Assembly: GCF_000807255.1 (NCBI RefSeq)
Contig: NZ_CP009268.1
Span: forward strand, 836,384 to 900,383
DNA length: 64,000 nucleotides
Origin: Clostridium pasteurianum DSM 525 = ATCC 6013
GTDB lineage: Bacteria > Bacillota > Clostridia > Clostridiales > Clostridiaceae
Direction of reading: 5' to 3'
Shown: positions 1 to 64,000 of the stretch, piece by piece
Layout: every line of letters begins with the position of its first letter
Position numbering within the stretch: position 1 is the first letter of the stretch
The notes under the pieces: model-generated
What the model saw: the letters and a program-made list of their open reading frames with translations, nothing else
Told to the model about the DNA's origin: nothing
The model's database searches: none
Translations under genes and position numbers: made by a program

Positions 1-149
1 TTGAGGGACAAAAAGAGTTTGAAAGTGAAATTACAGAAGTAACAAAAGAGAATGATCATCTTAAAAAGATTTTAGGTGAAAAAGATTTAGAAATAGCTAT
101 CCTTAAAGATTTAATAAAAAAAGCAAACCCTCAATTAAAGATAAAGTAG
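1..149 (+). CDS. IS3-family transposase OrfA, C-terminal part (5' end outside window)
   Basis: The frame starting at base 3 is open and ends at the TAG at 147-149. It reads as the charged coiled-coil tail typical of IS3-family OrfA, with the LKDLIKKANP-type ending. A run of seven A followed by G (116-123) lies before the stop and fits a -1 slippery site of the A-AAA-AAA type: slipping back one base enters the frame of the downstream OrfB. The N-terminal helix-turn-helix lies outside the window. Family assignment is by sequence resemblance; frameshifting is inferred. Confidence 0.8.
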   Translation, partial: EGQKEFESEITEVTKENDHLKKILGEKDLEIAILKDLIKKANPQLKIK

Positions 150-193
150 CAATAGCTAAAAAATATATACATCAAGGATATAACGCAGTTTTT

Positions 194-1075
194 GTGCTTA
201 AAACAGTTAGGCTTCTTAGATCAACATATTACTATAATTTAAGTGTTGAAGGCAAACAAAAATCAAAACCTAAAGGCGGTAAGCCTAGAGGATACAGCCT
301 AAATAAAAAGAATCAAAAGGTATGTGATGACCTTATTAAAGAGTTTATTATTGAGTCAATTGATGGTGATGCCATTAATTATGGTTATAGAAAAATAACT
401 TATCATCTGCGAAAATATTATAATCTTATAATTAATCCTAAGAAGGTTTACAGGCTTTGCAAGGAGCTTGGCATACTTAAAGATCAAAGAGTTATCAAAC
501 CTAAAGTGAAAAAAACTATTGCAGCTAACAGAATTATAACAGGTTCCAATCAGCTTTGGGAAATGGATATAAAGTATGGTTATATTCATGGTCAAGATAA
601 ATTCTTCTACTTGTTAAACCTAATTGATATTTTTGATAGAAGTATTATTGATTATCACATGGGATTTCACTGTGAAGCTAAAGATGCGTCAGCATTATTA
701 AGAAAATGTTTAATAAGAAGAAATCTATTTGAGGAAGGAGTTAACAAGCCTGTAATAAGAACAGATAACGGACCACAGTTTGTAAGTTATAAATTTAGTG
801 AATGCTGTGAGGAAATCAAGGTAGAACACGAGAGAATACCAGTAAAAACACCAAATAAAAATGCTCATATAGAATCATTTCACCGAATACTTGAGGATGA
901 ATGTTTTAAAAATAATGAATTTGAAACTTATGCACAAGCCTATGAGGCAGTAAACGATTTTATGGTTCGATATAATGACAGAAGAATACATTCAAGCTTA
1001 GGTTTTATGTCACCAAATGAATTTTATACCCTTCATTTTAGAGAAAATCTAACTGGTATTGAAATAAGGGTCTAA
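194..1075 (+). CDS. IS3-family transposase OrfB (DDE integrase core)
   Basis: This is the catalytic subunit of an IS3-family element, a DDE recombinase that would act as an OrfAB fusion. Seen: an N-terminal HTH_21-like region, then the rve core with Asp125 (WEMD), Asp191 (RTDNGPQF) and Glu227 (HIESFHR). The second Asp and the Glu are separated by 35 residues, the classical DD(35)E spacing. The frame stays open upstream of the GTG at 194 to the OrfA slippery site near 116, so the fusion protein would start translation in OrfA. The catalytic core is intact, so the element could still be active if its left part is present. A non-coding tail follows to about 1140; I could not fix the terminal inverted repeat. 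Confidence 0.93.
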   Translation: MLKTVRLLRSTYYYNLSVEGKQKSKPKGGKPRGYSLNKKNQKVCDDLIKEFIIESIDGDAINYGYRKITYHLRKYYNLIINPKKVYRLCKELGILKDQRVIKPKVKKTIAANRIITGSNQLWEMDIKYGYIHGQDKFFYLLNLIDIFDRSIIDYHMGFHCEAKDASALLRKCLIRRNLFEEGVNKPVIRTDNGPQFVSYKFSECCEEIKVEHERIPVKTPNKNAHIESFHRILEDECFKNNEFETYAQAYEAVNDFMVRYNDRRIHSSLGFMSPNEFYTLHFRENLTGIEIRV

Positions 1076-1187
1076 TTCTAAGAAAATCAAAGAATTTATT
1101 ATGTTTTGTCCAAAATGAAGGGGTTAATCCGGCCGTCAAACTAAGATAAACTTTAAATAATTATATGAGTTGTATAAGGAGGTTTCT

Positions 1188-1634
1188 ATGAGAGGTATTT
1201 CTTTTAAAATATCTAATGAATATAATGACTATCTATATAAATTATTTATGGATATTAACTTAGATAGTTTTGTTTGGGATATATGTGATAGTGAGATTTT
1301 ATATGAAGATGATACAAAAGAATTTAACAATAGAATCATCAGTGGGCAGAAATTTCTTAATAATATTAATAAAGAGAAATATTATATTGTATATGCTGAT
1401 ATTAAAGCTTTTAAATGTAAATCCCAAATAAGAAATATTGATAATTATGAGGATTTTTTAAATAGCTCTTGTGAAATTGTATTATTTATCGTGGATTCAA
1501 TTTACTGTGAAGTATACTGTAAAGATATAAGTATAATAAATGTTATGATGAAAAATTGTAAACTTTTTTCATTCAAGGATATAAATATATTAACAAAAGA
1601 AAATGATAGTAGAAAATATTTCAATATTTTCTAA
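1188..1634 (+). CDS. DUF2691-like protein, possible orphan immunity protein
   Basis: A small soluble acidic protein of 148 aa. The ATG at 1188 is chosen because AAGGAGG ends four bases before it. The sequence resembles, from memory, the DUF2691 family of Bacillus and Clostridium: an MRGISFKI-type start, a YYIVYADIKAF segment, and a CEIVLFIVDS strand followed by YCK. The function of DUF2691 is not known to me. It is wedged between an IS3 element and RHS sequence that begins right at its stop codon, which is where displaced immunity genes of polymorphic toxins usually sit. The immunity role is inferred from position only. Confidence 0.6.
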   Translation: MRGISFKISNEYNDYLYKLFMDINLDSFVWDICDSEILYEDDTKEFNNRIISGQKFLNNINKEKYYIVYADIKAFKCKSQIRNIDNYEDFLNSSCEIVLFIVDSIYCEVYCKDISIINVMMKNCKLFSFKDINILTKENDSRKYFNIF

Positions 1635-3117
1635 GCCATACGAAGTAACCAGAGAAGATAATGCTGTACTAAATAAAACTATAGTATATACCTATAATGC
1701 AGGAGGAAATATAAGAAGCAAAGTAGAATATGCATATACTGCAGGAACTCTAGGAGCGGCTACAAAGACAGTAAACTACGGCTATGGAGATTCCAACTGG
1801 AAGGATAAATTAACCAGCTATAATGGTAAAAACATAAGCTATGATGCCATAGGAAATCCACTTAACGATGGAACCTACAGCTATACCTGGGAAGAGGGAA
1901 GACAGGTAAAGACCATATCAGGTAATGGAAAGAGCATAAGATATCAATGAATCTTACTTAGTGGAAATCTTTACTTCCACTAAGTTTTAGATGAATTATC
2001 TAGGGACGTGTGAATGTTAGCTCCACCCAGAAAAGGTGGAGGTTACAGACACTAGTCATCAGGAAAGTACAATGATGCAGGCATAAGGACTCAAAAGGTA
2101 GTAAATGGAGTTACAACAAATTACCATCTTGAAGGTGACAAGGTAACCTATGAGAGCAATGGTACAGACAAAATCTACTATACCTATGACAGTGAAGGCG
2201 ATCTTATAAGTATGAACCTAAATGGAACAGAGTACTACTATATAAGAAATGCCCAAGGAGATATCATAGGACTGTTTGATAAAGCAGGAACTCAGGTAGT
2301 AGCTTATACTTATGATACTTGGGGAAAACTAATATCCACCACAGGAACTCTGGCTTCAACTGTAGGAGCTAAAAATCCATACAGGTATAGGGGTTATAGG
2401 TATGATGGTGAGACAGGGTTGTACTACTTACAGACCCGTTATTATAACGCTGAATTGGGAAGATTTATAAATGCTGATAGTTATATAGGAACTCCTGGAG
2501 AATTGTTGTCATGCAATATGTTTGCATATTGTGGTAACAATCCTGTAAATAGAGATGATCCAAATGGAGAGTTTTGGGGATTATTAGCAGCGGCTTTTGT
2601 TATTTCACCCTTAGCTGCTGTGGCAGTAACAGTAATATTAGCAGTAGCAGTAGACCTAATAGTTGTAGCAGTGGTGTCTGTGGCTGTAGCAACTTATAGA
2701 AATAGTCATATTTCGTATTCGGATAGTAGTAGTTCATCTTCTTCTAGTAGAGGGAATAAAACTATTAAATCTAATTCCAACACTGCTAACTCTGTATCTC
2801 AACAAAAAGGTGTACAAAATAAATCAAAGCCTACAGGTGGTAAAAGATCTAAAAATAAGCTTAAACCAGATTCGAGAGCAGAGGGGCCTCATACAACATT
2901 TAAAAGAAGTCCTGATACTGGGAAAGTAACTAATTATGAAACATGGAAACCTAACCCTAAAAATCCTACAACAGGTTTTGAGAGTGAGAAACGTTATGAT
3001 GGTATAGGTGAACCGCATTTTAATAAAGTAACTAAAGAAAGAATGTTACCACATGTTCATGATAAAACGGCACCTGGAGATATAAGAAAACCAATACCAT
3101 GGGAAATACCTAAATAA
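1635..3117 (+). pseudogene. RHS-repeat polymorphic toxin, N-terminally truncated and interrupted, with a type-24-like toxin tip
   Basis: The reading frame shows YD-type RHS repeats (SYDAIGNPL, YTYNAGGNI, YYTYDSEGD), then the RHS core end signature (RYRGYRYDGETGLYYLQTRY, FINADSYIGT, NPVNRDDPNG). A hydrophobic stretch and a Ser-rich linker follow, then a variable C-terminal tip. The tip has GEPHFNKVT and PHVHD motifs like the polymorphic toxin type 24 (Ntox24) family. The large N-terminal part needed for secretion and shell formation is absent. The frame is broken by a 120-nt insertion at about 1948-2067 that brings an in-frame TGA; the same frame resumes after it. An ATG at 2212 could express the last 301 residues. 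Imm53 lies immediately downstream, as expected for a toxin tip. Confidence 0.85.
1948..2067. mobile_element. 120-nt structured insertion inside the RHS gene
   Basis: RHS coding sequence stops after codon CAA (1945-1947) and resumes in the same frame at TAC (2068), giving a plausible SIRYQ-YNDAG join. Between them lie exactly 120 nt of non-coding sequence containing a hairpin with arms CTTAGTGGAA and TTCCACTAAG (about 1959-1986) and a second with CTCCACC and GGTGGAG (about 2021-2041). The size, secondary structure and clean borders suggest a small non-autonomous element. No transposase relative was recognised. Borders assume the ancestral join given above. Confidence 0.55.
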
Positions 3118-3202
3118 CATTTATAAAAAATAGAAAAATAACTTTTAAATTCTATAAATGAGTAAAAAGCATAATATAATTTTACAAATGGAGATGGTTG
3201 TA

Positions 3203-3511
3203 ATGAACATACTTAAATGGATAGAAAATTGGTATGCAGAAAATTGTGATGGTGATTGGGAACATTCTTATGGAGTTAATATCTCTAATCTTGATAACCC
3301 AGGATGGATGGTAAATATAGATTTAACTAATACTAAATTAGAAAATTTAGAGTTTGATACTATTGATATATCTAGAAGTGATACTGATTGGGTATATTGT
3401 AATGTCATTGATGAAGTTTTTCAAGGAAATGGAGGAGTGAACAATTTAGGGGAAATATTGAATATATTTAGAGAATGGGTAAATTTAAATACTAAAACTG
3501 ATAAAAAATAA
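3203..3511 (+). CDS. Imm53-family immunity protein
   Basis: A 102-aa protein starting at the ATG at 3203, with a GGAG ribosome site about ten bases upstream. It has the features I associate with the Imm53 family: WIENWY at the N-terminus, then CDGDWEHSYG, a DNPGW motif and an IDLTNT strand. Imm53 proteins neutralise toxins delivered by contact-dependent or secreted polymorphic systems. The gene lies 85 bp behind the type-24-like tip of the RHS pseudogene, so that tip is the most likely cognate partner. A terminator hairpin follows at 3544. The family call rests on motif similarity; the pairing is inferred from order. Confidence 0.8.
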   Translation: MNILKWIENWYAENCDGDWEHSYGVNISNLDNPGWMVNIDLTNTKLENLEFDTIDISRSDTDWVYCNVIDEVFQGNGGVNNLGEILNIFREWVNLNTKTDKK

Positions 3512-3543
3512 TTAATTATTAATAATAATAAGTTCTATATTTA

Positions 3544-3590
3544 AGTAAAAGTCAGCAGGTACTGGACCAATACTTGCTGACTTTTACTTT
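3544..3590 (+). terminator. Rho-independent terminator after the Imm53 gene
   Basis: Inverted repeat with arms AGTAAAAGTCAGCA and TGCTGACTTTTACT around a loop of about 17 nt, with T-rich sequence on the 3' side. It closes the toxin-immunity unit. Confidence 0.75.
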
Positions 3591-3670
3591 AGTAATTTGT
3601 AACTAAATAAAGTAAAAGAAGATAATACTGTACATAATAAATCCTAAATTTTATCTTAGGAGGTAATATA

Positions 3671-4015
3671 ATGTTAAAATCAAATGAACAAATAACATTT
3701 TCTGGAGATGTCCTTATTAAAGCATTAAGAGAAATAGAACTTATTTTAATATCATTACATAAAATGGGATCTTATTATGGAATAATGCATGAAGAAGGTA
3801 AAGATCTTGACAATAGAGAATATGAAAAGGAGACAACTCGTTTCATTGATGAATGGAGAGTTACTCATAGATTGGCAATGTTAAGATCTATATTATCAGG
3901 AAAATTTGATGATACTTTAGGTGATGATGATATGGATGATTTAGAACGTGCCATGGAAGATTTGAAATATTGGAGTGCACCAGGTGATAAATCACCTGGT
4001 AAAATAGGAAAGTAA
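3671..4015 (+). CDS. Hypothetical protein in toxin-immunity array
   Basis: A 114-aa acidic, helix-rich soluble protein with an AGGAGGTAATATA leader directly before the ATG. I do not recognise a family. Visible features are a predicted helical bundle in residues 10-90, a cluster of acidic residues (LGDDDMDDLE) near 85-95, and a Gly/Lys-rich tail. There is no signal peptide or membrane segment. It lies between the Imm53 gene and a toxin-tip scrap, so it may be an immunity gene whose toxin was lost. That is a positional inference only. Confidence 0.55.
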   Translation: MLKSNEQITFSGDVLIKALREIELILISLHKMGSYYGIMHEEGKDLDNREYEKETTRFIDEWRVTHRLAMLRSILSGKFDDTLGDDDMDDLERAMEDLKYWSAPGDKSPGKIGK

Positions 4016-4089
4016 ATATTATTATTTAGAGTCATGTTATATAAGATTGTTAGGAATACACAATATAATTTTTAATAATAGATTATACA

Positions 4090-4145
4090 AATTACAAAGA
4101 AAACTAATGGGTTAAAATATATCTATTGGTTTCTTTGTAATTAAA
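4090..4145 (+). terminator. Hairpin, probable terminator
   Basis: Arms AATTACAAAGAAA and TTTCTTTGTAATT enclose an AT-rich loop about 75 nt downstream of the preceding gene. The T-run comes a few bases late (4149-4155), so efficiency is uncertain. Confidence 0.5.
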
Positions 4146-4220
4146 ACCTTTTTTAAGGAATTTGTATAGAAGTAGTTCATCAATAAAATTGTTATTTCAA
4201 GACATAAATATCCTTCAGCA

Positions 4221-4358
4221 ATGTTTAGAAAAGGTGGAATGGGAGCGAGTGTAAGACCATTTTCACCTTCTGATAATAGAGGAGCTGGTTCTGCATTAGG
4301 TCATAAATTAAGAGCATTCCCAGATGGAACAAGAGTAAGAATTAAAATTGGTGATTAA
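4221..4358 (+). pseudogene. Orphan C-terminal fragment of a polymorphic toxin
   Basis: A 45-codon frame from ATG 4221 to TAA 4356-4358, open about 30 bases further upstream but with no ribosome site. The peptide is basic and looks like the end of a secreted toxin tip (SPSDNRGAGSALGHKL, then FPDGTRVRIK). It lies 26 bp before a DUF2625 gene in the same toxin-then-immunity order as the preceding RHS/Imm53 pair. I read it as a tip whose RHS carrier was lost. The toxin class is not recognised. Confidence 0.5.
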
Positions 4359-4384
4359 GTAAATAATAGAAGGTGGTTTTACAT

Positions 4385-5032
4385 ATGAAATCAATATATG
4401 AATTAATAGATAAATCTCAAGAAACCTGGAATATTTTACAAGAGTGGAAAAGAGAATCTACTAATAAAGTTGAATTTTTGCCAGCAAATAAAAATAATGC
4501 TGAAAAAGTATTATATGATTTACAAGTAACAGCTAAATCTATATTGGGAGCTATATCGTACTATACAGGTGGTATATTGGTGGCAAATGGATGGGTTAGA
4601 ATATTGGGAAGTGGTGCAGATAATTTTAATAGGGATATTTCCATATGGAATAAGTTAAAATTAGATGGAGCATTATTAGTAGCAGATGATGTAATTGGAG
4701 GTTTTTTTGCAATAAATGGAGGATATTTTGAAGGTGAAGTAGGTAATATATTCTATCTTGCCCCAGATACATTGGAGTGGGAAGACTTGGAATTGAAGTT
4801 TTCAGATTTTGTTTATTGGACTTTTACAGGAGATATAAGTAAATTTTACGAAATATTTCGATGGGCAGAATGGGAAAAAGAAACTAGTAAAGTGACAGGT
4901 GATATGGGGATATTAAATTATCCTTTCTTGTGGGCAGAAAGTGAAGAAATAGAGAAGCGATCAAGAAAAGTTGTACCAATCGAGGAGTTATGGGGAATAA
5001 CAAATGAAAATAAAAAAAGACTAGGATTATAA
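4385..5032 (+). CDS. DUF2625-family protein, probable immunity protein
   Basis: A 215-aa soluble protein. The ATG at 4385 is preferred over the upstream GTG because the AGAAGGTGG site sits eight bases before it. It resembles the DUF2625 family: an EFLPANK segment near residue 35, LQVTAKSILGAISYYTGG, then WVRILGSG and the central GALLVADDVIGGFFAINGG. The strand pattern around GGFFAINGG recalls SUKH/SMI1-type immunity folds. It directly follows an orphan toxin tip. The family call is fairly firm; the immunity function is inferred from context and fold resemblance. Confidence 0.75.
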   Translation: MKSIYELIDKSQETWNILQEWKRESTNKVEFLPANKNNAEKVLYDLQVTAKSILGAISYYTGGILVANGWVRILGSGADNFNRDISIWNKLKLDGALLVADDVIGGFFAINGGYFEGEVGNIFYLAPDTLEWEDLELKFSDFVYWTFTGDISKFYEIFRWAEWEKETSKVTGDMGILNYPFLWAESEEIEKRSRKVVPIEELWGITNENKKRLGL

Positions 5033-5161
5033 TAAATTTACTTGTTATAGATATATGGAAATACAATGATACAATTAATAAAAGAATAGTTTTTATCAAT
5101 ATTATGAATGGGGAGTAAGTTCCTATTATATGGGAGATGACTTATTTAGTCATCTTTTTGC

Positions 5162-5251
5162 CATTATATAAGAAACGCCCAAGGAGATATTATAGGACTG
5201 TTTGATAAGGCAGGAACTCAGGTAGTATCCTATGTAAAAACAGGTACATAA
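5162..5251 (+). pseudogene. RHS core fossil, duplicate of 2240-2310
   Basis: About 65 bp nearly identical to the RHS gene around 2240-2310 (peptide RNAQGDIIGLFDKAGTQVV), then an unrelated tail and a stop at 5251. This is the scar expected when RHS tips are exchanged by recombination in the conserved core. Confidence 0.8.
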
Positions 5252-5379
5252 TATTAACCGCTTTAATATGCAAATTTAGTTACTATATTCCAAAAATGTT
5301 TTAGTTTATTAAAATTAATACGATAATAGAAATAGAGTGTATAGTTATATTATTAAGCAATATTAGGGGGGGATTTTAA

Positions 5380-6234
5380 ATGAAAAAAATTATAATTATT
5401 GCAATGAGTTTTTGTTTTACTTTTTTATTTGGAAGTATAGCCTTAGCTGCTACTTCTGTAAATGAAGTAGAACCAAATAGTTCAGCTAGTGAAGCGCAGC
5501 TTATAGAAAGATGTAATGTAGACCCTGCTAAGGTTATTAGTGGAAATTATGAAAATCAGAATACAGTAATTGGAAATGTTACAGATACTTCTGACGAAGA
5601 TTGGTATAAGGTTTATTTACCAGCAGATGAGAATACTATTTTATCTATTAATAGTTCAGCACTCAGTGGAACAGGTATTTTTGATGTTTATGATGAAAAT
5701 CTAAATCTCATTTCTACAGTTTTATACCAGAAAGATTATAGTGTTATGGGATTTAAAGCATATCGTATAGGTATTCCAACATCAGGTAACTATTATGTTA
5801 AAGTATCTAGTTCTTTAACTACAGGTGAATATAGATTTTCAATAGGTAAACCTACATATAATGTAGGCTCATATACGTACAAAGCTTTAAATCCATGTAC
5901 TTTAACTACAACAATAAGCTCAGTTCAAGCTACTTATGATCTTAGGAATATATCAACAATACCTAATAATGCAATTGTTTATTATCTTTCTATAGATGGT
6001 ACAAAAACTAATTATGCAAGTAATCAATACAGAAGTATAAAAATCGATGGGGATTCTTCATGGATTACTACATCTATGTACACATATGTTGCAGATGTAC
6101 CTGTTGCCAGCAATAAAATTTTAAAGAACCAATGGAGATTCAAGCTTGATGGAAGCGTATCTCAAAGTTATGGTACTTTTAGCTTAATTCCAGAAATTAG
6201 ATTTTCCTATGTGTATCCTGTGTTACCACAGTAA
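5380..6234 (+). CDS. Secreted protein with bacterial pre-peptidase C-terminal (PPC)-like domain
   Basis: A 284-aa exported protein. Residues 1-23 form a signal peptide (MKK, hydrophobic core, ALA-A cleavage-like site). Residues 30-160 resemble a PPC beta-sandwich: EPNSSASEAQ, GNVTDTSDEDWYKVYLP, and SGNYYVKVSS with GEYRFSIG. PPC domains usually accompany secreted proteases and help adhesion or secretion. Here no peptidase is attached, and the remaining 120 residues look like another beta domain of unknown type. It has a GGGGGG-rich ribosome site before ATG 5380 and stands alone. It probably acts outside the cell or on the surface; ligand unknown. Confidence 0.75.
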   Translation: MKKIIIIAMSFCFTFLFGSIALAATSVNEVEPNSSASEAQLIERCNVDPAKVISGNYENQNTVIGNVTDTSDEDWYKVYLPADENTILSINSSALSGTGIFDVYDENLNLISTVLYQKDYSVMGFKAYRIGIPTSGNYYVKVSSSLTTGEYRFSIGKPTYNVGSYTYKALNPCTLTTTISSVQATYDLRNISTIPNNAIVYYLSIDGTKTNYASNQYRSIKIDGDSSWITTSMYTYVADVPVASNKILKNQWRFKLDGSVSQSYGTFSLIPEIRFSYVYPVLPQ

Positions 6235-6330
6235 TTACAAAATTTATTATTTTAAATAAAGCTTATTTTTATACTATACACTTTTAAAGTAAGAAATGAT
6301 AAGATTAATGTAATGAATGGAGGTGAATGA

Positions 6331-7104
6331 ATGAGATTAGGTAATTATATGTATTCGTTATTAAATGCAAATATGGATTTAAATTATAAAAGACAATCAT
6401 TAATACAATCAAGTGTGAAGGCAATAAATAAAAATTTGAATAAAAGGCTATCTACAAATATAATAAATGATATATCTTTTGATTCAGGGAAACAGTTAAT
6501 TGCAAATAGTCAGCTACTTGCCTCTATTACTAAAGTAAAAGAGCAAGATGTAAAACCATTGATTGCTGATAACAATGTTCTTGATTTTGTTGAAGGTGAT
6601 TATTATAAAGTACAAACTGGTTCTGGTATAACAGCTATACTTACAAGTGGTGTTGATGGAACGGTTTATATGCCCTATGATAAGCTTAATCTTGGTGAAG
6701 ACTTTTCTTTAGCACCTTCAGATTATAGGGAGATTGGAAAAGTAGAAAAACTCTTTACTTATCTTTCAACGGATAAGACAGGTTATTGCGCTTATTCAAA
6801 TTATAGCAAAACAGAAATCAAGCAAATGTTAGGTAATGTTGGAATTAAACCAGGATGGTTTGAAATTAAAAATGATGGAAAATCCAATAAATTTTATATG
6901 CTAGATAATGGAATAATATATCCAGAATATCAAGTAGAGGATCAAAGAGGTGGTTTTAACCAAAGAAATTGGTTTAAGGATGGGTATACAGAAAATTCTA
7001 GTTTTATAGTTGATGGAAAAGAATATAAACTAGATGAGAATGGTCATTTAAACATTCCCGAAGGTACTGCTTGTGTTATGGAAAATATTAAAATGATAAA
7101 ATAA
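6331..7104 (+). CDS. Hypothetical protein, 257 aa
   Basis: Starts at the ATG at 6331 with GGAGGTGAATG directly upstream. I do not recognise the family. The first 75 residues are Asn/Lys-rich and helical with no signal peptide. Residues 85-130 (VEGDYYKVQTGSGITAILTSG) and the C-terminal third look beta-rich, with the repeated Gly/Asn turns seen in extracellular or phage-like structural proteins. It lies between a secreted protein and an Rpn scrap, so it may be part of the same accessory cargo. A hairpin follows its stop. Confidence 0.55.
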   Translation: MRLGNYMYSLLNANMDLNYKRQSLIQSSVKAINKNLNKRLSTNIINDISFDSGKQLIANSQLLASITKVKEQDVKPLIADNNVLDFVEGDYYKVQTGSGITAILTSGVDGTVYMPYDKLNLGEDFSLAPSDYREIGKVEKLFTYLSTDKTGYCAYSNYSKTEIKQMLGNVGIKPGWFEIKNDGKSNKFYMLDNGIIYPEYQVEDQRGGFNQRNWFKDGYTENSSFIVDGKEYKLDENGHLNIPEGTACVMENIKMIK

Positions 7105-7123
7105 GAAATATAGAATTAAAATA

Positions 7124-7158
7124 AATAGGAGTAACTTCATATTTAGGTTACTCCTATT
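7124..7158 (+). terminator. Hairpin after the 257-aa gene
   Basis: Arms AATAGGAGTAAC and GTTACTCCTATT around an 11-nt loop, 20 bp past the stop codon. There is no T-run, so the terminator role is tentative. Confidence 0.45.
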
Positions 7159-7167
7159 ATAATGTAG

Positions 7168-7686
7168 AAACTAAATATACTAAAGAATACAGATATAGCA
7201 ACGCAGCTTATAGTATCAAAGGAACTAGATGATAATAAGGCTAGGTATTTAAAATTACTGCAGGTGCAGCATGAAAATAAAAGATTAATAAATGATTGGA
7301 TAGCTGAATACATAAATAACATCAAAGATCCTTTATATGCAGTAATAATGAACGTACTTACAGAGGCAAACTTTGATGAAGTATTGGAGGTGTATAAGGA
7401 TATGAGGAAAGTAAATGTAAATGAAAATAACAGAGAGTTTCTGCTTGATATGATGAGGAAGCTTGAACTTGATAAAAAGATTAGAGAAGAAGGCAAGTCC
7501 GAAATAATCCTTAAACTCTTGATAAAAAAATTTAAAAAACTGCCTGAGGAATACGTTGAAAAAATAAAAAAACTTTCTAATGAAACTTTAGAAGTTATCG
7601 CTATAGATATATTTGATATGGATAAGATAGAGGAATTGGAAAAATATTTTAATATATTCTTATGTTTATGTAATAGGGTGATTTAA
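7168..7686 (+). pseudogene. C-terminal fragment of an Rpn/YhgA-like PD-(D/E)XK nuclease
   Basis: The frame is open from just after a TAG at 7165 to 7686. The peptide matches the C-terminal half of Rpn-family (PDDEXK transposase/recombination-promoting nuclease) proteins: a helical middle (RYLKLLQVQHENKRLINDWI), an EEGKSEIILKLL linker and a DUF4351-like end (FKKLPEEYVEKIKKLS). The nuclease core that carries the catalytic acidic residues is missing, so it cannot be active. An internal ATG could express 140 aa, but there is no good ribosome site. It is a remnant. Confidence 0.75.
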
Positions 7687-7795
7687 AATATAAAAATATA
7701 TCATATTGATATTATATATAAATATAACTATAATATAATTATAATAAAAAAGCAGCAGCAATATATTATATTGTGAAATATGAAAGTTGTAGTTG

Positions 7796-7854
7796 ACTAG
7801 AAAGCTAGAGGCTAATTTTTCTTGAGAAAATTTGAGGAAAATTAGCCTCTTTTA
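7796..7854 (+). terminator. Small CTAG hairpin fused to a strong terminator
   Basis: A 4-bp hairpin CTAG-AAAG-CTAG (7797-7808) is followed at once by AGGC, which opens a terminator stem GAGGCTAATTTT/AAAATTAGCCTC ending in TTTT at 7853. The same layout recurs at 8851-8902. It lies about 50 bp upstream of the hydrolase start. Confidence 0.7.
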
Positions 7855-7903
7855 TATTGTTTAAAATTATAAAAAATAATATATTAAATGGAGATGAGAG
7901 CAG

Positions 7904-8722
7904 TTGTTAGAAGAGGGGAATTATTTTGAAGTTGAACCTAATGTAGATCTGTACTATGTAGATAAGGGTGAAGGAGTACCTTTGGTTTTTGTACCAGGAT
8001 GGACATTTACTTCCGATGCTTTTGAGTATCAAATTGATTATTATTCTAAAAATTATAGGGTTATTGCTATTGATCCAAGAAGTTATGGCAGATCAACAAT
8101 AACTTTGCATGGTAATAATTATAGCACTCATATAAATGATCTTGTAAAGCTTTTAGATTATCTCAAGTTAAAGAATGTGATTTTGGTGGGATGGTCTTTT
8201 GGAGGACTTGTCACCTGGGGGTATGTTGAAAAATTAGGTCTATCAAATGTAAAAGCATTAGTAAATATTGATGTTACACCAAAACAATTATCCATTAATA
8301 AAGAGGATTGGGTTGGTGGAGAAATTGACGAAATATCAAACAATTATACTTATAATATGAATTCTGACAGAAGCCTAAAAAATTTTATGATTCCCTTTAC
8401 AACTGAATTTATGGTGGAACGTAAGCTTTCTGAAGAGGAAGTGGATAAAATAATAAAATATTCAATACGTACACCCCATTATATAGCCCGTGAGCTCTAT
8501 GCCAGCGGTATGTTTTCAAATAAAATTAAAGCAGCAAAATTAGTAGATGACTCAATACCTTCCTGTATGTTTATTTCAGAACCTAGGGCAAGCATTGGGG
8601 TTCCATTTATGAAGAAAAATTTCCCTAATACTCACATATTTATTTTAGGGCATCATATGATGTTTTGGGAGTATCCTCATAAATTCAATAGATTGCTTGA
8701 TGGCTTTTTAGAAACTGTATAA
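7904..8722 (+). CDS. Alpha/beta hydrolase
   Basis: A 272-aa cytosolic hydrolase of the alpha/beta fold with a TTG start; GGAG lies ten bases upstream. Seen: an FVPGWTF oxyanion-region motif near residue 30, the DPRSYGRS turn, the nucleophile elbow GWSFGG (Ser near residue 97) and a C-terminal GHHMMFWEYP carrying the likely catalytic His. Length is normal for the esterase/haloperoxidase-like group. The natural substrate cannot be told from sequence. The gene stands alone between two similar hairpin-terminator modules (7796-7854 and 8847-8902), which may control or insulate it. Confidence 0.88.
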   Translation: MLEEGNYFEVEPNVDLYYVDKGEGVPLVFVPGWTFTSDAFEYQIDYYSKNYRVIAIDPRSYGRSTITLHGNNYSTHINDLVKLLDYLKLKNVILVGWSFGGLVTWGYVEKLGLSNVKALVNIDVTPKQLSINKEDWVGGEIDEISNNYTYNMNSDRSLKNFMIPFTTEFMVERKLSEEEVDKIIKYSIRTPHYIARELYASGMFSNKIKAAKLVDDSIPSCMFISEPRASIGVPFMKKNFPNTHIFILGHHMMFWEYPHKFNRLLDGFLETV

Positions 8723-8846
8723 ACAATATAATATTACTTCTCTAGTATTAATTTTAGTTAATGAAAGTAAAAAGATATTGACAATAAAATAAATAAAGTT
8801 TATAATTAAGGAAAACAAAGTATATAAATTAAATATAAAATTACTG

Positions 8847-8902
8847 CTGACCGGAAAAACTGGAGGCCGTATTTCATATATATATGAAATACGGCCTCTT
8901 TT
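8847..8902 (+). terminator. Second hairpin-plus-terminator module
   Basis: The small hairpin CCGG-AAAAA-CTGG (8851-8863) is followed by AGGC and a near-perfect terminator stem (arms 8863-8880 and 8881-8898) with TTTT. It is built like the element at 7796 and shares the GCTGACC prefix with one at 9347. Its position downstream of the hydrolase fits a terminator. Confidence 0.75.
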
Positions 8903-8981
8903 ATTTAAAAACATATAATCAAATAGGAAATGTAGTAATTACCAAAAAAAATAAAATGCTATAAAATTTTACATATGGTAC

Positions 8982-9010
8982 TTGACATTTTTTATTATAT
9001 TGTATACTAT
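8982..9010 (+). promoter_or_regulatory. Likely sigma-A promoter for the Cys-run gene
   Basis: A consensus TTGACA at 8982-8987 and TATACT at 9003-9008 (15-nt spacer), or TACTAT at 9005-9010 (17-nt spacer). It is followed 45 bp later by an AAAGGAGG site and the ATG at 9055. Confidence 0.6.
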
Positions 9011-9054
9011 GTTATTATAAGTTAAAGATGTTAATTTAAAGGAGGGGTATAAAC

Positions 9055-9336
9055 ATGAAATCATTAAAATTAAATTTATCAAATCAAAATTTAATAGTTA
9101 ATAATAAAGTATTCCCTTCTATAATTATGAATAAATGTATGAATGTTATGTGTTGTTGTACATGCTGTATGCTTGTTATGGTATGTTGCTGTTGTTGTGT
9201 AATAAATACAAAGGATATGGTATGTAAAATAGTAAGTGAAAATTTAAAATGGATTAAATATAAAACTACAGCGTTATTTATGAAATATTTTATGAGAAAT
9301 TTCATGGGCAGTACTGTAGTTTTTTCTATTGCCTAA
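9055..9336 (+). CDS. Small protein with runs of cysteine codons, terminator inside the frame
   Basis: A 93-codon frame with a strong AAAGGAGGGG ribosome site. Residues 28-58 hold 12 cysteines, including CCCTCC and five in a row, embedded in Met/Val-rich sequence. The rest is ordinary basic/hydrophobic sequence. No family is recognised. Candidates are a metal-binding or bacteriocin-like peptide, or a regulatory leader whose Cys codons sense charged tRNA-Cys. An intrinsic terminator (9263-9325) lies within the last third of the frame, so full-length product depends on read-through or on ribosomes melting the hairpin. That the frame is translated is supported by its ribosome site and promoter; function is unknown. 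Confidence 0.6.
   Translation: MKSLKLNLSNQNLIVNNKVFPSIIMNKCMNVMCCCTCCMLVMVCCCCCVINTKDMVCKIVSENLKWIKYKTTALFMKYFMRNFMGSTVVFSIA
9263..9325 (+). terminator. Intrinsic terminator inside the Cys-run reading frame
   Basis: Outer arms AAACTACAG and CTGTAGTTT, inner arms ATGAAAT and ATTTCAT, followed by a run of T. It ends 11 bases before the stop codon of the frame. Confidence 0.7.
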
Positions 9337-9346
9337 AAATTTCAAT

Positions 9347-9820
9347 GCTGCTGACCAGAAAAACTGGAGGCAGGGGGAACCACTAACTACTAGGTTGCTA
9401 AGAGGTATTACTTGGAGTAAAAAATAACCCACTGGAAAACCAGAGGTATAGCTTAAAGTAAGGAATAACCCACTGGAAAAACCAGAGGAATGACTTGGAG
9501 TAAGGAATAACCCACTGGAGAAACCAGAGGTATGGCTTAGAGTAAAGAATAACTCACTGGAAAACCAGAGGTATAGCTTAAAGTAAGGAATAACCCACTG
9601 GAAAAACCAGAGGAATGACTTGGAGTAAGGAATAACTCACTGGAAAAACCAGAGGTATGGCTTAGAGTAAGGAATAACTCACTGGAAAACCAGAGGCATA
9701 GCTTAGAGTAAAGAATAACTTACTGGAGAGACCAGAGGTATAACTTATGTAAACAAATCTGAACTTTAGCTAACTAGAAAACTAGAGGCAAATTATTATT
9801 AAAATTTTTAGACCAGCTAG
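9347..9820. repeat. Tandem array of 41-42 bp units, each with a small CTGG hairpin
   Basis: Eight units begin at 9431, 9472, 9514, 9556, 9597, 9639, 9681 and 9722, with degenerate relatives at about 9390 and 9773. Each unit starts with a hairpin CTGG-loop-CCAG followed by AGG, then a purine-rich tail ending AATAACCC or AATAACTC. Units 1-3 (9431-9555) are duplicated almost exactly as units 4-6 (9556-9680), differing at about three positions in 125. The unit at 9773 has CTAG/CTAG arms, so pairing is kept although the sequence changed. The array has no protein-coding frame and fills the space between the Cys-run gene and the IS110 element. It contains no unique spacers. Confidence 0.9.
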
Positions 9821-9942
9821 TAAAAGTCAATAAAAATTAAAAAAATAATTTATGAGTAAAAATTTGCATAGCAAATAATCCATTGAAAAAGCACGAACAA
9901 TGGAATTAATTGTAAGATGATTAGTCTTTAAGTTTTTAGCCG

Positions 9943-11238
9943 TTAGGCTGCTGTAGTAGAACCATTATTAAGATACATTTTAATATGTATTTTAGGATCA
10001 CGTATTTCATACTCTTTTTGGTTCCTTAGGACGGAGAATATGTAATTAACAAGTTTATGCATTATTGCCACTAAAGCAACCTTTTTGCTTTTACCATTTA
10101 GGTTTTCTTTATAGTAGGTAAGTAAAACTTTGTTTATAGGTTCACCGCTTCTACTGGTTCGTATGGATGCTAATGCCACAGCATATAAGGCTCTTCTGCC
10201 TATTCTGGTACCACGTTTAGACATAGTATTTTTATTACTGTTAAACTTACCAGATTGATTGACAGATGGGTCAATACCAAAGTAAGCAACTAAATGTTTA
10301 GCTTTTACAAAACCTTTAATATTGCCTATTTCACTCATTATTGTGATGGCAGTTAATTCACCAATACCTGGTATTGAGTAAATCAATTGAACATTTTTCT
10401 TAAATTGCTCTGAAATCCTATTGCTTTTCATCAATGAATGAATTTCATTTAATAAATTGTTAAGCTGATTTTCTAAAGTTTCTATTACAGAAATTGTGTT
10501 CATGATTTTTACAAACAGGCTAGGCGATTTAAGACCAATGTAAATAGCTTCTTCAGCAGCATCAATTAGCTTTTTATAGATTTTTTCACTATATGTTAGT
10601 CCTTTTCTTGAATGACTGCGAATAAGATCTATTAACTCATTTTTATCAGCATTTAAGATAGCTTTAGGACTTGAATATTCTTTTAAAATTGCTATTGATG
10701 TTTTGCAAGTAATGTTTGAAAAAACAGAGCTATAGCTAGGAAAAATAATTTTTAAGTCGGTAGAAAGCTTTTTCTTAAAAGTAGATTTACTATCAGTAAA
10801 CTTATAGTAATCTCTACAGAGAGCTTTTAAGGTATAAATTTCAATATCAAATGCAGAAGTATATTTAACATTTTGAAATTTGCCTATTTTAGCAATGGTT
10901 AATGCATCTTTTTTATCATTTTTCACTTTTCTTATGTCTCCATTCTTGTTACAATTAGTAATGAGTGGATTTAAGATACATGTTTCAAATGTATCCCTAA
11001 GAAAGTGGAAAAGAGTAAGATGGTATACACCAGTAGATTCCATGAAAATTGCCGTTTTCATGTTAAACTCTTCTTCCGCTTTTTTTATTTGATCTACTAG
11101 GTAATCAAAACCATTTCTATTGTGCTTAATTTTAAAAGGCTTTCTATAAACTTCACCGTCAGGTGCTAGTATAGCAACTACTGAAAAGTCTGCTGATACA
11201 TCGATTCCAACTATTGGTCTATAAAAAAATTTACTCAT
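9943..11238 (-). CDS. IS110-family transposase (DEDD recombinase)
   Basis: A 431-aa IS110-family transposase; the ATG at 11238 is chosen because GGAGAT precedes it by eight bases. The N-terminal DEDD/RuvC-like domain shows GIDVSAD, FMESTGVYH and NDKKDALTIAKIGK. The C-terminal transposase_20 domain shows YSIPGIGELTAI and the AYFGIDPSVNQSGKF motif with SKRGTRIGRRAL. IS110 enzymes act with a bridge RNA encoded in a non-coding end, and insert without target duplication or inverted repeats. The protein is full length. The long upstream non-coding stretch (11239 to about 11560) is described separately. Element ends were not determined. Confidence 0.95.
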   Translation of the reverse strand: MSKFFYRPIVGIDVSADFSVVAILAPDGEVYRKPFKIKHNRNGFDYLVDQIKKAEEEFNMKTAIFMESTGVYHLTLFHFLRDTFETCILNPLITNCNKNGDIRKVKNDKKDALTIAKIGKFQNVKYTSAFDIEIYTLKALCRDYYKFTDSKSTFKKKLSTDLKIIFPSYSSVFSNITCKTSIAILKEYSSPKAILNADKNELIDLIRSHSRKGLTYSEKIYKKLIDAAEEAIYIGLKSPSLFVKIMNTISVIETLENQLNNLLNEIHSLMKSNRISEQFKKNVQLIYSIPGIGELTAITIMSEIGNIKGFVKAKHLVAYFGIDPSVNQSGKFNSNKNTMSKRGTRIGRRALYAVALASIRTSRSGEPINKVLLTYYKENLNGKSKKVALVAIMHKLVNYIFSVLRNQKEYEIRDPKIHIKMYLNNGSTTAA

Positions 11239-11560
11239 AAAATAATATCTCCTTTGCTTTGTGAGATAGAATAGATATTCCATTTCTATCAGTAATTCTA
11301 TAACCTTGTTTGTGACACGGGTAATTCCCAAAGGGAAACCCAACCAGCTAAACATAGAACTCTCACTGATGGAATGATACGCTAATTTTCGGGTATCAAT
11401 GACTCGTTAGAGTTACTTCCCAGGAGGAATACATCTATCTTCTATTCAGGAGATATTATACATCAATATTTACTAGTATGGATTCCCACTTGGGAAAAAT
11501 AGAAAACTAAGTTAGATGAGATTAGTACACCCTATCGGGTAGAAAATCTTCGAATAAATT
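11239..11560 (-). ncRNA. Candidate bridge-RNA region of the IS110 element
   Basis: About 320 nt of non-coding sequence upstream of the transposase, much more than a promoter needs. It contains short self-complementary stretches (TTCCCAAAGGGAA; GGATTCCCACTTGGG; CCCTATCGGG). In IS110-group elements the end on the 5' side of the transposase gene encodes the bridge RNA. The location fits, but target and donor loops were not assigned. Confidence 0.4.
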
Positions 11561-11646
11561 AAAAGAAATGAGTTGTAATGTTCGTTAGAATTCAAGATAG
11601 TTTTCTATTGAATGTTATGACTACATTATACAAGGAGGATATAAAA

Positions 11647-12111
11647 ATGGAAACAAAAATGATGGGTACAGGTATGAATATGATGATGGGTAAAGGAATG
11701 ATGATGAATAACGGTATGGGCATGATGGATATGCCAATGACACAAATGAACATGATGATGATTCCACGTATGGAAATGAAAATGGAAAAATGCGAAAATG
11801 GAATGAAAATGATGTGTATGTCAAAAGATGAAACAGCAGTTGCAATGATGCAGAATCTTTGCTCAATGCTAAAGGGCGGAATGACAAGTATGTCCATGAT
11901 GATGAACGGAATGAAAATGATGGAATGCAACATGATGATGGGAATGTGTAAATGTGAAATGACTATGGATGGAATGTGCATGACTTGGACTAGTGGTGAT
12001 GAAATGATGTGTTCTATGATTCAGCGATGTTGTGAATGTATGATGAGCATGATGGAATGTGGATGTACTGCTATGATGTGTATGAACAATACTCCAGTTT
12101 GTTGCTGCTAG
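11647..12111 (+). CDS. Extremely Met-rich, Cys-rich small protein
   Basis: A 154-aa protein with ACAAGGAGG just upstream of ATG 11647. By my count 55 residues are Met (about 36 percent) and 17 are Cys. The N-terminal third is nearly all M, G, N and K; the C-terminal half adds CxC, CC and a terminal CCC. Hydrophobic Ala/Leu/Val/Ile are scarce, so it is not an ordinary membrane protein. No family recognised. Thioether and thiol density of this kind suggests soft-metal (Cu(I), Ag(I), Hg) binding or an oxidation sink, by analogy with Met-rich copper proteins. A terminator at 12197 follows. The coding call is strong because the frame, ribosome site and terminator agree; the function is inference. 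Confidence 0.8.
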   Translation: METKMMGTGMNMMMGKGMMMNNGMGMMDMPMTQMNMMMIPRMEMKMEKCENGMKMMCMSKDETAVAMMQNLCSMLKGGMTSMSMMMNGMKMMECNMMMGMCKCEMTMDGMCMTWTSGDEMMCSMIQRCCECMMSMMECGCTAMMCMNNTPVCCC

Positions 12112-12196
12112 GGTTCCATTCTTAGTACACAAATATGTTATATACACTTTTTTCTAAAATGGGAAAAAGTCCTGGTAAACATATATGATTTATAGG

Positions 12197-12237
12197 ATAT
12201 ATCACAATGAGCCCTAGGTTCATTGTGATATATTTTT
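12197..12237 (+). terminator. Terminator after the Met-rich gene
   Basis: Perfect 14-bp arms ATATATCACAATGA and TCATTGTGATATAT with a 9-nt loop, followed by TTTTT. Confidence 0.85.
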
Positions 12238-12298
12238 ATATAATTTGAATTTTTATTTTTATCATAAGCTGATATTATCTTATTAAATAAAGTTGATT

Positions 12299-12432
12299 TC
12301 AACCTGACTAACTTGGCGTAAGTCTCCCCCTTCTTCAAGTGAGAGTTTGACGCCAAGTAAGCCATGCATTTGCAGTTCTAAAATTCAAGATGGGGTAAAA
12401 GAATCCCCACCTGAATTAAGAACTTGCTTCAA
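12299..12432 (+). repeat. Expandable-arm structured repeat, copy A (no inserted subunits)
   Basis: First of four copies in the window. Fixed 5' block CCTGACTAACTTGGCGTAAG; its ACTTGGCGT pairs with ACGCCAAGT in the 3' block. A second long hairpin (GTTCTAAAATTCA...TGAATTAAGAAC, with a GGGG/CCCC core) follows, and the element ends GCTTCAA. Here the central arm is only a CTTCTTCAAG turn. It lies between convergent genes. Confidence 0.85.
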
Positions 12433-14723
12433 TAGTTGCTTATATTTATATAATTTACAGGGAGTTTAGCTTCCTTATCTGCAAAGAGTTCACTCCAATG
12501 ATCCTCTATATAAGGCATATATTCATTAATAGTATCTCTAACAGCTTTAAGGTAAGGTATATAGATATTATCCAGTACTGATTGGTCAAAGTTTAAATGT
12601 TTTAGTTTCCATAGGTCATATTCATTTTCGTTATAAAAATGCATACTTCCAAAATGATAGAATACCAGCATATCATTACCTATATATACTTTCCCATTAA
12701 TATTATGAACATCGTAGTGATTGTTATATACTACATTCCAAGGAGCTGCATTTATTCCAAGGCTATTTTCAATTTTAATTCCCACGAATTTTAGAGGAAC
12801 CTGATCAAGATATTTTTGATCTCCCCATCTTTCATGTTCAGGCTGAGGATTGTCAAAACACCATTCTATACATTTCTTTTTCCACCATGTTAATATTCTA
12901 CGAGTTTCTTTGAGCTTTTTAAATCCTATGAAACCCGCTTGAAATCTTCCGTGTATTCTTTCATAATCATAGTTGTCTCTTTGGGTACATATATAGAAGT
13001 AATATCCTACCCAATCTTTGATGATACGGGAAGGATTTGAGAAGAAGAACAGGTCAGCATCACAGTATATGACATAATCTACATCATAATTATCAAGTAC
13101 GTATTCTACTAATGGAGCTTTCAGAGTCCAGCAGAGTTCAGTTGCAGTTCTGGTCTTTTTACATCTTCTAATTTCCTCATCTTCTAATTTTGGCAAAGGT
13201 ACAAGGGTTACATTTTCAAGTTCCATGTCTTTTAATATGGAGTAAATAAGTTCATCTATGCAGCATATCCACAGATGGAAATTGTTGCCGTTTGTTTTCA
13301 AAGATCTATAGAAAGTAAGTCCCTTTATTAAATAGTCTTTGCTCATAAGGGTACAGAAGTATTTAGTATCATCATCTGCTTTAATTCTATACTCTGAAGG
13401 AAGATACCTATAATAGGTCTGTGCATCGCTTAAAGGCTTTGTTGCGAAGAGCTTATCTAATACGCTGTTGTCAAAATGTTTTACTCTATTAATGCATTCT
13501 CTTATAGTACTTAAATAAGGTATATATATATAATCTTTTATAGTCCTTCTTATATGGATATAATTAAAAGACCATAAATCAAATTCATCAGAATTAAAAA
13601 TGGCTATGGTTGCAAAGTGGAAGACAACAAGCTTCTCTTTTTCTATATATACATAGTCATCCTTTTTATATATATTGTAATCATTGTTATAAACACAGTT
13701 CCAAGGAGCTGCATTTATACCGTAGTTATCAGATACTTTTACACCAGAATACATCTCAGGTACTTTATCCAGATATTTTTGGTCACCAAATCTATCCATA
13801 TTAGGTTCTGGATTTGCAGAACACCACTCAATACATTTACTGCGCCAATAATCAAGACAACTAAGTGCATTAGGGGTATTTTTGAAACCAATAAGGCCTG
13901 CCTGATATTTTCCATACATAGCTTCAACCCACTGAAGATCTCTTTGAAGGCATAAGAATACATCATTGCTGCCCCATTCATCATATATTGCCTTAGGATC
14001 AGAGAAAAAGTATAAATCCGAATCACAATATATTACATCGGGTACTTTATAAGTATCCAATACATATCTGATTAAAGGAGCCTTCAGTGTCCAGCAGTAT
14101 TCGTTAGTTTTTCTGGAAGATTTAATAGATAGAAGGGCAGCGTCTTCTAAATCTTCAACTCTAAAAACATGCAGATTATACAAGTTTAATTTAGATAATA
14201 TATAACAGGCTATAGGATCCATACAGCATACCCATAAATTAAAATTATTTGAGGTATTTTTTAGTGATTTATACAGTGCCAGTACTTTGAAAGTATAATC
14301 CTTACCTGCTACAGTACAAAAATTACAAGAACTATTCACAGCATAATTTACTGGAGGAAACCATGCGGTATTCTCAGGTCTTGAAGCTTCAGCAGGAGGA
14401 GTCCATGGAGTATTCTCAGGCTTTTGGGTTTCGGAAGGAGGAGTCCATGGGGTGTTCTCAGGCTTTTGAGCTTCAGCAGGAGGAGTCCATGGAGTATTTT
14501 CAGCCTTTGGAGCCTCGATCCTTGGAACCTCTTGAACATGAGATTCTCCCGGTCTATCAGCTTGTTTTGCTTCATTAACATTCCCATATTTATTTTCATT
14601 TATTTCAGGAGATTGATTAGGTTTTTTATTAACTTTTTTTCTTTTAACTTTTTTCTTTATATGAGGAGATTCAATGCATTCCAGTAAATATTCATCATTG
14701 AAAATAATTCTTTTCCTAGGCAT
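12429..14723 (-). CDS. Double-domain glycosyltransferase with Pro-rich repeat linker
   Basis: A 764-aa cytosolic protein with two tandem GT-A-type glycosyltransferase domains of the same family. The ATG at 14723 is chosen because AGGTGG lies eight bases upstream; a GTG at 14735 is the alternative. Domain 1 (about residues 130-420) and domain 2 (about 450-750) share FCT..(G/S)KDY, CWTLKAPL, the DxD sugar-nucleotide motif (CDSDLYFF and CDADLFFF), QAG(L/F)IGFK, GDQKYLD and GINAAPWN. Residues 1-60 are very basic. Residues 70-125 contain four 14-aa repeats of the PENTPWTPPAE type. Both domains keep DxD, so both may be active, perhaps adding alternate sugars. The CDP-sugar genes begin 400 bp away on the other strand and may supply the donor. 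Confidence 0.85.
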   Translation of the reverse strand: MPRKRIIFNDEYLLECIESPHIKKKVKRKKVNKKPNQSPEINENKYGNVNEAKQADRPGESHVQEVPRIEAPKAENTPWTPPAEAQKPENTPWTPPSETQKPENTPWTPPAEASRPENTAWFPPVNYAVNSSCNFCTVAGKDYTFKVLALYKSLKNTSNNFNLWVCCMDPIACYILSKLNLYNLHVFRVEDLEDAALLSIKSSRKTNEYCWTLKAPLIRYVLDTYKVPDVIYCDSDLYFFSDPKAIYDEWGSNDVFLCLQRDLQWVEAMYGKYQAGLIGFKNTPNALSCLDYWRSKCIEWCSANPEPNMDRFGDQKYLDKVPEMYSGVKVSDNYGINAAPWNCVYNNDYNIYKKDDYVYIEKEKLVVFHFATIAIFNSDEFDLWSFNYIHIRRTIKDYIYIPYLSTIRECINRVKHFDNSVLDKLFATKPLSDAQTYYRYLPSEYRIKADDDTKYFCTLMSKDYLIKGLTFYRSLKTNGNNFHLWICCIDELIYSILKDMELENVTLVPLPKLEDEEIRRCKKTRTATELCWTLKAPLVEYVLDNYDVDYVIYCDADLFFFSNPSRIIKDWVGYYFYICTQRDNYDYERIHGRFQAGFIGFKKLKETRRILTWWKKKCIEWCFDNPQPEHERWGDQKYLDQVPLKFVGIKIENSLGINAAPWNVVYNNHYDVHNINGKVYIGNDMLVFYHFGSMHFYNENEYDLWKLKHLNFDQSVLDNIYIPYLKAVRDTINEYMPYIEDHWSELFADKEAKLPVNYINISNY

Positions 14724-15129
14724 CTTACTATCCACCTCTCATATGGTATTTTGTACACTGAAAAGTTTTTAATAGAATTTCACAAACTTATTTGCATACC
14801 TTTTATTTATCCTGTGACTGCCAGCTTCAATAGTTAAAGGTAAGTAGTAAAAAAGGCTGTATCACCGGATGATATATTTAAACTCAGTGGAAAAGTATTT
14901 CCACCAAGGAGAATTCAAGTATATTGTCAATATGAAATTTTTATTAATTCAGTTAGTGTGCAATCTTGTCACTGTTACTATATGTTAAAAGGCTTATTAT
15001 AGTGACATCTTAGACAGGTTTTGAAGGATAAAATAATTTACTTAACCAATTAACACAATGGTTTCTATAATCATACTATATTGTTGAGAAAACAATTAAA
15101 ATCTATAAGAAAATTCAGGGGAGATATGT
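14724..15129. promoter_or_regulatory. Divergent intergenic region between the glycosyltransferase and rfbF
   Basis: About 400 bp with no gene. It must carry both divergent promoters. I see a hairpin GTGGAAA-AGTA-TTTCCAC (about 14886-14903) and an imperfect inverted repeat TGTCACT...AGTGACA (about 14967-15007), which may be regulatory. The rfbF ribosome site GGGGAGA is at 15118. Confidence 0.4.
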
Positions 15130-15870
15130 ATGAAGGTTGTTATATTATGTGGAGGAAAAGGCTCTAGATTAGCGTCCCCTACTGAGCATAAGCCAAAGCC
15201 CTTGGCTATGGTTAATGGTAAACCTATCATATGGCATATAATGAAGATATATATGAAATATGGCCTTAATGATTTTATTCTGCCTTTAGGCTTTGGAGGG
15301 GAAAAGATAAAGGAATACTTTTGGAATTACGAATGGAAAAATAAAAATTTTATTAAAGATTATAGTAATAACACTATAAAATTTTTGGATAAACCAGAAA
15401 ATTGGAAGATAACCTTTGTGGATACCGGTGTTGATACCATGACCGGCGGAAGAGTAAAAAAAGTACAAAAATACATCGATGGTGATGCATTTATGATGAC
15501 TTATGGTGATGGATTATCAGATATAAATATTAAAAATCTGATAGACTACCATTATCATAAAGGTAAAATTGCAACGGTAACAGGTGTAGAGAGAAAAAGT
15601 CAATATGGTATTCTAACTGTAGAAAATGGTATTGCTAAATCCTTTGATGAAAAGAGTAAATTAGATGGCATAATAAATGGAGGCTTTTTTGTGCTTAGCA
15701 CTAAAGTATTTGACTATATAGAAGATGATGCAGGCTGCATCTTTGAACAAAAGCCTTTAAAGGCCCTGGCAAAACAGGGTGAGCTTTCTGTATATCTTCA
15801 TAGGGGATATTGGGCATCTATAGACACTTATAAGGATTTAATATCTGCTAATAAGACATGGAAAATTTAG
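15130..15870 (+). CDS. rfbF: Glucose-1-phosphate cytidylyltransferase
   Basis: Catalyses CTP + glucose 1-phosphate to CDP-glucose + PPi, the first step of CDP-3,6-dideoxyhexose synthesis. The 246-aa protein is a Rossmann-like nucleotidyltransferase: the signature GGKGSRL at residues 8-14 is followed by EHKPKPLAMVNGKPI, then the LGFGGEKIKEYF and FVDTG..TMTGGR segments characteristic of RfbF rather than of RmlA or GalU. Length matches the family. A CDP-glucose 4,6-dehydratase lies two genes downstream, which supports the assignment. A terminator-like hairpin follows. Confidence 0.93.
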   Translation: MKVVILCGGKGSRLASPTEHKPKPLAMVNGKPIIWHIMKIYMKYGLNDFILPLGFGGEKIKEYFWNYEWKNKNFIKDYSNNTIKFLDKPENWKITFVDTGVDTMTGGRVKKVQKYIDGDAFMMTYGDGLSDINIKNLIDYHYHKGKIATVTGVERKSQYGILTVENGIAKSFDEKSKLDGIINGGFFVLSTKVFDYIEDDAGCIFEQKPLKALAKQGELSVYLHRGYWASIDTYKDLISANKTWKI

Positions 15871-15890
15871 AGGAAATTTATAAAGAAAAG

Positions 15891-15965
15891 TACACCTTAT
15901 TGAAATTTTAAATGAGCAGGGTGAAGAATAAAAATAGCTTTTTAGAGATAAGGTGTATTTTTTAT
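15891..15965 (+). terminator. Hairpin with T-run after rfbF
   Basis: Arms TACACCTTAT and ATAAGGTGTA followed by TTTTTT, but with a loop of nearly 50 nt. It would separate rfbF from the next gene. Confidence 0.5.
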
Positions 15966-16136
15966 ATATTGTTCTTAATGATATACATTTTTAATGTATT
16001 GATACCAAAGGTTATTCCCTTAAGCTTAATAGATAATTTAAATTTGCAAATAACAACCTGAATACAGTTTTTCATTGGCATTATAAAAGATGCATATATA
16101 TTTAATATATTTTTAAATGCTTTTAGGAGGATAAGG

Positions 16137-17177
16137 ATGGAGGAGTTCAAAGATAGTAAAGTTTTGATAACTGGAGGATTGGGTTTCATTGGTTCTCATC
16201 TGGTAAAGCGTATTTTAAAAGAGGGAGGAAAGGTATTTATTCTGGAAAGAAAAGGTTCCAATCCCTGGAGAATAGGTGAAGTTATAAAGAAGGTTAATAT
16301 TATTGAGGGAGACATATCAAAATTTGAAGATATAAATAAACTAATAAAAAGTATAAATCCAGACTATGTATTTCATCTGGCGGCCTATGGAGTAGATTCT
16401 TCTAAAAAAGAATATAGCGATGCCATAAATACCAATATAATAGGAACTGTAAATGTATTAAATTCTATAAAAGATACTCAGTGTAAAAAGTTTATAAACA
16501 TGGGCAGCTGTGCTGAATATGGCAATAAAAAAGGATTGATGGAGGAAAAAATGTATCTTGATCCCGTAAGTATATATGGCAGCACTAAAGCCTGTTCTAC
16601 TATACTGGCACATCAAATTGCAAGGTTAAACAATATAAATATAGTTACTTTAAGACCCTTTGGAATTTTTGGAGAAGGAGAAGCACCTCATAAGATATTT
16701 TGTCATATAATATTATCACTTATAAAAGGTGAGGATGTAGCACTTACAGACTGTGAGCAGTACAGAGATTATTGTTATGTAGAGAATATAATAGATGGAA
16801 TGGTTTTAGCTGCAAAGAATAATTCTGTGAAAAATGAAATTTTCAATATTGCCAGTGGTAATATACATCAGCTTAAGTACTATGTAAATCTGATATTTGA
16901 AAATATTGATACAGACAAAAAACCTTTATATGGGGCTATACCCTACAGAAAAAATGAAATGTGGGCTCCAAAGGCAGATATTAACAAAATCAAATCTTTA
17001 CTTCATTGGACACCAAAAGTAAGCCTTGAAGAAGGGATTGTTAAAACTATAGAGTGGTATGAGAAGAATAAGAAATTTTATCTTGATACGGATAATCACA
17101 ATACTTCAGGGGATAAAGTTTCTGAAGATGAAGACAGGTCCCTTAAAAATAACGAGAGAGAATCTCATGCTGAGTAA
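16137..17177 (+). CDS. NAD(P)-dependent sugar-nucleotide epimerase/reductase (extended SDR)
   Basis: A 346-aa extended short-chain dehydrogenase. The GGLGFIGSH cofactor loop (residues 13-21) and HLAAYGVD lie in the Rossmann half. The catalytic triad is recognisable as Ser in MGSCAEYG and Tyr147-x3-Lys151 (YGSTK). The C-terminal part has RDYCYVENI and the substrate-domain tail, followed by a charged extension of about 25 residues. Lying between rfbF and rfbG, it probably reduces or epimerises the CDP-4-keto-6-deoxyglucose made by RfbG (abequose/paratose/tyvelose-type chemistry). The exact product cannot be told. The AGGAGGATAAGG site precedes the ATG; rfbG follows after 27 bp, so the two are co-transcribed. 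Confidence 0.85.
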   Translation: MEEFKDSKVLITGGLGFIGSHLVKRILKEGGKVFILERKGSNPWRIGEVIKKVNIIEGDISKFEDINKLIKSINPDYVFHLAAYGVDSSKKEYSDAINTNIIGTVNVLNSIKDTQCKKFINMGSCAEYGNKKGLMEEKMYLDPVSIYGSTKACSTILAHQIARLNNINIVTLRPFGIFGEGEAPHKIFCHIILSLIKGEDVALTDCEQYRDYCYVENIIDGMVLAAKNNSVKNEIFNIASGNIHQLKYYVNLIFENIDTDKKPLYGAIPYRKNEMWAPKADINKIKSLLHWTPKVSLEEGIVKTIEWYEKNKKFYLDTDNHNTSGDKVSEDEDRSLKNNERESHAE

Positions 17178-17204
17178 GATTTATGATTAGGAGATGGTGT
17201 TTAA

Positions 17205-18275
17205 ATGAGCTTACCTTTAAACATATTTAAAAATAAAAATGTTTTAGTCACTGGACATACAGGTTTTAAAGGCTCCTGGCTTTCTATTTGGTTAAGGCAG
17301 CTGGGTGCAAATGTAATAGGCTATGCTTTAGATCCTGTTAATCAGGAGGATAACTTCTCAAGAGCTGGTTTGAAAGATAATATGGTGGATATAAGAGGAG
17401 ATATAAGGGATAGTAGTCTGCTAAATAAGGTTTTTAAGAAATATAATCCTGAAATAGTTTTTCATCTAGCAGCGCAGCCCCTGGTAAGATATTCTTATGA
17501 GCATCCAAAGTATACTTATGAAGTGAATGTAATAGGAACTTTGAACCTTTTGGAAGCCGTAAAAAGCTGCAAGGCCACAAAGGCTGCAATTATAATAACC
17601 AGTGATAAATGTTATGAAAATCAGGAATGGATATGGGGTTATAGAGAGAATGATCCTATGGGTGGGTATGATCCCTATAGTTCCAGTAAAGGCTGTGTAG
17701 AGCTGTTGGTTTCCTCCTATAGAAACTCTTTTTTTAATCCAAAAGAATATGTAAAACACAATAAGGTCATAGCTTCCGTTAGAGCAGGTAACGTAATAGG
17801 AGGCGGTGACTGGTCAAAGGATAGAATAATTCCAGACTGCATAAATGCTTTAAAAGATAATAGGGAAATAGTACTTAGAAATCCTAAAGCAGTTCGCCCT
17901 TGGCAGCATGTGCTTGAACCCTTAGGGGGATATCTTATGCTGGGAGCTGAAATCCTTAGAAACAATACTAAATTTTCTGGTGCCTGGAACTTTGGACCTA
18001 TGGAGGAGAGTATTGTAAGCGTAGAAGAGATTACAGCAAAGGTTATTAAATACTGGGGCACTGGAAGTTATAAAGCTTTAAAGTCTTCTAGTGATTTTCA
18101 TGAGGCTAACCTGTTAAATCTTGATATAAGTAAAGCTAAGTTTAATTTAAACTGGAAACCAAGGTGGAATGTAGATAAAGCCGTTGAAAAAACTGTAGAG
18201 TGGTATAAAAACTATAATAGTACAGATGTGTATAAATTATGTGTAAATCAGATCAATGAATACTGTAGCAAGTAA
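17205..18275 (+). CDS. rfbG: CDP-glucose 4,6-dehydratase
   Basis: Converts CDP-D-glucose to CDP-4-keto-6-deoxy-D-glucose with bound NAD+. The 356-aa protein begins with the family-specific NVLVTGHTGFKGSWLS (residues 13-28), then GYALDPV and IVFHLAAQPLVRYSY. It carries TSDKCYEN, the active-site YSSSK and RAGNVIGGGDW, all typical of RfbG. It is the third gene of the CDP-sugar set and shares a transcript with the SDR. Downstream is a strong terminator (18324). The sugar is probably used on cell-surface glycans, possibly by the neighbouring double glycosyltransferase. Confidence 0.94.
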   Translation: MSLPLNIFKNKNVLVTGHTGFKGSWLSIWLRQLGANVIGYALDPVNQEDNFSRAGLKDNMVDIRGDIRDSSLLNKVFKKYNPEIVFHLAAQPLVRYSYEHPKYTYEVNVIGTLNLLEAVKSCKATKAAIIITSDKCYENQEWIWGYRENDPMGGYDPYSSSKGCVELLVSSYRNSFFNPKEYVKHNKVIASVRAGNVIGGGDWSKDRIIPDCINALKDNREIVLRNPKAVRPWQHVLEPLGGYLMLGAEILRNNTKFSGAWNFGPMEESIVSVEEITAKVIKYWGTGSYKALKSSSDFHEANLLNLDISKAKFNLNWKPRWNVDKAVEKTVEWYKNYNSTDVYKLCVNQINEYCSK

Positions 18276-18323
18276 TTAATCTTCCACCAAAGTGGGAGAT
18301 AAGCTCTGCTTACCCTAAAGGAT

Positions 18324-18370
18324 AACAGATTTCTAAGTATCGGTATCTTGGATACTTAGAAATCTGTTTA
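18324..18370 (+). terminator. Terminator of the CDP-sugar operon
   Basis: 18-bp arms AACAGATTTCTAAGTATC and GATACTTAGAAATCTGTT with a short loop and following T-rich sequence. Confidence 0.75.
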
Positions 18371-18960
18371 TTAAATGAAAACTATATAAGTATTTATATT
18401 TATACCTATGGTAAAAAATGTATAACTAGAGGTATATATAGATTTTTTAAGTATTAATAAGAAAATAGCATATAAATTCAAAAAATAAGATTTATAATAA
18501 CAAGATAATAAATTACAGTAAATTTTTAAATGATTTAGATTAATTATATAATTAATATGACTTAAAATTCCATTTATGTTATATCCGCAATAACAGATTT
18601 TGTCTAAGGATTGTCCAGTCTAATAGGCATATCGCACTTATAAAGGCGATTTATACAAATTAAAAAGTTGGATTTTCTTATGTTTTATATTTGTAAAAGT
18701 ATTTACATAAAATTAAAAAAATATAGAAAAATATGATTATAAAATAATTTATTTTAAAGAATAATTATGTTAAGCGAGGAAAATATATATACTTAAAAGT
18801 TTTATTAGTAAATATAAGAAGTTATAAGTAAACATTTCATAGGATGATAAAAACTCTGTTTATGATTGGCTATTGAATAGATTATGTACTTAGAGATGGG
18901 ATATGAAACAACAGGTAAAATAAAAACTAATAATATAGTATAGACAGAGGTGATAATAAA
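18371..18960. other. Gene-free region upstream of the hybrid kinase
   Basis: About 590 bp, very AT-rich, with no credible frame. Around 18585-18650 is a patch of mixed composition with short complementary pieces (AAGGATTGTCC; CGCACTTATAAAGGCG) that could be structured. I do not recognise a riboswitch. A ribosome site, GAGGTGATAATAA, precedes the next gene. Confidence 0.4.
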
Positions 18961-20520
18961 ATGAAAAATGTTTTGATTGTTGATGATACAAAGGCAAATA
19001 GAATTTTTATAACTGAATGTTTTCATGGGGAAGGTTATGAAGCAAAGGCTGTAGGTAGTGGAAAAGAGGCTATGAAGCTTCTTTTGAAGGAAACTTATAG
19101 ATTTGTAGTTTTGGATGTAAAAATGCCTTTTATAAGCGGAACACAGCTTCTAAAATGGATTAAGGAGAATAATATAGATACAAAGGTGATCATGATTACA
19201 GCCTATGCTACAGTAAAAAATGCCCTTGAATGCATTAATAATGGTGCTATAGATTATATTCAAAAACCCTTTACTACGAATAGATTTAAAAAATTCATAG
19301 GTGATATAGAAAAAAAAATAAAGGGAGAATATATTTTTGGGAGCAGTGCAGGACAGAGAATAGTTGATAATACTTTGGATTTCAGTATTGATACTGAGTA
19401 TGCTGCTGCTGAAAGAATGCCAGATGATGTTATTTCAAGACAGGCAGAAGAGATAATTAAACAGAATACAGTTACCAATCTCTTTGAAATGATTCCCTAC
19501 AGTATTCTTATATTAAATAGCCAGCGTCAGATTGTATATTCTAATTATCATTTTTTTAAATTTATAGGAATAAATTTAGAAGAGCAGGTCCATGGGCTAA
19601 GGCCTGGTGAAATACTCAAATGTGTACACTCCAAGGAGAGAAGCACTGGCTGTGGAACTACAGAACATTGCAGTGTCTGCGGGGCAGTTGATGCAATACT
19701 TGAGAGCCAGGATACAAGGATGCCTGTGAGTCGGGAGTGCTTAATGACACTGGAAAAAAATGATACAATGTCCAGTATGGAACTTTTAATTTATGCCGCA
19801 CCAGCGGGAATGATAGATGAGGATTATACAATTTTGGTTGTAAAGGATATAAGTCAGGAAAAAAGAAGACAAGCTGTTGAAAAGATATTCTTTCATGATA
19901 TATTAAATAGTTCCTGGGCAGTAAAAGGACTTATTAATTGTGTAGAAAAATCTCTATCTAAAGAGCATAAGTCGAGAGAAATCATCGATCATGCTAGTGA
20001 GGCCGCAGATATAATGATAGATGAAATTAAAACTCAAATGGATTTAATGTATGCTGAAAAAGGTGAGCTTAAATTGAATTCATCAACTTTTCCATTGAAG
20101 GCAATTATATCAAGGTTTATTAGGCACTATGAAAGTATATTTGATTGTAAAGTTGATTTAAGGTGTGAAGAGGAGTTTACAGTTAAAACTGATAAAGTGC
20201 TGCTGCTTAGGGTAATAAATAATATGCTGAAAAATGCTCTGGAAGCTTCAGAAAATGAAATGATAAAAGTTACAATAAAAGAAGTTAAGAATTTTATAGA
20301 AATATCTGTAGATAATAAAAAATATATTCCACGGAAGGTGCAGCTTCAAATATTTAAACGTCATTTTTCTACAAAGGGAGAAGGCCGAGGCTTGGGTACT
20401 TACAGCATGAAGCTTATAGGAGAATTTTATCTTAAAGGATACATTAAATTTACTTCAGATGAAGAGAAGGGAACAACATTTATCTTTGGGCTTCCCTATG
20501 ACTCTATGAATAATAACTGA
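18961..20520 (+). CDS. Hybrid receiver-PAS-histidine kinase
   Basis: A 519-aa cytosolic signalling protein. Residues 1-120 form an N-terminal CheY-like receiver (VDD, Asp52 in VLDVKMP, Thr in MITAYA, Lys in QKPF). Residues about 165-300 form a PAS-like sensor with an unusual Cys cluster (CVHSKERSTGCG, EHCSVCG). A phosphoacceptor-like His312 lies in FFHDILN, and the C-terminal HATPase has NNMLKNALEAS and GEGRGLGTYSMKL. The usual DxG of the ATP lid is replaced by VDNKKY, so kinase strength is uncertain. A receiver ahead of the kinase suggests phosphorelay control. No membrane segment is visible. A GGDEF gene follows 42 bp later, so it may control c-di-GMP synthesis. Confidence 0.88.
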   Translation: MKNVLIVDDTKANRIFITECFHGEGYEAKAVGSGKEAMKLLLKETYRFVVLDVKMPFISGTQLLKWIKENNIDTKVIMITAYATVKNALECINNGAIDYIQKPFTTNRFKKFIGDIEKKIKGEYIFGSSAGQRIVDNTLDFSIDTEYAAAERMPDDVISRQAEEIIKQNTVTNLFEMIPYSILILNSQRQIVYSNYHFFKFIGINLEEQVHGLRPGEILKCVHSKERSTGCGTTEHCSVCGAVDAILESQDTRMPVSRECLMTLEKNDTMSSMELLIYAAPAGMIDEDYTILVVKDISQEKRRQAVEKIFFHDILNSSWAVKGLINCVEKSLSKEHKSREIIDHASEAADIMIDEIKTQMDLMYAEKGELKLNSSTFPLKAIISRFIRHYESIFDCKVDLRCEEEFTVKTDKVLLLRVINNMLKNALEASENEMIKVTIKEVKNFIEISVDNKKYIPRKVQLQIFKRHFSTKGEGRGLGTYSMKLIGEFYLKGYIKFTSDEEKGTTFIFGLPYDSMNNN

Positions 20521-20562
20521 TGGGGAATTGATTTTATTTATTATATAAGGTGGTATATAACT

Positions 20563-21792
20563 ATGCTAAAGGGAAAGGGACACAATAAAAAGTTTACATT
20601 TAGGATTTTAAAAGGGATTTATAATTCAGAAGATATAAGTGAATTAATTAGACATGAAAATATAATGGTTGCAACCCTTATATCCTTTGCAGCACAAATA
20701 GCTGGTTTAATTAATCTTATTATTGCATATATGGAAAAGAATATTGCAAATAGTATCTGGCCGATTCTCACAATTATTATCAGCATAATATTATATATTG
20801 TACCTAGTAGATCCTGGAATGAAAAAATAAAATTACATATTATGAGTGTACTTTGCGTATTTATATCCAGTATTTACATATTTCAATATTATAGAATAAT
20901 TGACAATATGATATGTTGCATATTGTTTATAATTATTCTAATTGTTTCCGTAAGAATTGAAAAGGTTATGCTGTATTATATTATTGCTGAAACCATTGGG
21001 ATATATATTTTTATTCTAAATAATTCCTATAACAGAGGAATTAAATATAACATAATTCAGGCTATTTTTATATTTACAGTTATAGGTATAGCTCTTATAG
21101 TAAATAAAATACACCATAACTTGATAATAAATAATCTAAGACAAATTGAAGAGATAAGGGGGCAAAAGGAGAAAATTTCAACTTTATACAAAGAACTGGT
21201 CTACTCTGAAAAAAAGTTAAGGCAGCAAAATGATATCTTGATAAAATGTAATGAACAGATTAAAAAAGATAGAATGAATTTGAACTACATGGTAAATCAC
21301 GATAATTTAACGGGACTTCCAAATCGAAAGATGTTTATGGATGAACTGACATTGATAATTAAGAAAAGTAAAAAAAGTAAATCTGAATTTGCAGTAGTTT
21401 TTATTGATTTAGATAATTTTAAAAGAATAAATGATACTATGGGACATTATATTGGGGATTTATACCTTTGTGAAATTTCTAAAAGATTTACAGCATTAAT
21501 TAATGAGAGAGACATTTTAGGAAGACTCAGCGGAGATGAATTTGCAATGATTGTTAGAAGATACTCAGATAAAAATACATTATTTAAGTATATTGAAAGC
21601 CTTAAGAATAGCTTTGGAGATAGCTTTTCATTGGAAAGCTATAAATTTAAATCCAGTGCAAGTTTTGGTGTATCTATTTTTCCAAAGGATGCAGAAGATG
21701 CCATTGAATTGCTTAAATTAGCAGATAAAGCTCTATATCGGGTAAAAGAAAAGGGGAAAAATGGTATAGAATTTTTTGATGATATAGGGTAA
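20563..21792 (+). CDS. Membrane-bound diguanylate cyclase (GGDEF)
   Basis: A 409-aa protein. Residues 35-185 contain about six membrane helices, then a coiled coil (about 190-245). The GGDEF domain has NHDNLTGLPNRK, IDLDNFKRINDTMGH and the active-site variant SGDEF at residues 323-327. SGDEF variants can be active cyclases making c-di-GMP from GTP. No RxxD inhibitory site is visible five residues before the motif, so product inhibition may be absent. It is the second gene of a pair with the receiver-kinase, and a strong terminator follows at 21880. Confidence 0.9.
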   Translation: MLKGKGHNKKFTFRILKGIYNSEDISELIRHENIMVATLISFAAQIAGLINLIIAYMEKNIANSIWPILTIIISIILYIVPSRSWNEKIKLHIMSVLCVFISSIYIFQYYRIIDNMICCILFIIILIVSVRIEKVMLYYIIAETIGIYIFILNNSYNRGIKYNIIQAIFIFTVIGIALIVNKIHHNLIINNLRQIEEIRGQKEKISTLYKELVYSEKKLRQQNDILIKCNEQIKKDRMNLNYMVNHDNLTGLPNRKMFMDELTLIIKKSKKSKSEFAVVFIDLDNFKRINDTMGHYIGDLYLCEISKRFTALINERDILGRLSGDEFAMIVRRYSDKNTLFKYIESLKNSFGDSFSLESYKFKSSASFGVSIFPKDAEDAIELLKLADKALYRVKEKGKNGIEFFDDIG

Positions 21793-21879
21793 AAATGGCA
21801 GGGTAATTAAAGTATAAAGTTCAAAAAACAAATATCAAATAGGGAAAAGTGCTAGGAGTAAATGTACCTAATAAGTGGA

Positions 21880-21943
21880 GAGTTAAGAATTAAAAGTTAA
21901 GAGCCATATATATTTTAACTTTTAATTCGTTAACTCTTTTTTA
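21880..21943 (+). terminator. Terminator after the GGDEF gene
   Basis: Long AT-rich inverted repeat: GAGTTAAGAATTAAAAGTTAA pairs imperfectly with the 22 bases ending ACTC at 21936, followed by TTTTTT. Confidence 0.8.
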
Positions 21944-21952
21944 GATAGATCG

Positions 21953-22017
21953 TTGACAAAAGTTAGAAGCTAGTGTAAATTAATATTGTCAACTTGATAA
22001 TAAAAAGCAGTTAACAA
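21953..22017 (+). promoter_or_regulatory. Biotin promoter with BirA-type operator
   Basis: TTGACA at 21953-21958, a 17-nt spacer and TAAATT at 21976-21981 form a promoter. Just downstream, TTGTCAAC (21986-21993), 16 nt, then GTTAACAA (22010-22017) matches the TTGTTAAC-N15/16-GTTAACAA operator bound by the biotin repressor BirA. The site lies around the expected transcription start of bioY, so biotin-bound BirA should repress the set. Confidence 0.85.
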
Positions 22018-22141
22018 ATATCCTTGATATCAGATTCATATATCTGACTTCATAATGAAATATTTGCGACTATAAGTATACTTTGAAATCATAAGTTTAT
22101 ATTTTAAGTTGAATATCTGTAAATTCTAAGGGGGAAATATT

Positions 22142-22687
22142 TTGAAAACACATGATCTTGTAATGGTATCAGTATTTTCTGCTTTAACAGCCTTGGGAGC
22201 ATTTATAAAAATACCAATACCTTACGTACCTTTTACACTTCAATTTCTATTTTGTGCTATGGCAGGTATAGTACTTGGACCTAAACTTGGAGCACTATCT
22301 CAAGCTCTATATGTACTTATTGGACTTATAGGAATTCCCGTTTTTACTGAAGGGGGAGGATTATACTACATATTTAAGCCAACTTTTGGATATTTAATAG
22401 GATTTATAATTGCTGCCTATATAATTGGAATGTTATCAAGAAAAGTTGAAAATTTAACTTTTGTAAAGACATTATTGTGTATTTTAAGTGGATTATTTTT
22501 TGTATATTTATTTGGAGTCGTGCATTTATACATAATTTATAATCTATATATTGGTGAAGCAAAAACTCTTAAGTGGGCTATATTTTATGGCTTTATTATC
22601 TGTGTAGGAGGCGATATTTTAGTAAGTATGGCAGCGTCCGCATTGTCACTAAAATTAAAGCCCATAGCAAAATTTGGACAAGAATAA
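22142..22687 (+). CDS. bioY: Biotin transporter BioY (ECF S component)
   Basis: A 181-aa integral membrane protein with about six helices. It is the substrate-binding S component for biotin that works alone or with a shared ECF module. Family marks are the N-terminal MVSVFSALTALGAFIKIPIPYVPFT region, the TFGYLIGFI segment and the C-terminal GDILVSMAASAL. The start is TTG at 22142 with GGGGGA upstream. It lies directly behind the BirA-type operator and 22 bp before bioD. Confidence 0.95.
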   Translation: MKTHDLVMVSVFSALTALGAFIKIPIPYVPFTLQFLFCAMAGIVLGPKLGALSQALYVLIGLIGIPVFTEGGGLYYIFKPTFGYLIGFIIAAYIIGMLSRKVENLTFVKTLLCILSGLFFVYLFGVVHLYIIYNLYIGEAKTLKWAIFYGFIICVGGDILVSMAASALSLKLKPIAKFGQE

Positions 22688-22709
22688 TATATTGATGGAG
22701 GGCTCTCAA

Positions 22710-23429
22710 ATGACTAAAAGTATATACATAGTTGGAACAGATACAGATATAGGTAAGACATTAATTACGGCTTCAATAATATATCTCTTACGGAAAAAAG
22801 GATATAATACCTGTTATTATAAAGCAGCACTAAGCGGTGCTGAAGTTCAGGGAGAAAATTTAATTCCAGGAGATACAAGGTTTGTCTGTGAACTCAGTGG
22901 AATCAAGGGAAAGTATGAGGATTTAACAGGTTATATTTATAAAACTGCTGTATCACCTCTTTTAGCTTCAAAGATTGAAAACAATCCTATTGATATTGAG
23001 GTAATAAAAGAAAAATATGAGAAATTAAAAGAAAGATATGATTATATAATCTGTGAGGGAAGTGGTGGTATAATTTGTCCAATTACTACTTTAAAAGACA
23101 GGATTTATAATTTAGATGATTTGATAAAAGATATGAATATGGATGTAATTTTAGTTGCCAGTGCTGAATTGGGTACTATAAATCATACTGTTCTAACTGT
23201 TGAATATTTGAAAAATGCGGGTATAGATATAAAAGGCATAATAATTAATAAATATGAAAATACCCAGTTATGTAATGACAATATTAATATGATAAAAGCT
23301 ATGACTGGTATTGATATCTTAGGAGTTATGCCCGTTATTCAGGAAAAAGAAGATGGATTTCATGAAAAATTAAAGCAGTTATCTGAAGAAGTATTTGATG
23401 AGAGAAAAATAATCAGCTGCATGAAGTAA
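22710..23429 (+). CDS. bioD: Dethiobiotin synthetase
   Basis: Carboxylates 7,8-diaminopelargonate with ATP to dethiobiotin. The ATG at 22710 (MTKSIYIVG) is chosen for the GGAGGG site eight bases before it. The P-loop GTDTDIGKT occupies residues 9-17; the family ICEGSGGI motif with VASAELGTINH and INK...ENTQ follows. The length of 239 aa is normal. It is the second gene of the biotin set; a structured repeat (copy B) separates it from bioA. Confidence 0.93.
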   Translation: MTKSIYIVGTDTDIGKTLITASIIYLLRKKGYNTCYYKAALSGAEVQGENLIPGDTRFVCELSGIKGKYEDLTGYIYKTAVSPLLASKIENNPIDIEVIKEKYEKLKERYDYIICEGSGGIICPITTLKDRIYNLDDLIKDMNMDVILVASAELGTINHTVLTVEYLKNAGIDIKGIIINKYENTQLCNDNINMIKAMTGIDILGVMPVIQEKEDGFHEKLKQLSEEVFDERKIISCMK

Positions 23430-23469
23430 TATTATATTGAAGTATTGATAGTAAAAATTAAGCAAATTT

Positions 23470-23605
23470 CACCTGACTAACTTGGCGTAAGTCTCCCACG
23501 CACTCTGTGAAAGTTGGAGTTCGACGCCAAGTAAGCCATGCATTTGCAGTTGTAAAATTCAGATGGGGTAAAAGAATCCCCACTTGAATTAAGAACTTGC
23601 TTCAA
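23470..23605 (+). repeat. Expandable-arm structured repeat, copy B
   Basis: Same fixed ends as copy A (12299-12432), in the same orientation. The central arm holds only CACGCACTCTGTGAAAGTTG. It sits inside the biotin gene set, between bioD and bioA, so it is likely transcribed with them. Confidence 0.85.
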
Positions 23606-23683
23606 TGACTTCAATGGATAACAGGTTGTAAGCAAAAGGTTTTGTTTGAAATAAAAAAATTGCTTATAGAAGGAGATAGACTA

Positions 23684-25048
23684 ATGAATGAATTTCAGAT
23701 TAAAGATTTAAAATACATATGGCATCCCTGTTCTCAAATGAAAGATTATGAGGAGCTTCCTCCCATAGTAATAGATAGAGGGAAAGGATGCTATTTATAT
23801 GATGTAGAAGGGAATTCCTATCTAGATTGCATAAGTTCCTGGTGGACAAACATTTTTGGACATAGCAATGACAGGATAAATAGGGCAGTAAAGAAACAGC
23901 TGGAGGAAATTGAACATGTTATTTTTGCTCACTTTTCCAATAAACCTGCTGTTGAGCTGGCTGAAAGGTTAACAAGTATTGTACCAGAGGGATTAAAAAA
24001 GGTGTTTTTCTCAGATAATGGTTCTTCAGCAGTAGAAATAGCTTTAAAGATGAGTTTCCAATACCATCAGCAGACGGGTAAAACTAAGAAAGTAAGATTT
24101 GCAGCTTTAGAAGATGCTTATCACGGAGAAACTTTGGGGGCTCTGTCTGTAGGAGATTTGGATCTTTACAGTAATATATATAAGCCGCTGCTACTTAATA
24201 CTTTAAGAGTTGAATCACCGGATTGCTATAGATGTAAATATGGTAGAAAAAGATCAAACTGCAATGCGGAATGTTTTGAAGCTATGGAAGAGGCTTTGGA
24301 AAAGCATCATGAAGAACTTAGTGCCATAATTGTTGAGCCTATGGTTCAAGGAGCAGCAGGTATGAAAATATATTCTCCTGTGTATTTAAAAAAGCTTAGA
24401 AAGGCCTGTGATTTTTATGATGTTCATCTTATTGCGGATGAAATAGCAGTGGGCTTTGGCAGAACAGGAGAAATGTTTGCCTGTAATCATGCAGATATAA
24501 CTCCAGATATAATGTGTTTATCTAAAGGTATCAGTGCAGGATATATGCCAATGTCTGTAGTTATGACCAAAGAGAATATATATAATGCCTTCTATGATGA
24601 ATTCTCAACTTTAAAGGCTTTTGTACATAGTCATACCTATGCTGGCAATGCCATGGCCTGTGCTATAGCCTGTGAGAGCCTTAATATATTTAAAGAAGAA
24701 AATATTATTGAAAATAATAAAATAAAGAGCAAGTTTATTGGAGAATTGACAGAAGAGAGGGCACGGAGTAATTCTTTTGTAGGAGATGTACGTCAGCTGG
24801 GAATGATTACTGCACTGGAACTTGTCAAAGATAAAAATACAAAGGAGAAATTTAACTGGAAACAGCGCATAGGCTATGAGATATATAAGATAGCCCTGAG
24901 AAAAGGACTCCTTTTAAGACCTATTGGAGATGTACTGTATTTTATGCCTCCCTATGTAATTGAGAAAAAAGATATGCAGTATATGGTAGATAAATGTTTT
25001 GAAAGTATTGATGAATACTTGGGGAAAAGGATGAAACACTTTTTTTAG
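23684..25048 (+). CDS. bioA: Adenosylmethionine-8-amino-7-oxononanoate aminotransferase
   Basis: PLP enzyme that uses SAM as amino donor to convert KAPA to DAPA, the step before BioD. The ATG at 23684 has AAGGAG at good distance. The 454-aa sequence shows the BioA start (YIWHPCSQMKDY), the SSWWTNIFGH segment, DNGSSAVEIALKM, a YHGETLGALSVG loop, DEIAVGFGRTG with the cofactor Asp, and Lys281 in SKGISAGYMPMS. An insertion with four cysteines (CYRCKYGRKRSNCNAEC) is a feature of the clostridial type. Genes bioY, bioD and bioA are here; bioB, bioF and bioC are not in the window. Confidence 0.95.
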   Translation: MNEFQIKDLKYIWHPCSQMKDYEELPPIVIDRGKGCYLYDVEGNSYLDCISSWWTNIFGHSNDRINRAVKKQLEEIEHVIFAHFSNKPAVELAERLTSIVPEGLKKVFFSDNGSSAVEIALKMSFQYHQQTGKTKKVRFAALEDAYHGETLGALSVGDLDLYSNIYKPLLLNTLRVESPDCYRCKYGRKRSNCNAECFEAMEEALEKHHEELSAIIVEPMVQGAAGMKIYSPVYLKKLRKACDFYDVHLIADEIAVGFGRTGEMFACNHADITPDIMCLSKGISAGYMPMSVVMTKENIYNAFYDEFSTLKAFVHSHTYAGNAMACAIACESLNIFKEENIIENNKIKSKFIGELTEERARSNSFVGDVRQLGMITALELVKDKNTKEKFNWKQRIGYEIYKIALRKGLLLRPIGDVLYFMPPYVIEKKDMQYMVDKCFESIDEYLGKRMKHFF

Positions 25049-25066
25049 TTGAAAGTTGAATACATG

Positions 25067-25090
25067 ATGCTTGTTTCGTCTTTTCCCACA
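25067..25090 (+). repeat. 24-bp inverted repeat, left copy
   Basis: This stretch is the exact reverse complement of 28391-28414 (core GTTTCGTCTTTTCCCAC). The two copies flank the kinase and the 106-aa gene. Related shorter pieces occur at about 28490 and 31370. Confidence 0.8.
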
Positions 25091-25098
25091 AGTTTGAA

Positions 25099-27492
25099 TC
25101 AATAATCATATATATCTGAAAACTCTATTTTAATTCTCTGTATATTATAATCCTTATCCAATTCATTATGTTTTTTTACATTTTCCTTCTCTGGTAGAAC
25201 TCCTACAGGAAGAGTTATTTTGAATTCACTGCCTTTATTTGGAGCACTTTCAACTTCAATGGTTCCTCTATGTAAAAGTACTAATTCACTTACCAGAGAA
25301 AGACCTATACCACTGCCTTCTCTATTTCTTGATAGGGATTTATCTACCTGAATAAATTTCTTAAATATGGAACATTGTTTATCTTTAGGAATACCTATAC
25401 CGGTGTCCTTTATGGAAATAACAATACTTTCTCCTCTATCATGTAAATTGACTTCTATGTTGCCACCGCTGGGTGTAAATTTTATTGCATTGGATAATAG
25501 ATTAAGAATAATTCTCTCCATTGCATCCAGATCAAAGGCCATGATCTTTTCTTCTACATCTGTATCAAAGACTATATCAATACCTTTAGATTCTACATAA
25601 TCTACCACGGACATTACTATACTTTCTACTATGTATACTATATCTTTATTTTCAAAATGTGTAAAAAAATTACCTGAATCAATTTTACTTATATCTATAA
25701 GGTTGTCTATAATCCTAAGCAGTCTATAGCAATTCTGTTTCATTATTCCAGTGTATTTTTCTAATGCCGTATTTTTATCTTTGTTATTCTTTAATTCTAT
25801 AAATTGAAGAGCACTGAAGATTAAATTAAGAGGAGTTTTAAGTTCATGAGAAATATTTGAGAAAAAGTTACTTCTCAGCTCGTCATAATATTTCAATTCC
25901 TTAATGAGTTTTTCATTTTTTTCATTTTGCTTGTGCTCAGTTATATCACGACCTATCAGCATCATGAATTTAGGATTTCCATCTTCATCAAATAAAGGTA
26001 CTCTCAAAGTATCATAGATTTTATTTGCTCTATTCACAGTATCAGGAATGATCTCTTCATATCTATAGATATTTTCTGTATCCCAAGCCCTTTTATCATT
26101 TATATTAAATTTTGTAAGTAGATTTCTAGTATAGTCTGATAAATTATTTGATTTATGTGAATTAATATTCTTACAATTCTTTCTGTTTATACTTAATATT
26201 TTTAAAGCAGCATCATTTATTTCCAAAAAGTTGTTTCTAAAATCTTTTAGGTAAATTATATCTGGAGTAGAATTTATAAAAGTCCTTAAAAGATTTTCAT
26301 TATCAGATAGTGATTTTTCTGCCAGTTTACGTCTATATATGCTAATAATTATTACAAAGGTTTCCATAATTATTATAAATATAATAATCATTATAGAAAT
26401 TTTAATAATAATATTCTTATATAAGTAGTTATTTTTTATGGGTGCATTTAATATTACTGAATTCTTAGGTAAGGAATTTGTATCAATATTAAACTTTTTT
26501 AACTGTGGATAGTTAAATTCATATTTATGCGCATTATCTCGTGTAATATCTATATCAGAGGGCTTTTTACCATTTAATACTTTCAAAGTTAAATTTCCCA
26601 CTTCAGTACCGTAGGTATCGGCGTAGGTTACCATACCACCTACGATATACTTGTTACTTTTTAGGCCTTCTCTGGAATATATGGGGACTTTGGCATCTTT
26701 AAAAAGTATATCTGAAGCTCCCTTATAAGAAATTGAATTATCATTATTATTGTCTTTAATACCAGGAGAAAAATAGATTATTGTATCCTTGGGAAGGTTA
26801 TCAATTTGTGTTTTCAATTTGTATATATTATTTTCTTCAGAAAACAAAAATTTAACCTTATTTTTATAATGGGGTATTAAATCTTCTATAATTTTTCTAT
26901 TGGCAATGCCATAGGTATCCTTATCTGTAATTACAAATATTTGCTTAGTTTGAGGATGAAGTTTTAAAGCCGCATCAAGAGTGCTTTTTATATCAGTATT
27001 TTTTGCTATTCCAGTAAATTGAGGATGCTGCTTTTGCAGGGAACTATCAAATTTAGATATTCCTGAAAATACAACTGGTGTATTTGGAAATAGATTTTCT
27101 CCGTAATCCATCATAAAATTGAAGGCAACATTATTTAAATCATCTATAGTAATTATGGCGTCGTATTTGATATTGGCATATTTTATTTTAAATAAATTAT
27201 AAACTTCATCTAAAAATTCTTTTGAATTATGTTTACAGTCTAAATATTGAAAATCTATATGTATATTTTCTTTATTTTTTATAAAAACATCACTTATGGA
27301 AGATAACATAGAGTTTTGCCAAGATATAAGTTTATTTCCATCTGTTAACTGTATGTAGTTTTCACTAGATACTATAACTAGTATTTTTTTTTCATTCAGA
27401 TCTTTTGAGTAAACAGGAATTTGTAACAGGTTAATAAACAGGATAAAGGTTACTAACAATATATAGATTTTCATATATTTAAAAATTTTCAA
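25099..27492 (-). CDS. Sensor histidine kinase with extracellular ABC-substrate-binding-like domain
   Basis: A 797-aa membrane kinase. The TTG start at 27492 has GGAGG nine bases upstream. Residues 1-29 anchor or export it. Residues about 35-345 resemble the ABC_sub_bind (PF04392) fold (VIVSSENYIQL, VFSGISKFD, DKDTYGIANRK), so it probably senses a small ligand outside. A membrane helix spans about 365-390, a PAS domain about 400-515, and HisKA has His549 (SHELKTP). HATPase motifs are NLLSNAIKFTPSGG, DTGIGIP and GSGIGLSLV. All kinase motifs are intact. No response regulator gene is adjacent. Orphan kinases like this can feed Spo0A in clostridia, which is a guess here. Confidence 0.9.
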   Translation of the reverse strand: MKIFKYMKIYILLVTFILFINLLQIPVYSKDLNEKKILVIVSSENYIQLTDGNKLISWQNSMLSSISDVFIKNKENIHIDFQYLDCKHNSKEFLDEVYNLFKIKYANIKYDAIITIDDLNNVAFNFMMDYGENLFPNTPVVFSGISKFDSSLQKQHPQFTGIAKNTDIKSTLDAALKLHPQTKQIFVITDKDTYGIANRKIIEDLIPHYKNKVKFLFSEENNIYKLKTQIDNLPKDTIIYFSPGIKDNNNDNSISYKGASDILFKDAKVPIYSREGLKSNKYIVGGMVTYADTYGTEVGNLTLKVLNGKKPSDIDITRDNAHKYEFNYPQLKKFNIDTNSLPKNSVILNAPIKNNYLYKNIIIKISIMIIIFIIIMETFVIIISIYRRKLAEKSLSDNENLLRTFINSTPDIIYLKDFRNNFLEINDAALKILSINRKNCKNINSHKSNNLSDYTRNLLTKFNINDKRAWDTENIYRYEEIIPDTVNRANKIYDTLRVPLFDEDGNPKFMMLIGRDITEHKQNEKNEKLIKELKYYDELRSNFFSNISHELKTPLNLIFSALQFIELKNNKDKNTALEKYTGIMKQNCYRLLRIIDNLIDISKIDSGNFFTHFENKDIVYIVESIVMSVVDYVESKGIDIVFDTDVEEKIMAFDLDAMERIILNLLSNAIKFTPSGGNIEVNLHDRGESIVISIKDTGIGIPKDKQCSIFKKFIQVDKSLSRNREGSGIGLSLVSELVLLHRGTIEVESAPNKGSEFKITLPVGVLPEKENVKKHNELDKDYNIQRIKIEFSDIYDY

Positions 27493-28021
27493 TATTATAT
27501 ACCTCCGCTATAAATATAGAAGTTAAAATCTGTTTGTTTTTCTTAAAATTACACATAAATAATCAGATTTCTATAGTCAACTCACATATATTCTACATAA
27601 AATTTAAAAGTCCTCCTTTTTATGTTAGAAAGTGTAAGAAAATTTAATTATTTTAAAATAAATGCTTATTGAAGTAGAAGGATGGAGAAATCTAAAATGC
27701 CGAAGCGGCCATATGCCAAAGCGTTACTGGAAGTATATGACGGAGTTTAAGGATATATAGTTTTATGTTCAGCTAAAATTTTAGGATGAACTTTATGGTA
27801 AAATTAGATATAATATATATTGTTATACTGCATTTTTATAAACAGAGTTCTTAGTATCTGTATTTTTAGATACTTAGAAATCGTTATGCAGGGACGTAGC
27901 AGACATTATCTGCCACTTTGTAGTAGAGGGCTAGAATTTTAATTTTGTGCCAGTACTGTACAGAGAGCAATGACGTATTAGGTCTGGTAGTTATCGGATA
28001 AATTTTTGGGGGTGAAAAATA
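27493..28021. other. Gene-free region between divergent genes
   Basis: About 530 bp. It holds the kinase ribosome site and promoter. A GC-richer patch around 27690-27750 has a 17-codon frame with a GGAG site (see findings). A hairpin around 27850-27885 has arms CTTAGTATCT and AGATACTTAG. About 130 bp of mixed-composition leader follow before the 106-aa gene. No known riboswitch recognised. Confidence 0.4.
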
Positions 28022-28342
28022 ATGACCGATGCAGAACTAAAGGAATTAAATAGATCCATAATAAAATTATTATTTAAAATACATCGACCAGTTAAAGATT
28101 TGGAATTAGCAGATATAGAGTTAAAAAAGGAAAAGAATTTTACATCCTACATTGGTTATAGATTTTACTGTTATCATTTACAATCCTTTTATATAAGAAA
28201 GTTTAAAGAGACTGAATTCAGATATGCCATACCAGACAGCGTGAGCAAGTGTGGTAAGAGTTTTATTGGAAAAAATGGGAAATTTATGATCTATGCAGAT
28301 GAATCACAATTATTGGAAATAAGTAAAATGTTTGAAGATTAA
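28022..28342 (+). CDS. Hypothetical protein, 106 aa
   Basis: Starts at ATG 28022 behind GGGGGTGAAAAATA. It is a small basic, Phe/Tyr-rich soluble protein with one Cys and no signal peptide or membrane helix. No family recognised. The first 40 residues look like two amphipathic helices, and the middle (SYIGYRFYCYHLQSFYIRKF) is strongly aromatic. It is preceded by a possible structured leader and stands alone; no operon partner hints at its role. Confidence 0.6.
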   Translation: MTDAELKELNRSIIKLLFKIHRPVKDLELADIELKKEKNFTSYIGYRFYCYHLQSFYIRKFKETEFRYAIPDSVSKCGKSFIGKNGKFMIYADESQLLEISKMFED

Positions 28343-28390
28343 CTACTTATCAATATCCCTGCTCCGGAGATTTAAATTTTTATTCAGCAT

Positions 28391-28414
28391 TGTGGGAAAA
28401 GACGAAACAAGCAT
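28391..28414 (-). repeat. 24-bp inverted repeat, right copy
   Basis: Exact reverse complement of 25067-25090. It follows the 106-aa gene in a short degenerate-repeat region that also holds AAAGTTCAAAGAACAAATAT, a near copy of sequence at about 21818. Confidence 0.8.
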
Positions 28415-28522
28415 TAAAGTGTAAAGTTCAAAGAACAAATATCAAATAAGGATATTTTTCTTCCGCTACACTACAGAAAAGTTTTCAAGTTTTAGTTCGT
28501 CCTTTTCTCCTAACTTTCCACA

Positions 28523-29794
28523 CTAAATAATAGAAGCTAACAGCAGCAATTCCTCATTATCATTATATATTTCATCAAACTGACTTATGGGAAGGGGATT
28601 TGTTCCTCTGCCTACTTCTATGGTAAAGCCCGGTCTTCCAAAATCCTGAATAAACCAATCCTTATAGCCTGAATAGGAAGTTATTCCAGTAGTTTCAGCA
28701 AGGTCATAGCCACTTACGTTTGAAAATTGATTACCTATGGCTAAAGATTCTGGTGGAGTAAGATTGGAAAATTGCCAGAATATAACTTCACCTTGACTGT
28801 GGTAAGCAAGAACAAGTCTAAAGTTGTGAGATCTTGTAAAGTTTACTACTGCCTTTGTTTCAGGTTCTGATTCTGGGGATGGGCCCGAGTATCTGGTAGG
28901 TCCCGGACCAAATACGCCATATTGTGCTTCGGCTTCCTTTGATAAATTCCACAGTGCATTGTAATTATGGTTTAGATCAACTCCGTGGTTGTTAGCCTGC
29001 CAGTTTGTTGAGAAATTTGTGCTGCCATTGTTCCATCTTATCAAGTCATTGTAATAGGGGTTAGTTCTCGATAAACCATTAAGGACTAAATCTATTCCGT
29101 CAGGATTTACCATGGGCATTATATATATGCTGCTTCTATTCCATATATCTCTTACGTCATATCCTCTTATATTTGTTCCATCCACATAGGCTTTGGAAAA
29201 GTTTTCTATAAATTTTGTGAGTACAGGAGTAGTAATCCATTCTAAGGAGTGATGAGATCCATTATAGAAAACCTGGTTTGGTCCTGTACCAAGTCTTACA
29301 TAGTATAGCTGACCACCAAGAACACTTGTACCTGCACTTCCTATGGTTATAAAGGGATATCTGGCTTTTAGACCTCTAAGATCTTTTTCTAAAATGTCAT
29401 AAGTGTAATCTATGTTTGTGTCAACTACATTAATTCCATAGGGTACTGTTATAGTAGTTCCAGGAGTTAAATTATTTGGATTTATACCTGGATTGGCAGC
29501 TATAATTTTATTTACCTGAGTATAATGATTCCTTGCTATATTATAGAGCGTATCTCCTGGTCTTATGGTATAAGTATCATATCCCAGTATAAATTTTTCA
29601 AGGACTCCATAAGTAACAGCACCTATAATACCATCTGGAGTGAGTCCATTATTTCTTTGAAAGGTACTTACAGCTGACTTTGTTTGGCTTCCAAATATTC
29701 CGTCAATGGGGCCTGGGTCATATCCTATCTTTTTTAGTACCGCCTGTAGTTTCATTACTTCAGTTCCACGGGAACCTAATCTATATATAGGCAT
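28523..29794 (-). CDS. M14-family gamma-D-glutamyl-diamino acid endopeptidase-like protein with PG-binding and LysM domains
   Basis: A 423-aa peptidoglycan hydrolase. Residues 4-65 are a PG_binding_1 domain (LQAVLKKIGYDPGPIDGIFG), 73-120 a LysM domain (YTIRPGDTLYNIA), and 130-423 a zinc carboxypeptidase domain. Zinc ligands are visible as His182-x2-Glu185 (HSLE) and His332 (AYHSQG), with catalytic Glu393 (TIEVGRG). The architecture matches sporulation-type endopeptidase I of Bacillus, which cuts the gamma-D-Glu to diaminopimelate bond. There is no classical signal peptide, which also fits a protein made inside the developing spore or mother cell. All catalytic residues are present. It is monocistronic. 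Confidence 0.92.
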   Translation of the reverse strand: MPIYRLGSRGTEVMKLQAVLKKIGYDPGPIDGIFGSQTKSAVSTFQRNNGLTPDGIIGAVTYGVLEKFILGYDTYTIRPGDTLYNIARNHYTQVNKIIAANPGINPNNLTPGTTITVPYGINVVDTNIDYTYDILEKDLRGLKARYPFITIGSAGTSVLGGQLYYVRLGTGPNQVFYNGSHHSLEWITTPVLTKFIENFSKAYVDGTNIRGYDVRDIWNRSSIYIMPMVNPDGIDLVLNGLSRTNPYYNDLIRWNNGSTNFSTNWQANNHGVDLNHNYNALWNLSKEAEAQYGVFGPGPTRYSGPSPESEPETKAVVNFTRSHNFRLVLAYHSQGEVIFWQFSNLTPPESLAIGNQFSNVSGYDLAETTGITSYSGYKDWFIQDFGRPGFTIEVGRGTNPLPISQFDEIYNDNEELLLLASII

Positions 29795-29875
29795 ATTTTA
29801 CCACCTTAACATTAATTATCACTATTATTTTATACTTTAGATATGAAATTGTTACAGAATATTTCAGATGAATTT

Positions 29876-30110
29876 AACCTGACTAACTTGGCGTAAGTCT
29901 CCCCCGCACGCTGTACAGCCCTCACACAAAATCGAAAAGAAGATTTTGGTTCTCTACTTGCACTCTGTGAAAGTGATTCGCACCAAATTAAAATTTGGGC
30001 TCTCTACTTTTCTTCAAGTGGGAGTTCAACGCCAAGTAAGCCATGCATTTGCAGTTCTAAAATTCAGATGAGGTAAAAGAATCCCCACCTGAATTAAGAA
30101 CTTGCTTCAA
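29876..30110 (+). repeat. Expandable-arm structured repeat, copy C (two inserted subunits)
   Basis: Ends are identical in plan to copies A and B. The central arm contains two subunits of about 50 nt that start GCACGCTGT or GCACTCTGT and end TCTCTACTT, then the TTCTTCAAG turn. It lies between divergent genes. Confidence 0.85.
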
Positions 30111-30300
30111 ATAAGAAAATTAATATAATATGCTGATAGCTGTAGAGTGTAATAGAAAATGGTATATAGATTATATAAAGAATATGGGTTAAAATATAGG
30201 TAATTAAGTTTATTTTGAACAAATATAAAAAACAGGAAATGCAAGAAGAGCTAAAAAATGTGATTAAAAATCCATTAAGAAATAAAAGGAGGGTTTAATT

Positions 30301-31173
30301 ATGGGTAAAAGAGTGATAAACAAAATTGTAGATGGTAATGTAGGATATGATGGTGCAGGAGTGAAGCTTGTACGTGTTATAGCTAATAGAACTGTTAAGG
30401 AATTTGATCCATTTTTAATGTTGGATGTATTTGATTCTAAGGATCCTGAGGATTATGTTAAGGGCTTTCCATGGCACCCACATAGGGGAATTGAAACTGT
30501 AACTTATCTTATACAGGGAGAAATAGAACATGGTGACAATATAGGGAACAAGGGAACTATTGACAATGGCTGCTGTCAATGGATGACTGCAGGCAGCGGA
30601 ATAATCCATCAGGAAATGCCAAAGCCTTCAGAGAGAATGTATGGTTTTCAGCTTTGGATCAATTTACCAAGGGAAAATAAGATGTGTACTCCAAAGTATA
30701 ACGATATAAGAGCGAATATGATACCAACAATAAAGGAAGAAGGCTCTGTAACTGGAATAATATCAGGACATTATAAAGGCACTGCAGGAGCAATTCAGGG
30801 AGAATATGTAAAGGCTCAGATTTTCGATGTAAGTATGGAGAAAAATGCAAAGTGGTCTGTTGAAACTGAGGAGGATCTTACTGTATTTATATACATCTTT
30901 GAAGGTGAGGGGAGTTTTGATGATAAACAGCAGAATTATGTAAAGGAAAAGAATGCTGTCTTATTCAGCAGTGGTGAAAAATTGGAGGTTTATTCTGGAA
31001 ACAGCAGTATGAGATTTGCTGTATTCATGGGAAAAGCTCTTAAGGAACCTGTGGCTTGGGGTGGTCCAATTGTTATGAATACACAAGAAGAACTTGACAC
31101 TGCTTTTGAGGAGATTAAAAAGGGAACTTTTATAAAAAATATAGGTGAGAGTAGGTATAATCTGAATTTGTAG
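30301..31173 (+). CDS. Pirin-family protein
   Basis: A 290-aa bicupin of the pirin family. The N-terminal cupin has the metal-binding run HPHRGIETVTYL (near residues 60-71), then EHGDNIGN and the GSGIIHQEMP motif, which carry the His/Glu ligands. The second cupin (about 175-260) lacks them, as is usual. Bacterial pirins include quercetinase-like dioxygenases and stress-related regulators; the role here is unknown. An AGGAGGG site precedes the ATG. It stands alone. Confidence 0.92.
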   Translation: MGKRVINKIVDGNVGYDGAGVKLVRVIANRTVKEFDPFLMLDVFDSKDPEDYVKGFPWHPHRGIETVTYLIQGEIEHGDNIGNKGTIDNGCCQWMTAGSGIIHQEMPKPSERMYGFQLWINLPRENKMCTPKYNDIRANMIPTIKEEGSVTGIISGHYKGTAGAIQGEYVKAQIFDVSMEKNAKWSVETEEDLTVFIYIFEGEGSFDDKQQNYVKEKNAVLFSSGEKLEVYSGNSSMRFAVFMGKALKEPVAWGGPIVMNTQEELDTAFEEIKKGTFIKNIGESRYNLNL

Positions 31174-31356
31174 GATATTTTTTTCCCGTTGCACTACAGA
31201 AAAATTTAGAACTAATAGAAATAAACTTTATTAATTTATGAGTTTTTAAGCTTTTTTCGCAGCACAGCGGAGAAAAAGCAACAATAACTATTAATTCTTA
31301 ATTTTTAACTCTTAACTGGTTTTTAACTTTCCACTATCAACTATCAACTATCAACT

Positions 31357-31384
31357 GAGAAAAGGATTGTTTCGTCCTTTTCTC
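31357..31384. terminator. Hairpin between convergent genes
   Basis: Arms GAGAAAAGGA and TCCTTTTCTC with an 8-nt loop, between the pirin and aminotransferase 3' ends. It lacks a good T-run on either side and belongs to the local dispersed repeat (GTTTCGTC). Confidence 0.4.
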
Positions 31385-31417
31385 CTGTTTACACTAAAAA
31401 TGCATAATAATTTAATC

Positions 31418-32584
31418 CTAATTCTCAAAAATACCGCTAAGTTCAATATTTTGAATCGCATTAAGTATCTTTTCTTGATTTTGTACAAGGGCAAAACGTA
31501 CAAAGCCTTCTCCGTACGCTCCAAAGCTGCTGCCAGGAACTACTATAACTCCTGTTTTATCCATAAGATCAAAGGTGAATTTCAAAGAAGATTTATATTT
31601 TGGAGGAATAGCTGCCCATAGGAACATACTGCCTCCAGTGTTGTCAATATGCCATCCAATTTTGTTAAGACCTTTTATGAGAATATCTCTTCTTTTTTTG
31701 TAGGTATTTTTTACTGATTGTACACAATCCCTTGGACCCTCTAAAGCTGCAATGGCGGCCTTTTGAAAGGGAAGGAACATTCCGTAGTCTACATGGGATT
31801 TTAACATTTTTAGCTGCTTTATAATATCCCTATTTCCTACAGCAAATGCAATTCTGCAGCCAGGTATGCTGTAAGTCTTTGATAGAGAATTGAATTCAAT
31901 TCCAATATCCTTAGCACCGGGGATAGATAAGAAACTTCCACCTTCTGTATGGTCAAATACCAGTTCGCTATAGGCATTGTCGTGGAGTACAGCTATATTA
32001 TATTTCTTTGCAAATTCCACAAGTTTTATATAAAAAGCTCTGGGAGCAGTAGAAGCAGTTGGATTGTTAGGATAGGATACTATCATTAATTTTGCTTTTT
32101 TAGCTACCTCTTTATCTATGGAATTAAAGTCAATGAGATAATTATTTTCTTTTAGCAGAGGCATTTTAACTATTTCTGCACCAGCAAGATAAGGACCAAC
32201 ACTAAAAATAGGATAACCAGGATCCGGGGTCAGTACTATGTCACCTTTGTCCACAAGGCACAGAGACAATTCAGCAAAACCACTTTGAGAACCTATAAGG
32301 GATATTATTTCATCTTGCTTTAGCTTTACTCCATAGCGTTTATTGTACCATTTCTTAACTGAAGTTTTTAATTCTTCCGTATCATTTATGGAATATATGT
32401 AGTTTTCAGGTTTACTGGATTCTTCTACTATTGTATTTATTATATGATGAGCTGGCGGGATATCCGGAGTACCAACGCTAAAATCAATTACTTCTCGTCC
32501 TTCAGCTATAAGTTTATTTTTTCTTTCTAGAAGCTGAGAAAATATAGCTGAGGTAAGTTGTTCCATTTTTTTAGAAAAAATCAT
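31418..32584 (-). CDS. PLP-dependent class I/II aminotransferase
   Basis: A 388-aa fold-type I aminotransferase. The ATG at 32584 is chosen because GGAGG lies six bases before it; an upstream GTG overlaps that site. Features are an IDFSVGTPDIPP N-terminus, GSQSGFAELSL, DPGYPIF, YPNNPTAS (cofactor Asn), DNAYSELVFD, the Schiff-base Lys in SLSKTYSIPGCRI, and an arginine-bearing FVRFALV near the C-terminus. It resembles the LL-diaminopimelate or alanine/aspartate aminotransferase group. The amino donor cannot be fixed by eye. It is monocistronic, with no amino-acid pathway neighbours. Confidence 0.88.
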   Translation of the reverse strand: MIFSKKMEQLTSAIFSQLLERKNKLIAEGREVIDFSVGTPDIPPAHHIINTIVEESSKPENYIYSINDTEELKTSVKKWYNKRYGVKLKQDEIISLIGSQSGFAELSLCLVDKGDIVLTPDPGYPIFSVGPYLAGAEIVKMPLLKENNYLIDFNSIDKEVAKKAKLMIVSYPNNPTASTAPRAFYIKLVEFAKKYNIAVLHDNAYSELVFDHTEGGSFLSIPGAKDIGIEFNSLSKTYSIPGCRIAFAVGNRDIIKQLKMLKSHVDYGMFLPFQKAAIAALEGPRDCVQSVKNTYKKRRDILIKGLNKIGWHIDNTGGSMFLWAAIPPKYKSSLKFTFDLMDKTGVIVVPGSSFGAYGEGFVRFALVQNQEKILNAIQNIELSGIFEN

Positions 32585-32976
32585 TATATACCTCCACAAG
32601 TTTATTTTTTATATATTCATTACTACAAATTCATTTGTGCATAATAAATCCACAACAAAGAAGGTTAATTGATATTACTATGAATTATAAATAAATTACA
32701 TAGGATATTACTATCATAAATTACAATATATGTAATTACATGCTGGATTTTATTGATAAGTTTATTATATAATCTTTATCAATAAATGTTAAGCTGAGAA
32801 TTAATGAATATCTTCAGTTAGAACTTATCTTCTCAATAATCCTCGATTTTCCTTTTAAAATAGGGATATGTCTCAAAGGAAATAAATTATTCATTGGACT
32901 TGTAAATGACTTCATTTAGTTATGAAAAATTAGATTTTAACGTCTGGTCTTATATAGTAGAATCTATAATAACTAA
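32585..32976. other. Gene-free region upstream of the aminotransferase
   Basis: About 390 bp of AT-rich sequence holding only the aminotransferase promoter region. Short repeats of GATATTACTAT/GATATTACTAT (about 32670-32720) are seen; no T-box or other known leader recognised. Confidence 0.4.
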
Positions 32977-33018
32977 AAAGACGTTTCACAATGCATGCAT
33001 ATGTATACATTGTGAAAC
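32976..33018 (-). terminator. Terminator of the amidase gene
   Basis: Arms GTTTCACAATG and CATTGTGAAAC (32983-33018). Read on the minus strand they are followed by CGTCTTTTTAG, giving the T-run. Confidence 0.8.
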
Positions 33019-33037
33019 AGCACTTTTATTCTTATTA

Positions 33038-33751
33038 TCAATTTGAAAATAGCCTGTTCCAGGTATTTATGCCTACAATTCCATCTGCAAGCAATTCATT
33101 ATTTCTTTGAAAAGCTATAACCGCCTCAAAGGTGTATTTCCCAAAGTATCCATCAGCTCCCCATTTACCTAAATTGTAGTTCTTATATATGAGCTTTTTC
33201 TGAAAAAGTCTTACATTTTCATCAATAAGTTTTGGATTCATCTTCATAAGGTATCCAGGATAGGGAATAGGTTGAATTTGGCTGTTAGCTGCATTTTGTG
33301 AAGATTTTTTGACAGCCAAATCAGTTTTCATATTTTTTAGAGGAAAGTTTCTACCGGGACAATCGGTTAGATTTAATTCACTATGGCCGTATATTTTATC
33401 TATATTATATTTTTTTATTAAAAAAGCTGTAAGTTCTAAAAGTGCACTGTACTGCTTGTTTTCCATGGATTCATTGTTGAAATTTCCTTCACTGCATATA
33501 CTGATAGATGTGCTGTTATAATTTATACAATGGGCACCCATGCTAGTTTCTGGTCTTCCTGAATATATGCTGCCATCTTTTCTTACTAAGTAGTGATATC
33601 CACAACCTGCCCAGCCCTTTTCAAGATGCCAATGGTGGATGTCCTGTATACTGCAATGTTTTGCAGCAGCATGATGAATCAATATGGATTTAGGATTATT
33701 AGCGTAGAGAGAGAGATTTTTAAATTTTAAATTCCCATTTAATATATTCAA
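33038..33751 (-). CDS. N-acetylmuramoyl-L-alanine amidase (Amidase_2/PGRP type) with PG-binding domain
   Basis: A 237-aa cell-wall hydrolase cutting the MurNAc to L-Ala amide bond. I place the start at the TTG at 33751 because AAGGAGG lies eight bases before it; longer in-frame starts lack a site. Amidase residues: ILIHHAAAKH with zinc ligands His26/27, HWHLEKGWAGCGYHYLV, GRP..MGAH, GHSELNLTDCPG with His123 and Cys131. Residues about 170-237 are a PG_binding_1 repeat (DGYFGKYTFEAVIAFQ). There is no signal peptide, so it may be phage-like (holin-dependent) or spore-related. Small DUF1659/DUF2922 genes and a 4-TM protein follow on the same strand upstream. Confidence 0.9.
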   Translation of the reverse strand: MNILNGNLKFKNLSLYANNPKSILIHHAAAKHCSIQDIHHWHLEKGWAGCGYHYLVRKDGSIYSGRPETSMGAHCINYNSTSISICSEGNFNNESMENKQYSALLELTAFLIKKYNIDKIYGHSELNLTDCPGRNFPLKNMKTDLAVKKSSQNAANSQIQPIPYPGYLMKMNPKLIDENVRLFQKKLIYKNYNLGKWGADGYFGKYTFEAVIAFQRNNELLADGIVGINTWNRLFSN

Positions 33752-33824
33752 ATTGAGGGCCTCCTTATAGAAAATTATTTTCACTAGACTGTTTACTGAA
33801 TTAAAGCTAAGGGTTAAATACAAC

Positions 33825-33846
33825 AGCCCTGCATTGCAGCAGGGCT
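33825..33846 (-). terminator. Hairpin downstream of the DUF2922 gene
   Basis: GC-rich arms AGCCCTGC and GCAGCAGGGCT; on the minus strand followed by GTTGTATTT. It is a plausible weak terminator or attenuator before the amidase. Confidence 0.5.
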
Positions 33847-33863
33847 ATAAGTTAGAACAATTA

Positions 33864-34103
33864 TTAACTTATGTCAAAATCTGTAGAAGATGTGGTTATT
33901 ATCTTGGCATCCTTTTTACCTGTTAATTCTCCAGTTTTTGTGGAAAAGACTTTTTTCTGAATTATAAGATCCATAAGATTATTCACTTCTGCTTCTGTCA
34001 CAGTAGCTTGTCCATTCTCATCTTGTTTTACATTGTCAATGGATAGTGAGAAGTATTTGCCATCTTCTTCAGTAGTAAATCTCAAAGTAAGTCTGTGAGC
34101 CAT
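33864..34103 (-). CDS. DUF2922-family small protein
   Basis: A 79-aa soluble protein with AAGGAGG ahead of the ATG. MAHRLTLRFTTEEDGKYFSLSIDNVKQD and the ALMD-like LMDLIIQK helix fit DUF2922, a clostridial/bacillar family nearly always encoded next to DUF1659. The function of both is unknown to me. It is in an operon with the DUF1659 gene 33 bp upstream. Confidence 0.85.
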   Translation of the reverse strand: MAHRLTLRFTTEEDGKYFSLSIDNVKQDENGQATVTEAEVNNLMDLIIQKKVFSTKTGELTGKKDAKIITTSSTDFDIS

Positions 34104-34136
34104 TGTAATTCCTCCTTTTTAATAACATTTTTTATA

Positions 34137-34361
34137 TTACTCATTAGTAAGTAAACTGTTGTCCACTTTTTGTACTGTTGATACTGGGTAGTTAAGGATA
34201 TTGCCTATAGCTGAAGCTACATCGTATATATCCTGATCTAAAGCGATAGTTGTTATAGCCCCAAGATTTAATTTTTTACTGGTGTCTTTTCCATTTTCGT
34301 CTTTACCAGTATTCAATACTATAACTAGCGAAGAAGAAATTTTAGTTAATGCTGCTGCCAT
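34137..34361 (-). CDS. DUF1659-family small protein
   Basis: A 74-aa soluble protein with AGGAGGTGATAAT before the ATG. Sequence marks are the SSSLVIVLNTGKDENGK start and DIYDVASAIGNILNYP, as in the DUF1659 family. First gene of a two-gene unit with DUF2922. The pair is widespread in spore formers; its biochemical role is not known to me. Confidence 0.85.
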   Translation of the reverse strand: MAAALTKISSSLVIVLNTGKDENGKDTSKKLNLGAITTIALDQDIYDVASAIGNILNYPVSTVQKVDNSLLTNE

Positions 34362-34449
34362 ATTATCACCTCCTTTCTGTGCTTCTGACTATATATATGA
34401 CATAGAAAAATTTATTACAGGATAATTTGAAAAATTTTTTAGAAAAGCA

Positions 34450-34490
34450 AAAGAATCTTCTCTAATTTTTTCATTAGAAAAGATTCTTTT
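34450..34490 (-). terminator. Terminator of the 4-TM protein gene
   Basis: Arms AAAGAATCTT and AAGATTCTTT with additional inner pairing (CTAAT/ATTAG); T-rich on both sides, so it can act in either direction. Confidence 0.75.
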
Positions 34491-34510
34491 TAATAAATTA
34501 TTTTAAAAAA

Positions 34511-34900
34511 TTACATCGCTCTGCCAGGAACTATAGCATCTATTACTCCAATAACTAAAGCTGCCAATATAGCACCTATTATTGATGCACGCATATTTGG
34601 AACTAAAAACTGTGTCAAATATATTATTACAGCAGATATAATAAAACCCTTTAGACCTTTACCAAAAGGTGATGCATCTACACCCATAAAGGATTCTACT
34701 AAATAATCAACCACAACTATTATAACGGCAGCTAGTAAGAATGACCATAATCCTCTAATGGAAAAACCAGGTGTTAAGAAAGATGTTACAGCCAACACAA
34801 TTGCAACAAATACTAATCTCCATAACCAATGAATTATACCACTACCATTTGAATGTCTTTCATTTCCATTTCCATTTCTATGTTCTTCATTATGTGCCAT
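34511..34900 (-). CDS. Phage-holin-like (Phage_holin_4_2 type) membrane protein
   Basis: A 129-aa protein with a hydrophilic His/Asn-rich N-terminus (NEEHRNGNGNERHSNG) and four membrane helices (about 22-40, 50-68, 82-100, 108-126). It matches the PF04020 family of small 4-TM proteins, named for a phage holin similarity but mostly chromosomal. It lies near an unexported amidase, which makes an export partnership conceivable but unproven. AGGAGG precedes the ATG. Confidence 0.8.
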   Translation of the reverse strand: MAHNEEHRNGNGNERHSNGSGIIHWLWRLVFVAIVLAVTSFLTPGFSIRGLWSFLLAAVIIVVVDYLVESFMGVDASPFGKGLKGFIISAVIIYLTQFLVPNMRASIIGAILAALVIGVIDAIVPGRAM

Positions 34901-35278
34901 GAATAATACCTCCTTCTAAAGTTATTACAAAATTTTATTTGATTTCATAAGCACTTAAGTAAAAGTTTTTATGAACATGTATCTAGTATGCTCAGTTTAA
35001 TAAAAAATATTAATTTTATATTTTTATCTGCAAATAAGGTATGAAGATTAAATAAATTTATTAGAGAAATAAATATAGGTTTATATCGTTGATATTACTA
35101 ATAAAAAAATGTTAAATAAATATTAATTTTATATATAATTAATATATTGTTAATACTATTTAAAATTTATAATTGTATAATAGAAAATACATATATTACA
35201 TAAAAATTCCATTGATAAATAAAAATTTTGATTTTTTAGTATTTTATAGTACATATTTACGAGGAGAGGAATATAAAG
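34901..35278. promoter_or_regulatory. Divergent AT-rich intergenic region
   Basis: About 380 bp with no gene, extremely AT-rich, carrying divergent promoters for the 4-TM protein and the methyltransferase. I see no distinct operator. The site GAGGAGAGG precedes the methyltransferase ATG. Confidence 0.4.
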
Positions 35279-35842
35279 ATGAAAAAAATATCATTTATTA
35301 AACAGTATTTAAGACATCCTAAAAGTGTAGGAGCAATATTACCCAGCTCTAAATATCTAGCAAATAAGATGGTAGAGGGAATAGATTTCAAAAATGCCAG
35401 CTGTATTATTGAATATGGTCCCGGAACTGGAGTGTTTACTGAAAAATTACTTTCGAGAAGAAGAGCCAATACTATTATTTTATTAATGGAATTAAACGAT
35501 AAATTTTATAATATGCTTAAAGCTAAATTTAAAAATGAAAAAAATTTATTTGTTATAAATGATTCTTCTGAGAACATTGATATTTATCTTAATAAATATA
35601 ATATTAAATCTGTAGATTACATAGTATCAGGATTACCTTTTGCCAGTTTACCAGAAAAAATATCCAGAAATATACTTAATAAGACTAGGGAAGTATTAAA
35701 AGAAGATGGAAATTTTATTACTTTTCAATATACTTTATTTAAAAAGGAGTTCATAAAACAATATTTCAAAAAAATTAATATAAAGAGAGAATTTAGAAAT
35801 ATACCACCAGCCTATGTATTTAATTGTATTAATTGTAAATAA
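35279..35842 (+). CDS. Class I SAM-dependent methyltransferase (rRNA adenine N6-dimethyltransferase/PmtA-like)
   Basis: A 187-aa Rossmann methyltransferase. The SAM-binding motif I is IIEYGPGTGVFTEKLL (residues about 41-56), preceded by the HPKSVGAILPSSKYLA segment common to phospholipid N-methyltransferase-like and KsgA-like small proteins. Motif IV is VDYIVSGLPFASLP, where KsgA has NxPY. The missing NPPY-type motif argues against rRNA dimethylation and favours the short PmtA-like group. The substrate is unknown. It stands alone. Confidence 0.8.
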   Translation: MKKISFIKQYLRHPKSVGAILPSSKYLANKMVEGIDFKNASCIIEYGPGTGVFTEKLLSRRRANTIILLMELNDKFYNMLKAKFKNEKNLFVINDSSENIDIYLNKYNIKSVDYIVSGLPFASLPEKISRNILNKTREVLKEDGNFITFQYTLFKKEFIKQYFKKINIKREFRNIPPAYVFNCINCK

Positions 35843-36158
35843 TTTGGCAAAATAGATGAAACAAAATTTTGAAATATCCTTGACTTTTATAAACGTTTAC
35901 ATTATAATGAAATCAATGAGAAGTTAAAACTTCTTAGGGCAATACTGGTTCATGAATTAAAAGTCTTATAATAATTAATAATGTGTTAATGAGAATTGTG
36001 TGATAGTGTTTTGTGAAGTTGTAAATTTTTTAGCGGTTTGTCAAATTAAAAGTCTGCCTGTAAATTAAATTTTAAATTGCTATGTTTATTTAAAAAAGTA
36101 CATTAGACAAAAGAATTAAATTTTATAATGGATAAACATTATAAAATAATCTAAAAGG
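35843..36158. other. Gene-free region after the methyltransferase gene
   Basis: About 310 bp. No clear terminator follows the methyltransferase. A box AAACGTTTAC at about 35890 could be a regulator half-site. No credible gene. Confidence 0.35.
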
Positions 36159-36212
36159 GTGATAAGTATTCAAAGAAAAATAATAGATTTTCATGAAGTA
36201 GTAGTTGCTTAA
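36159..36212 (+). CDS. Possible 17-aa peptide before a terminator
   Basis: GTG start at 36159, stop TAA at 36210-36212; peptide MISIQRKIIDFHEVVVA. The stop overlaps the first arm of a strong terminator, a leader-peptide-like layout. The ribosome site (AAAAGG) is close to the GTG. Function unknown; may be chance. Confidence 0.3.
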   Translation: MISIQRKIIDFHEVVVA

Positions 36213-36260
36213 CTGCCAATTAGTTTATTGAAGATAACTAATTGGCGGTTTTAATTTTTT
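36211..36260 (+). terminator. Strong terminator upstream of the MFS gene
   Basis: Arms AACTGCCAATTAGTT and AACTAATTGGCGGTT followed by TTAATTTTTT. There is no annotated gene just upstream except the 17-codon frame, so a short transcript ends here. Confidence 0.8.
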
Positions 36261-36458
36261 GAAAATATTAAAATTTTTATTTCAAATTGGATATATATTA
36301 AATTTAATAAATGATAAAAAAGGTATAACAATATCGTTTTGTATGATGAAACCTAATTGCTTATTATGGTAAAAATATGTTGACTGGAAATAAATGAGAC
36401 GTTATAATTGTAAATAAGGTTATATTTAGTACTGTAGAAAACGATTTCTAACATAAGC

Positions 36459-36499
36459 TATTACAAATACTCCTATTTAAGTTGAATATATTTGTAATA
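36459..36499. promoter_or_regulatory. Perfect 11-bp inverted repeat, candidate operator of the MFS gene
   Basis: TATTACAAATA (36459-36469) and TATTTGTAATA (36489-36499) are exact complements separated by 19 bp, 140 bp before the MFS start. There is no T-run, so an operator is likelier than a terminator. Confidence 0.5.
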
Positions 36500-36640
36500 C
36501 AACTAATGAAAGGTTGAGGTGATAGAAGATTTAAAATTAGATATGAAAAATTTAAATTTATAAATACTTAATAAGGGAGGTATAAAGTTTATTGTATTAT
36601 TAAAATTTTATATCATAGAGAATTTAAGGAGAGATGAATA

Positions 36641-37936
36641 GTGCTGAAAAATATAGGAAGTAACAATAAAAGATTTACACGAATTTTGCCATTTATACTT
36701 GTTATGTATACGATTGCGTATATAGATAGAAATAATGTTGGTTTTAGTGGAATGCAGAAATCATTAAATATTTCTCCTACTATAATAGGAATGGCTGGAG
36801 GTATATTTTTTCTTGGATATCTCATATTACAGGTTCCTGCCGGATATATAGCAAAAAAATATGGTACTAGAAAACTTCTATTTATTACGCAGTTAATATG
36901 GGGTATATTAGCAGTTAGTACAGGATTTGTTCAAGATGCAAAACACTTATTAATTATAAGATTTTGTCTAGGGTTAGCAGAAAGTGCATTATTCCCAGCG
37001 GTTCTTATTTTAGTAACTGAATGGTTTCCATCTAGTGAAAGGGCTAGGGCTAATGGATTTTGGCAAATGGGAGCTAATTTTGCAGGTCTTATTGTGGGAC
37101 CGGTATCAGGATTGATTATGACTTATGCTTCATGGCGTGGATTATTTATTATAGAAGGATTTCCAGCAATAATTTGGGCTGTTGTTTGTCTGATATTTTT
37201 GGTAGATAATCCTAAAAAAGCTAAATTTCTTTCCAATGAAGAGAGAGAGTATCTCAAAAAAGAGTTTGAAGAAGATGCTAGAAATATTAAACCTGCATCA
37301 AAAAATTGGAAGGAAGTGCTTTTGAATGGAAAAACATGGGCACTGATAGTATCCTATTTTGCATTAAATGTAGGGGGCTATGGTGTGACTATGTGGATGC
37401 CTACTATTTTAAAGAATGCTACACAAGGTGGTTTTGGATTTGTTGGATTATTGACTTCCTTTCAGACTATTGTTGGTATTATAGTAATGTATTTAGTTAG
37501 TCGTCATTCTGATAAAACAGGAGAAAAGAAATGGCATGCAGCCTTATCAATAATAGGAGGAGCGGTAATGCTCTTACTATCAGTAGCTACTCAAAACTAT
37601 ATTGCTGTATCCATAGGGTTTGTACTATTCTACAATTTTGTAGCAGGATTCACTCCTATATTTTGGACATTTCCTCAACTACTGATAAGTGAGAAGGCCC
37701 TTGGACCATCAATAGGTTTTATAAATGGTATAGGAAATTTAGGAGGTTTTTTTGGAGCTACTATAATAGGAGTTATAGTTTCAATTACCGGCAATACAAT
37801 GTCCGGACTTATATTTGCAGCAAGTATGTGGATACTTTCTGGCATTATAATTCTTGGATTAAAAATATCTGTTTCTGAAAACGTTAAGAATATACACAAT
37901 TCTGAAAATACAAAAACTTTTAATCAGACGACATAA
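36641..37936 (+). CDS. MFS transporter, ACS (anion:cation symporter) type
   Basis: A 431-aa inner-membrane transporter with 12 predicted helices split 6+6 by a hydrophilic loop (about residues 190-225). GTG start at 36641 with AAGGAG upstream. IAYIDRNNVGFSGMQKSL after helix 1 and the loop GYIAKKYGTRK match the ACS family (hexuronate, phthalate, tartrate and other organic-anion carriers). VLVTEWFPSSERARANG is the typical loop after helix 4. The substrate cannot be deduced: no catabolic genes are adjacent. An inverted repeat at 36459 may be its operator. Confidence 0.9.
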   Translation: MLKNIGSNNKRFTRILPFILVMYTIAYIDRNNVGFSGMQKSLNISPTIIGMAGGIFFLGYLILQVPAGYIAKKYGTRKLLFITQLIWGILAVSTGFVQDAKHLLIIRFCLGLAESALFPAVLILVTEWFPSSERARANGFWQMGANFAGLIVGPVSGLIMTYASWRGLFIIEGFPAIIWAVVCLIFLVDNPKKAKFLSNEEREYLKKEFEEDARNIKPASKNWKEVLLNGKTWALIVSYFALNVGGYGVTMWMPTILKNATQGGFGFVGLLTSFQTIVGIIVMYLVSRHSDKTGEKKWHAALSIIGGAVMLLLSVATQNYIAVSIGFVLFYNFVAGFTPIFWTFPQLLISEKALGPSIGFINGIGNLGGFFGATIIGVIVSITGNTMSGLIFAASMWILSGIIILGLKISVSENVKNIHNSENTKTFNQTT

Positions 37937-37976
37937 CAATTTTTAAAGATATATAAAATAAAAAGTTTATAGCAAT

Positions 37977-38014
37977 AGAATTCCAGAATTAGATAAAGTT
38001 AATTCTGGAATTTT
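37977..38014 (+). terminator. Terminator after the MFS gene
   Basis: Arms AATTCCAGAATTA and TAATTCTGGAATT with a 7-nt loop, then TTTAAGTTTT. Confidence 0.75.
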
Positions 38015-38168
38015 AAGTTTTCAATATTAAAATTTATATTCCATAAAGTGATTATTTATATAATTTTTAATAATTTATGGATTAACCTCTTAGTTTATTA
38101 TATTTATATGTTGAAAAATAACATATATTGTAATAACATAAGTATATAACTATTTTAGAGGGGGAGAA

Positions 38169-39116
38169 ATGACCATGAATAAAATAAGAAAGGCAGTAAT
38201 ACCGGCAGCAGGCCTTGGAACAAGATTTCTACCAGCTACAAAGGCACAGCCAAAGGAGATGCTTCCAATAGTAGATAAGCCTACTATACAGTACATAATA
38301 GAAGAGGCTGTAGCTTCAGGTATAGAAGAAATACTTGTAATTACAGGAAGAAATAAAAGATCTATAGAAGATCATTTTGATAAATCTGTAGAGCTTGAAT
38401 TAGAGCTGGAAACTCATAATAAGCTGGAGCTATTAGCACAGGTAAAAGAAATAACTAATTTAGCAAATATTCATTTCATAAGACAAAAAGAGCCTAGAGG
38501 ACTTGGTCATGCTATCCATTGTGCAAAGAGTTTTGTAGGGGATGAACCCTTTGCAGTAATGCTTGGAGATGATGTGGTAGATGCAAAGGTACCATGTTTA
38601 AAACAACTTATAAATTGCTTTAATGAATATAAAACATCAATCCTTGGAGTACAGCAGGTAGAAAAGGATCAGGTGTCAAAGTACGGAATAGTAAAAAATT
38701 TAAATATAGAAAAAGGTGTTTACAAAGTAAAGGATTTAGTGGAAAAACCAACAATAGAAGAAGCACCATCAAATATAGCTATCCTTGGAAGATATATATT
38801 AATGCCTGATATATTTGAAGTTTTAGAAAGAACTAAACCGGGAAAAGGCGATGAGATACAGCTTACAGATGCGCTTAAGAATCTTTTGGGAAACCAGGCT
38901 ATATATGCTTATGAATTCCAGGGAAGAAGATATGATGTAGGAGATAAATTCGGATATTTACAGGCCACTGTAGAAATGGCATTAAAGAGAGAGGACTTAA
39001 GAGAACCTTTTATGAGATATCTAATTGATCTATCAGATAAAGAAGGCTGGAGAAAAGATAAGAAGAGTAAAGAATATGCCGAAATTGCAGCTGGTAAGGT
39101 AGAAGTAAAAAAATAA
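38169..39116 (+). CDS. galU: UTP-glucose-1-phosphate uridylyltransferase
   Basis: Makes UDP-glucose from UTP and glucose 1-phosphate for glycan and lipid glycosylation. The 315-aa protein has the canonical KAVIPAAGLGTRFLPATKAQPKEMLPIVDKP N-terminus (split here only by my reading), QKEPRGLGHAIHCAK, a MLGDDVVDA metal site and VEKP. The ATG at 38169 and one at 38175 are both possible; GGGGGAG precedes them. Length is normal. It is monocistronic, with a scrap of a Fic gene following. Confidence 0.95.
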   Translation: MTMNKIRKAVIPAAGLGTRFLPATKAQPKEMLPIVDKPTIQYIIEEAVASGIEEILVITGRNKRSIEDHFDKSVELELELETHNKLELLAQVKEITNLANIHFIRQKEPRGLGHAIHCAKSFVGDEPFAVMLGDDVVDAKVPCLKQLINCFNEYKTSILGVQQVEKDQVSKYGIVKNLNIEKGVYKVKDLVEKPTIEEAPSNIAILGRYILMPDIFEVLERTKPGKGDEIQLTDALKNLLGNQAIYAYEFQGRRYDVGDKFGYLQATVEMALKREDLREPFMRYLIDLSDKEGWRKDKKSKEYAEIAAGKVEVKK

Positions 39117-39174
39117 TGTAGTTCACCTTCAGAGTAAAAGGCCTTTATTTCATTATATAATTTTTCCTTTAAAT

Positions 39175-39393
39175 GTGCTATGGTATATGATTGGAATAAA
39201 AAACAATGAAGATCTTTTGGAAAGTGAAGGTATACTTTCTGGATTTAGGCTTGCTCATTTATTGAGGAAGCCTATTATTGATGGGAATTTTGATTTAAAG
39301 CACCCGCAGAAAATACATAAATTTATTTTTCAAGATGAATTTTATCTCATAAGCATAGAAATATTTATAAGGAAAAGCTATAATTGTTTATAA
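39175..39393 (+). pseudogene. Fic-domain protein fragment
   Basis: The translated peptide contains GNFDLKHPQKIHKFIFQDEFY preceded by ESEGILSGFRLAHLLRKP in sense. This is the helix pair found just before the HPFxxGNGR motif in Fic AMP-transferases (compare the usual NFDLDHLKAIHKYIFQDIY). The catalytic HPFxxGN loop and everything after it are missing. No ribosome site is visible. I consider it a decayed remnant. Confidence 0.6.
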
Positions 39394-39440
39394 ATATATA
39401 AATTTCAATTAGTATAATTTAGTTAAAGATGGTGGAATAA

Positions 39441-40889
39441 TTGATTAGCAAATTTAGTTTAATAATTAAAATTATTTTTATAGCTGTTGTATATCTTATA
39501 CTTTTCTTTTCCCTTCGTATAATGTTTAAGGATACAAGGAAGAGTAATAAAGAGCAGCAGAAGGCATACAATGGACCGGACTTTGATGAAGAAGATACTA
39601 TAGTTTCTCACAGAGAGGACACTATAATTAGTGATAGAGAAAAAAATACTGGAATTTTTTATAAAGATTATAGTGAAGCAGATAATAATCGTTATAATAA
39701 TTCTACAGAAGAACAGGAAGAAGCGGTATATTCTCCTTTAATTGACAAGTTAATTGGGATATGTGAGTATGTAGAGGGAATTTACATAAAGCAGCTTAAG
39801 AAAAAGAAAATTATTTCAGATACTAAAAATATAAATAGGGAAAAGAGAAAATATTATAATAGAATAATATATTCACCTATTAATGGTAAAATTTATAATT
39901 CTTATTACAATTATGTGTTTATGAATTTGCTTTTAGTATTGGTAATTACTCTGATTTTTACAGTGCTTTTTACTTCAGAACTTAAATTTCCCTTTAAGCT
40001 TTTAAGTATAATACCTGCAGCAGTATTTTTTCTCTACCTATGTAAACTTTATAATTATCTTTCACCTTTTATTTCCCGTATAAAAGTTCTTAGAAGACAT
40101 CTTATATACATAAATAAGGAAAATTTCAAGGATCCAGTGATTTCACCGGTAGAGGGTATTATATCCTCCTTGAAAGAAGATGAGAATAGCATAGAGATAA
40201 AAACAGCTTTTGGAATCAGACTGTTTATATCCATGAAATATATAAAATCCATTGAAATGCTTGTAAAAGAAGGAGACAAAATAACTTTAGGTGAGGAATT
40301 ATTTAAATTTACTGTAGAAGGAGAAACAAATCCTGTAATGTTTTTCTATATAGGAAGCAATAGAAGCTACAAGATAAAAAGTATAAAACAGATGAACTTT
40401 GAAATCATTCAACAGAATGATGCACTTTTTTTGGCGGAGTGCAGTATTTATGAAGCTTCTCCCATATTAAGGGATGGAGAGGTTATTTCACTTAGCTCTT
40501 ATGTCTATGGAGATAATGAATACAGCAGTAAAATAGTAACTGTGAATGGTACTAATGGTCAAGCACTTATGGAAAATTCAAATGCTATGGGTAAAGAGGA
40601 GAGATTTTTAGTGGTAGGTAGTAAGGATGGAACTGTGTCATTAAAATCTCTTAAGAATACTGCATATGTTGGAGTTAATTTAAGTGAAAAAGGTAAGCTT
40701 TCAGCTAACAGCTTTGAAATAAATAATGCTGAAAAGTTTATTTTTATATGGCAGGAGCAGGGGGCTTATGTCATAATAGCTTTAGCAAATAATAAGGTAG
40801 TTAGTGCGGATATTAATGCTGAGGGAACACTAATGGCAAATCATGATTATATTGGTGCTGCGGAAAGATTTTATATATGGAAACACTAA
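39441..40889 (+). CDS. Membrane protein with EIIA-like and fascin-like beta-trefoil domains
   Basis: A 482-aa protein with a TTG start and AGATGGTGG upstream. Residues 7-28 are a membrane anchor, followed by a long charged stretch; a second hydrophobic pair spans about 153-205. Residues about 230-310 (ISPVEGIISSLKED, IEIKTAFGIRLFI, VKEGDKITLGEELFKF) align with the PTS glucose EIIA/barrel-sandwich fold, but the phosphorylated His of EIIA is replaced in LFISM. Residues about 365-482 (DGTVSLKSLKN-type and KVVSADINAEGTLMANH) resemble fascin-like beta-trefoil repeats seen in carbohydrate-associated proteins. This looks like a sensor or scaffold, not a PTS enzyme. Domain calls are by eye. Confidence 0.6.
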   Translation: MISKFSLIIKIIFIAVVYLILFFSLRIMFKDTRKSNKEQQKAYNGPDFDEEDTIVSHREDTIISDREKNTGIFYKDYSEADNNRYNNSTEEQEEAVYSPLIDKLIGICEYVEGIYIKQLKKKKIISDTKNINREKRKYYNRIIYSPINGKIYNSYYNYVFMNLLLVLVITLIFTVLFTSELKFPFKLLSIIPAAVFFLYLCKLYNYLSPFISRIKVLRRHLIYINKENFKDPVISPVEGIISSLKEDENSIEIKTAFGIRLFISMKYIKSIEMLVKEGDKITLGEELFKFTVEGETNPVMFFYIGSNRSYKIKSIKQMNFEIIQQNDALFLAECSIYEASPILRDGEVISLSSYVYGDNEYSSKIVTVNGTNGQALMENSNAMGKEERFLVVGSKDGTVSLKSLKNTAYVGVNLSEKGKLSANSFEINNAEKFIFIWQEQGAYVIIALANNKVVSADINAEGTLMANHDYIGAAERFYIWKH

Positions 40890-40994
40890 TTGGCAGTGTG
40901 ATTTTTTTAATAATTTTATTAATGAACTTTCAAAATATAAATATAACTAATAATTTAAAAGTACTATTAAAATAATTTGTTATATTTATAATTA

Positions 40995-41042
40995 AACAAG
41001 CTAAAATCTACTATTGTTAACAGTAGTAGATTTTAGCTTGTT
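40995..41042. terminator. Bidirectional terminator between convergent genes
   Basis: Arms AACAAGCTAAAATCTACT and AGTAGATTTTAGCTTGTT, nearly perfect with a short loop, serving the 39441 gene and the minus-strand ATPase. Confidence 0.85.
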
Positions 41043-41063
41043 AGTTCTTTGAACTTTGATATT

Positions 41064-43304
41064 TTAAATTTCCACTGTTTTACTCTGTGAAACTTCACTT
41101 AATGACAATTCTACATTGGATTTACTAGTATAATGTTTTTCGTAGGATCTATAGCATTTAGGAGAAACAAATTTAATTCTCTCATTGAGAATTAATACCA
41201 GTATTGAATTTATAGTATTTAAGGATTTAGCAGTAAAGGGGTTAAAATATCCCCAAAAGGCCAGTGTTCCCAGGGCTATATTATACAATTTAGAAAAGGT
41301 TATAGTCTGTTTGATCATTCCGTAAGATCTTTTAGATAGTGTTATAAAATCCCCAAGGCTTTCTACATTATCATCAAGTACAATACAATCTGAATGAAGT
41401 TTTACTTTATTGCAGGCAGAATTACAAAAGGATACACTTATATCAGCTGCTTTCATTGCTTTAGAGTCGTTTATACCGTCTCCCACCATCATTAAAGTTC
41501 TTCTTTTCTTCATGGAATTTATAACTGTTTCTTTGTCTAAATCGGTACATTCACTGTAGATGTTATTTATTCCTAGTAATTTAGCAGTACTATTGGCTTT
41601 TTCCTCTAAATCTCCTGTTAGAAGTGATATATCTTTAATTCCTGAAGCATTTAACATCTCAATCAATTCTTTAGATCCATCTCGTATAACATCCTTTAAA
41701 GCTAAAAGAGCACAAAGTTTTCCATCAATACTTACTAATATAGGAGTGCAAAGATTTTTTTCAAAATTATAATAGTCTGTTTCAGCTATTCTTGTGTTTA
41801 TATTATTGGATTGCATAAGCTTTATGCTTCCTATGAGTATTTTATGATTTTTAAAGTTTGCTTCAACTCCAGTGGTGGGTATAAAGGCAGCGTTATTTAT
41901 CTTGCTGATATCATAATTTTTAGCCTCACGCTTTAGGGTTACAGCAATGGGATGATAATTATCAAGTTCACAGGCTGCACATATATTTATTATCTCATCC
42001 CTTGAATAGAAGTCGCTATAGAGTTTTACATCTTTTATGCTCATTATTCCCTCTGTTAAAGTACCAGTTTTATCAAAGGCTATACTATTTACATTTATTA
42101 GTTTTTCTAAAGAATTTGGATTTTTATAGTATATTTTATGCCTATGTAAAAGTGAAAAATAATTTCTCATGCCACTGATAAGAGCAGTACTAGAGGCTTC
42201 AGGACATAAAACTAAAAGTATTGACATAGCATTTAAAAGGCTTCCAGTAAATAAGTAGTTAAAAGCGGCTATACCCATAGCCACAGGGGAAGCATTATTT
42301 TGATAACCTATAAGCCTTTTATTTATATACATATTTTCAAATATGGATTCAGCTTTAACAGAAGGCCTTGGAATTTCCAAGACTTTAGCCTTTATGTTCC
42401 CTGAAAGCAAAGTCATTCCTTCATAGGCAGTATTTCCACTTTTTAGTTGACTTACTATTGGCTGACCACTGTAATATAAATTGTTAATAAGGCAGGAGCC
42501 TTCTTCAATAACTATTTTTGCGGGAACTATTTCACCTTTATGTACAGCTATTGTACTACCAATATTTAAAGACTCTGCTGGTATTAAAATTTCACTGTTA
42601 TCCTCTCTAATGAGCCAGCTCATATCGGAATTTTTTCTTGTACTTTGATCTAATTGTCTCATACAATTTACTTCAGCAGACAATTTTATGTATTCACTTA
42701 AGTATTTTAGAAACAATAAAAGTATGCCTTCTGAACTTTCACGCATAATTATGAGAGCTAGCGCAGATAATTTCAATAATATATCCGCATCTGTGGGAAT
42801 ATGTTTTGTAAATCTTTTATAAAAGCTTTTTAAAATAGGATATCCTCCTACAATAGTAACTATAGAGGCTGCCTCTAATACCTTAAGATTAGTATGCAAT
42901 GAAAAATTACCCTGGAAAATCTGTTTTATTTTAAAAGTGATGTAGACAATTCCAGAGGCAATAAGTTTTAATTTTACTTTATCTCTTCTTTCAACTGTTT
43001 CAAAATATCTGTTATAATTTTTTAAATCTCTTCTGCCATTTTGTATTATGGAAGAAAGAGCATTCTTTATATTGTCTTTTATAATTTTATAATCTGATTT
43101 CTTTTCATCATATATAACAAGTATTGTAGAAGCATGTATATTTATTTTGTTGTATTTTACTCCATAGAGATTATCAATATAGATACCTATGTATTTAGCA
43201 AGAGATTTGTCTTTATAAATGCTTTTAGTTTTAAATCTTACACGCCCAGGTAAAACATGTAACTCATGCAAAATTATCACCGCCTGCGATTTTAGAATTC
43301 TCAT
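41064..43304 (-). CDS. P-type ATPase with N-terminal HMA-like domain
   Basis: A 746-aa cation-transporting ATPase. Residues 10-90 (LPGRVRFKTKSIYKD, then ASTILVIYDEKKSD) resemble the divergent HMA_2 domain and lack CxxC. The phosphorylation site DKTGT has Asp411; the TGEx-like actuator is degraded (SGQPIV near 265-270). The N-domain has CELDNYHPIA, a P1B-style HP motif, and the hinge has GDGINDSKAM. The P1B CPx motif appears as LCPEASS in the ion-pathway helix. Predicted helices number about eight. Its start overlaps the stop of the upstream small gene (TAATG). The substrate metal is unknown; the altered actuator and CPE motif set it apart from standard Cu, Zn or Cd pumps. Confidence 0.88.
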   Translation of the reverse strand: MRILKSQAVIILHELHVLPGRVRFKTKSIYKDKSLAKYIGIYIDNLYGVKYNKINIHASTILVIYDEKKSDYKIIKDNIKNALSSIIQNGRRDLKNYNRYFETVERRDKVKLKLIASGIVYITFKIKQIFQGNFSLHTNLKVLEAASIVTIVGGYPILKSFYKRFTKHIPTDADILLKLSALALIIMRESSEGILLLFLKYLSEYIKLSAEVNCMRQLDQSTRKNSDMSWLIREDNSEILIPAESLNIGSTIAVHKGEIVPAKIVIEEGSCLINNLYYSGQPIVSQLKSGNTAYEGMTLLSGNIKAKVLEIPRPSVKAESIFENMYINKRLIGYQNNASPVAMGIAAFNYLFTGSLLNAMSILLVLCPEASSTALISGMRNYFSLLHRHKIYYKNPNSLEKLINVNSIAFDKTGTLTEGIMSIKDVKLYSDFYSRDEIINICAACELDNYHPIAVTLKREAKNYDISKINNAAFIPTTGVEANFKNHKILIGSIKLMQSNNINTRIAETDYYNFEKNLCTPILVSIDGKLCALLALKDVIRDGSKELIEMLNASGIKDISLLTGDLEEKANSTAKLLGINNIYSECTDLDKETVINSMKKRRTLMMVGDGINDSKAMKAADISVSFCNSACNKVKLHSDCIVLDDNVESLGDFITLSKRSYGMIKQTITFSKLYNIALGTLAFWGYFNPFTAKSLNTINSILVLILNERIKFVSPKCYRSYEKHYTSKSNVELSLSEVSQSKTVEI

Positions 43305-43537
43305 TATTCATCTTCAGATGTATTTTCAATATTTGTGATGTGGTTTTTTCTGGAATTTTTAAGAGCTTCCTCACTGACTCCACTGCAAAAGCCGCTAACT
43401 TCATCTTTTATATCTACAGTTTTACTTAAAATATTTACAGCAGCGGATTTAAGATGTTTTTTGTTTTTTGATAGAATTTTACATACTATTATTCCTGCTG
43501 CTGTTCCTAAAAGGAATTTATTAATATTTCTGTTCAT
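43304..43537 (-). CDS. Small membrane-associated protein of the ATPase operon
   Basis: A 77-aa protein with GGAGG seven bases before its ATG. It has a short hydrophobic N-terminus (FLLGTAAGIIVCKIL), then a basic and an amphipathic helical part. Its stop codon overlaps the ATPase start by one base, so translation is coupled. No family recognised; it resembles small YtxH-like single-helix proteins in build. It probably works with the ATPase. Confidence 0.7.
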   Translation of the reverse strand: MNRNINKFLLGTAAGIIVCKILSKNKKHLKSAAVNILSKTVDIKDEVSGFCSGVSEEALKNSRKNHITNIENTSEDE

Positions 43538-43697
43538 ATATGTGCCTCCATATTAAAGTACTTTAAAATTAGATTCAATTTAATTATTGACTAATTTTCA
43601 TATTCTAATAACAAGAGGTTGAATTTTACATATAAACCTTATTTTAAATTCGATACATACAACAAACTCCTCAGGTAATACTAATTATGAAATCATA

Positions 43698-43970
43698 CTA
43701 TTTAAATATCATACGTCTAAAAACTTTTTTGTATATATTTTTGTTACCGCTATTTTCACTAGCCTGAAAAAAATAATCACTTATACCTTTAAGGTAAGAG
43801 GCCCAGGATTCAATGTATTCCTTTTCGCAGTCTGGGTTTGAGTTTATATCCTCTAAAGTGAGTTTTATACAGTCTCTTATGGTGTTTTCTGCACCATCTA
43901 ATTTTTCTTCTAGCATTTTAAAATTTTCTGTTTTAGCAGAAGAATTTTCCTCTAGAACTTTAGTTTTCAT
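43698..43970 (-). CDS. Hypothetical helical protein of the ATPase operon
   Basis: A 90-aa soluble, acidic protein with a basic C-terminal patch (KVFRRMIFK). Start at ATG 43970, with GGAGC upstream. It is predicted all-helical with no membrane segment. No family recognised. It lies 27 bp downstream of the coiled-coil gene and upstream of the small membrane protein on the same strand. Confidence 0.65.
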   Translation of the reverse strand: MKTKVLEENSSAKTENFKMLEEKLDGAENTIRDCIKLTLEDINSNPDCEKEYIESWASYLKGISDYFFQASENSGNKNIYKKVFRRMIFK

Positions 43971-43997
43971 AGGCAGCTCCTTTCATTTAATAGATTT

Positions 43998-44492
43998 TTA
44001 GTGTTGCTCTGCAGCATTAACTTTTCTCTTTTTGCTTTTATATTGTGCTTCTGCAAAAATGTCTTCGGTATTTTCCTTTATATCGTATACACCTTCTATT
44101 GTCTTGTCAGCTACAGTATAAATTCCAGTCAGAGTTCCTACTGCTAATTTTCTAAGAGGGCTTCCTATTAAAGATTTTAAGGAATGACTTCTTCTAGAGT
44201 GATCGCGTCTTCCATCCTCTGAATTAAAATTTGTATTATCCAGTTTTTCAAGTATGCTTCCAATATTTTTGTTGATATTTTCAAAGTCTGAATGCATAGT
44301 TTTTATGCTTTCTTCCATATTGACTTTAATACCTTCCAGTGATTTTATTTCTCTATTTAAGTTCTCATATTTTTCTTCAAGGGATCTTAAGCTGTCTTCG
44401 TATTGAGATGCATTTTTTATTGTGCTATTTTCTTCTATTGTATTTTTACTAGTAATATTTTTATCCTGTTTGTTTTCATTAAAGGTATCCAT
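43998..44492 (-). CDS. Coiled-coil protein, first gene of the ATPase operon
   Basis: A 164-aa protein starting at ATG 44492 with GGAGG upstream. Residues 30-90 form a clear coiled coil (SLRSLEEKYENLNREIKSLE and on). A Ser/Arg/His linker follows, then a moderately hydrophobic amphipathic segment (RKLAVGTLTGIYTVADKTIEGVYD) that could lie on a membrane. No family recognised. It heads the minus-strand set that leads into the P-type ATPase. Confidence 0.65.
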   Translation of the reverse strand: MDTFNENKQDKNITSKNTIEENSTIKNASQYEDSLRSLEEKYENLNREIKSLEGIKVNMEESIKTMHSDFENINKNIGSILEKLDNTNFNSEDGRRDHSRRSHSLKSLIGSPLRKLAVGTLTGIYTVADKTIEGVYDIKENTEDIFAEAQYKSKKRKVNAAEQH

Positions 44493-44524
44493 ATATATCC
44501 TCCATTTAAGTATAATTAAAATTT

Positions 44525-44864
44525 AACTTGACTAACTTGGCGTAAGTCTCCCACGCACTCTGCACAGCTCTCGCACCAAATTGAAATTTGGGTTCTCTGC
44601 TTGCACGCTGTACAGCGAATCACACCAAATACAAAATAAATTTTGTTTTGTCTGCTTGCACGCTGTGAAAGTGATTCGCACCAAATTGAAATTTGGGCTC
44701 TCTACTTGCACTCTGCGAAAGCGATTCACACAAAATCAAAAAGAAGATTTGGGTTCTCTGCTTTTCTTCAAGTAGGAGTTCAACGCCAAGTAAGCAATGC
44801 ATTTGCAGTTCTAAAATTCAGATAGGGTAAAAGAATTCCCACCTGAATTAAGAACTTGCTTCAA
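44525..44864 (+). repeat. Expandable-arm structured repeat, copy D (about four inserted subunits)
   Basis: Longest copy, in the same orientation as A-C. Between the fixed 5' (ACTTGGCGTAAGTCTCCC) and 3' (GGAGTTCAACGCCAAGT) blocks lie about four subunits of 49-56 nt. Each starts GCACNCTGNN, contains a CCAAATT/AATTTGG-type stem and ends TCTNCTT. It sits between the divergent ATPase units. Confidence 0.88.
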
Positions 44865-45022
44865 TAGTATTAGAAAATAGTATTTACCGTAAATATAAAT
44901 TTAATACATAGAATCAAAAAATAATATTTAATTACAATAAGAATATTTTTTATAAATTTTGATAAGCTAAAAGGAAATACTTAAGTGGGATATATTATTT
45001 TAAAATTAAAAGGATGATGAGG

Positions 45023-47989
45023 ATGAGTCAAAGCACTGCGGTTAGAATTGACTATAAAAACAAAGTGAGAAGGAGAGAGAATAGACTCTATAAAAGGATA
45101 AGAGTACCGCTAACTTATATCTATAAAAACAGACAAAATGCTCAGCAGATAGAAATATTATTGAGCAGAAAACATGGAATTCAGCTTGTAAGGGCAAATC
45201 CAATAAATTCAAAAGTACTGGTGGTTTATGATGAGTGGATAATGGATGAAGATAGTATAATAAATTTATTGAAAAGGATTGTAGAAGAATTAAAATTAAA
45301 AAAAGATAAATTTAATAGGAAATCAACTGATAATTACAATGAAGAAGTAGCTCTTGCCATAGCACCAGAATTTCAGGATGATGAAGATGACAAGCACAGA
45401 TGGTATGCTATGGATATGAAAAATATAAAAATTCTTTTAAAGACAGATTATGAAAGGGGAATATCCGATAAATCTGCAAAATCAAGACTCAGAAGTTATG
45501 GATTCAATGTTATTTCAGAAAAAAAGAAGGAGTCTCTATTTAAAAGATTTATAAGCGACTTAAATGATACCTCTGTTAAGCTTCTATTGGGAGTAGGTAC
45601 AATTTCATTTTTTCTGGGTCAGATCATAGATGGAGCGGTAATATTTGGTATGGTATTTTTAGAAACTTTAATTGGAATGGCACATCAGAACAAAGCGGAA
45701 AAATCCATAGGTTCTCTAAAAAATATGATTGTACATAGAGCTTCAGTTATTAGAAATGGAAGTGAAATGCAGGTTGAAACAAAAAAATTAGTCCCTGGAG
45801 ATATTATATGTCTAGAAGCTGGAGATAAAGTTCCGGCAGATGCCAGAATAATTAAGTGTAATTTTTTGAGAGTAAACGAAGCTTCTCTTACTGGAGAATC
45901 GGCAGCAATATCTAAAGGAATAGGTATTTGTGAGAAAAATACGGAGCTGGGAAGCAGAAATAACATGTTGTATATGGGAACAAATATAGTTTCAGGAAAT
46001 GCTGTTGCAGTAATTGTAGAAACTGGAATGAAAACAGAAATAGGAAATATTGCTGCTATGCTGCAAAGTATAGGAATAGATGAAAGTCCCATGCAGATAA
46101 AGATGAAAAATTTTACTCGAAAATTAACTAAAATATGTATCATAGTCTGTATTGGGGCAAGTGCAATGGGGCTTTTATTAGGGAGAAGTTTAGCTCAGAT
46201 TTTAAATTTATCTGTTAGTTTAGCTGTAGGTGCTCTGCCGGAAAGTCTGCCAGCTCTAGTTACTATTGCTATGGGATTAAGTGTTCAAAGACTTTCAATT
46301 AAAAATACAGTAGTGAGAAAAATGAATGCAGTAGAGGCTTTGGGGTCTGCCAATGTAATATGCTGTGATAAAACTGGAACTCTTACATTAAATGAAATGA
46401 CTATAAAAAAGATGTACTGTGATAAAGCCTTATATAAAATGACAGGTATAGGATATGAGCCAAAGGGAGAAATAGAACTTCTAGAAGGAGAACCCAATAA
46501 AAATGTTTCTAGAGATGAATTGCTAAGAGCAGGAATACTATGCAGTAATACAAAACTTGTACAAAGGGACAATCAATGGCAGGTTCAAGGCGATCCTACG
46601 GAGGGAGCTCTTTTAACAGCTGCTGAAAAATGCAATATTAAAGAGGAGATTGTGAAAAGTGAATTTGAAAGAATAAGGGAAATTCCCTTTGACAGCTGCA
46701 GACGATATATGACGGTTGTAGTTAAAAATAAAAGTCAAATAAAAGCCTACTGTAAAGGTGCCTTTAGCAAAATCATGGATAAATGCAGTATGATATATGA
46801 AGATGGAGAAATGAGATTATTTACAAAAGCTGACAGAGAAAAGCTGTCATCAATTCAAAAGGATATGACTGGAGAAGGTTTAAGAGTACTTTCCTTTGCA
46901 TATAAAAATTTAAAAAGCGAAAGAGATGATATCAATGGCAATTTTACCTTTATGGGCTTAGTTGCCATGGAGGATTCTCCTAGACTTGAAGTAAAAAATT
47001 CTATAGAAAAATGCCATAAGGCAGGTATAAAAGTTGTGATGATAACTGGAGATAATAAGGATACAGCTTCTTCAATAGGAGAACAGCTTGGACTATTAAA
47101 TGGAGGATTGGTTATTACTGGAAATGAACTTGAAGATATGAGTGATAAAGAACTGGATTCTAAGGTTGGGAATATAGAAATATTTGCAAGAACATCTCCG
47201 GAGCAGAAATTTAGAATTGTAAAATCCTTTAAAAGATGCGGCTATGTGGTGGCCATGACAGGAGATGGAGTAAATGATGCGCCTGCCATAAAGGAGGCCA
47301 ACATAGGCATTGCTATGGGCAATAATGGAAGCGATGTGGCAAAGGATGTGGCAGATATAACTTTAATAGATGATAATTTTTCTAGTATAGTAAGGGCAAT
47401 TGAAGAGGGAAGAGCAGTATCCAATAATGTTAGAAATACTACTAGATATCTTCTAGCAGGCAGTGTGGGAGAATTAATAGCCATAGGCGTTTGCTCATTT
47501 ACAGGAGGAATACTTCCCTTAATAGCAATTCAGGTACTTTGGACCAATATAGTCTCTGAAAGTATACTTGGAGTCTCTCTTGCCATTGAAGCAGCTACTG
47601 GAGAGGAAATGAAATGTCCTCCTGCTAAAAAGAGTACAGAGCTCATTGACAGAAATTTAAGTTCAAAAATTATAAAAAGGGGTATGGGAATAGGTGTTAC
47701 CAGTGTAGCACTTTTCAAAGGATATAATATGCTTGGACTGGGAGTTCAAAAGGCAAGAACTATGGCTTTCAGCAATTTGATTTTGACCCAGGTGGTAAAT
47801 GTATATGATTGTAAAAATAATAAAAAGATAACGGATAATATATATATGACCTATGCTACAGCTAGCTCTGTAGCATTACTTGGAGCTATAATATATGTGC
47901 CATTTTTTGCTTCTATTTTTAAAACAGTGCCTCTTGGAATTGTGGATGCAGGAATACTGGCAACTTCTGTTTCAGCCAGTAGAATTTGA
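45023..47989 (+). CDS. Large P-type ATPase with divergent N-terminal domain and unusual ion-site helices
   Basis: A 988-aa ATPase. ATG 45023 is preferred to 45014 because AAAAGG is then nine bases upstream. Residues about 20-100 form an HMA_2-like domain. After it comes a P2-type layout: cation_ATPase_N (about 125-195), TGES actuator loop (ASLTGESAAIS), DKTGT with Asp449, KGA in the N domain, TGDN and GDGVNDAPAI. The M4 motif is ALPESLPA, where Ca2+ pumps have PEGLP. M6 reads WTNIVSESILGVSLA, where SERCA-like pumps have the ion-binding D of TDGLPA. All catalytic residues are present, but the transported ion is unlikely to be ordinary Ca2+. It is divergent from the other ATPase operon, across repeat copy D. 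Confidence 0.88.
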   Translation: MSQSTAVRIDYKNKVRRRENRLYKRIRVPLTYIYKNRQNAQQIEILLSRKHGIQLVRANPINSKVLVVYDEWIMDEDSIINLLKRIVEELKLKKDKFNRKSTDNYNEEVALAIAPEFQDDEDDKHRWYAMDMKNIKILLKTDYERGISDKSAKSRLRSYGFNVISEKKKESLFKRFISDLNDTSVKLLLGVGTISFFLGQIIDGAVIFGMVFLETLIGMAHQNKAEKSIGSLKNMIVHRASVIRNGSEMQVETKKLVPGDIICLEAGDKVPADARIIKCNFLRVNEASLTGESAAISKGIGICEKNTELGSRNNMLYMGTNIVSGNAVAVIVETGMKTEIGNIAAMLQSIGIDESPMQIKMKNFTRKLTKICIIVCIGASAMGLLLGRSLAQILNLSVSLAVGALPESLPALVTIAMGLSVQRLSIKNTVVRKMNAVEALGSANVICCDKTGTLTLNEMTIKKMYCDKALYKMTGIGYEPKGEIELLEGEPNKNVSRDELLRAGILCSNTKLVQRDNQWQVQGDPTEGALLTAAEKCNIKEEIVKSEFERIREIPFDSCRRYMTVVVKNKSQIKAYCKGAFSKIMDKCSMIYEDGEMRLFTKADREKLSSIQKDMTGEGLRVLSFAYKNLKSERDDINGNFTFMGLVAMEDSPRLEVKNSIEKCHKAGIKVVMITGDNKDTASSIGEQLGLLNGGLVITGNELEDMSDKELDSKVGNIEIFARTSPEQKFRIVKSFKRCGYVVAMTGDGVNDAPAIKEANIGIAMGNNGSDVAKDVADITLIDDNFSSIVRAIEEGRAVSNNVRNTTRYLLAGSVGELIAIGVCSFTGGILPLIAIQVLWTNIVSESILGVSLAIEAATGEEMKCPPAKKSTELIDRNLSSKIIKRGMGIGVTSVALFKGYNMLGLGVQKARTMAFSNLILTQVVNVYDCKNNKKITDNIYMTYATASSVALLGAIIYVPFFASIFKTVPLGIVDAGILATSVSASRI

Positions 47990-48097
47990 TAGGTTATTAA
48001 TTGAATAAATGTTCTTAGTTTTGATCAGCATGCAATAAAGATAAGGTGTATTTCAAAGAAAATAGATATTAATTAAATTTTAATATTATAATAACTA

Positions 48098-48146
48098 AAA
48101 GACTGTATAACAATTTATATATATGGATTGTTATACAGTCTTTATT
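48098..48146. terminator. Terminator between convergent genes
   Basis: Arms AAGACTGTATAACAAT and ATTGTTATACAGTCTT, with T-rich flanks on both strands. Confidence 0.85.
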
Positions 48147-48217
48147 TAGCTAAAAAGCATCTACTATATATGTAGATAAAGAATGATTAAAATATAGAAT
48201 TTACTGCAATATGCAGA

Positions 48218-48727
48218 TTATTCTTTTATAAGTACCTTTTGAATTTCAGCTATATATAATGTATGATAGTCTTTATCAGGATACCATTTTTCATCTAAAT
48301 CAGTTTCAACGAAGAATTCAGGTTTAAATTCTTGAGCATATAATTTTTTGCATATAACTACCAGATTAGCTTCTTCAAAATATGGTGTAGCATCTGAATG
48401 TTCAACAGTTAAATTGGATTTTGTCACCTTGTCTTCATCTCTTCCGGATACAGTTCCAAGATAAGTAAGCTTATCTTTAAAACTTTTGTCTAGAAAGGAT
48501 AGAGAAAAAGTACTGGAGTTATCTACAAATTCTTTAGTATAACGTTGAGGTCTTAGAACTATGTGAGCTACATTTTTGCCCCACATAACACCAAAACCAC
48601 CCCAGGATGCAGTCATGGTATTTACTTTGTTATCCTTTTGTGCAGTAATAAGAGTCCAATCCTTACCTATAATTTGAAAGGTATTTTTGTTTAATTCTTC
48701 AGGTTTAATTTCTACAAATTTACTCAT
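48218..48727 (-). CDS. Flavin reductase-like FMN-binding protein
   Basis: A 169-aa protein of the flavin reductase-like (FMN-binding split barrel) family. Marks are WTLITAQKDNKVNTMTASWGGFGVMWG, VLRPQRYTKEF and FSLSFLDKSFKDKLTYLGTVSGRD, typical of the short clostridial members. They bind FMN and reduce flavin or other acceptors; the partner is unknown. AGGAGG lies before the ATG. It is monocistronic. Confidence 0.9.
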   Translation of the reverse strand: MSKFVEIKPEELNKNTFQIIGKDWTLITAQKDNKVNTMTASWGGFGVMWGKNVAHIVLRPQRYTKEFVDNSSTFSLSFLDKSFKDKLTYLGTVSGRDEDKVTKSNLTVEHSDATPYFEEANLVVICKKLYAQEFKPEFFVETDLDEKWYPDKDYHTLYIAEIQKVLIKE

Positions 48728-48886
48728 TATAAAAACCTCCTTTATATTTCAAGTTTTATATTTAGATGTTAAATTAAGTTTTTTAGGCTATATGAAAATA
48801 TTAACACAAAAACACTGATAAAATCTAGTATCTATTATAATAATATATAATACCAATGTGAATAATATATTTTTTCTGTAATCTAT

Positions 48887-49834
48887 CTATATAATAAGCT
48901 CAAAGCTTCTTAGTATAAATATAAAGAAGGTAAGGGTAAAGGCGGATAATAAAGTTGTCATTACAATAATACTGGAGGTTAAAATTCCATCATTGTTCAT
49001 ATTCTTTGCCATAATGTAGCAGCTTACTGTAGTTGGAGAACCAAGCATAATAATTAGAGCAACAAGTTTTTGATCTCTAAAGCCTAAATACACCGCTATA
49101 GGCAGAAATATAGCAGCTTGAAGCTCCAGTTTCAGGCAGGAAGCCACTAGAGTAGGCTTTATTTTTGCCAGGGCCTTTCTTCCTTGAAAGCCAGCTCCAA
49201 TGGTAACCAGTGCCAAAGGGGATGCCATCACTGAAAAGCTTTTTAAGGTTTTATCAATCATTGGAGGAAAGTTAATACTTAACAAGGATATTAACATACC
49301 CAGTAAAATTCCAATAATGATTGGATTCTTTATAATATTTATAAAGGCATTTTTTATGTTAGCATTTCCCTCAGTAGAATTTTTACCTTCAAAGGTAAGT
49401 ACAATAACAGAATATATGTTATAAAGGGGAACGGCTCCAATAATCATCATAGGTGCCATGCCAGCAGTGCCATAGATGTTTTGAACGAAGGCGATACCGA
49501 GAATGGCGGCACTTCCGCGAAAGGATGCTTGTACAAAAGCTCCTTTCATATAGGAATCTTTCATAAATTTCTTAGTAAAGAACCAGATTGACCAAAAACA
49601 AATTGATGTAACTATGGCACAGAACAATATGTATTTTCCATCAAAGTTCTTAATTATATTGGTTGCTCCTATGTCGGTACATAATAGCAAGGGTAAAGTA
49701 ACCTTAAAGTTAAATTTATTTGCCACTTCTACGAAATTGTCATTAAGCATGCCTATTCGCTTTAGTACATATCCTACTACAATTACAAAAAATATGGGCA
49801 TAGTTGCATTTAAACTGTATATTAAACTATCCAT
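48887..49834 (-). CDS. AEC-family (auxin efflux carrier-like) transporter
   Basis: A 315-aa membrane protein with about ten helices in two repeats of five. The N-terminus MPIFFVIVVGYVLKRIGMLND and NKFNFKVTLPLLL, and the second-half GSPTTVSCYIMAKNMN, match the AEC/Mem_trans family. Bacterial members carry malate, malonate or other organic anions; the substrate is not fixed. There is no adjacent metabolic gene. Confidence 0.9.
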   Translation of the reverse strand: MDSLIYSLNATMPIFFVIVVGYVLKRIGMLNDNFVEVANKFNFKVTLPLLLCTDIGATNIIKNFDGKYILFCAIVTSICFWSIWFFTKKFMKDSYMKGAFVQASFRGSAAILGIAFVQNIYGTAGMAPMMIIGAVPLYNIYSVIVLTFEGKNSTEGNANIKNAFINIIKNPIIIGILLGMLISLLSINFPPMIDKTLKSFSVMASPLALVTIGAGFQGRKALAKIKPTLVASCLKLELQAAIFLPIAVYLGFRDQKLVALIIMLGSPTTVSCYIMAKNMNNDGILTSSIIVMTTLLSAFTLTFFIFILRSFELII

Positions 49835-50000
49835 TTTAAAATTTCACCTTTCTTAAATGTAAATTATTTTAATTACATTATAATAGAAACTCTAGAATAT
49901 ACAAATTATCATTTGTTTTAATTGATAATCATTTTTTCACAGACAATGCTGTGAGAAAATATTTTCCATGTAATTTTTATTTGTAGTTACTATAAAAAAT

Positions 50001-50049
50001 AAGGTATATACCTAGTGTTGTTTTACATACACTAGGTATATACCTTTAT
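50001..50049. terminator. Terminator downstream of the YhgE/Pip gene side
   Basis: Perfect arms AAGGTATATACCTAGTGT and ACACTAGGTATATACCTT. It lies about 125 bp beyond the YhgE/Pip stop; the 49835-50174 gap holds nothing else apart from the AEC gene promoter. Confidence 0.7.
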
Positions 50050-50174
50050 TGAGTATACAGATATCTAATTTTCTAAATAAATATTCTTAAATAAAATAAT
50101 TTGTAGACTTTGTTTCAAAAATATAAAATTTATGTTTCAAGTTGGATATCTATATTTAATTATTGAACATTATT

Positions 50175-52868
50175 TTATGCTACTGATTTATTCTTATTGG
50201 ACTCCATAACTTCATGGAGTTTTGATACCTTATCCTTAAATATCATGGATAGTGTAAAGAATACTATAAATACAGCTAGTAAAAATAAAATATCTTTACC
50301 TAGTACATTGTAGTTTATTCCATTTATGATTTCTCTAAGTGCGGATACCACATAAGTAAAAGGCATAAATGGAGATATAACTCTATAGAACTTAGGTGAA
50401 AGCTCTATTGGAAAAGTACCTGCAGAGGAAGCTAACTGAAGTACAAGGATTATTATTGCAATTAACCTTCCTACATCCTTTAGTAAGAATATGAGACACT
50501 GCATTAAGGCTATAAATACCCAGGAGGTAAAGATGTTAAATAGATAGAGGGCGAGTACATTGCTTGGTCTTATGCCTATTATCATTACCACTGTGCTTAC
50601 ACAAACTGCCTGAAGTGTTCCTACTAAAATATAAACAATGTATTTTCCAAGTACAATGGATTTCCCTCTTGCTTTTATGGACTTTTCTACAGTATCAGGT
50701 ATTACAAAGAACATCAGCAGTGCACCTACCCATATGGATATAGGTATAAAATAAGGTGCTAATGCAGTACCATAGGTTTCATCTGCAAATAGATGTTGTG
50801 TTTCTACATTTACAGGCTGAGATACAAAATTACCCATAGCTGTGCTGGAATTTTTAAGATTATTATTAAGTTTATTTGAGCCATCTGAAAGTTCATCAGT
50901 AAGTTCTTTAGAGCCATCATAAACTTTGTTGTTTCCATCATTTATTTTCATAACACCATTATAAACCTGATTGTTTCCATCATTCAATTTCACCATAGCG
51001 GTGTAAAGCTTGTTAGCTCCGTCACTTAGGGCACTGGCACCATTGTAAAGTTTATTATTTCCGTCATCTAAATTACTTATGCCATCATAAAGTTTTCCTG
51101 CACCAGATGCAAGAGCTGGTGTACCAGAAACTAAGGTGTTTAATCCATTATTTATACCTATAGAACCATTGTAAAGAGCATCAGTTCCAGCATTTAAATT
51201 TACGGCACCATTATAAAGCTGAGTGTTTCCAGAGTCTAATTTGGCAGATCCATTATAAAGATTAGAAATTGCAGTAGACAATTCAGGAACAACTTTTGTG
51301 TTTAAAGTATTAGTACCTTCAGATATTTGTTTCATGCCCGTTAAAAGGTTGTCACTATTTTCATTATTTAAAGCATAATTAATAGTTTTTAGACCTGAGG
51401 AAAGATTATTTTCTCCAGATGAAACATTTTTATAAATTTTTTCTGCATTTGCAGCTAAACCTGAGTCTCCATTAACAGCTGAATTAAGAGCGGATAATGA
51501 GGTTTTTAAACCTGCGTTTGAGTTTACCGCAGTATTAAGTGATTTGGCTCCAGAATTAAGAACATTACTTACAGTAGTTATTTGCTCCATTAATTGCTGT
51601 TTTTCTTCAGCACTGGTATCTGGTGAATTATATTTTTTAAGTAAGCTGTTTAGAGTTTCTGTTCCTGTGGACATATTATTTACAGAAGCAGAAAGGCTGG
51701 AATCACCTTGAGATACTGCATTGTTTATAGCACTTAAATTTTTTCCCAAAGTTTTTGAACCAGAGCTTATACCACCAAGAGCAGAAACTAAGCTAGGCGC
51801 ATTTTCACTGCCCACATTTACTGCGTTGTTAACCTGTTCTACTCCTTTGGCAACTTTTGTTAGGCTGTCTAACTCTTGCTGTGATCCATCTGCTAACTTT
51901 TTAATATTCTTTTGTAAATCCGGAGTATTGCTATTTAATGTATTTAGCCCGTCTTTAAGCTGACCACTTCCATTTTTAGCATCACTTAGTCCATTTTTTA
52001 ATTGATCTGTTCCTGATTTCGCATTAGCTAAACCACTGCTTAATTTATTGGAACCTTTAGATAATGTGTCTACTCCAGATTGAACCTGGAGAATTTTATC
52101 ATTTAATTTCCATGAGCCGTCTTTAAGCTGATTAGTTCCATCTTTAGCACTAGCTAATTTATCCCTAATAAGAGCATTTCCATCCCTAGCACTGGCTAGA
52201 CCAGTTTTAATTTGATTACTGCCATTCTGTAAAGCTGGAACAGCGCTTACAAGTTTTCCACTTCCATCTTTTAAATTTGCAATACCGTCAGTTATTTTAC
52301 CGCTTCCATCAGAAGCTTGTGTCATACCATCTTTAACATCATACAAATTATCAAAAGTAACTTTTGTATATTCCTTTACGAGACTTTTGGTAATCTTTTC
52401 ATCAAGATTTGTCTTTATACTTGAAGCAATTTTTACAGCTATATAGTTTTTCTTTGGATTATCTTTAAATATGATATCTGGTTTTTGTGGAGTTCCATTT
52501 TTAGCACTAAGAGCTTTTTGTGAAAAGTCTTCTGGAATTATTACTTCTCCATAATATTTTTTACCCGTTAATCCACTATCAGCTTCTTGTTCGGAGACAA
52601 ATCTCCAGCCCACATCTTTGTTGGTCTTTAATTCATCTACTAAATCCCTACCATAGTTTACAGATTTACTATCATTATTAGTACCTTTATCTAAATTTAC
52701 TACAGCTACAGGTAAATCCTGTATGTTGCCATAAGGATCCCAAAATGAAGACAGATAAAAGAGACTATAGAATATGGGAGTAATTATTATGGCAATTACA
52801 GAAACAGTAATAAATCTGTTTTTCAGTATTCTTTTTATATCTTGAGCTGTAACTTTTAAAAAATTCAA
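50175..52868 (-). CDS. YhgE/Pip-family membrane protein
   Basis: An 897-aa protein with a TTG start. One N-terminal helix (residues 18-40) and about five C-terminal helices (about 700-880, ABC2-membrane-like with WVGALLMFFVIPD) enclose a long extracellular part. That part is built from dozens of short repeats of the LxDGxxxLxxG type (NDGNNQVYNGVMKINDGNNK and similar), predicted as a long helical rod. The YhgE/Pip family includes phage infection proteins and ESX/type VII-associated EsaA-like proteins. No ESX genes are visible nearby. A TetR-type operator overlaps its promoter, so it is probably induced by a small molecule. Confidence 0.92.
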   Translation of the reverse strand: MNFLKVTAQDIKRILKNRFITVSVIAIIITPIFYSLFYLSSFWDPYGNIQDLPVAVVNLDKGTNNDSKSVNYGRDLVDELKTNKDVGWRFVSEQEADSGLTGKKYYGEVIIPEDFSQKALSAKNGTPQKPDIIFKDNPKKNYIAVKIASSIKTNLDEKITKSLVKEYTKVTFDNLYDVKDGMTQASDGSGKITDGIANLKDGSGKLVSAVPALQNGSNQIKTGLASARDGNALIRDKLASAKDGTNQLKDGSWKLNDKILQVQSGVDTLSKGSNKLSSGLANAKSGTDQLKNGLSDAKNGSGQLKDGLNTLNSNTPDLQKNIKKLADGSQQELDSLTKVAKGVEQVNNAVNVGSENAPSLVSALGGISSGSKTLGKNLSAINNAVSQGDSSLSASVNNMSTGTETLNSLLKKYNSPDTSAEEKQQLMEQITTVSNVLNSGAKSLNTAVNSNAGLKTSLSALNSAVNGDSGLAANAEKIYKNVSSGENNLSSGLKTINYALNNENSDNLLTGMKQISEGTNTLNTKVVPELSTAISNLYNGSAKLDSGNTQLYNGAVNLNAGTDALYNGSIGINNGLNTLVSGTPALASGAGKLYDGISNLDDGNNKLYNGASALSDGANKLYTAMVKLNDGNNQVYNGVMKINDGNNKVYDGSKELTDELSDGSNKLNNNLKNSSTAMGNFVSQPVNVETQHLFADETYGTALAPYFIPISIWVGALLMFFVIPDTVEKSIKARGKSIVLGKYIVYILVGTLQAVCVSTVVMIIGIRPSNVLALYLFNIFTSWVFIALMQCLIFLLKDVGRLIAIIILVLQLASSAGTFPIELSPKFYRVISPFMPFTYVVSALREIINGINYNVLGKDILFLLAVFIVFFTLSMIFKDKVSKLHEVMESNKNKSVA

Positions 52869-52918
52869 ATCATATACCCCCTTTAAGATTGCAAATTGTT
52901 AGATGGATATAAATTTGT

Positions 52919-52965
52919 ACTGACTGGTCAGATATAGTTATAACTCTTTTTTGATTTAATGTCAA
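52919..52965 (-). promoter_or_regulatory. Promoter with TetR-type operator for the YhgE/Pip gene
   Basis: On the minus strand TTGACA (52965-52960), a 17-nt spacer and TATAAC (52942-52937) form a near-consensus promoter. Right at the expected start site lies the dyad TGACTGGTCA (52921-52930), the TGAC..GTCA pattern bound by many TetR regulators. No tetR gene is in the window. Confidence 0.75.
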
Positions 52966-53206
52966 TGTGTGAAAACGTGATTATGAAAAATAAATATATT
53001 CTGTATTACTTATCATGATATTCACCGCCATGGAGCTGTTTCTTTTAATAATTTGTTAATAATAGATACTTTGATATAATGTACTAATTATCGGTTGATA
53101 ATTCAAGGACAATATCGTACTATTTAATATGGCATGGTTTAGATTAATAATTATTAGAAAATAGTACAAGTACATTAAAAAAATATAGAAATGGAGGAAT
53201 TTAAAT

Positions 53207-54109
53207 ATGAATAATAAAAAGACTGCTGGTGTAATCTATGCAGTTGCTTCCTATGGATTATGGGGCATTCTGCCTTTATACTGGAAGTTAGTAGACAGCG
53301 TATTTCCAATAGAAATCTTAGCTAATAGAATTGTGTGGGCTTTTGTATTTACAATTATAATTATTGCAGTGACCAAACAATGGCATGAATTAAAAGCTAT
53401 AGTTAGGAACAAGAAACAAATGTTTTATATTTTTATGGCATCAATTTTGATCACTATTAATTGGGGATTGTATATTTGGGCGGTGAATTCAAATAGAATT
53501 TTAGATGCAAGCCTTGGATATTATATTAACCCATTATTAGCCGTGGTACTAGGGATGTTGATTTTCAAGGAAAAGCTAAATTGGTGGACTGGGTCTGCTC
53601 TTATTATTGCCACCATTGGTGTCATAATAAAAACTCTGCAATATGGTAAGATTCCGTGGATTTCTTTAGCACTGGCTGTTTCCTTTGGATTATACAGTGC
53701 AATTAAGAAATCAGTTAAAGCTAATTCTATAGTTGGGATGACTCTTGAAACAGCTATTGTTACTCCAATTGCTGCAGCATATATAGTATCAAGGCATGTT
53801 AATGGAATTGGTGCTTTTGAGACAAAAGGTACATTAGTAATTCTTCTGCTTATAGGAGCTGGTGTAGCTACAGCTGTTCCACTGCTGCTTTTTGCCAGCG
53901 GGGCAAGAAGACTTCCTCTATCATTGCTTGGTTTCACACAGTATATTTCACCAACCATAAGTCTTATTATAGGAATTTTTGTGTATCATGAAAGTTTTAC
54001 AGTTGTTGATATGATTGGCTTTTGTTTTATATGGGCGGCACTAGCTATGTATTCTTTTTCACAGATAAGTTTGGTTAAAAGCCCGAAGAATGTGAAGCAG
54101 GCTAGCTAA
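53207..54109 (+). CDS. rarD: EamA-family transporter RarD
   Basis: A 300-aa inner-membrane protein with ten helices in two EamA halves. The start GVIYAVASYGLWGILPLYWKL, then EILANRIVWAF and ILDASLGYYINPL, are characteristic of RarD. RarD-type proteins belong to the drug/metabolite transporter superfamily; substrates are poorly known. GGAGG precedes the ATG. The DeoR gene follows after 89 bp and probably has its own start. Confidence 0.93.
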   Translation: MNNKKTAGVIYAVASYGLWGILPLYWKLVDSVFPIEILANRIVWAFVFTIIIIAVTKQWHELKAIVRNKKQMFYIFMASILITINWGLYIWAVNSNRILDASLGYYINPLLAVVLGMLIFKEKLNWWTGSALIIATIGVIIKTLQYGKIPWISLALAVSFGLYSAIKKSVKANSIVGMTLETAIVTPIAAAYIVSRHVNGIGAFETKGTLVILLLIGAGVATAVPLLLFASGARRLPLSLLGFTQYISPTISLIIGIFVYHESFTVVDMIGFCFIWAALAMYSFSQISLVKSPKNVKQAS

Positions 54110-54198
54110 TGGGTTTTACTTGAAACATAATTAGTTTAGTTTGTAAGTAGTTTATGTTATAATTATTACAACATAGAAACTAGGAGGAATTGATCAAT

Positions 54199-54951
54199 AT
54201 GACAGACAGGTACACAAAGCTTCTTGAAATTATGAATAAGAACAAGCGTATAGAAGTTAGCAAATTAGCAGAACTTTTAAGTGTATCGCAAGTGACTGTA
54301 CGTAAAGATCTTGATGCATTGGAAGCAAAAGGATTATTAAAGCGTGGTCATGGTTATGCCGTTATAACTTCAAGCGATGATATTAATAGCAGACTAGCTT
54401 TAAATTATGATATAAAACGTAAAATAGCACGTTTGGCCTCTGAACTGGTTAGTGATGGAGAAACAGTTATGATTGAATCAGGTTCCTGCTGCACTTTACT
54501 GGCAGAGGAACTTGCCTATAATAAAAAAGATATAACTATAATTACTAATTCCATATTTATTGCTTCCTATATTCGAGAAGGCAATGCAAAATTAGTATTA
54601 CTTGGAGGAGATTACCAGCCGGAATCTCAGGTTTTAGTGGGACCCCTTACAAGAAAATGCGTAAAAGATTTTTTTGTAGATAAATTATTTGTGGGAACAG
54701 ACGGCTATGATTTTAAAATAGGATTTACGGGAAAAAATTTAATGCGTACAGAAACAGTGAAAGCTATGGCTGAAAGTGCTAATAAAATTCTCATATTAAC
54801 AGAAGCATCAAAATTTTCGGAGCGGGGAGTAGTATCTCAGTTTAAAACGGAAGAAGTAGATTATGTATTAACAGATACTAATATTCCAGAGGAAGCTTTA
54901 GAAAATTTAAAGAATAAAAATATAGAAGTTAAGATGATAAGTGCAGATTGA
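54199..54951 (+). CDS. DeoR-family transcriptional regulator
   Basis: A 250-aa repressor. The ATG at 54199 is preferred over the TTG at 54190 because AGGAGG is then at proper distance. Residues 3-57 form the DeoR helix-turn-helix (RYTKLLEIMNKNKRIEV, SVSQVTVRKDLDALEAKGLL). Residues 75-235 form the sugar-phosphate sensing domain (SGSCCTLLAEEL, NSIFIASYI, LGGDYQPESQ, GTDGYDF). It lies 249 bp before the first glycyl radical enzyme and is the natural candidate to control it. A direct-repeat pair around that promoter may be its operator. Confidence 0.92.
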   Translation: MTDRYTKLLEIMNKNKRIEVSKLAELLSVSQVTVRKDLDALEAKGLLKRGHGYAVITSSDDINSRLALNYDIKRKIARLASELVSDGETVMIESGSCCTLLAEELAYNKKDITIITNSIFIASYIREGNAKLVLLGGDYQPESQVLVGPLTRKCVKDFFVDKLFVGTDGYDFKIGFTGKNLMRTETVKAMAESANKILILTEASKFSERGVVSQFKTEEVDYVLTDTNIPEEALENLKNKNIEVKMISAD

Positions 54952-54968
54952 TATTAATATAGATTATA

Positions 54969-55023
54969 AAATACAGACCTTAATGTTTACTTATTTTAAG
55001 TGAATATTAGGGTCTGTATTTTT
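54969..55023 (+). terminator. Terminator after the deoR gene
   Basis: Arms AATACAGACC and GGTCTGTATT with partly paired AT-rich inner part, followed by TTTTT. Confidence 0.85.
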
Positions 55024-55069
55024 ATATAGACTATATTTAAATTATCAGCAGGGTAGTTTCATATCATCA

Positions 55070-55163
55070 ATAAAATATTTTCAAATGAAACTAATATATT
55101 GACAGTTAGTAAATAAAGTATATAATTAAGTTATAAGAGAAAATAAAATATTTTCAAATAAAA
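55070..55163 (+). promoter_or_regulatory. Promoter of the first glycyl radical enzyme with flanking 21-bp direct repeats
   Basis: TTGACA (55099-55104), a 16-nt spacer and TATAAT (55121-55126) make a full-consensus promoter. It is bracketed by two 21-bp direct repeats (55070-55090 and 55143-55163, one mismatch, core ATAAAATATTTTCAAAT) spaced 73 bp apart, about seven helical turns. This fits a looping repressor such as the adjacent DeoR. Confidence 0.7.
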
Positions 55164-55200
55164 GCTTTAGAGTAAATGATGGAAATAGAGGGGGATATTT

Positions 55201-57636
55201 ATGGGTAATGTAAAAGAATTGAAAAAAAATACAAACCATTTTGGAGAGCTGACAGAAAGGATGCATAATTTCCGAGAAAAATTATTGAATGCAAAACCAA
55301 GAGTTTGCGTAGAAAGAGCTAAACTTACTACAGAAAGTTATAGAGAACATGCTGATAAGCCAATGATTTTACGCAGGGCATTATGTTTAGAAAATATATT
55401 AAAGAATATGAGTATTTTTATTGAACCAGAAACCTTAATTGCAGGTAATCAGGCTTCCTCTAACCGTTCGGCACCCATATTTCCAGAGTATGCCATGGAT
55501 TGGGTTATTGATGAACTGGATGAATTTGAAAAACGTGATGGTGATATATTTTACATTACTGAAGAGAGTAAAAAGACTTTAAGAGAAATTGCACCCTTTT
55601 GGCATCATAAAACGCTAAAAGACAGAGGCCTTGCAGGAATGCCTGCAGAAAGTAAGCTTTTTTACGATCTTGGAATCATAAAGGCAGAAGGTAACATTAC
55701 TTCTGGGGATGCTCATCTGGCAGTAAATTATGAAAAGGTATTAAAGCTTGGATTAATTAACTATAGAGAAAGAACAGAAAAGAAGTTAAAGGAATTAGAT
55801 CTTACGGATTACAGAAATTTAAATAAATCTTATTTTTATAGAGCAATTTTAATTGTACTTGATGCAGTTGCAGCCTTTGCAAAACGTTATTCAGATTTAG
55901 CCTCAGAATCAGCGGAAAGAGAATCTGATTCTTCTAGAAAAGCAGAGTTGCTTGAAATGTCAAGAATATTAAATAAAGTTCCCTATTATCCGGCAGAAAG
56001 CTTTAAGGAAGCTTTACAATCTTTGTGGATGATTCACTTAATTTTACAAATTGAATCAAATGGACATTCACTTTCCTATGGAAGAATGGATCAATATTTA
56101 TATCCTTTTTATAAAAGGGATTTAGAATTTGGAAAAATTACTGAAGCTGCTGCTACTGAATTATTGACAAATTTATGGCTTAAGACCTTTACAATAAACA
56201 AAATAAGAAGCTGGTCTCATACACGTTTTAGTGCAGGCAGTCCATTATATCAAAATGTTACGGTAGGGGGGCAGACTGTTGATAAAAAAGATGCAGTAAA
56301 TCCACTAAGTTATTTGATTTTAAAGAGCGTTGCCCAGACTAAATTACCACAACCTAATTTAACAGTACGTTATCATAGGGGATTATCTGATGATTTTATG
56401 AAAGAATGTATTGAAGTGGTAAGATTAGGTTTTGGAATGCCAGCCTTTAATAGTGATGAGGCTATTATCCCCTCCTTCATAGAAAAAGGTGTAACTGAAG
56501 AAGATGCCTATAACTATAGTGCAATTGGCTGTGTTGAAGTTGCAGTTCCAGGTAAATGGGGCTATAGATGTACAGGTATGAGTTTCTTGAACTTCCCTAA
56601 ATCTCTATTGATTGCATTAAATAATGGGGTTGATCCGGAATCAGGAACTAAGCTCTGTGAAGGGGTAGGTCACTTTAGGAATATGACTTCTTTTGATGAA
56701 GTTATGAAAGCTTGGGATAAGATTATTCGTGAATTTACAAGACACAGTGTAATAATAGATAACTGTGCTGATACGGCAATAGAAGAAGTTACAGCAGATG
56801 TACTCTGTTCAGCTTTAACAGATGATTGTATTGAAAGAGGATTGAACTTAAAAGAGGGTGGAGCGGTATATGACTTTATAAGTGATCTCCAGGTAGGTAT
56901 TGCAAACTTAGGTGACTCTCTTGCATCCATCAAAAAATGTGTATTTGAAGATAAGAAATTCACTCCAGAACAGCTGTGGAATGCTTTAACCAATAATTTT
57001 CAGGGAGAAGAGGGCAAAAGAATTCAAGACATTTTGATTAATGATGCACCTAAGTATGGAAATGATGAGGATTATGTGGATTTACTGCTCAGAAAAGCTT
57101 ATGATATCTATATTGACGAGATAAGCAAGTATAAGAATACCAGATTTGGCCGTGGCCCTATTGGTGGTGTCTACTATGCAGGTACCTCTTCAATTTCTGC
57201 AAATGTGCCTCAAGGAGCTGGAACTTTGGCAACTCCAGATGGAAGAAAAGCGGGAGAACCTTTGGCAGAAGGTTGTTCACCATCTCATGGAATGGATCAA
57301 AATGGTCCTACTGCAGTATTTAAGTCAGTTTCAAAATTACCAACCCATGAGATTACTGGAGGAGTATTATTAAATCAGAAGGTTACTCCTCAAATATTAT
57401 CTAAAGAAGAAAACAGGCAAAAGCTGATTTTATTGATTAGGACTTTCTTTAACCGTCTGGAGGGTTTCCATGTGCAATATAATGTAGTATCCAAAGATAC
57501 TTTAATTGATGCACAAAATCATCCAGAGGAATATAGAGATTTAATTGTGAGAGTTGCAGGATATAGTGCGTTTTTCAATGTATTATCTAAGCAGACTCAA
57601 GACGATATAATTGAGAGAACAGAACAGGCCTTATAA
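55201..57636 (+). CDS. Glycyl radical enzyme (PFL2/YbiW-like dehydratase or lyase)
   Basis: An 811-aa glycyl radical enzyme. The radical site is Gly787 in RVAGYSAFF close to the C-terminus. The thiyl site is Cys444 in IGCVEVAVPGK, with Glu446, the CxE pattern of dehydratase-type members. Pyruvate formate-lyase itself has two adjacent Cys, so this is not PFL. Length matches E. coli YbiW (PflF). It belongs to the broad group containing glycerol, choline, propanediol and hydroxyproline enzymes, and the GCVEV sequence differs from GCVEP of the glycerol/choline class. It has its own regulated promoter, and an activase lies convergently downstream. The substrate is unproven; neighbours suggest a sugar-derived phosphate. 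Confidence 0.9.
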   Translation: MGNVKELKKNTNHFGELTERMHNFREKLLNAKPRVCVERAKLTTESYREHADKPMILRRALCLENILKNMSIFIEPETLIAGNQASSNRSAPIFPEYAMDWVIDELDEFEKRDGDIFYITEESKKTLREIAPFWHHKTLKDRGLAGMPAESKLFYDLGIIKAEGNITSGDAHLAVNYEKVLKLGLINYRERTEKKLKELDLTDYRNLNKSYFYRAILIVLDAVAAFAKRYSDLASESAERESDSSRKAELLEMSRILNKVPYYPAESFKEALQSLWMIHLILQIESNGHSLSYGRMDQYLYPFYKRDLEFGKITEAAATELLTNLWLKTFTINKIRSWSHTRFSAGSPLYQNVTVGGQTVDKKDAVNPLSYLILKSVAQTKLPQPNLTVRYHRGLSDDFMKECIEVVRLGFGMPAFNSDEAIIPSFIEKGVTEEDAYNYSAIGCVEVAVPGKWGYRCTGMSFLNFPKSLLIALNNGVDPESGTKLCEGVGHFRNMTSFDEVMKAWDKIIREFTRHSVIIDNCADTAIEEVTADVLCSALTDDCIERGLNLKEGGAVYDFISDLQVGIANLGDSLASIKKCVFEDKKFTPEQLWNALTNNFQGEEGKRIQDILINDAPKYGNDEDYVDLLLRKAYDIYIDEISKYKNTRFGRGPIGGVYYAGTSSISANVPQGAGTLATPDGRKAGEPLAEGCSPSHGMDQNGPTAVFKSVSKLPTHEITGGVLLNQKVTPQILSKEENRQKLILLIRTFFNRLEGFHVQYNVVSKDTLIDAQNHPEEYRDLIVRVAGYSAFFNVLSKQTQDDIIERTEQAL

Positions 57637-57690
57637 TATGCCATGTACTGAAAAGTAAATGGTATATTATATACAATATAGTAACATATA

Positions 57691-57739
57691 AAATAAATTC
57701 CACTCTAATAAATTTTAAAGATTAGAGTGGAATTTATTT
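57691..57739 (+). terminator. Terminator after the first glycyl radical enzyme gene
   Basis: 19-bp perfect arms AAATAAATTCCACTCTAAT and ATTAGAGTGGAATTTATTT; a T-rich tail follows. Confidence 0.85.
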
Positions 57740-57816
57740 ATACTTAGTATTTTTTGCAGCATTTGGTGATACAGTAATTTGATTTTTATAATTTTTAATT
57801 AATTTTAAATTATAAC

Positions 57817-57847
57817 TTGACTTAAAGTATACTTTAATTGATATGTT
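57817..57847 (+). promoter_or_regulatory. MerR-type promoter with 19-bp spacer
   Basis: TTGACT (57817-57822) and TATGTT (57842-57847) are separated by 19 bp, and the spacer holds a perfect 16-bp palindrome TTAAAGTATACTTTAA (57822-57837). This over-long spacer with central dyad is the hallmark of MerR-family promoters (AdhR/NmlR-like sequence). Confidence 0.8.
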
Positions 57848-57869
57848 TTTATATAAGGGAGGTGTTTCC

Positions 57870-57938
57870 ATGGCAGAATTTCAAATAAGCGAAGTATCAA
57901 CGAATTTGAAACCACATACTCTCAGGTATTATCACTAA
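57870..57938 (+). pseudogene. Decapitated merR-family regulator (N-terminal scrap)
   Basis: ATG 57870 with AAGGGAGGTG upstream; 22 codons read as the MerR winged-helix start (FQISEVS..LKPHTLRYY) and end at a TAA at 57936. The rest of the gene is absent; the last four bases overlap the 3' end of the convergent activase gene. It looks like a deletion scar that kept the promoter. Confidence 0.75.
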
Positions 57939-58837
57939 AAATAACAATCAAATCCATTCTCAATAAATATATTTTTATAGTCTGACAAATTCTCTTCGTG
58001 TAGTTGTTTTACATGTTTAAATTTATAGTCTTTATTTAAAAGTTCATATTTTTTTTCACCAAATTGATGAAAAGGTAAAAGATTAACCTTATTGGCACCA
58101 AGGGACTTTAATAATTTGCAAAACTCTTTTGCATCCTCTAAACTTGAATTAACAGTTGGTATGACAGGTATACGTATTATTACGTCTTTTTCCATGTCTA
58201 TTGCAGTTTTAAGATTATCAATAATTATATCATTGTATACTTTAGCAGCCTGAAAATGCTTTTCTCTATCATAGTGTTTTATATCAAATAATAATAAATC
58301 TACATTTTCTATAAATTCAGAGAAAATTTCCTTTGATATATAACCTGTAGTTTCAATAGCAGTGTGAATATTTTCTCTCTTCAAAAGTTTTAAAAGTTCA
58401 TCAGCAAATACATGCTGTTGTAATACCTCACCACCGGACAGTGTAACACCACCCTTAGACTCTTCATAAAATACCTTGTCTTTTAAAACTTCTTCAAGAA
58501 CCTTAGAGAGAGTTAAAGATTTTCCCTCTATTTTTAGTGCCTTTGCAGGGCAATATTTTACACAATCAAAACAGGCTGTACATTTATAAGAATTAATTAC
58601 TATTCTATCATTATCTAAAGAAACAGCCTTATGTGGACAACTATTAACACAACGGAGACATTTCACACATTTAGACCTGTCCCAGGTAATTTGAGCTGTA
58701 CTATTTTGAGATTCTGGGTTAGAGCACCAGCCACATTGCAGAGGACACCCCTTAAAAAATACCACTGTTCTGATTCCTGGACCATCATTAACGCTATATC
58801 TCTGTATATTAAAAATAGATGCTGTCATATCTTTCAT
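57935..58837 (-). CDS. Glycyl-radical enzyme activating enzyme (radical SAM)
   Basis: A 300-aa radical SAM protein that installs the glycyl radical using SAM. CxxxCxxC is Cys31, Cys35, Cys38 (GCPLQCGWCSNPES). A two-cluster ferredoxin insert follows, with Cys57/60/63/67 and Cys86/89/92/96. Then come GGVTLSGGEVLQQ and the DIKHYD motif. The double-cluster insert is typical of activases of the dehydratase-type enzymes rather than of PFL activase. It is convergent with the first glycyl radical enzyme and most likely activates it. The start codon context is weak; ATG 58828 is an alternative. Confidence 0.93.
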   Translation of the reverse strand: MKDMTASIFNIQRYSVNDGPGIRTVVFFKGCPLQCGWCSNPESQNSTAQITWDRSKCVKCLRCVNSCPHKAVSLDNDRIVINSYKCTACFDCVKYCPAKALKIEGKSLTLSKVLEEVLKDKVFYEESKGGVTLSGGEVLQQHVFADELLKLLKRENIHTAIETTGYISKEIFSEFIENVDLLLFDIKHYDREKHFQAAKVYNDIIIDNLKTAIDMEKDVIIRIPVIPTVNSSLEDAKEFCKLLKSLGANKVNLLPFHQFGEKKYELLNKDYKFKHVKQLHEENLSDYKNIFIENGFDCYF

Positions 58838-59141
58838 AAATCATCTTTAGTGGCATAGTGTATTGTAAGCACTAACTCCCCACTAAAGTTCACCTCCTTT
58901 TAACATAGACACTCTCTAATATATAATAAGCTATTTGGTACTTTTAATTTTATCTATACTATTAGAGTAACATAAATAAATTCATACGTAAACATATTAT
59001 TTATGAATGAAAGAAAAATATTTGACATTAATATTATATTATACTGCTGTATTTGTGGTATACTATTATACATTAAAGAATTGTTAATTGGTGAATTTTT
59101 TAAAGATAATTTATTAAATATATTTTCAGGAGAAGTTTCGT
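58838..59141. promoter_or_regulatory. Divergent region between activase and SorC regulator genes
   Basis: 304 bp without a gene. An extended -10 TGGTATACT (about 59056-59064) can drive the SorC gene. A TTCATA...TATGAA dyad lies near 58980-59007. The activase reads the other way. Confidence 0.5.
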
Positions 59142-60116
59142 ATGAAAGATGATAAAAAAAAGCTGCTGTCAAAAACTGCTTATCTCTATTATATAGAAAA
59201 TAAAACTCAGAATGAAATTGCTGAAGAATTAAATATTTATCGTACAACCATAAGTCGTATGCTGAAACAGGCCAGAGATGAAGGAATTGTCGATATTACC
59301 ATAAACAATTTTGATACAGATTTGTTTCTTCTAGAGAGGCATTTAAAAAAGAAATACAAATTAAAGGACATTATTATTGTAACAAATCATGTAGATCAGG
59401 ATGAAAAGGAAAAAGATAATCTTTTAGCAAAGGAGTCTGCAGCCTATGTGAGAAGAATTATTAAAAAAAATGATGTGGTAGGATTAGCTTGGGGTTCATC
59501 TCTAGCTAATATGGCAGCGAAAATTGAAAATTTTAGAATGACAAATTCTATTTTTGTGCCTCTAGTTGGCGGACCTAGTCACATAAATTCAAAATACCAT
59601 GTTAATACTATTGCCTATGATATGGCAAGATGTTTTGGCGGCAAAAGTATTTTTGTAAATGCCACTGTGGTGCAGGAATCTGAAGAATTGAGAGATGGTA
59701 TTATAAACTCAAGATACTTTGATGAAATTAAAGCTTACTGGGAGAAAATTGATATTGCACTGGTTGGTATTGGTGGTCATCTATCTGAACAAACCAGTAA
59801 ATGGAGGGATTTATTAACGGAAGAGGATAGAGAAGATTTAAAGCTCAGAGAAGCTGTTGGGGATTGCTGCTGCCAATTTTTTGATGAAGAAGGAAAAATA
59901 TTAAAAGGCAATCTATATAATAGAACAGTTAGTATTCCCTTAGAGAGACTTCAAAAGGTACCCTATGCCATAGGAATAGCCAGGGGAGAGAAAAAAGTCA
60001 GATCAATTTTAGCTATGCTGAAAAGGAAATATATAAATGTTCTTGTCACTGATGAAGAAACTATAGTTAAGATGTTAAAGATATCAAAAGATCCATATTA
60101 TAAAGATATAAAATAA
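59142..60116 (+). CDS. SorC-family sugar-binding transcriptional regulator
   Basis: A 324-aa regulator. Residues 5-55 are a helix-turn-helix (AYLYYIENKTQNEIAEELNI, TTISRMLKQARDEGIV). Residues 60-315 are the SorC/CggR sugar-phosphate-binding domain with GLAWGSSLANMA, VPLVGGP, NSRYFDEI and VGIGGHL. Such regulators respond to phosphorylated sugars or polyols and control adjacent catabolic genes. It is followed by the FSA-like aldolase and the second glycyl radical enzyme. The terminator overlaps its stop codon. Confidence 0.93.
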   Translation: MKDDKKKLLSKTAYLYYIENKTQNEIAEELNIYRTTISRMLKQARDEGIVDITINNFDTDLFLLERHLKKKYKLKDIIIVTNHVDQDEKEKDNLLAKESAAYVRRIIKKNDVVGLAWGSSLANMAAKIENFRMTNSIFVPLVGGPSHINSKYHVNTIAYDMARCFGGKSIFVNATVVQESEELRDGIINSRYFDEIKAYWEKIDIALVGIGGHLSEQTSKWRDLLTEEDREDLKLREAVGDCCCQFFDEEGKILKGNLYNRTVSIPLERLQKVPYAIGIARGEKKVRSILAMLKRKYINVLVTDEETIVKMLKISKDPYYKDIK

Positions 60117-60155
60117 AGAAGCATGAGGAAAAATTTCAGGCTTCTTTATTTTATT
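60111..60155 (+). terminator. Terminator overlapping the SorC gene stop
   Basis: Arms AAATAAAGAAGC and GCTTCTTTATTT, with TTTT following. The first arm contains the stop codon. Confidence 0.8.
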
Positions 60156-60243
60156 TTTGAAGAAAGATGTTAGCTGTAGAGAATTGAAAAGAAGGGTAGA
60201 GATTAAACAAATTTGTGGATTTTTGCAATTTTAAAAATATATG

Positions 60244-60253
60244 CACATATGTG
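60244..60253. promoter_or_regulatory. CACATATGTG palindrome, candidate SorC operator
   Basis: A perfect 10-bp dyad 142 bp upstream of the aldolase gene, in the gap that should carry the promoter for the aldolase and second glycyl radical enzyme. A further hairpin GAAATGCC...GGCATTTC follows at about 60278-60302. Confidence 0.35.
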
Positions 60254-60394
60254 TCCTTTTCTATTAAATTATTCCTTGAAATGCCTATATAAAGGCATTT
60301 CAAAATTTTCTATTGAAGTGATATACAGTGATTATCTCCATGATGGTAATATTAATTATGAAAGTAAAAGCAAAAATGAAAGTGGGGAATAGAA

Positions 60395-61075
60395 ATGGAA
60401 TTCTTATTGGATACTGCAAATTTAGAGGAAATTAAAAAATATACTGAAATTTTACCTTTGGCTGGTGTAACTTCTAATCCTTCTATTGTAAAAAAGGAAG
60501 GTAAAATAGATTTTTTTAATCATATAAAAGAAATAAGAAATATTATTGGCGGGGATGCTTCTTTACATGTTCAAGTAGTTGCTAGAGACTACGAAGGAAT
60601 GATAAAGGATGCAGAAACTATTTTAGAAAAAATAGATAAAGATGTTTTTATTAAAGTTCCTGTAAATGAAGAGGGGTTAAAGGTAATTAAAAAGCTAAAA
60701 AGTCAAGGAGTTAATGTAACTGCAACTGCTATCTATACAAAATTTCAAGGCTTCTTAGCAATTACAGCTGGAGCTGACTATATTGCTCCATATTTTAATC
60801 GTATGGAAAACCTTAACATTGATCCTAAAGCAGTTATTAATGAATTTGCAAAGGAAATTGAAAGATCAAATAGCAAAACAAAAATTTTAGCTGCCAGCTT
60901 TAAAAATGTAGGTCAAGTTAATGCAGCTTATGAGTCTGGTGCTCAAGCTGCAACTATAGGTCCAAGTATTGTTAAGGAAGCTTTCCTAATGCCTTCTATC
61001 GCAAAAGCTGTAAAGGATTTTACATCAGATTGGGAAGCTATTTTCGGAAAAGACGTAAAAATATATAATTTATAA
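60395..61075 (+). CDS. fsa: Fructose-6-phosphate aldolase/transaldolase-like protein
   Basis: A 226-aa class I aldolase. [29 protein letters not shown], the Schiff-base Lys87 in [17 protein letters not shown] and [15 protein letters not shown] are those of the short FSA/TalC group. E. coli FSA is 220 aa with Lys85. These enzymes cleave or form C-C bonds with dihydroxyacetone or hydroxyacetone as the nucleophile half. In E. coli both fsa genes are neighbours of glycyl radical enzymes of the PflD/YbiW type, the same arrangement as here. It may cleave the product of the adjacent glycyl radical enzyme. Confidence 0.92.
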
Positions 61076-61115
61076 TTCATCTAAACTTAGTTAAAATAAT
61101 TGATCTATTATATTT

Positions 61116-61175
61116 TATAGTGAGCACTCTGAAATGATGGCGATAATTTTAGGTTCAGACAGTGCTCATTATATT
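61116..61175 (+). terminator. Hairpin between the aldolase and second glycyl radical enzyme genes
   Basis: Arms ATAGTGAGCACTCTGAA and TTCAGACAGTGCTCATTAT with a loop of about 20 nt. It lacks a long T-run, so it may be a partial terminator or a stabilising structure. Confidence 0.6.
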
Positions 61176-61291
61176 TATAACTAAAATATATTATAAAATC
61201 TCTAAAATAAAGAATTATAGCAGGAAGCTCTAGAAGGATAGACAAAATGATTTTTCTATTGCACATAGAGAAAAGGTTTTGGAGGTAATTA

Positions 61292-63586
61292 ATGATGATA
61301 AGTAAGAGAATTGAAAAATTAAAAGAAGGACTTTTTAAAGAAAAGAGACAAATATCTCTTGAGAGAGCTAAGCTTTACACTGAAAGCTGGAAGCAGACAG
61401 AGGGAGAACCTGTAATAATTCGAAGAGCAAAGGCCTTAGCAAATATACTGGATAAAGTAGAGATAGATATTAAGCTTGGTGAACTCATTGTGGGAGATAG
61501 AACGATAAAGCCCCGTGCCGGTGTTATCTCTCCAGAGATGTCACCATACTGGATTTTGGAAGAATTAGATGAGTTCTTAGTAAGACCTCAAGACAGATTT
61601 GATATATCTGAAGAAGATAAAATATATTTTAAGGAAGAATTATATCCTTATTGGAAAGGTAAATCTTTAAAGGACTATTGTCAGCAGATAATCCCTGAAT
61701 ATATAAAGGAAGCAGCAAAAACTAAGATAGTTTCTTTAAATCAAACAGATAAGGGGCAGGGTCATATTATACCTAACTACAATTTTATCTTTAGAAAAGG
61801 TTTACAAAACATGATAGAAGATATGAAGGTAAAGGTTAATGAAAATACTGAGAACGATTTTTACAAGGCGTCGCTAATTTCTTTAGAAGCTTCAAAAAAC
61901 TATATACTTCGTCATGCAGAAATAACTAAGACTATGGCTGAAAGGGAGAGGGATTTAAAGCGAAAAGCAGAGATTGAAGAAATCTCAAAAATTTCTTATA
62001 AGGTAGCCTATGAAAAACCAGAAAGCTTTTATGAAGCAGTACAACTATTCTGGTATATAAGTGTAATTTTTCAGCATGAATCCAATGCCAGTTCTATATC
62101 CCCAGGACGTTTTGATCAATATATGTATCCATATTTTAAGAAATCTTTACAGGATGGGATAGATATAGAATTTATTAAGGAATTACTCAGAGCACTTTAT
62201 ATAAAATTTAATACAATTGTGGCTTTAAGAAGCAGGGAAAGTGCAAAATATTTTGCAGGTTTCCCTATAGGGTATACCATTGTCTTGGGAGGAGAAGATG
62301 AAAGGGGAAAAGATGCTACAAATGAATTGTCCTATATAATGCTTGATATTTTAGGTGATATAAGACTTCCTCAGCCAAATTTAAGTATACGTGTAGGTGA
62401 AAAATCACCTAGAGATTTTCTTAGGAAAGCTGCAGAAATTATTAGACTTGGAACTGGTATGCCTCAAGTATTTAATGATGAAGCTAACATATTGGCATAC
62501 GTAAATAGAGGAGTAAGCCTAGAAGACGCAAGAGACTATGCTGTAGTGGGTTGTGTTGAGCTTTCTATCCCGGGGAAAACTTACGGCCTTCATGATATAG
62601 CTATGTTTAATTTATTAAAAACTATGGAAGTTACTTTAAAAGAAAATCCAAAGGCTTTCAAAAACTTTGAAGATTTATTAAAGGCAATAAAAATTAATAT
62701 TTCTAAGTATGTTAAATATATGGTGGAAGGATCTAATTTTGTAGATACTGCCCATAGAAAGTGTGCACCAACACCGTTTTTATCAAATTTCATTGAAAAC
62801 TGCGTAGAAAAGGGGAAAGATGTAACTGAGGGTGGAGCATTGTATAACTTCTCAGGGGTTCAAGGTATTGGAACGCCAAATTTAAGCGATTCCTTATATG
62901 TAATAAAGAAATTTGTATTTGATGAGAAACAGATTTCTCTAGAGGAGTTAGTTGATATATTAGATAAAAATTGGGAAGGAAATGAAGTGTTAAGACAAAA
63001 GTTTATCAACAGATATTATAAATATGGTAATGACATAGATGAAGTAGATAAATTAGGTGCAGATATTTTATCTTATTATTGTAAGGAAGTTGAAAAATAT
63101 AAAAATTCAAGAGGGGGAATATTTCAGCCAGGTTCTTATACAGTTTCTGCTCACATTCCATTAGGTGAGGCAGTAGGAGCTACACCGGAGGGCAGAAAGG
63201 ATGGAGATCAGTTGGCAGATGGTGGACTATCTCCTATGGTTGGCAGAGACAAAAAAGGACCTACTGCAAGTTTAAAGAGTATAAGTAAACTGGATAATTA
63301 TCTAACTTCAAATGGAAGTCTGCTGAATGTTAAATTTTCACCAGATGCTCTAGAGAGAGATGAAGGCTTAAATAAATTAGTTGGATATATACAGGCTTTT
63401 AGCAGACTTAAGATACAGCATATTCAATTTAATGTTGTTTCCGCAGACACTTTAAGAGAGGCACAAAAGCATCCAGAGAAGTATCAAAGTTTGGTGGTTA
63501 GAGTTGCAGGGTATAGTGCTATGTTTGTAGAATTAGACGAGTCAATACAAAATGATATCATAAATAGAACTGAACATGTATTTTAG
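61292..63586 (+). CDS. Second glycyl radical enzyme (PflD-like)
   Basis: A 764-aa glycyl radical enzyme; E. coli PflD is 765 aa. The thiyl residue is Cys421 in VGCVELSIPGK with Glu423; the radical Gly740 is in RVAGYSAMF. The N-terminus (RAKLYTESWKQTEGEPVIIRRA) shows the same fold start as the first enzyme. The two enzymes are clear paralogs but differ in length and around the active site (VAVPGKWGYR versus LSIPGKTYGL), suggesting different substrates. GGAGG precedes the ATG at 61292. Its own activase follows after 81 bp. With the aldolase it forms the plus-strand set under the SorC regulator. Confidence 0.92.
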   Translation: MMISKRIEKLKEGLFKEKRQISLERAKLYTESWKQTEGEPVIIRRAKALANILDKVEIDIKLGELIVGDRTIKPRAGVISPEMSPYWILEELDEFLVRPQDRFDISEEDKIYFKEELYPYWKGKSLKDYCQQIIPEYIKEAAKTKIVSLNQTDKGQGHIIPNYNFIFRKGLQNMIEDMKVKVNENTENDFYKASLISLEASKNYILRHAEITKTMAERERDLKRKAEIEEISKISYKVAYEKPESFYEAVQLFWYISVIFQHESNASSISPGRFDQYMYPYFKKSLQDGIDIEFIKELLRALYIKFNTIVALRSRESAKYFAGFPIGYTIVLGGEDERGKDATNELSYIMLDILGDIRLPQPNLSIRVGEKSPRDFLRKAAEIIRLGTGMPQVFNDEANILAYVNRGVSLEDARDYAVVGCVELSIPGKTYGLHDIAMFNLLKTMEVTLKENPKAFKNFEDLLKAIKINISKYVKYMVEGSNFVDTAHRKCAPTPFLSNFIENCVEKGKDVTEGGALYNFSGVQGIGTPNLSDSLYVIKKFVFDEKQISLEELVDILDKNWEGNEVLRQKFINRYYKYGNDIDEVDKLGADILSYYCKEVEKYKNSRGGIFQPGSYTVSAHIPLGEAVGATPEGRKDGDQLADGGLSPMVGRDKKGPTASLKSISKLDNYLTSNGSLLNVKFSPDALERDEGLNKLVGYIQAFSRLKIQHIQFNVVSADTLREAQKHPEKYQSLVVRVAGYSAMFVELDESIQNDIINRTEHVF

Positions 63587-63594
63587 GCATCTGA

Positions 63595-63644
63595 AAATAA
63601 ATAACAAGTCAAATATACTAGCCTACTGATTGTTATTTATTTAA
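63595..63644 (+). terminator. Hairpin between the second glycyl radical enzyme and its activase
   Basis: Arms AAATAAATAACAA and TTGTTATTTATTT; probably attenuates so that less activase than enzyme is made. Confidence 0.6.
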
Positions 63645-63667
63645 AGAGGCATTAAGGATGTGATCAT

Positions 63668-64000
63668 GTGAAAAAAGCTTTGATTTTTAATATACAAAGA
63701 TATAGTCTTCATGATGGGGGTGGAATAAGAACAGTTGTATTTTTTAAAGGCTGTCCTCTTAAATGCCCCTGGTGCTCAAACCCGGAATCTCAAGATTTTA
63801 AGCAGGATATAATGAGAAAAGAAGGTCTATGTATAAAGTGCAGCAGCAATAGCTGTTTTCAATGCAGCATGAAACCAGAAGACTGCCCTACAGCTGCTTT
63901 AGATCTTGTGGGAAAGGAATACACTGTTAAGGAAGTTTTAGAAGAAGTAAAGAAAGATACTGTATTCTATGAAACCACAGGAGGTGGAGTAACCCTTTCC
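63668..64000 (+). CDS. Second glycyl-radical enzyme activase, 5' part (runs off the window)
   Basis: GTG start at 63668; the first 111 codons are visible and the frame continues past 64000. The radical SAM motif is Cys29, Cys33, Cys36 (GCPLKCPWCSNPES). A shortened Cys region follows (Cys55, 58, 63, 66, 73), unlike the two full ferredoxin clusters of the first activase. The DGGGIRTVVFFKGC start and the GGGVTLS end of the visible part match the family. It is placed to activate the PflD-like enzyme upstream. Confidence 0.92.
   Translation, partial: MKKALIFNIQRYSLHDGGGIRTVVFFKGCPLKCPWCSNPESQDFKQDIMRKEGLCIKCSSNSCFQCSMKPEDCPTAALDLVGKEYTVKEVLEEVKKDTVFYETTGGGVTLS

Follow-up and report, generated by a model that had tools for sequence, protein, structure and literature searches.

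The window analysed here is a stretch of 64,000 nucleotides from Clostridium pasteurianum DSM 525 (contig NZ_CP009268.1, forward strand, positions 836,384 to 900,383), and the gene under study, at 11647-12111 on its forward strand, encodes a protein of 154 amino acids with 55 methionines (35.7%) and 17 cysteines (11.0%). These values, obtained by translation, agree exactly with the counts of the first-pass annotation (about 36% methionine), and the ribosome-binding site and terminator that it had described are also found: the Shine-Dalgarno sequence AAGGAGG precedes the gene, and a strong intrinsic terminator hairpin follows it at 12194-12236 on the same strand. Isoleucine, leucine, valine, phenylalanine, tyrosine and tryptophan together account for 7 of the 154 residues; methionine is thus the near-sole hydrophobic residue. 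Motifs of methionine and cysteine spacing, metal-type motifs included, are not enriched over composition, and the methionines are spaced in a random-like manner for such a composition. The C-terminal part splits into two halves with a weak alignment to each other (P ~0.002 by shuffling). The AlphaFold2 model is mixed alpha/beta and of low confidence (pLDDT 44.7), and no conclusion is built on it. A frame on the reverse strand at 12429-14735 encodes a 768-amino-acid protein with two similar halves of glycosyltransferase-like look, for which Pfam gave no significant match; a proline-rich repeat lies within it, at 14353-14513.

C. pasteurianum DSM 525 has a single copy of the Met/Cys gene. Six intact copies are present in five Clostridium genomes, with 85-96% identity to the window protein; each contains 51-55 methionines and 15-18 cysteines, and 46 of the 55 methionines and 13 of the 17 cysteines are invariant across the six. 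A second genome of the window genus (G003) harbors two tandem copies, 94-96% identical, plus a fused remnant (locus L005), and further copies occur in the sister genus, C. luticellarii among them; the copies in G131 and G141 (loci L025 and L026) are decayed. The gene or its remains are restricted to 7 of the 208 genomes of the family, spread over these two genera. Among 399 genomes covering the phylum there is no relative outside the window genome, C. luticellarii is the sole match in a scan of GTDB r220 species genomes, and no relative was found in plasmids, viral contigs, Pfam, NCBIfam or the PDB. A search for hidden ancestry through replacement of methionine by isoleucine or leucine did not lead to a Pfam family, and no further genomic match was convincing; a literature search found no paper on the protein. 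The suggestion that it may define a new family is therefore borne out: as judged from these searches, the protein is a new family.

The six intact copies have dN values of 0.009-0.12 at high or saturated dS, so that a chance open reading frame can be dismissed, and pN/pS lies between 0.07 and 0.16. The window copy compared with G003 gives 0.08-0.10, and its coding sequence shows no decay. By these ratios the amino-acid sequence is under strong purifying selection, and the earlier statement that this is a real gene is upheld.

The first-pass annotation had also noticed a second Cys/Met-rich frame 2.3 kb away, behind an IS110 copy. This frame (9055-9336, forward strand) encodes 93 amino acids with the pattern CCC-T-CC ... 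CCCCC, is preceded by the Shine-Dalgarno sequence GGAGGGG, and overlaps an intrinsic terminator at 9263-9325 (forward strand; -14.6 kcal/mol, then a T run). A promoter-like site for the leader transcript lies upstream at 8982-9010 on the forward strand (TTGACA, 17 nt, TACTAT), a match to the consensus only, in a region that overall shows no excess of such matches over shuffled sequences. Orthologues of 25-89 amino acids occur in G003, C. luticellarii, G139 and G141, and the relatives have equivalent terminators; the frame is 93 and 89 amino acids long in the window genus, and in the sister genus 25-34 amino acids, where CCMCCC is conserved. In relatives that lack the IS110 element, a promoter region, the poly-Cys frame, an intrinsic terminator, hairpins and the Met/Cys gene follow one another in this order, the two frames being ~0.2-0.4 kb apart. 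From this comparison the proximity of the two frames is ancestral, and the 9055-9336 frame is built like a leader peptide, namely a short Cys-rich open reading frame with a Shine-Dalgarno sequence adjoining an intrinsic terminator. The frame of each of the five intact leaders ends within the 5' arm of the terminator, a single base ahead of this arm, in the loop or past the terminator. A second, automatic set of coordinates agrees for G003, G139 and G141; for the window and C. luticellarii, where it gave a truncated or out-of-frame reading, the first set is used. Most of the cysteine codons lie upstream of the 5' arm. An alternative antiterminator pairing was not apparent: for G139 and G141, pairing of the terminator 5' arm with upstream sequence does not exceed that in shuffled leaders, and for the window and G003 a fraction of 0.15-0.18 of shuffled leaders pairs as well with it. 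Since a classical antiterminator is not seen, we propose occlusion of the terminator by the ribosome instead. G132 keeps an intact Met/Cys protein and has lost the poly-Cys frame, which argues against the leader being strictly required. Among the poly-Cys pattern matches listed in six genomes, those at the Met/Cys loci alone have hairpins behind them.

In the window, the 2.3 kb from the end of the poly-Cys frame to the Met/Cys gene include the IS110 element (9808 to ~11629, reverse strand; transposase at ~9943-11240), which separates the leader array from the Shine-Dalgarno sequence of the gene. Two further, nearly identical copies in the genome served to map its ends. The interval from IS110 to the Met/Cys gene shows no promoter-like site, so that expression is not assured in this genome; here the gene could be silent, depend on transcription from the insertion sequence, or be deregulated. 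The three near-identical IS110 copies (window 9808-11629; L089, ~11023-12862; L102, ~4517-6348) all sit directly before the Shine-Dalgarno sequence AAGGAGGA, in front of the Met/Cys gene, a nifH-like gene and an M20 peptidase gene, respectively, which suggests that this IS110 prefers ribosome-binding sites as its target. Rfam matches to RT-18 and RT-17 at 11484-11568 (35 and 30 bits, under gathering thresholds of ~41 and ~40) fall within the transposase-upstream end of the element, and these families might include IS110-end RNAs.

Between the leader and the insertion lies an array of ~10 short hairpins (9348-9790, forward strand) with the core CYRG-loop-CYRGAGG, of which the middle eight form a 42-bp tandem repeat and none has a terminator of its own. 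The hairpin takes the form TGACYRG-AAAAA-CYRGAGG (also with a trailing C, GAGGC) and occurs in the window at 7790-7870, 8844-8907 and 9348-9790. A covariance model finds ~50 copies in the window genome and matches in 70 of the 208 Clostridiaceae genomes. Across 73 distinct sequences all four base pairs form in every one, and three of the pairs show compensatory changes; double-changed cells number 31, versus 7.3 after shuffling. Because the alignment follows the model, it is biased toward the structure. Rfam contains no plausible family at E values up to 1 for the array or for eight single-copy loci, and our literature search found no paper on the hairpin either. The array stands between leader and Met/Cys gene in both genera, with only one to three hairpins at some loci. 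Ranked by hairpin count, the seven genomes that carry the gene or its remains come first among the 208 (36 to 14, the next being 12, among the matches listed), a ranking influenced by array copies and by relatedness.

A same-strand gene lies within 500 nt of 78 of the 87 hairpin copies at 40 sampled loci. Behind these hairpins are 18 nitrogenase-component-1-like genes, genes for NifH and NifB, sulfonate/taurine-type ABC transporter genes, genes for OAH sulfhydrylases (homocysteine synthase) and cysteine synthase, metK (in two genera), two Cu-type P-type ATPases, a DsbD/cupredoxin-type protein and molybdenum-cofactor genes, in a tally of loci that were selected for hairpin matches and that carries no background rate. 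The nitrogenase-like proteins score far under the cut-offs for true NifD, and by analogy a role as organosulfur reductases is plausible. At least 34 of the 87 copies have terminators, mostly starting at the GAGG of the hairpin, and shuffled sequences have none, whereas 0 of the 10 hairpins of the window array have one; single copies thus look like attenuators, and the array looks different in kind. From its sequence context, the hairpin appears to be an undescribed attenuator class controlling genes for nitrogenase-like proteins, sulfonate-type transport and Met/Cys synthesis. A region of ~90 kb in the window genome (G000:C1:3610001-3700000; loci L089-L093) has hairpin leaders throughout; its genes encode many nitrogenase-like pairs along with OAH sulfhydrylases, cysteine synthases, ABC transporters of the sulfonate type, MoeA, TatA and Cu-type ATPases. 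A covarying RNA hairpin absent from Rfam and spread over a third of the family's genomes merits a study of its own.

In the sister genus, C. luticellarii, G132 and G139 have an opposite-strand SAM riboswitch (RF00162, 84.7-89.7 bits) just 3' of the Met/Cys gene, with promoter-like sequence (17-nt spacing) and a terminator-like hairpin ahead of the Met/Cys gene. The decayed loci of G131 and G141 gave no SAM riboswitch match, and none lies antisense to the intact loci of the window genus. As described in PMC9943018 for the work of Andre et al. 2008, high SAM stops antisense transcription at the ubiG-mccB-mccA operon of C. acetobutylicum, and expression is thereby permitted. The operon has the arrangement found at the three sister-genus loci, an opposite-strand SAM aptamer at the 3' end that is read, from its promoter to its terminator, against the regulated gene, and shares the theme of sulfur amino acids. 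It differs in that ubiG-mccB-mccA encodes enzymes of Met-to-Cys conversion, whereas at these loci the Met/Cys-rich protein belongs to no known family, and in that the antisense RNA is here predicted from sequence; the riboswitch is confined to the sister genus and absent from the window. The antisense strand of G139 also carries an amino-acid permease gene farther on, and the transcript may also, or instead, serve that gene.

In our view the Met/Cys protein is best explained as a store of methionine and cysteine, or an overflow sink for them, that is built by ribosomes and whose production follows the supply of sulfur amino acids, a reading in which our confidence is evenly balanced. The sequences themselves show the family and the selection on it, the order of leader, terminator and array, the riboswitch on the opposite strand, and the hairpin common to the locus and to sulfur genes; how attenuation is oriented, what the antisense RNA does, storage and degradation are deduced from these. 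In the ancestral arrangement, the promoter would drive the poly-Cys leader peptide. With Cys-tRNA plentiful, the ribosome would complete the leader and occupy or unwind the 5' arm of the terminator, and RNA polymerase would then transcribe the hairpin array and go on into the Met/Cys gene; with cysteine short, the ribosome would stall at the cysteine codons upstream of the terminator, which could then form. We infer this direction of attenuation, with the gene on when cysteine is available, from the geometry of leader and terminator. In the sister genus a second gate may operate, low SAM allowing antisense RNA to enter the Met/Cys gene and high SAM stopping it, so that both putative switches would permit expression only when methionine and cysteine are plentiful. 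Once sulfur runs short, the protein would presumably be degraded, releasing methionine and cysteine, and the hairpin-controlled sulfur-acquisition genes would be turned on. The retention of methionine and cysteine under purifying selection speaks for this reading; methionine as the near-sole hydrophobic residue and the unenriched spacing motifs are expected if sulfur content, and not a binding site, is selected. The leader (Cys-tRNA), the antisense riboswitch (SAM) and the hairpin (sulfur genes) all concern sulfur amino acids. Also in its favor are the lack of a riboswitch match at the two decayed loci and the top hairpin counts of the seven genomes with the gene or its remains. A reserve or sink fits best. 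Counting against it are the loss of the poly-Cys frame in G132, the intact loci of the window genus being without the antisense riboswitch, the IS110 that splits leader from gene in the window, the antisense transcript of G139 with its possible service to the permease, and a hairpin-linked set that includes Cu-type ATPases and molybdenum-cofactor genes.

The main rival is a cytosolic, metallothionein-like protein sequestering soft metals such as Cu(I), Ag(I) or Hg(II) with thioethers and thiols as ligands. The richness in both residues suits such a role, and copies of the same hairpin precede two P-type ATPases of the Cu type as well as a DsbD/cupredoxin-type protein. Against it, no metal-binding family was matched, the spacing motifs are unenriched, and it is to sulfur amino acids that the leader codons, the antisense SAM riboswitch and most genes behind hairpins relate. 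The anatomy of the locus points to sulfur status over metals, and we regard metal sequestration as unlikely, if the foremost of the alternatives. The first-pass annotation had proposed soft-metal storage or a sulfur-rich oxidant sink; both stay conceivable, the former through the hairpin-linked ATPases, and comparison has added little to either, given the motifs and the mainly sulfur- and methionine-related linked genes. The oxidant sink, a redox buffer of methionine and cysteine repaired by methionine sulfoxide reductases, is favored by composition only. No oxidative-stress or Msr gene adjoins the loci that were read, and a redox buffer would not be expected to respond to sulfur status; we hold this reading to be the least probable of all.

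The transcript could also outweigh the protein, the terminator-less array acting as a decoy that binds a factor controlling the sulfur-acquisition genes and being made when sulfur is plentiful. The lack of terminators in the window array, set against their frequency in single copies, and its place between leader and gene in both genera speak for such a decoy, but the protein sequence is strongly selected, some loci have just one to three hairpins, and the binding factor is hypothetical; we hold this to be quite improbable. A slightly less doubtful, still tentative combination keeps the Met/Cys reserve, gated by the poly-Cys leader (and by the antisense SAM riboswitch in relatives), and lets the hairpin array of its mRNA serve as a decoy that lowers the sulfur-acquisition regulon while the store fills. 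Finally, the gene might be a relic in the window genome and a dispensable accessory elsewhere. Decay in G131 and G141, the remnant in G003, and the IS110 insertion followed by no promoter-like site are consistent with this, yet the window copy is intact with low pN/pS relative to G003, where the gene has been duplicated in tandem, and we give a relic no better prospects than a pure decoy.

A Met/Cys reserve under sulfur control has partial parallels among known systems. In mycobacteria, poly-cysteine leader open reading frames act as cysteine-responsive attenuators; the frame described here resembles them in being short and placing a run of cysteine codons before a sulfur-related gene, and differs in having a Shine-Dalgarno sequence, in overlapping an intrinsic terminator, and in a geometry that suggests expression at cysteine sufficiency. 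Bacterial copper-storage proteins and metallothioneins likewise concentrate many sulfur ligands in a small protein, whereas the protein studied here has no match in Pfam, NCBIfam or the PDB, about three methionines per cysteine, and a low-confidence model that is mixed alpha/beta. Plants possess sulfur-rich seed storage proteins, the 2S albumins and delta-zeins, which share with it the enrichment in methionine and cysteine as a putative amino-acid reserve; they are unrelated in sequence and organism, its methionine content is far higher, and its storage role is proposed from the locus. What is new is the protein family and this proposed role, the control devices being singly of known kinds. 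Known bacterial reserves hold carbon, nitrogen (cyanophycin), phosphate and elemental sulfur, and we know of no dedicated bacterial protein reserve of sulfur amino acids; if our reading is true, the Met/Cys protein would be one, a new kind of bacterial reserve, with a control region that is directly testable.

Follow-up and report, generated by a model that had tools for sequence, protein, structure and literature searches.

Folded repeats present at high copy number are usually regarded as restricted to a single genus or group of species. The BOX elements of Streptococcus pneumoniae and Streptococcus suis have the arrangement boxA-boxB(n)-boxC and occur at 104 to 125 copies per genome (PMC3049150). 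They are small intergenic repeats in which fixed ends surround a variable number of modules of approximately 45 to 50 nucleotides (nt), and a folded RNA is predicted from them; S. suis has two kinds of ends, both of them found around the same boxB module, and modules are also found alone (PMC3049150). In the Bacillus cereus group, bcr1 to bcr3 are described, in the parts of the literature drawn on here, as MITE-like intergenic elements of up to 130 copies with mobility tied to TTTAT, often located in the untranslated regions of transcripts (PMC6542083, PMC3446304). C. perfringens, C. tetani, and B. halodurans have the intergenic structured repeats Clop-1, Clot-1, and Bhal-1, with sizes of 74 to 93 nt (PMC2267715).

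The small folded DNA elements analyzed here constitute a large family that is apparently uncatalogued. Each of the features listed above for BOX recurs in them: fixed ends of two kinds (types 1 and 2), a shared internal unit that also occurs alone, and an inner length that is quantized, with 0 to 4 units in steps of approximately 52 nt across 97 copies (95 from the source genome and two from its relative G003). The elements are probably not members of BOX, from which they are set apart by description: terminal inverted repeats and target duplications are reported for BOX (PMC3049150), whereas the present elements have neither, and BOX was found in few streptococci, whereas the present elements extend over at least 24 genera of a single family and also occur outside it. 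Similarly, by description, bcr1 to bcr3 share the copy number, intergenic location, and T-rich target but are said to be specific to the B. cereus group and, in the parts of those sources used here, are reported without a modular arm of units (PMC6542083, PMC3446304). The sizes of Clop-1, Clot-1, and Bhal-1 would fit part of the frame that carries the units. We consider it probable, with some reservation, that the family is a mobile repeat, non-autonomous and built from modules, that works like BOX of Streptococcus.

Copies of the element in the window

The window is the whole 64,000-nt stretch of DNA that was analyzed. The initial annotation had reported four repeat copies within it, and all four were confirmed as type-1 elements on the plus strand, sharing fixed ends, the ACTTGGCGT/ACGCCAAGT helix, and the GTTCT...AGAAC hairpin; their linker block was matched four times versus 0.15 expected by chance. 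Copy 1 (12297..12432) has no units and spans TTTCA to GCTTCAA, including the flanking TTT and the terminal AA. Copy 3 (29873..30110) has two units, of 54 nt (29906..29959) and 50 nt (29960..30009), while copy 4 (44522..44864) has four, of 48 nt (44555..44602), 55 nt (44603..44657), 50 nt (44658..44707), and 56 nt (44708..44763), all on the plus strand. The unit counts first proposed (0, 0, 2, and about 4) held for these three copies; copy 2 (23467..23605) has no full unit but carries the first half of one, GCACTCTGTGAAAG, at the tip of its arm. When folded whole, copies 1, 2, and 4 each surpassed all shuffled sequences (z = -5.2, -3.9, and -3.3); for copy 3, the right part alone was folded (z = -2.3).

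All four copies are intergenic, as had been noted, and copy 2 is indeed within the biotin gene set. One of its neighbors resembles dethiobiotin synthetase genes (Pfam AAA_26) and the other encodes a class III aminotransferase; both are on the plus strand, and their names would be bioD and bioA. Copy 2 is probably inside a transcript, and a copy so placed would yield a multi-armed RNA, with possible effects on neighboring transcripts.

The annotation had also held that all copies face the same way, which does not hold when two diverged relatives that it overlooked are counted. A type-2 element (TTTATCCGATAACTA ... GAACTCTGTTTAT) with one decayed unit is present on the minus strand at 27838..28002, where its ends can be read and model R1 matches positions 27881-28002 (63.9 bits, E = 8e-12). 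A second, probable type-2 element without units is present on the minus strand at 1942..2066; its R1 match (1993-2067; 19.4 bits, E = 0.045) is backed by the right hairpin and the TTGATA right end, with a folding z of -5.3.

Genome-wide context and conserved structure

Approximately 130 type-1 copies were identified in the source genome, 63 on the plus and 67 on the minus strand, a mixture that removes the argument from orientation only; the statistics for this genome rest on the copies listed and fetched. Intergenic locations accounted for 89 of 95 type-1 copies. When GC skew was used to place the origin and terminus of replication, 61 of 104 copies were codirectional with the leading strand, which is not a significant bias (P = 0.095). 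Three copies lie within a different repeat, all at the same position; where that repeat carries no insertion, it reads ATATTTTGAATCATAC or ATATTTTTAATCATAC. These empty sites are paralogous rather than orthologous.

In an alignment of 38 type-2 elements, 94.9% of cells were paired and 18 pairs had changed on both sides. The covariation score was 0.261, compared with 0.097 ± 0.007 for shuffled alignments and at most 0.052 for slid ones, and the covariation spans six helices between which the linkers are conserved. A tandem or chance repeat is ruled out by the linker-block estimate, the copy number, and this covariation. No Rfam family matched the window at the gathering threshold, and a search of six loci up to E = 1 returned one unrelated weak match only, so neither a known RNA nor another element catalogued in Rfam accounts for the repeat.

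The strong covariation, the conserved linkers, the almost exclusively intergenic locations, and the position of copy 2 between codirectional biotin genes would also suit a conserved functional or regulatory RNA that is present in many copies and is kept for the structure it gives to transcripts, such as a terminator, attenuator, or processing site. However, the copies have no preferred gene context, the directions of the upstream and downstream neighbors being same/same for 35, opposite/opposite for 29, divergent for 16, and convergent for 14; moreover, copies are nested within another repeat, and the number of units varies freely from 0 to 4. A functional RNA as the primary explanation appears distinctly improbable. 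Against the mobile reading, covariation together with conserved unpaired motifs would also be expected of a functional RNA.

Boundaries, target, and candidate transposases

Across the 97 copies, the left boundary reads TTT in at least 99%, followed by A or C and then A, and the right boundary reads TTCAA. The flanks beyond these boundaries are random except for a T at the next base in 77% of copies. Insertion occurs directly after a T-rich pentamer, TTTAA or TTTCA for type 1 and TTTAT for type 2, while the right-end pentamers across the elements are TTCAA, TTTAT, or TTGAT. The A or C at position 4, which may belong to the target or to the element, was associated with an internal base (P = 0.007) and less clearly with the number of units (P = 0.056). 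Element ends include TTTATCCGATGACTA and AAGAACTCTGTTTAT. Terminal inverted repeats are absent, as TTTMACCTGAC at one end has no inverted counterpart in GAACTTGCTTCAA at the other, and target site duplications were not found in the flank logos of the 97 copies or in the paralogous empty sites. The initial description of an element combining MITE-like traits with a modular structured RNA that grows by whole units was essentially right in view of the covariation, the quantized arms, and the empty sites, but the lack of inverted repeats and target duplications, and the failure of the Y1_Tnp loci fetched to share its ends, exclude a classical MITE.

Like IS200/IS605 miniature elements and REP/REPIN sequences, the present elements insert next to a fixed T-rich pentamer, on its 3' side, do not duplicate the target, and have subterminal hairpins. 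The family might accordingly be a strict IS200/IS605 miniature, mobilized by a Y1 (HUH) TnpA that recognizes the subterminal hairpins on single-stranded DNA. The absence of inverted repeats and the pentamers at both ends agree with this reading, as does an IS605-type element of G003 whose left end starts TTTAA-C and whose inner hairpin, TCTCCCATCTTCTATAAGAGGGAGAT, appears similar to ACTCCCATCTTCTATAAGTGGGAGAT of a 0-unit element. Group A IStrons likewise use TTGAT, ATTAT, or TTTAT as the insertion motif, and their 3' end is TCAG (PMC4227781). Against a strict miniature, none of the Y1_Tnp loci fetched from the source genome (six loci), G003 (three loci), and 12 other genomes (29 other-genome loci) bears the element ends, the complete genome G203 has no Y1_Tnp match despite at least 16 copies, and the bias toward one replication strand was not significant. 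Another genome with many copies (G018) also lacked a Y1_Tnp match. We regard a strict IS200/IS605 miniature as unlikely. The elements do not fit Group A IStrons, as they end in TTCAA, TTTAT, or TTGAT rather than TCAG and have no Rfam (group I intron) match, nor do they fit REP or REPtron sequences, as the left-end motif is absent within 1.5 kb of the TnpA-REP (RAYT-like) Y1 genes in these genomes.

For the preferred reading, a BOX-like mobile repeat, the following course is proposed. A frame consisting of outer helices on the left and one strong hairpin on the right would insert directly 3' of a T-rich pentamer, without requiring terminal inverted repeats or generating a target duplication. 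A trans-acting enzyme would probably recognize its ends in the form of folded, single-stranded DNA. On its arm the frame carries 0 to 4 copies of the approximately 50-nt hairpin unit, and units would be gained, lost, and homogenized within each genome via slippage or via recombination or gene conversion between copies.

Units and distribution among genomes

Of the 97 copies, 39 have no unit, 22 have one, 30 have two, four have three, and two have four. Within G203 the units are 99.4% identical, whereas the frames share 88.7% identity and units sampled at one per genome share 84.0%. As units match almost exactly inside a genome whose frames differ, units either spread separately or are converted. 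If they spread separately, the approximately 50-nt unit would itself be a folded module, mobile or infectious and separate from the frames, which would serve as its landing sites; such a module would pass between frames of different lineages, stay near-identical within each genome, and be able to settle at unrelated sites, for instance in the 3' (guide-RNA-like) region of a TnpB gene. One lone unit adjoins a TnpB gene. We consider this possibility doubtful and prefer homogenization within a BOX-like repeat. Unit-like hairpins also sit in an rRNA leader (L236), possibly by chance.

A covariance model built from the source genome and G003 was run over other genomes. The element was not peculiar to the source genome but has spread through the family of the host, where it was present in 90 of 208 genomes and 24 of 46 genera, and now and then beyond: phylum-wide, 11 of 399 genomes (the source genome counted) were positive, with both types present. 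One match in a further genome (L037, G020) was rejected as a chance match. One architecture, with helices kept by compensatory change and no matching Rfam model, is thus present in a large clostridial family, in approximately half of its genera, and in other Bacillota. Comparisons within it could help to show how BOX-like elements move and how the modules of such elements multiply and are homogenized. If it also occurs in acetogens, repeats of this kind may affect operons there, as well as the assembly of genomes.

No blastn match to either type was found in phages or plasmids at E = 1e-5. Twelve viral pattern matches were obtained, of which one (L324) is a remnant of the element; the remainder look like chance matches in coding sequence. 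Spread by phages or plasmids was rejected, as the element is almost absent from phages, plasmids, and viral contigs, and this near-absence is of no help in explaining its wide spread. The two type-1 copies of G003 are within an ABC sugar-transporter cluster, and their transfer from the source lineage is suggested.

Elements within the window and their orientation

Rereading the sequence confirmed four copies of the type-1 element, a small folded repeat in which a frame of fixed ends and helices surrounds a central arm, on the forward strand at 12297-12432, 23467-23605, 29873-30110 and 44522-44864 (copies 1 to 4), with limits slightly wider than in the initial annotation. Each copy starts with TTT(A/C)A-CCTGACTAACTTGGCGTAAG, with slight variants in copies 1 and 4. 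In every copy ACGCCAAGT is paired, GCCATGCATTTGCAG serves as the linker, GTTCTAAAATTCAG...CTGAATTAAGAAC forms the right hairpin, and CTTGCTTCAA closes the element. The block GCCATGCATTTGCAGTT was found four times, with 0.15 matches expected. Copies 1, 2 and 4 outfolded dinucleotide shuffles (z = -5.2, -3.9 and -3.3, respectively), and copy 3, of which only the right part was folded, gave z = -2.3. Arms of 0, 0, 2 and approximately 4 subunits had been proposed. This holds for copy 1 (no full unit), copy 3 (two units, 29906-29959 and 29960-30009, forward) and copy 4 (four units, 44555-44602, 44603-44657, 44658-44707 and 44708-44763, forward); copy 2 also lacks a full unit but retains the first half of one, GCACTCTGTGAAAG.

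Two further elements, absent from the initial annotation, were identified with R1, a largely sequence-based covariance model (130 positions, 16 base pairs) trained on copies from the host's genome and from a relative. A type-2 element, differing in its frame ends, lies on the minus strand at 27838-28002 (63.9 bits). A weaker, probable one lies at 1942-2066, also on the minus strand (19.4 bits), and is supported by the right hairpin and a TTGATA end. The type-2 sequence of both reads TTTATC(C/T)GATGACTA...CTCTGTTTAT or ...CATTGATA. A further weak match (18599-18713, 18.5 bits) was unconvincing on reading. Because these type-2 elements occupy the minus strand, the earlier view of a single shared orientation is wrong even within the window. 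Genome-wide, a 28-nt pattern allowing up to 3 mismatches located 130 type-1 copies, of which 63 lie forward and 67 in reverse; its reversed control had no matches. GC skew of fetched stretches placed the origin close to position 0 and the terminus at about 2.05 Mb. On that basis, 61 of 104 located copies were codirectional with the leading strand (P = 0.095). Adjacent copies pointed the same way 69 times out of 103 (P = 0.0007). Density was uneven, as 60 of the 104 copies fell between 0.5 and 1.5 Mb; nearly none were seen from 3.5 to 4.35 Mb. Six of 95 copies overlapped an ORF (ORFs kept by a simple greedy rule), and no arrangement of flanking genes was preferred, gene calls being ORF based and not curated annotation.

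Distribution in other genomes

A blastn search with the 152-nt copy 1 gave real matches in just one same-genus genome, G003, which holds two copies. These, the only type-1 copies in G003, flank a substrate-binding-protein gene in an ABC sugar-transporter cluster (L040:7800-10500) for which horizontal transfer is suggested. With a longer query, a separate, diverged family emerged in G003, its frames approximately 74% and its units approximately 86% identical. Of 208 genomes from the host's family, 90 matched R1, spanning 24 of 46 genera, often with at least 16 copies per matching genome (110 to 149 bits); copy numbers in other genomes are lower bounds. Across the phylum, 11 of 399 genomes, the host's own included, had matches, a few of them doubtful (a lone unit in G522 and an rRNA leader in G585). 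Several families contributed unit-free type-2 elements to the phylum-wide loci; the element of G252 and G628 is almost exactly type 1 of the window.

Modular arms and conserved structure

Among 97 extracted copies, including two from G003, arm length was quantized in steps of approximately 52 nt, with 0, 1, 2, 3 and 4 units in 39, 22, 30, 4 and 2 copies, respectively. In the complete genome G203, units were 99.4% identical versus 88.7% for frames (best 16 R1 matches), a uniformity not expected from best-match selection since the G203 unit differs from the R1 consensus. The corresponding values in G003 were 95.2% and 86.6%; between single elements from different genomes, both were approximately 84%. 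Judged by these identities, units behave independently of frames, and their gain, loss and homogenization are consistent with slippage and conversion between copies. It is possible that units are mobile on their own. In a Halanaerobiales genome, a lone unit directly follows the 3' end of a TnpB gene (L244:2631-2751, minus strand). A close relative, L245 (TnpB 91% identical), lacks the unit; by comparison, L244 has an insert of approximately 56 nt, bounded by CAAGTTCT and CCAAAGGC, in the guide-RNA-like 3' region of the gene.

Frame-free unit-like hairpins were also seen near a methyltransferase-like gene (L232, reverse-complement position 1449) and in an rRNA operon leader (L236:247), where the likeness may be chance. 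The right arm of some type-2 elements holds an optional second hairpin, ...CCTAAAGGATAACG..TTCTAAG hairpin AAGAA..CTGTTAATAAG... (L151, L153, L164, L169, L177, L337 and L338); thus, both arms are modular.

Covariation was analyzed in the left domains of 38 type-2 elements, in most cases a single one from each genome, with several from G003. Across 38 pairs in six helices, 94.9% of cells were paired and both sides changed at 18 pairs; this structure had been derived in part from the sequences counted, which favors the former figure but not double changes to this degree. Covariation was 0.261, compared with 0.097 ± 0.007 for shuffles and at most 0.052 for slid partners. The stem adjoining GACTA changed almost totally between lineages with pairing kept, showing double changes in six of seven pairs. 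Two pairs covary inside the unit, one at its foot (C-G or T-A) and one farther in (A-T or G-C), with Fisher P values of 1e-13 and 1e-7 in the host's genome and 7e-7 each elsewhere, all inflated by relatedness.

Boundaries, insertion sites and relation to known repeats

Flank logos of 97 copies showed conservation beginning abruptly at TTT and stopping at TTCAA, with T as the following base in 77%. No inverted repeats were present at the element ends. Three elements (L002, L003 and L056) occupy the identical position of an unrelated repeat, designated repeat B, and may descend from one insertion. Empty copies of repeat B read ATATT-TTGAA-TCATAC or ATATT-TTTAA-TCATAC and filled copies ATATT-TTTCA-CC...TTCAA-TCATAC; the comparison, in which the empty sites are paralogous, therefore indicates one pentamer in the empty site and no target duplication.

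The best-supported reading is that of a nonautonomous mobile repeat with folded ends. In its T-rich pentamer and its lack of both target duplication and inverted repeats, the element is reminiscent of IS200/IS605 elements and IStrons (PMC4227781) and of bcr1, a Bacillus cereus repeat associated with TTTAT (PMC6542083, PMC3446304). Y1_Tnp loci in the host's genome, G003 and 12 others did not share the element ends, and no Y1_Tnp match was found in G203 or G018. The architecture resembles that of BOX of Streptococcus; in Streptococcus suis, one internal BOX module is enclosed by two kinds of ends (PMC3049150), as in types 1 and 2 here.

No Rfam family matched. No description of the family in clostridia was found in the largely open-access literature covered. 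We place the elements within a known kind, BOX-like modular repeats, as a form of unusual breadth, with bcr1 and the stem-loop families Clop-1, Clot-1 and Bhal-1 (PMC2267715) considered from their published descriptions.

Repeat B is a near-palindrome of approximately 93 nt (ATATTTTGAATC...GGAAACAGGTTC...GATAGTGAGCTATC...). It scored at least 40 times apiece in two genomes of the genus, the host's own (L106, L108, L111, L113 and others) and G003 (L107, L109 and others), and was not found in three others.
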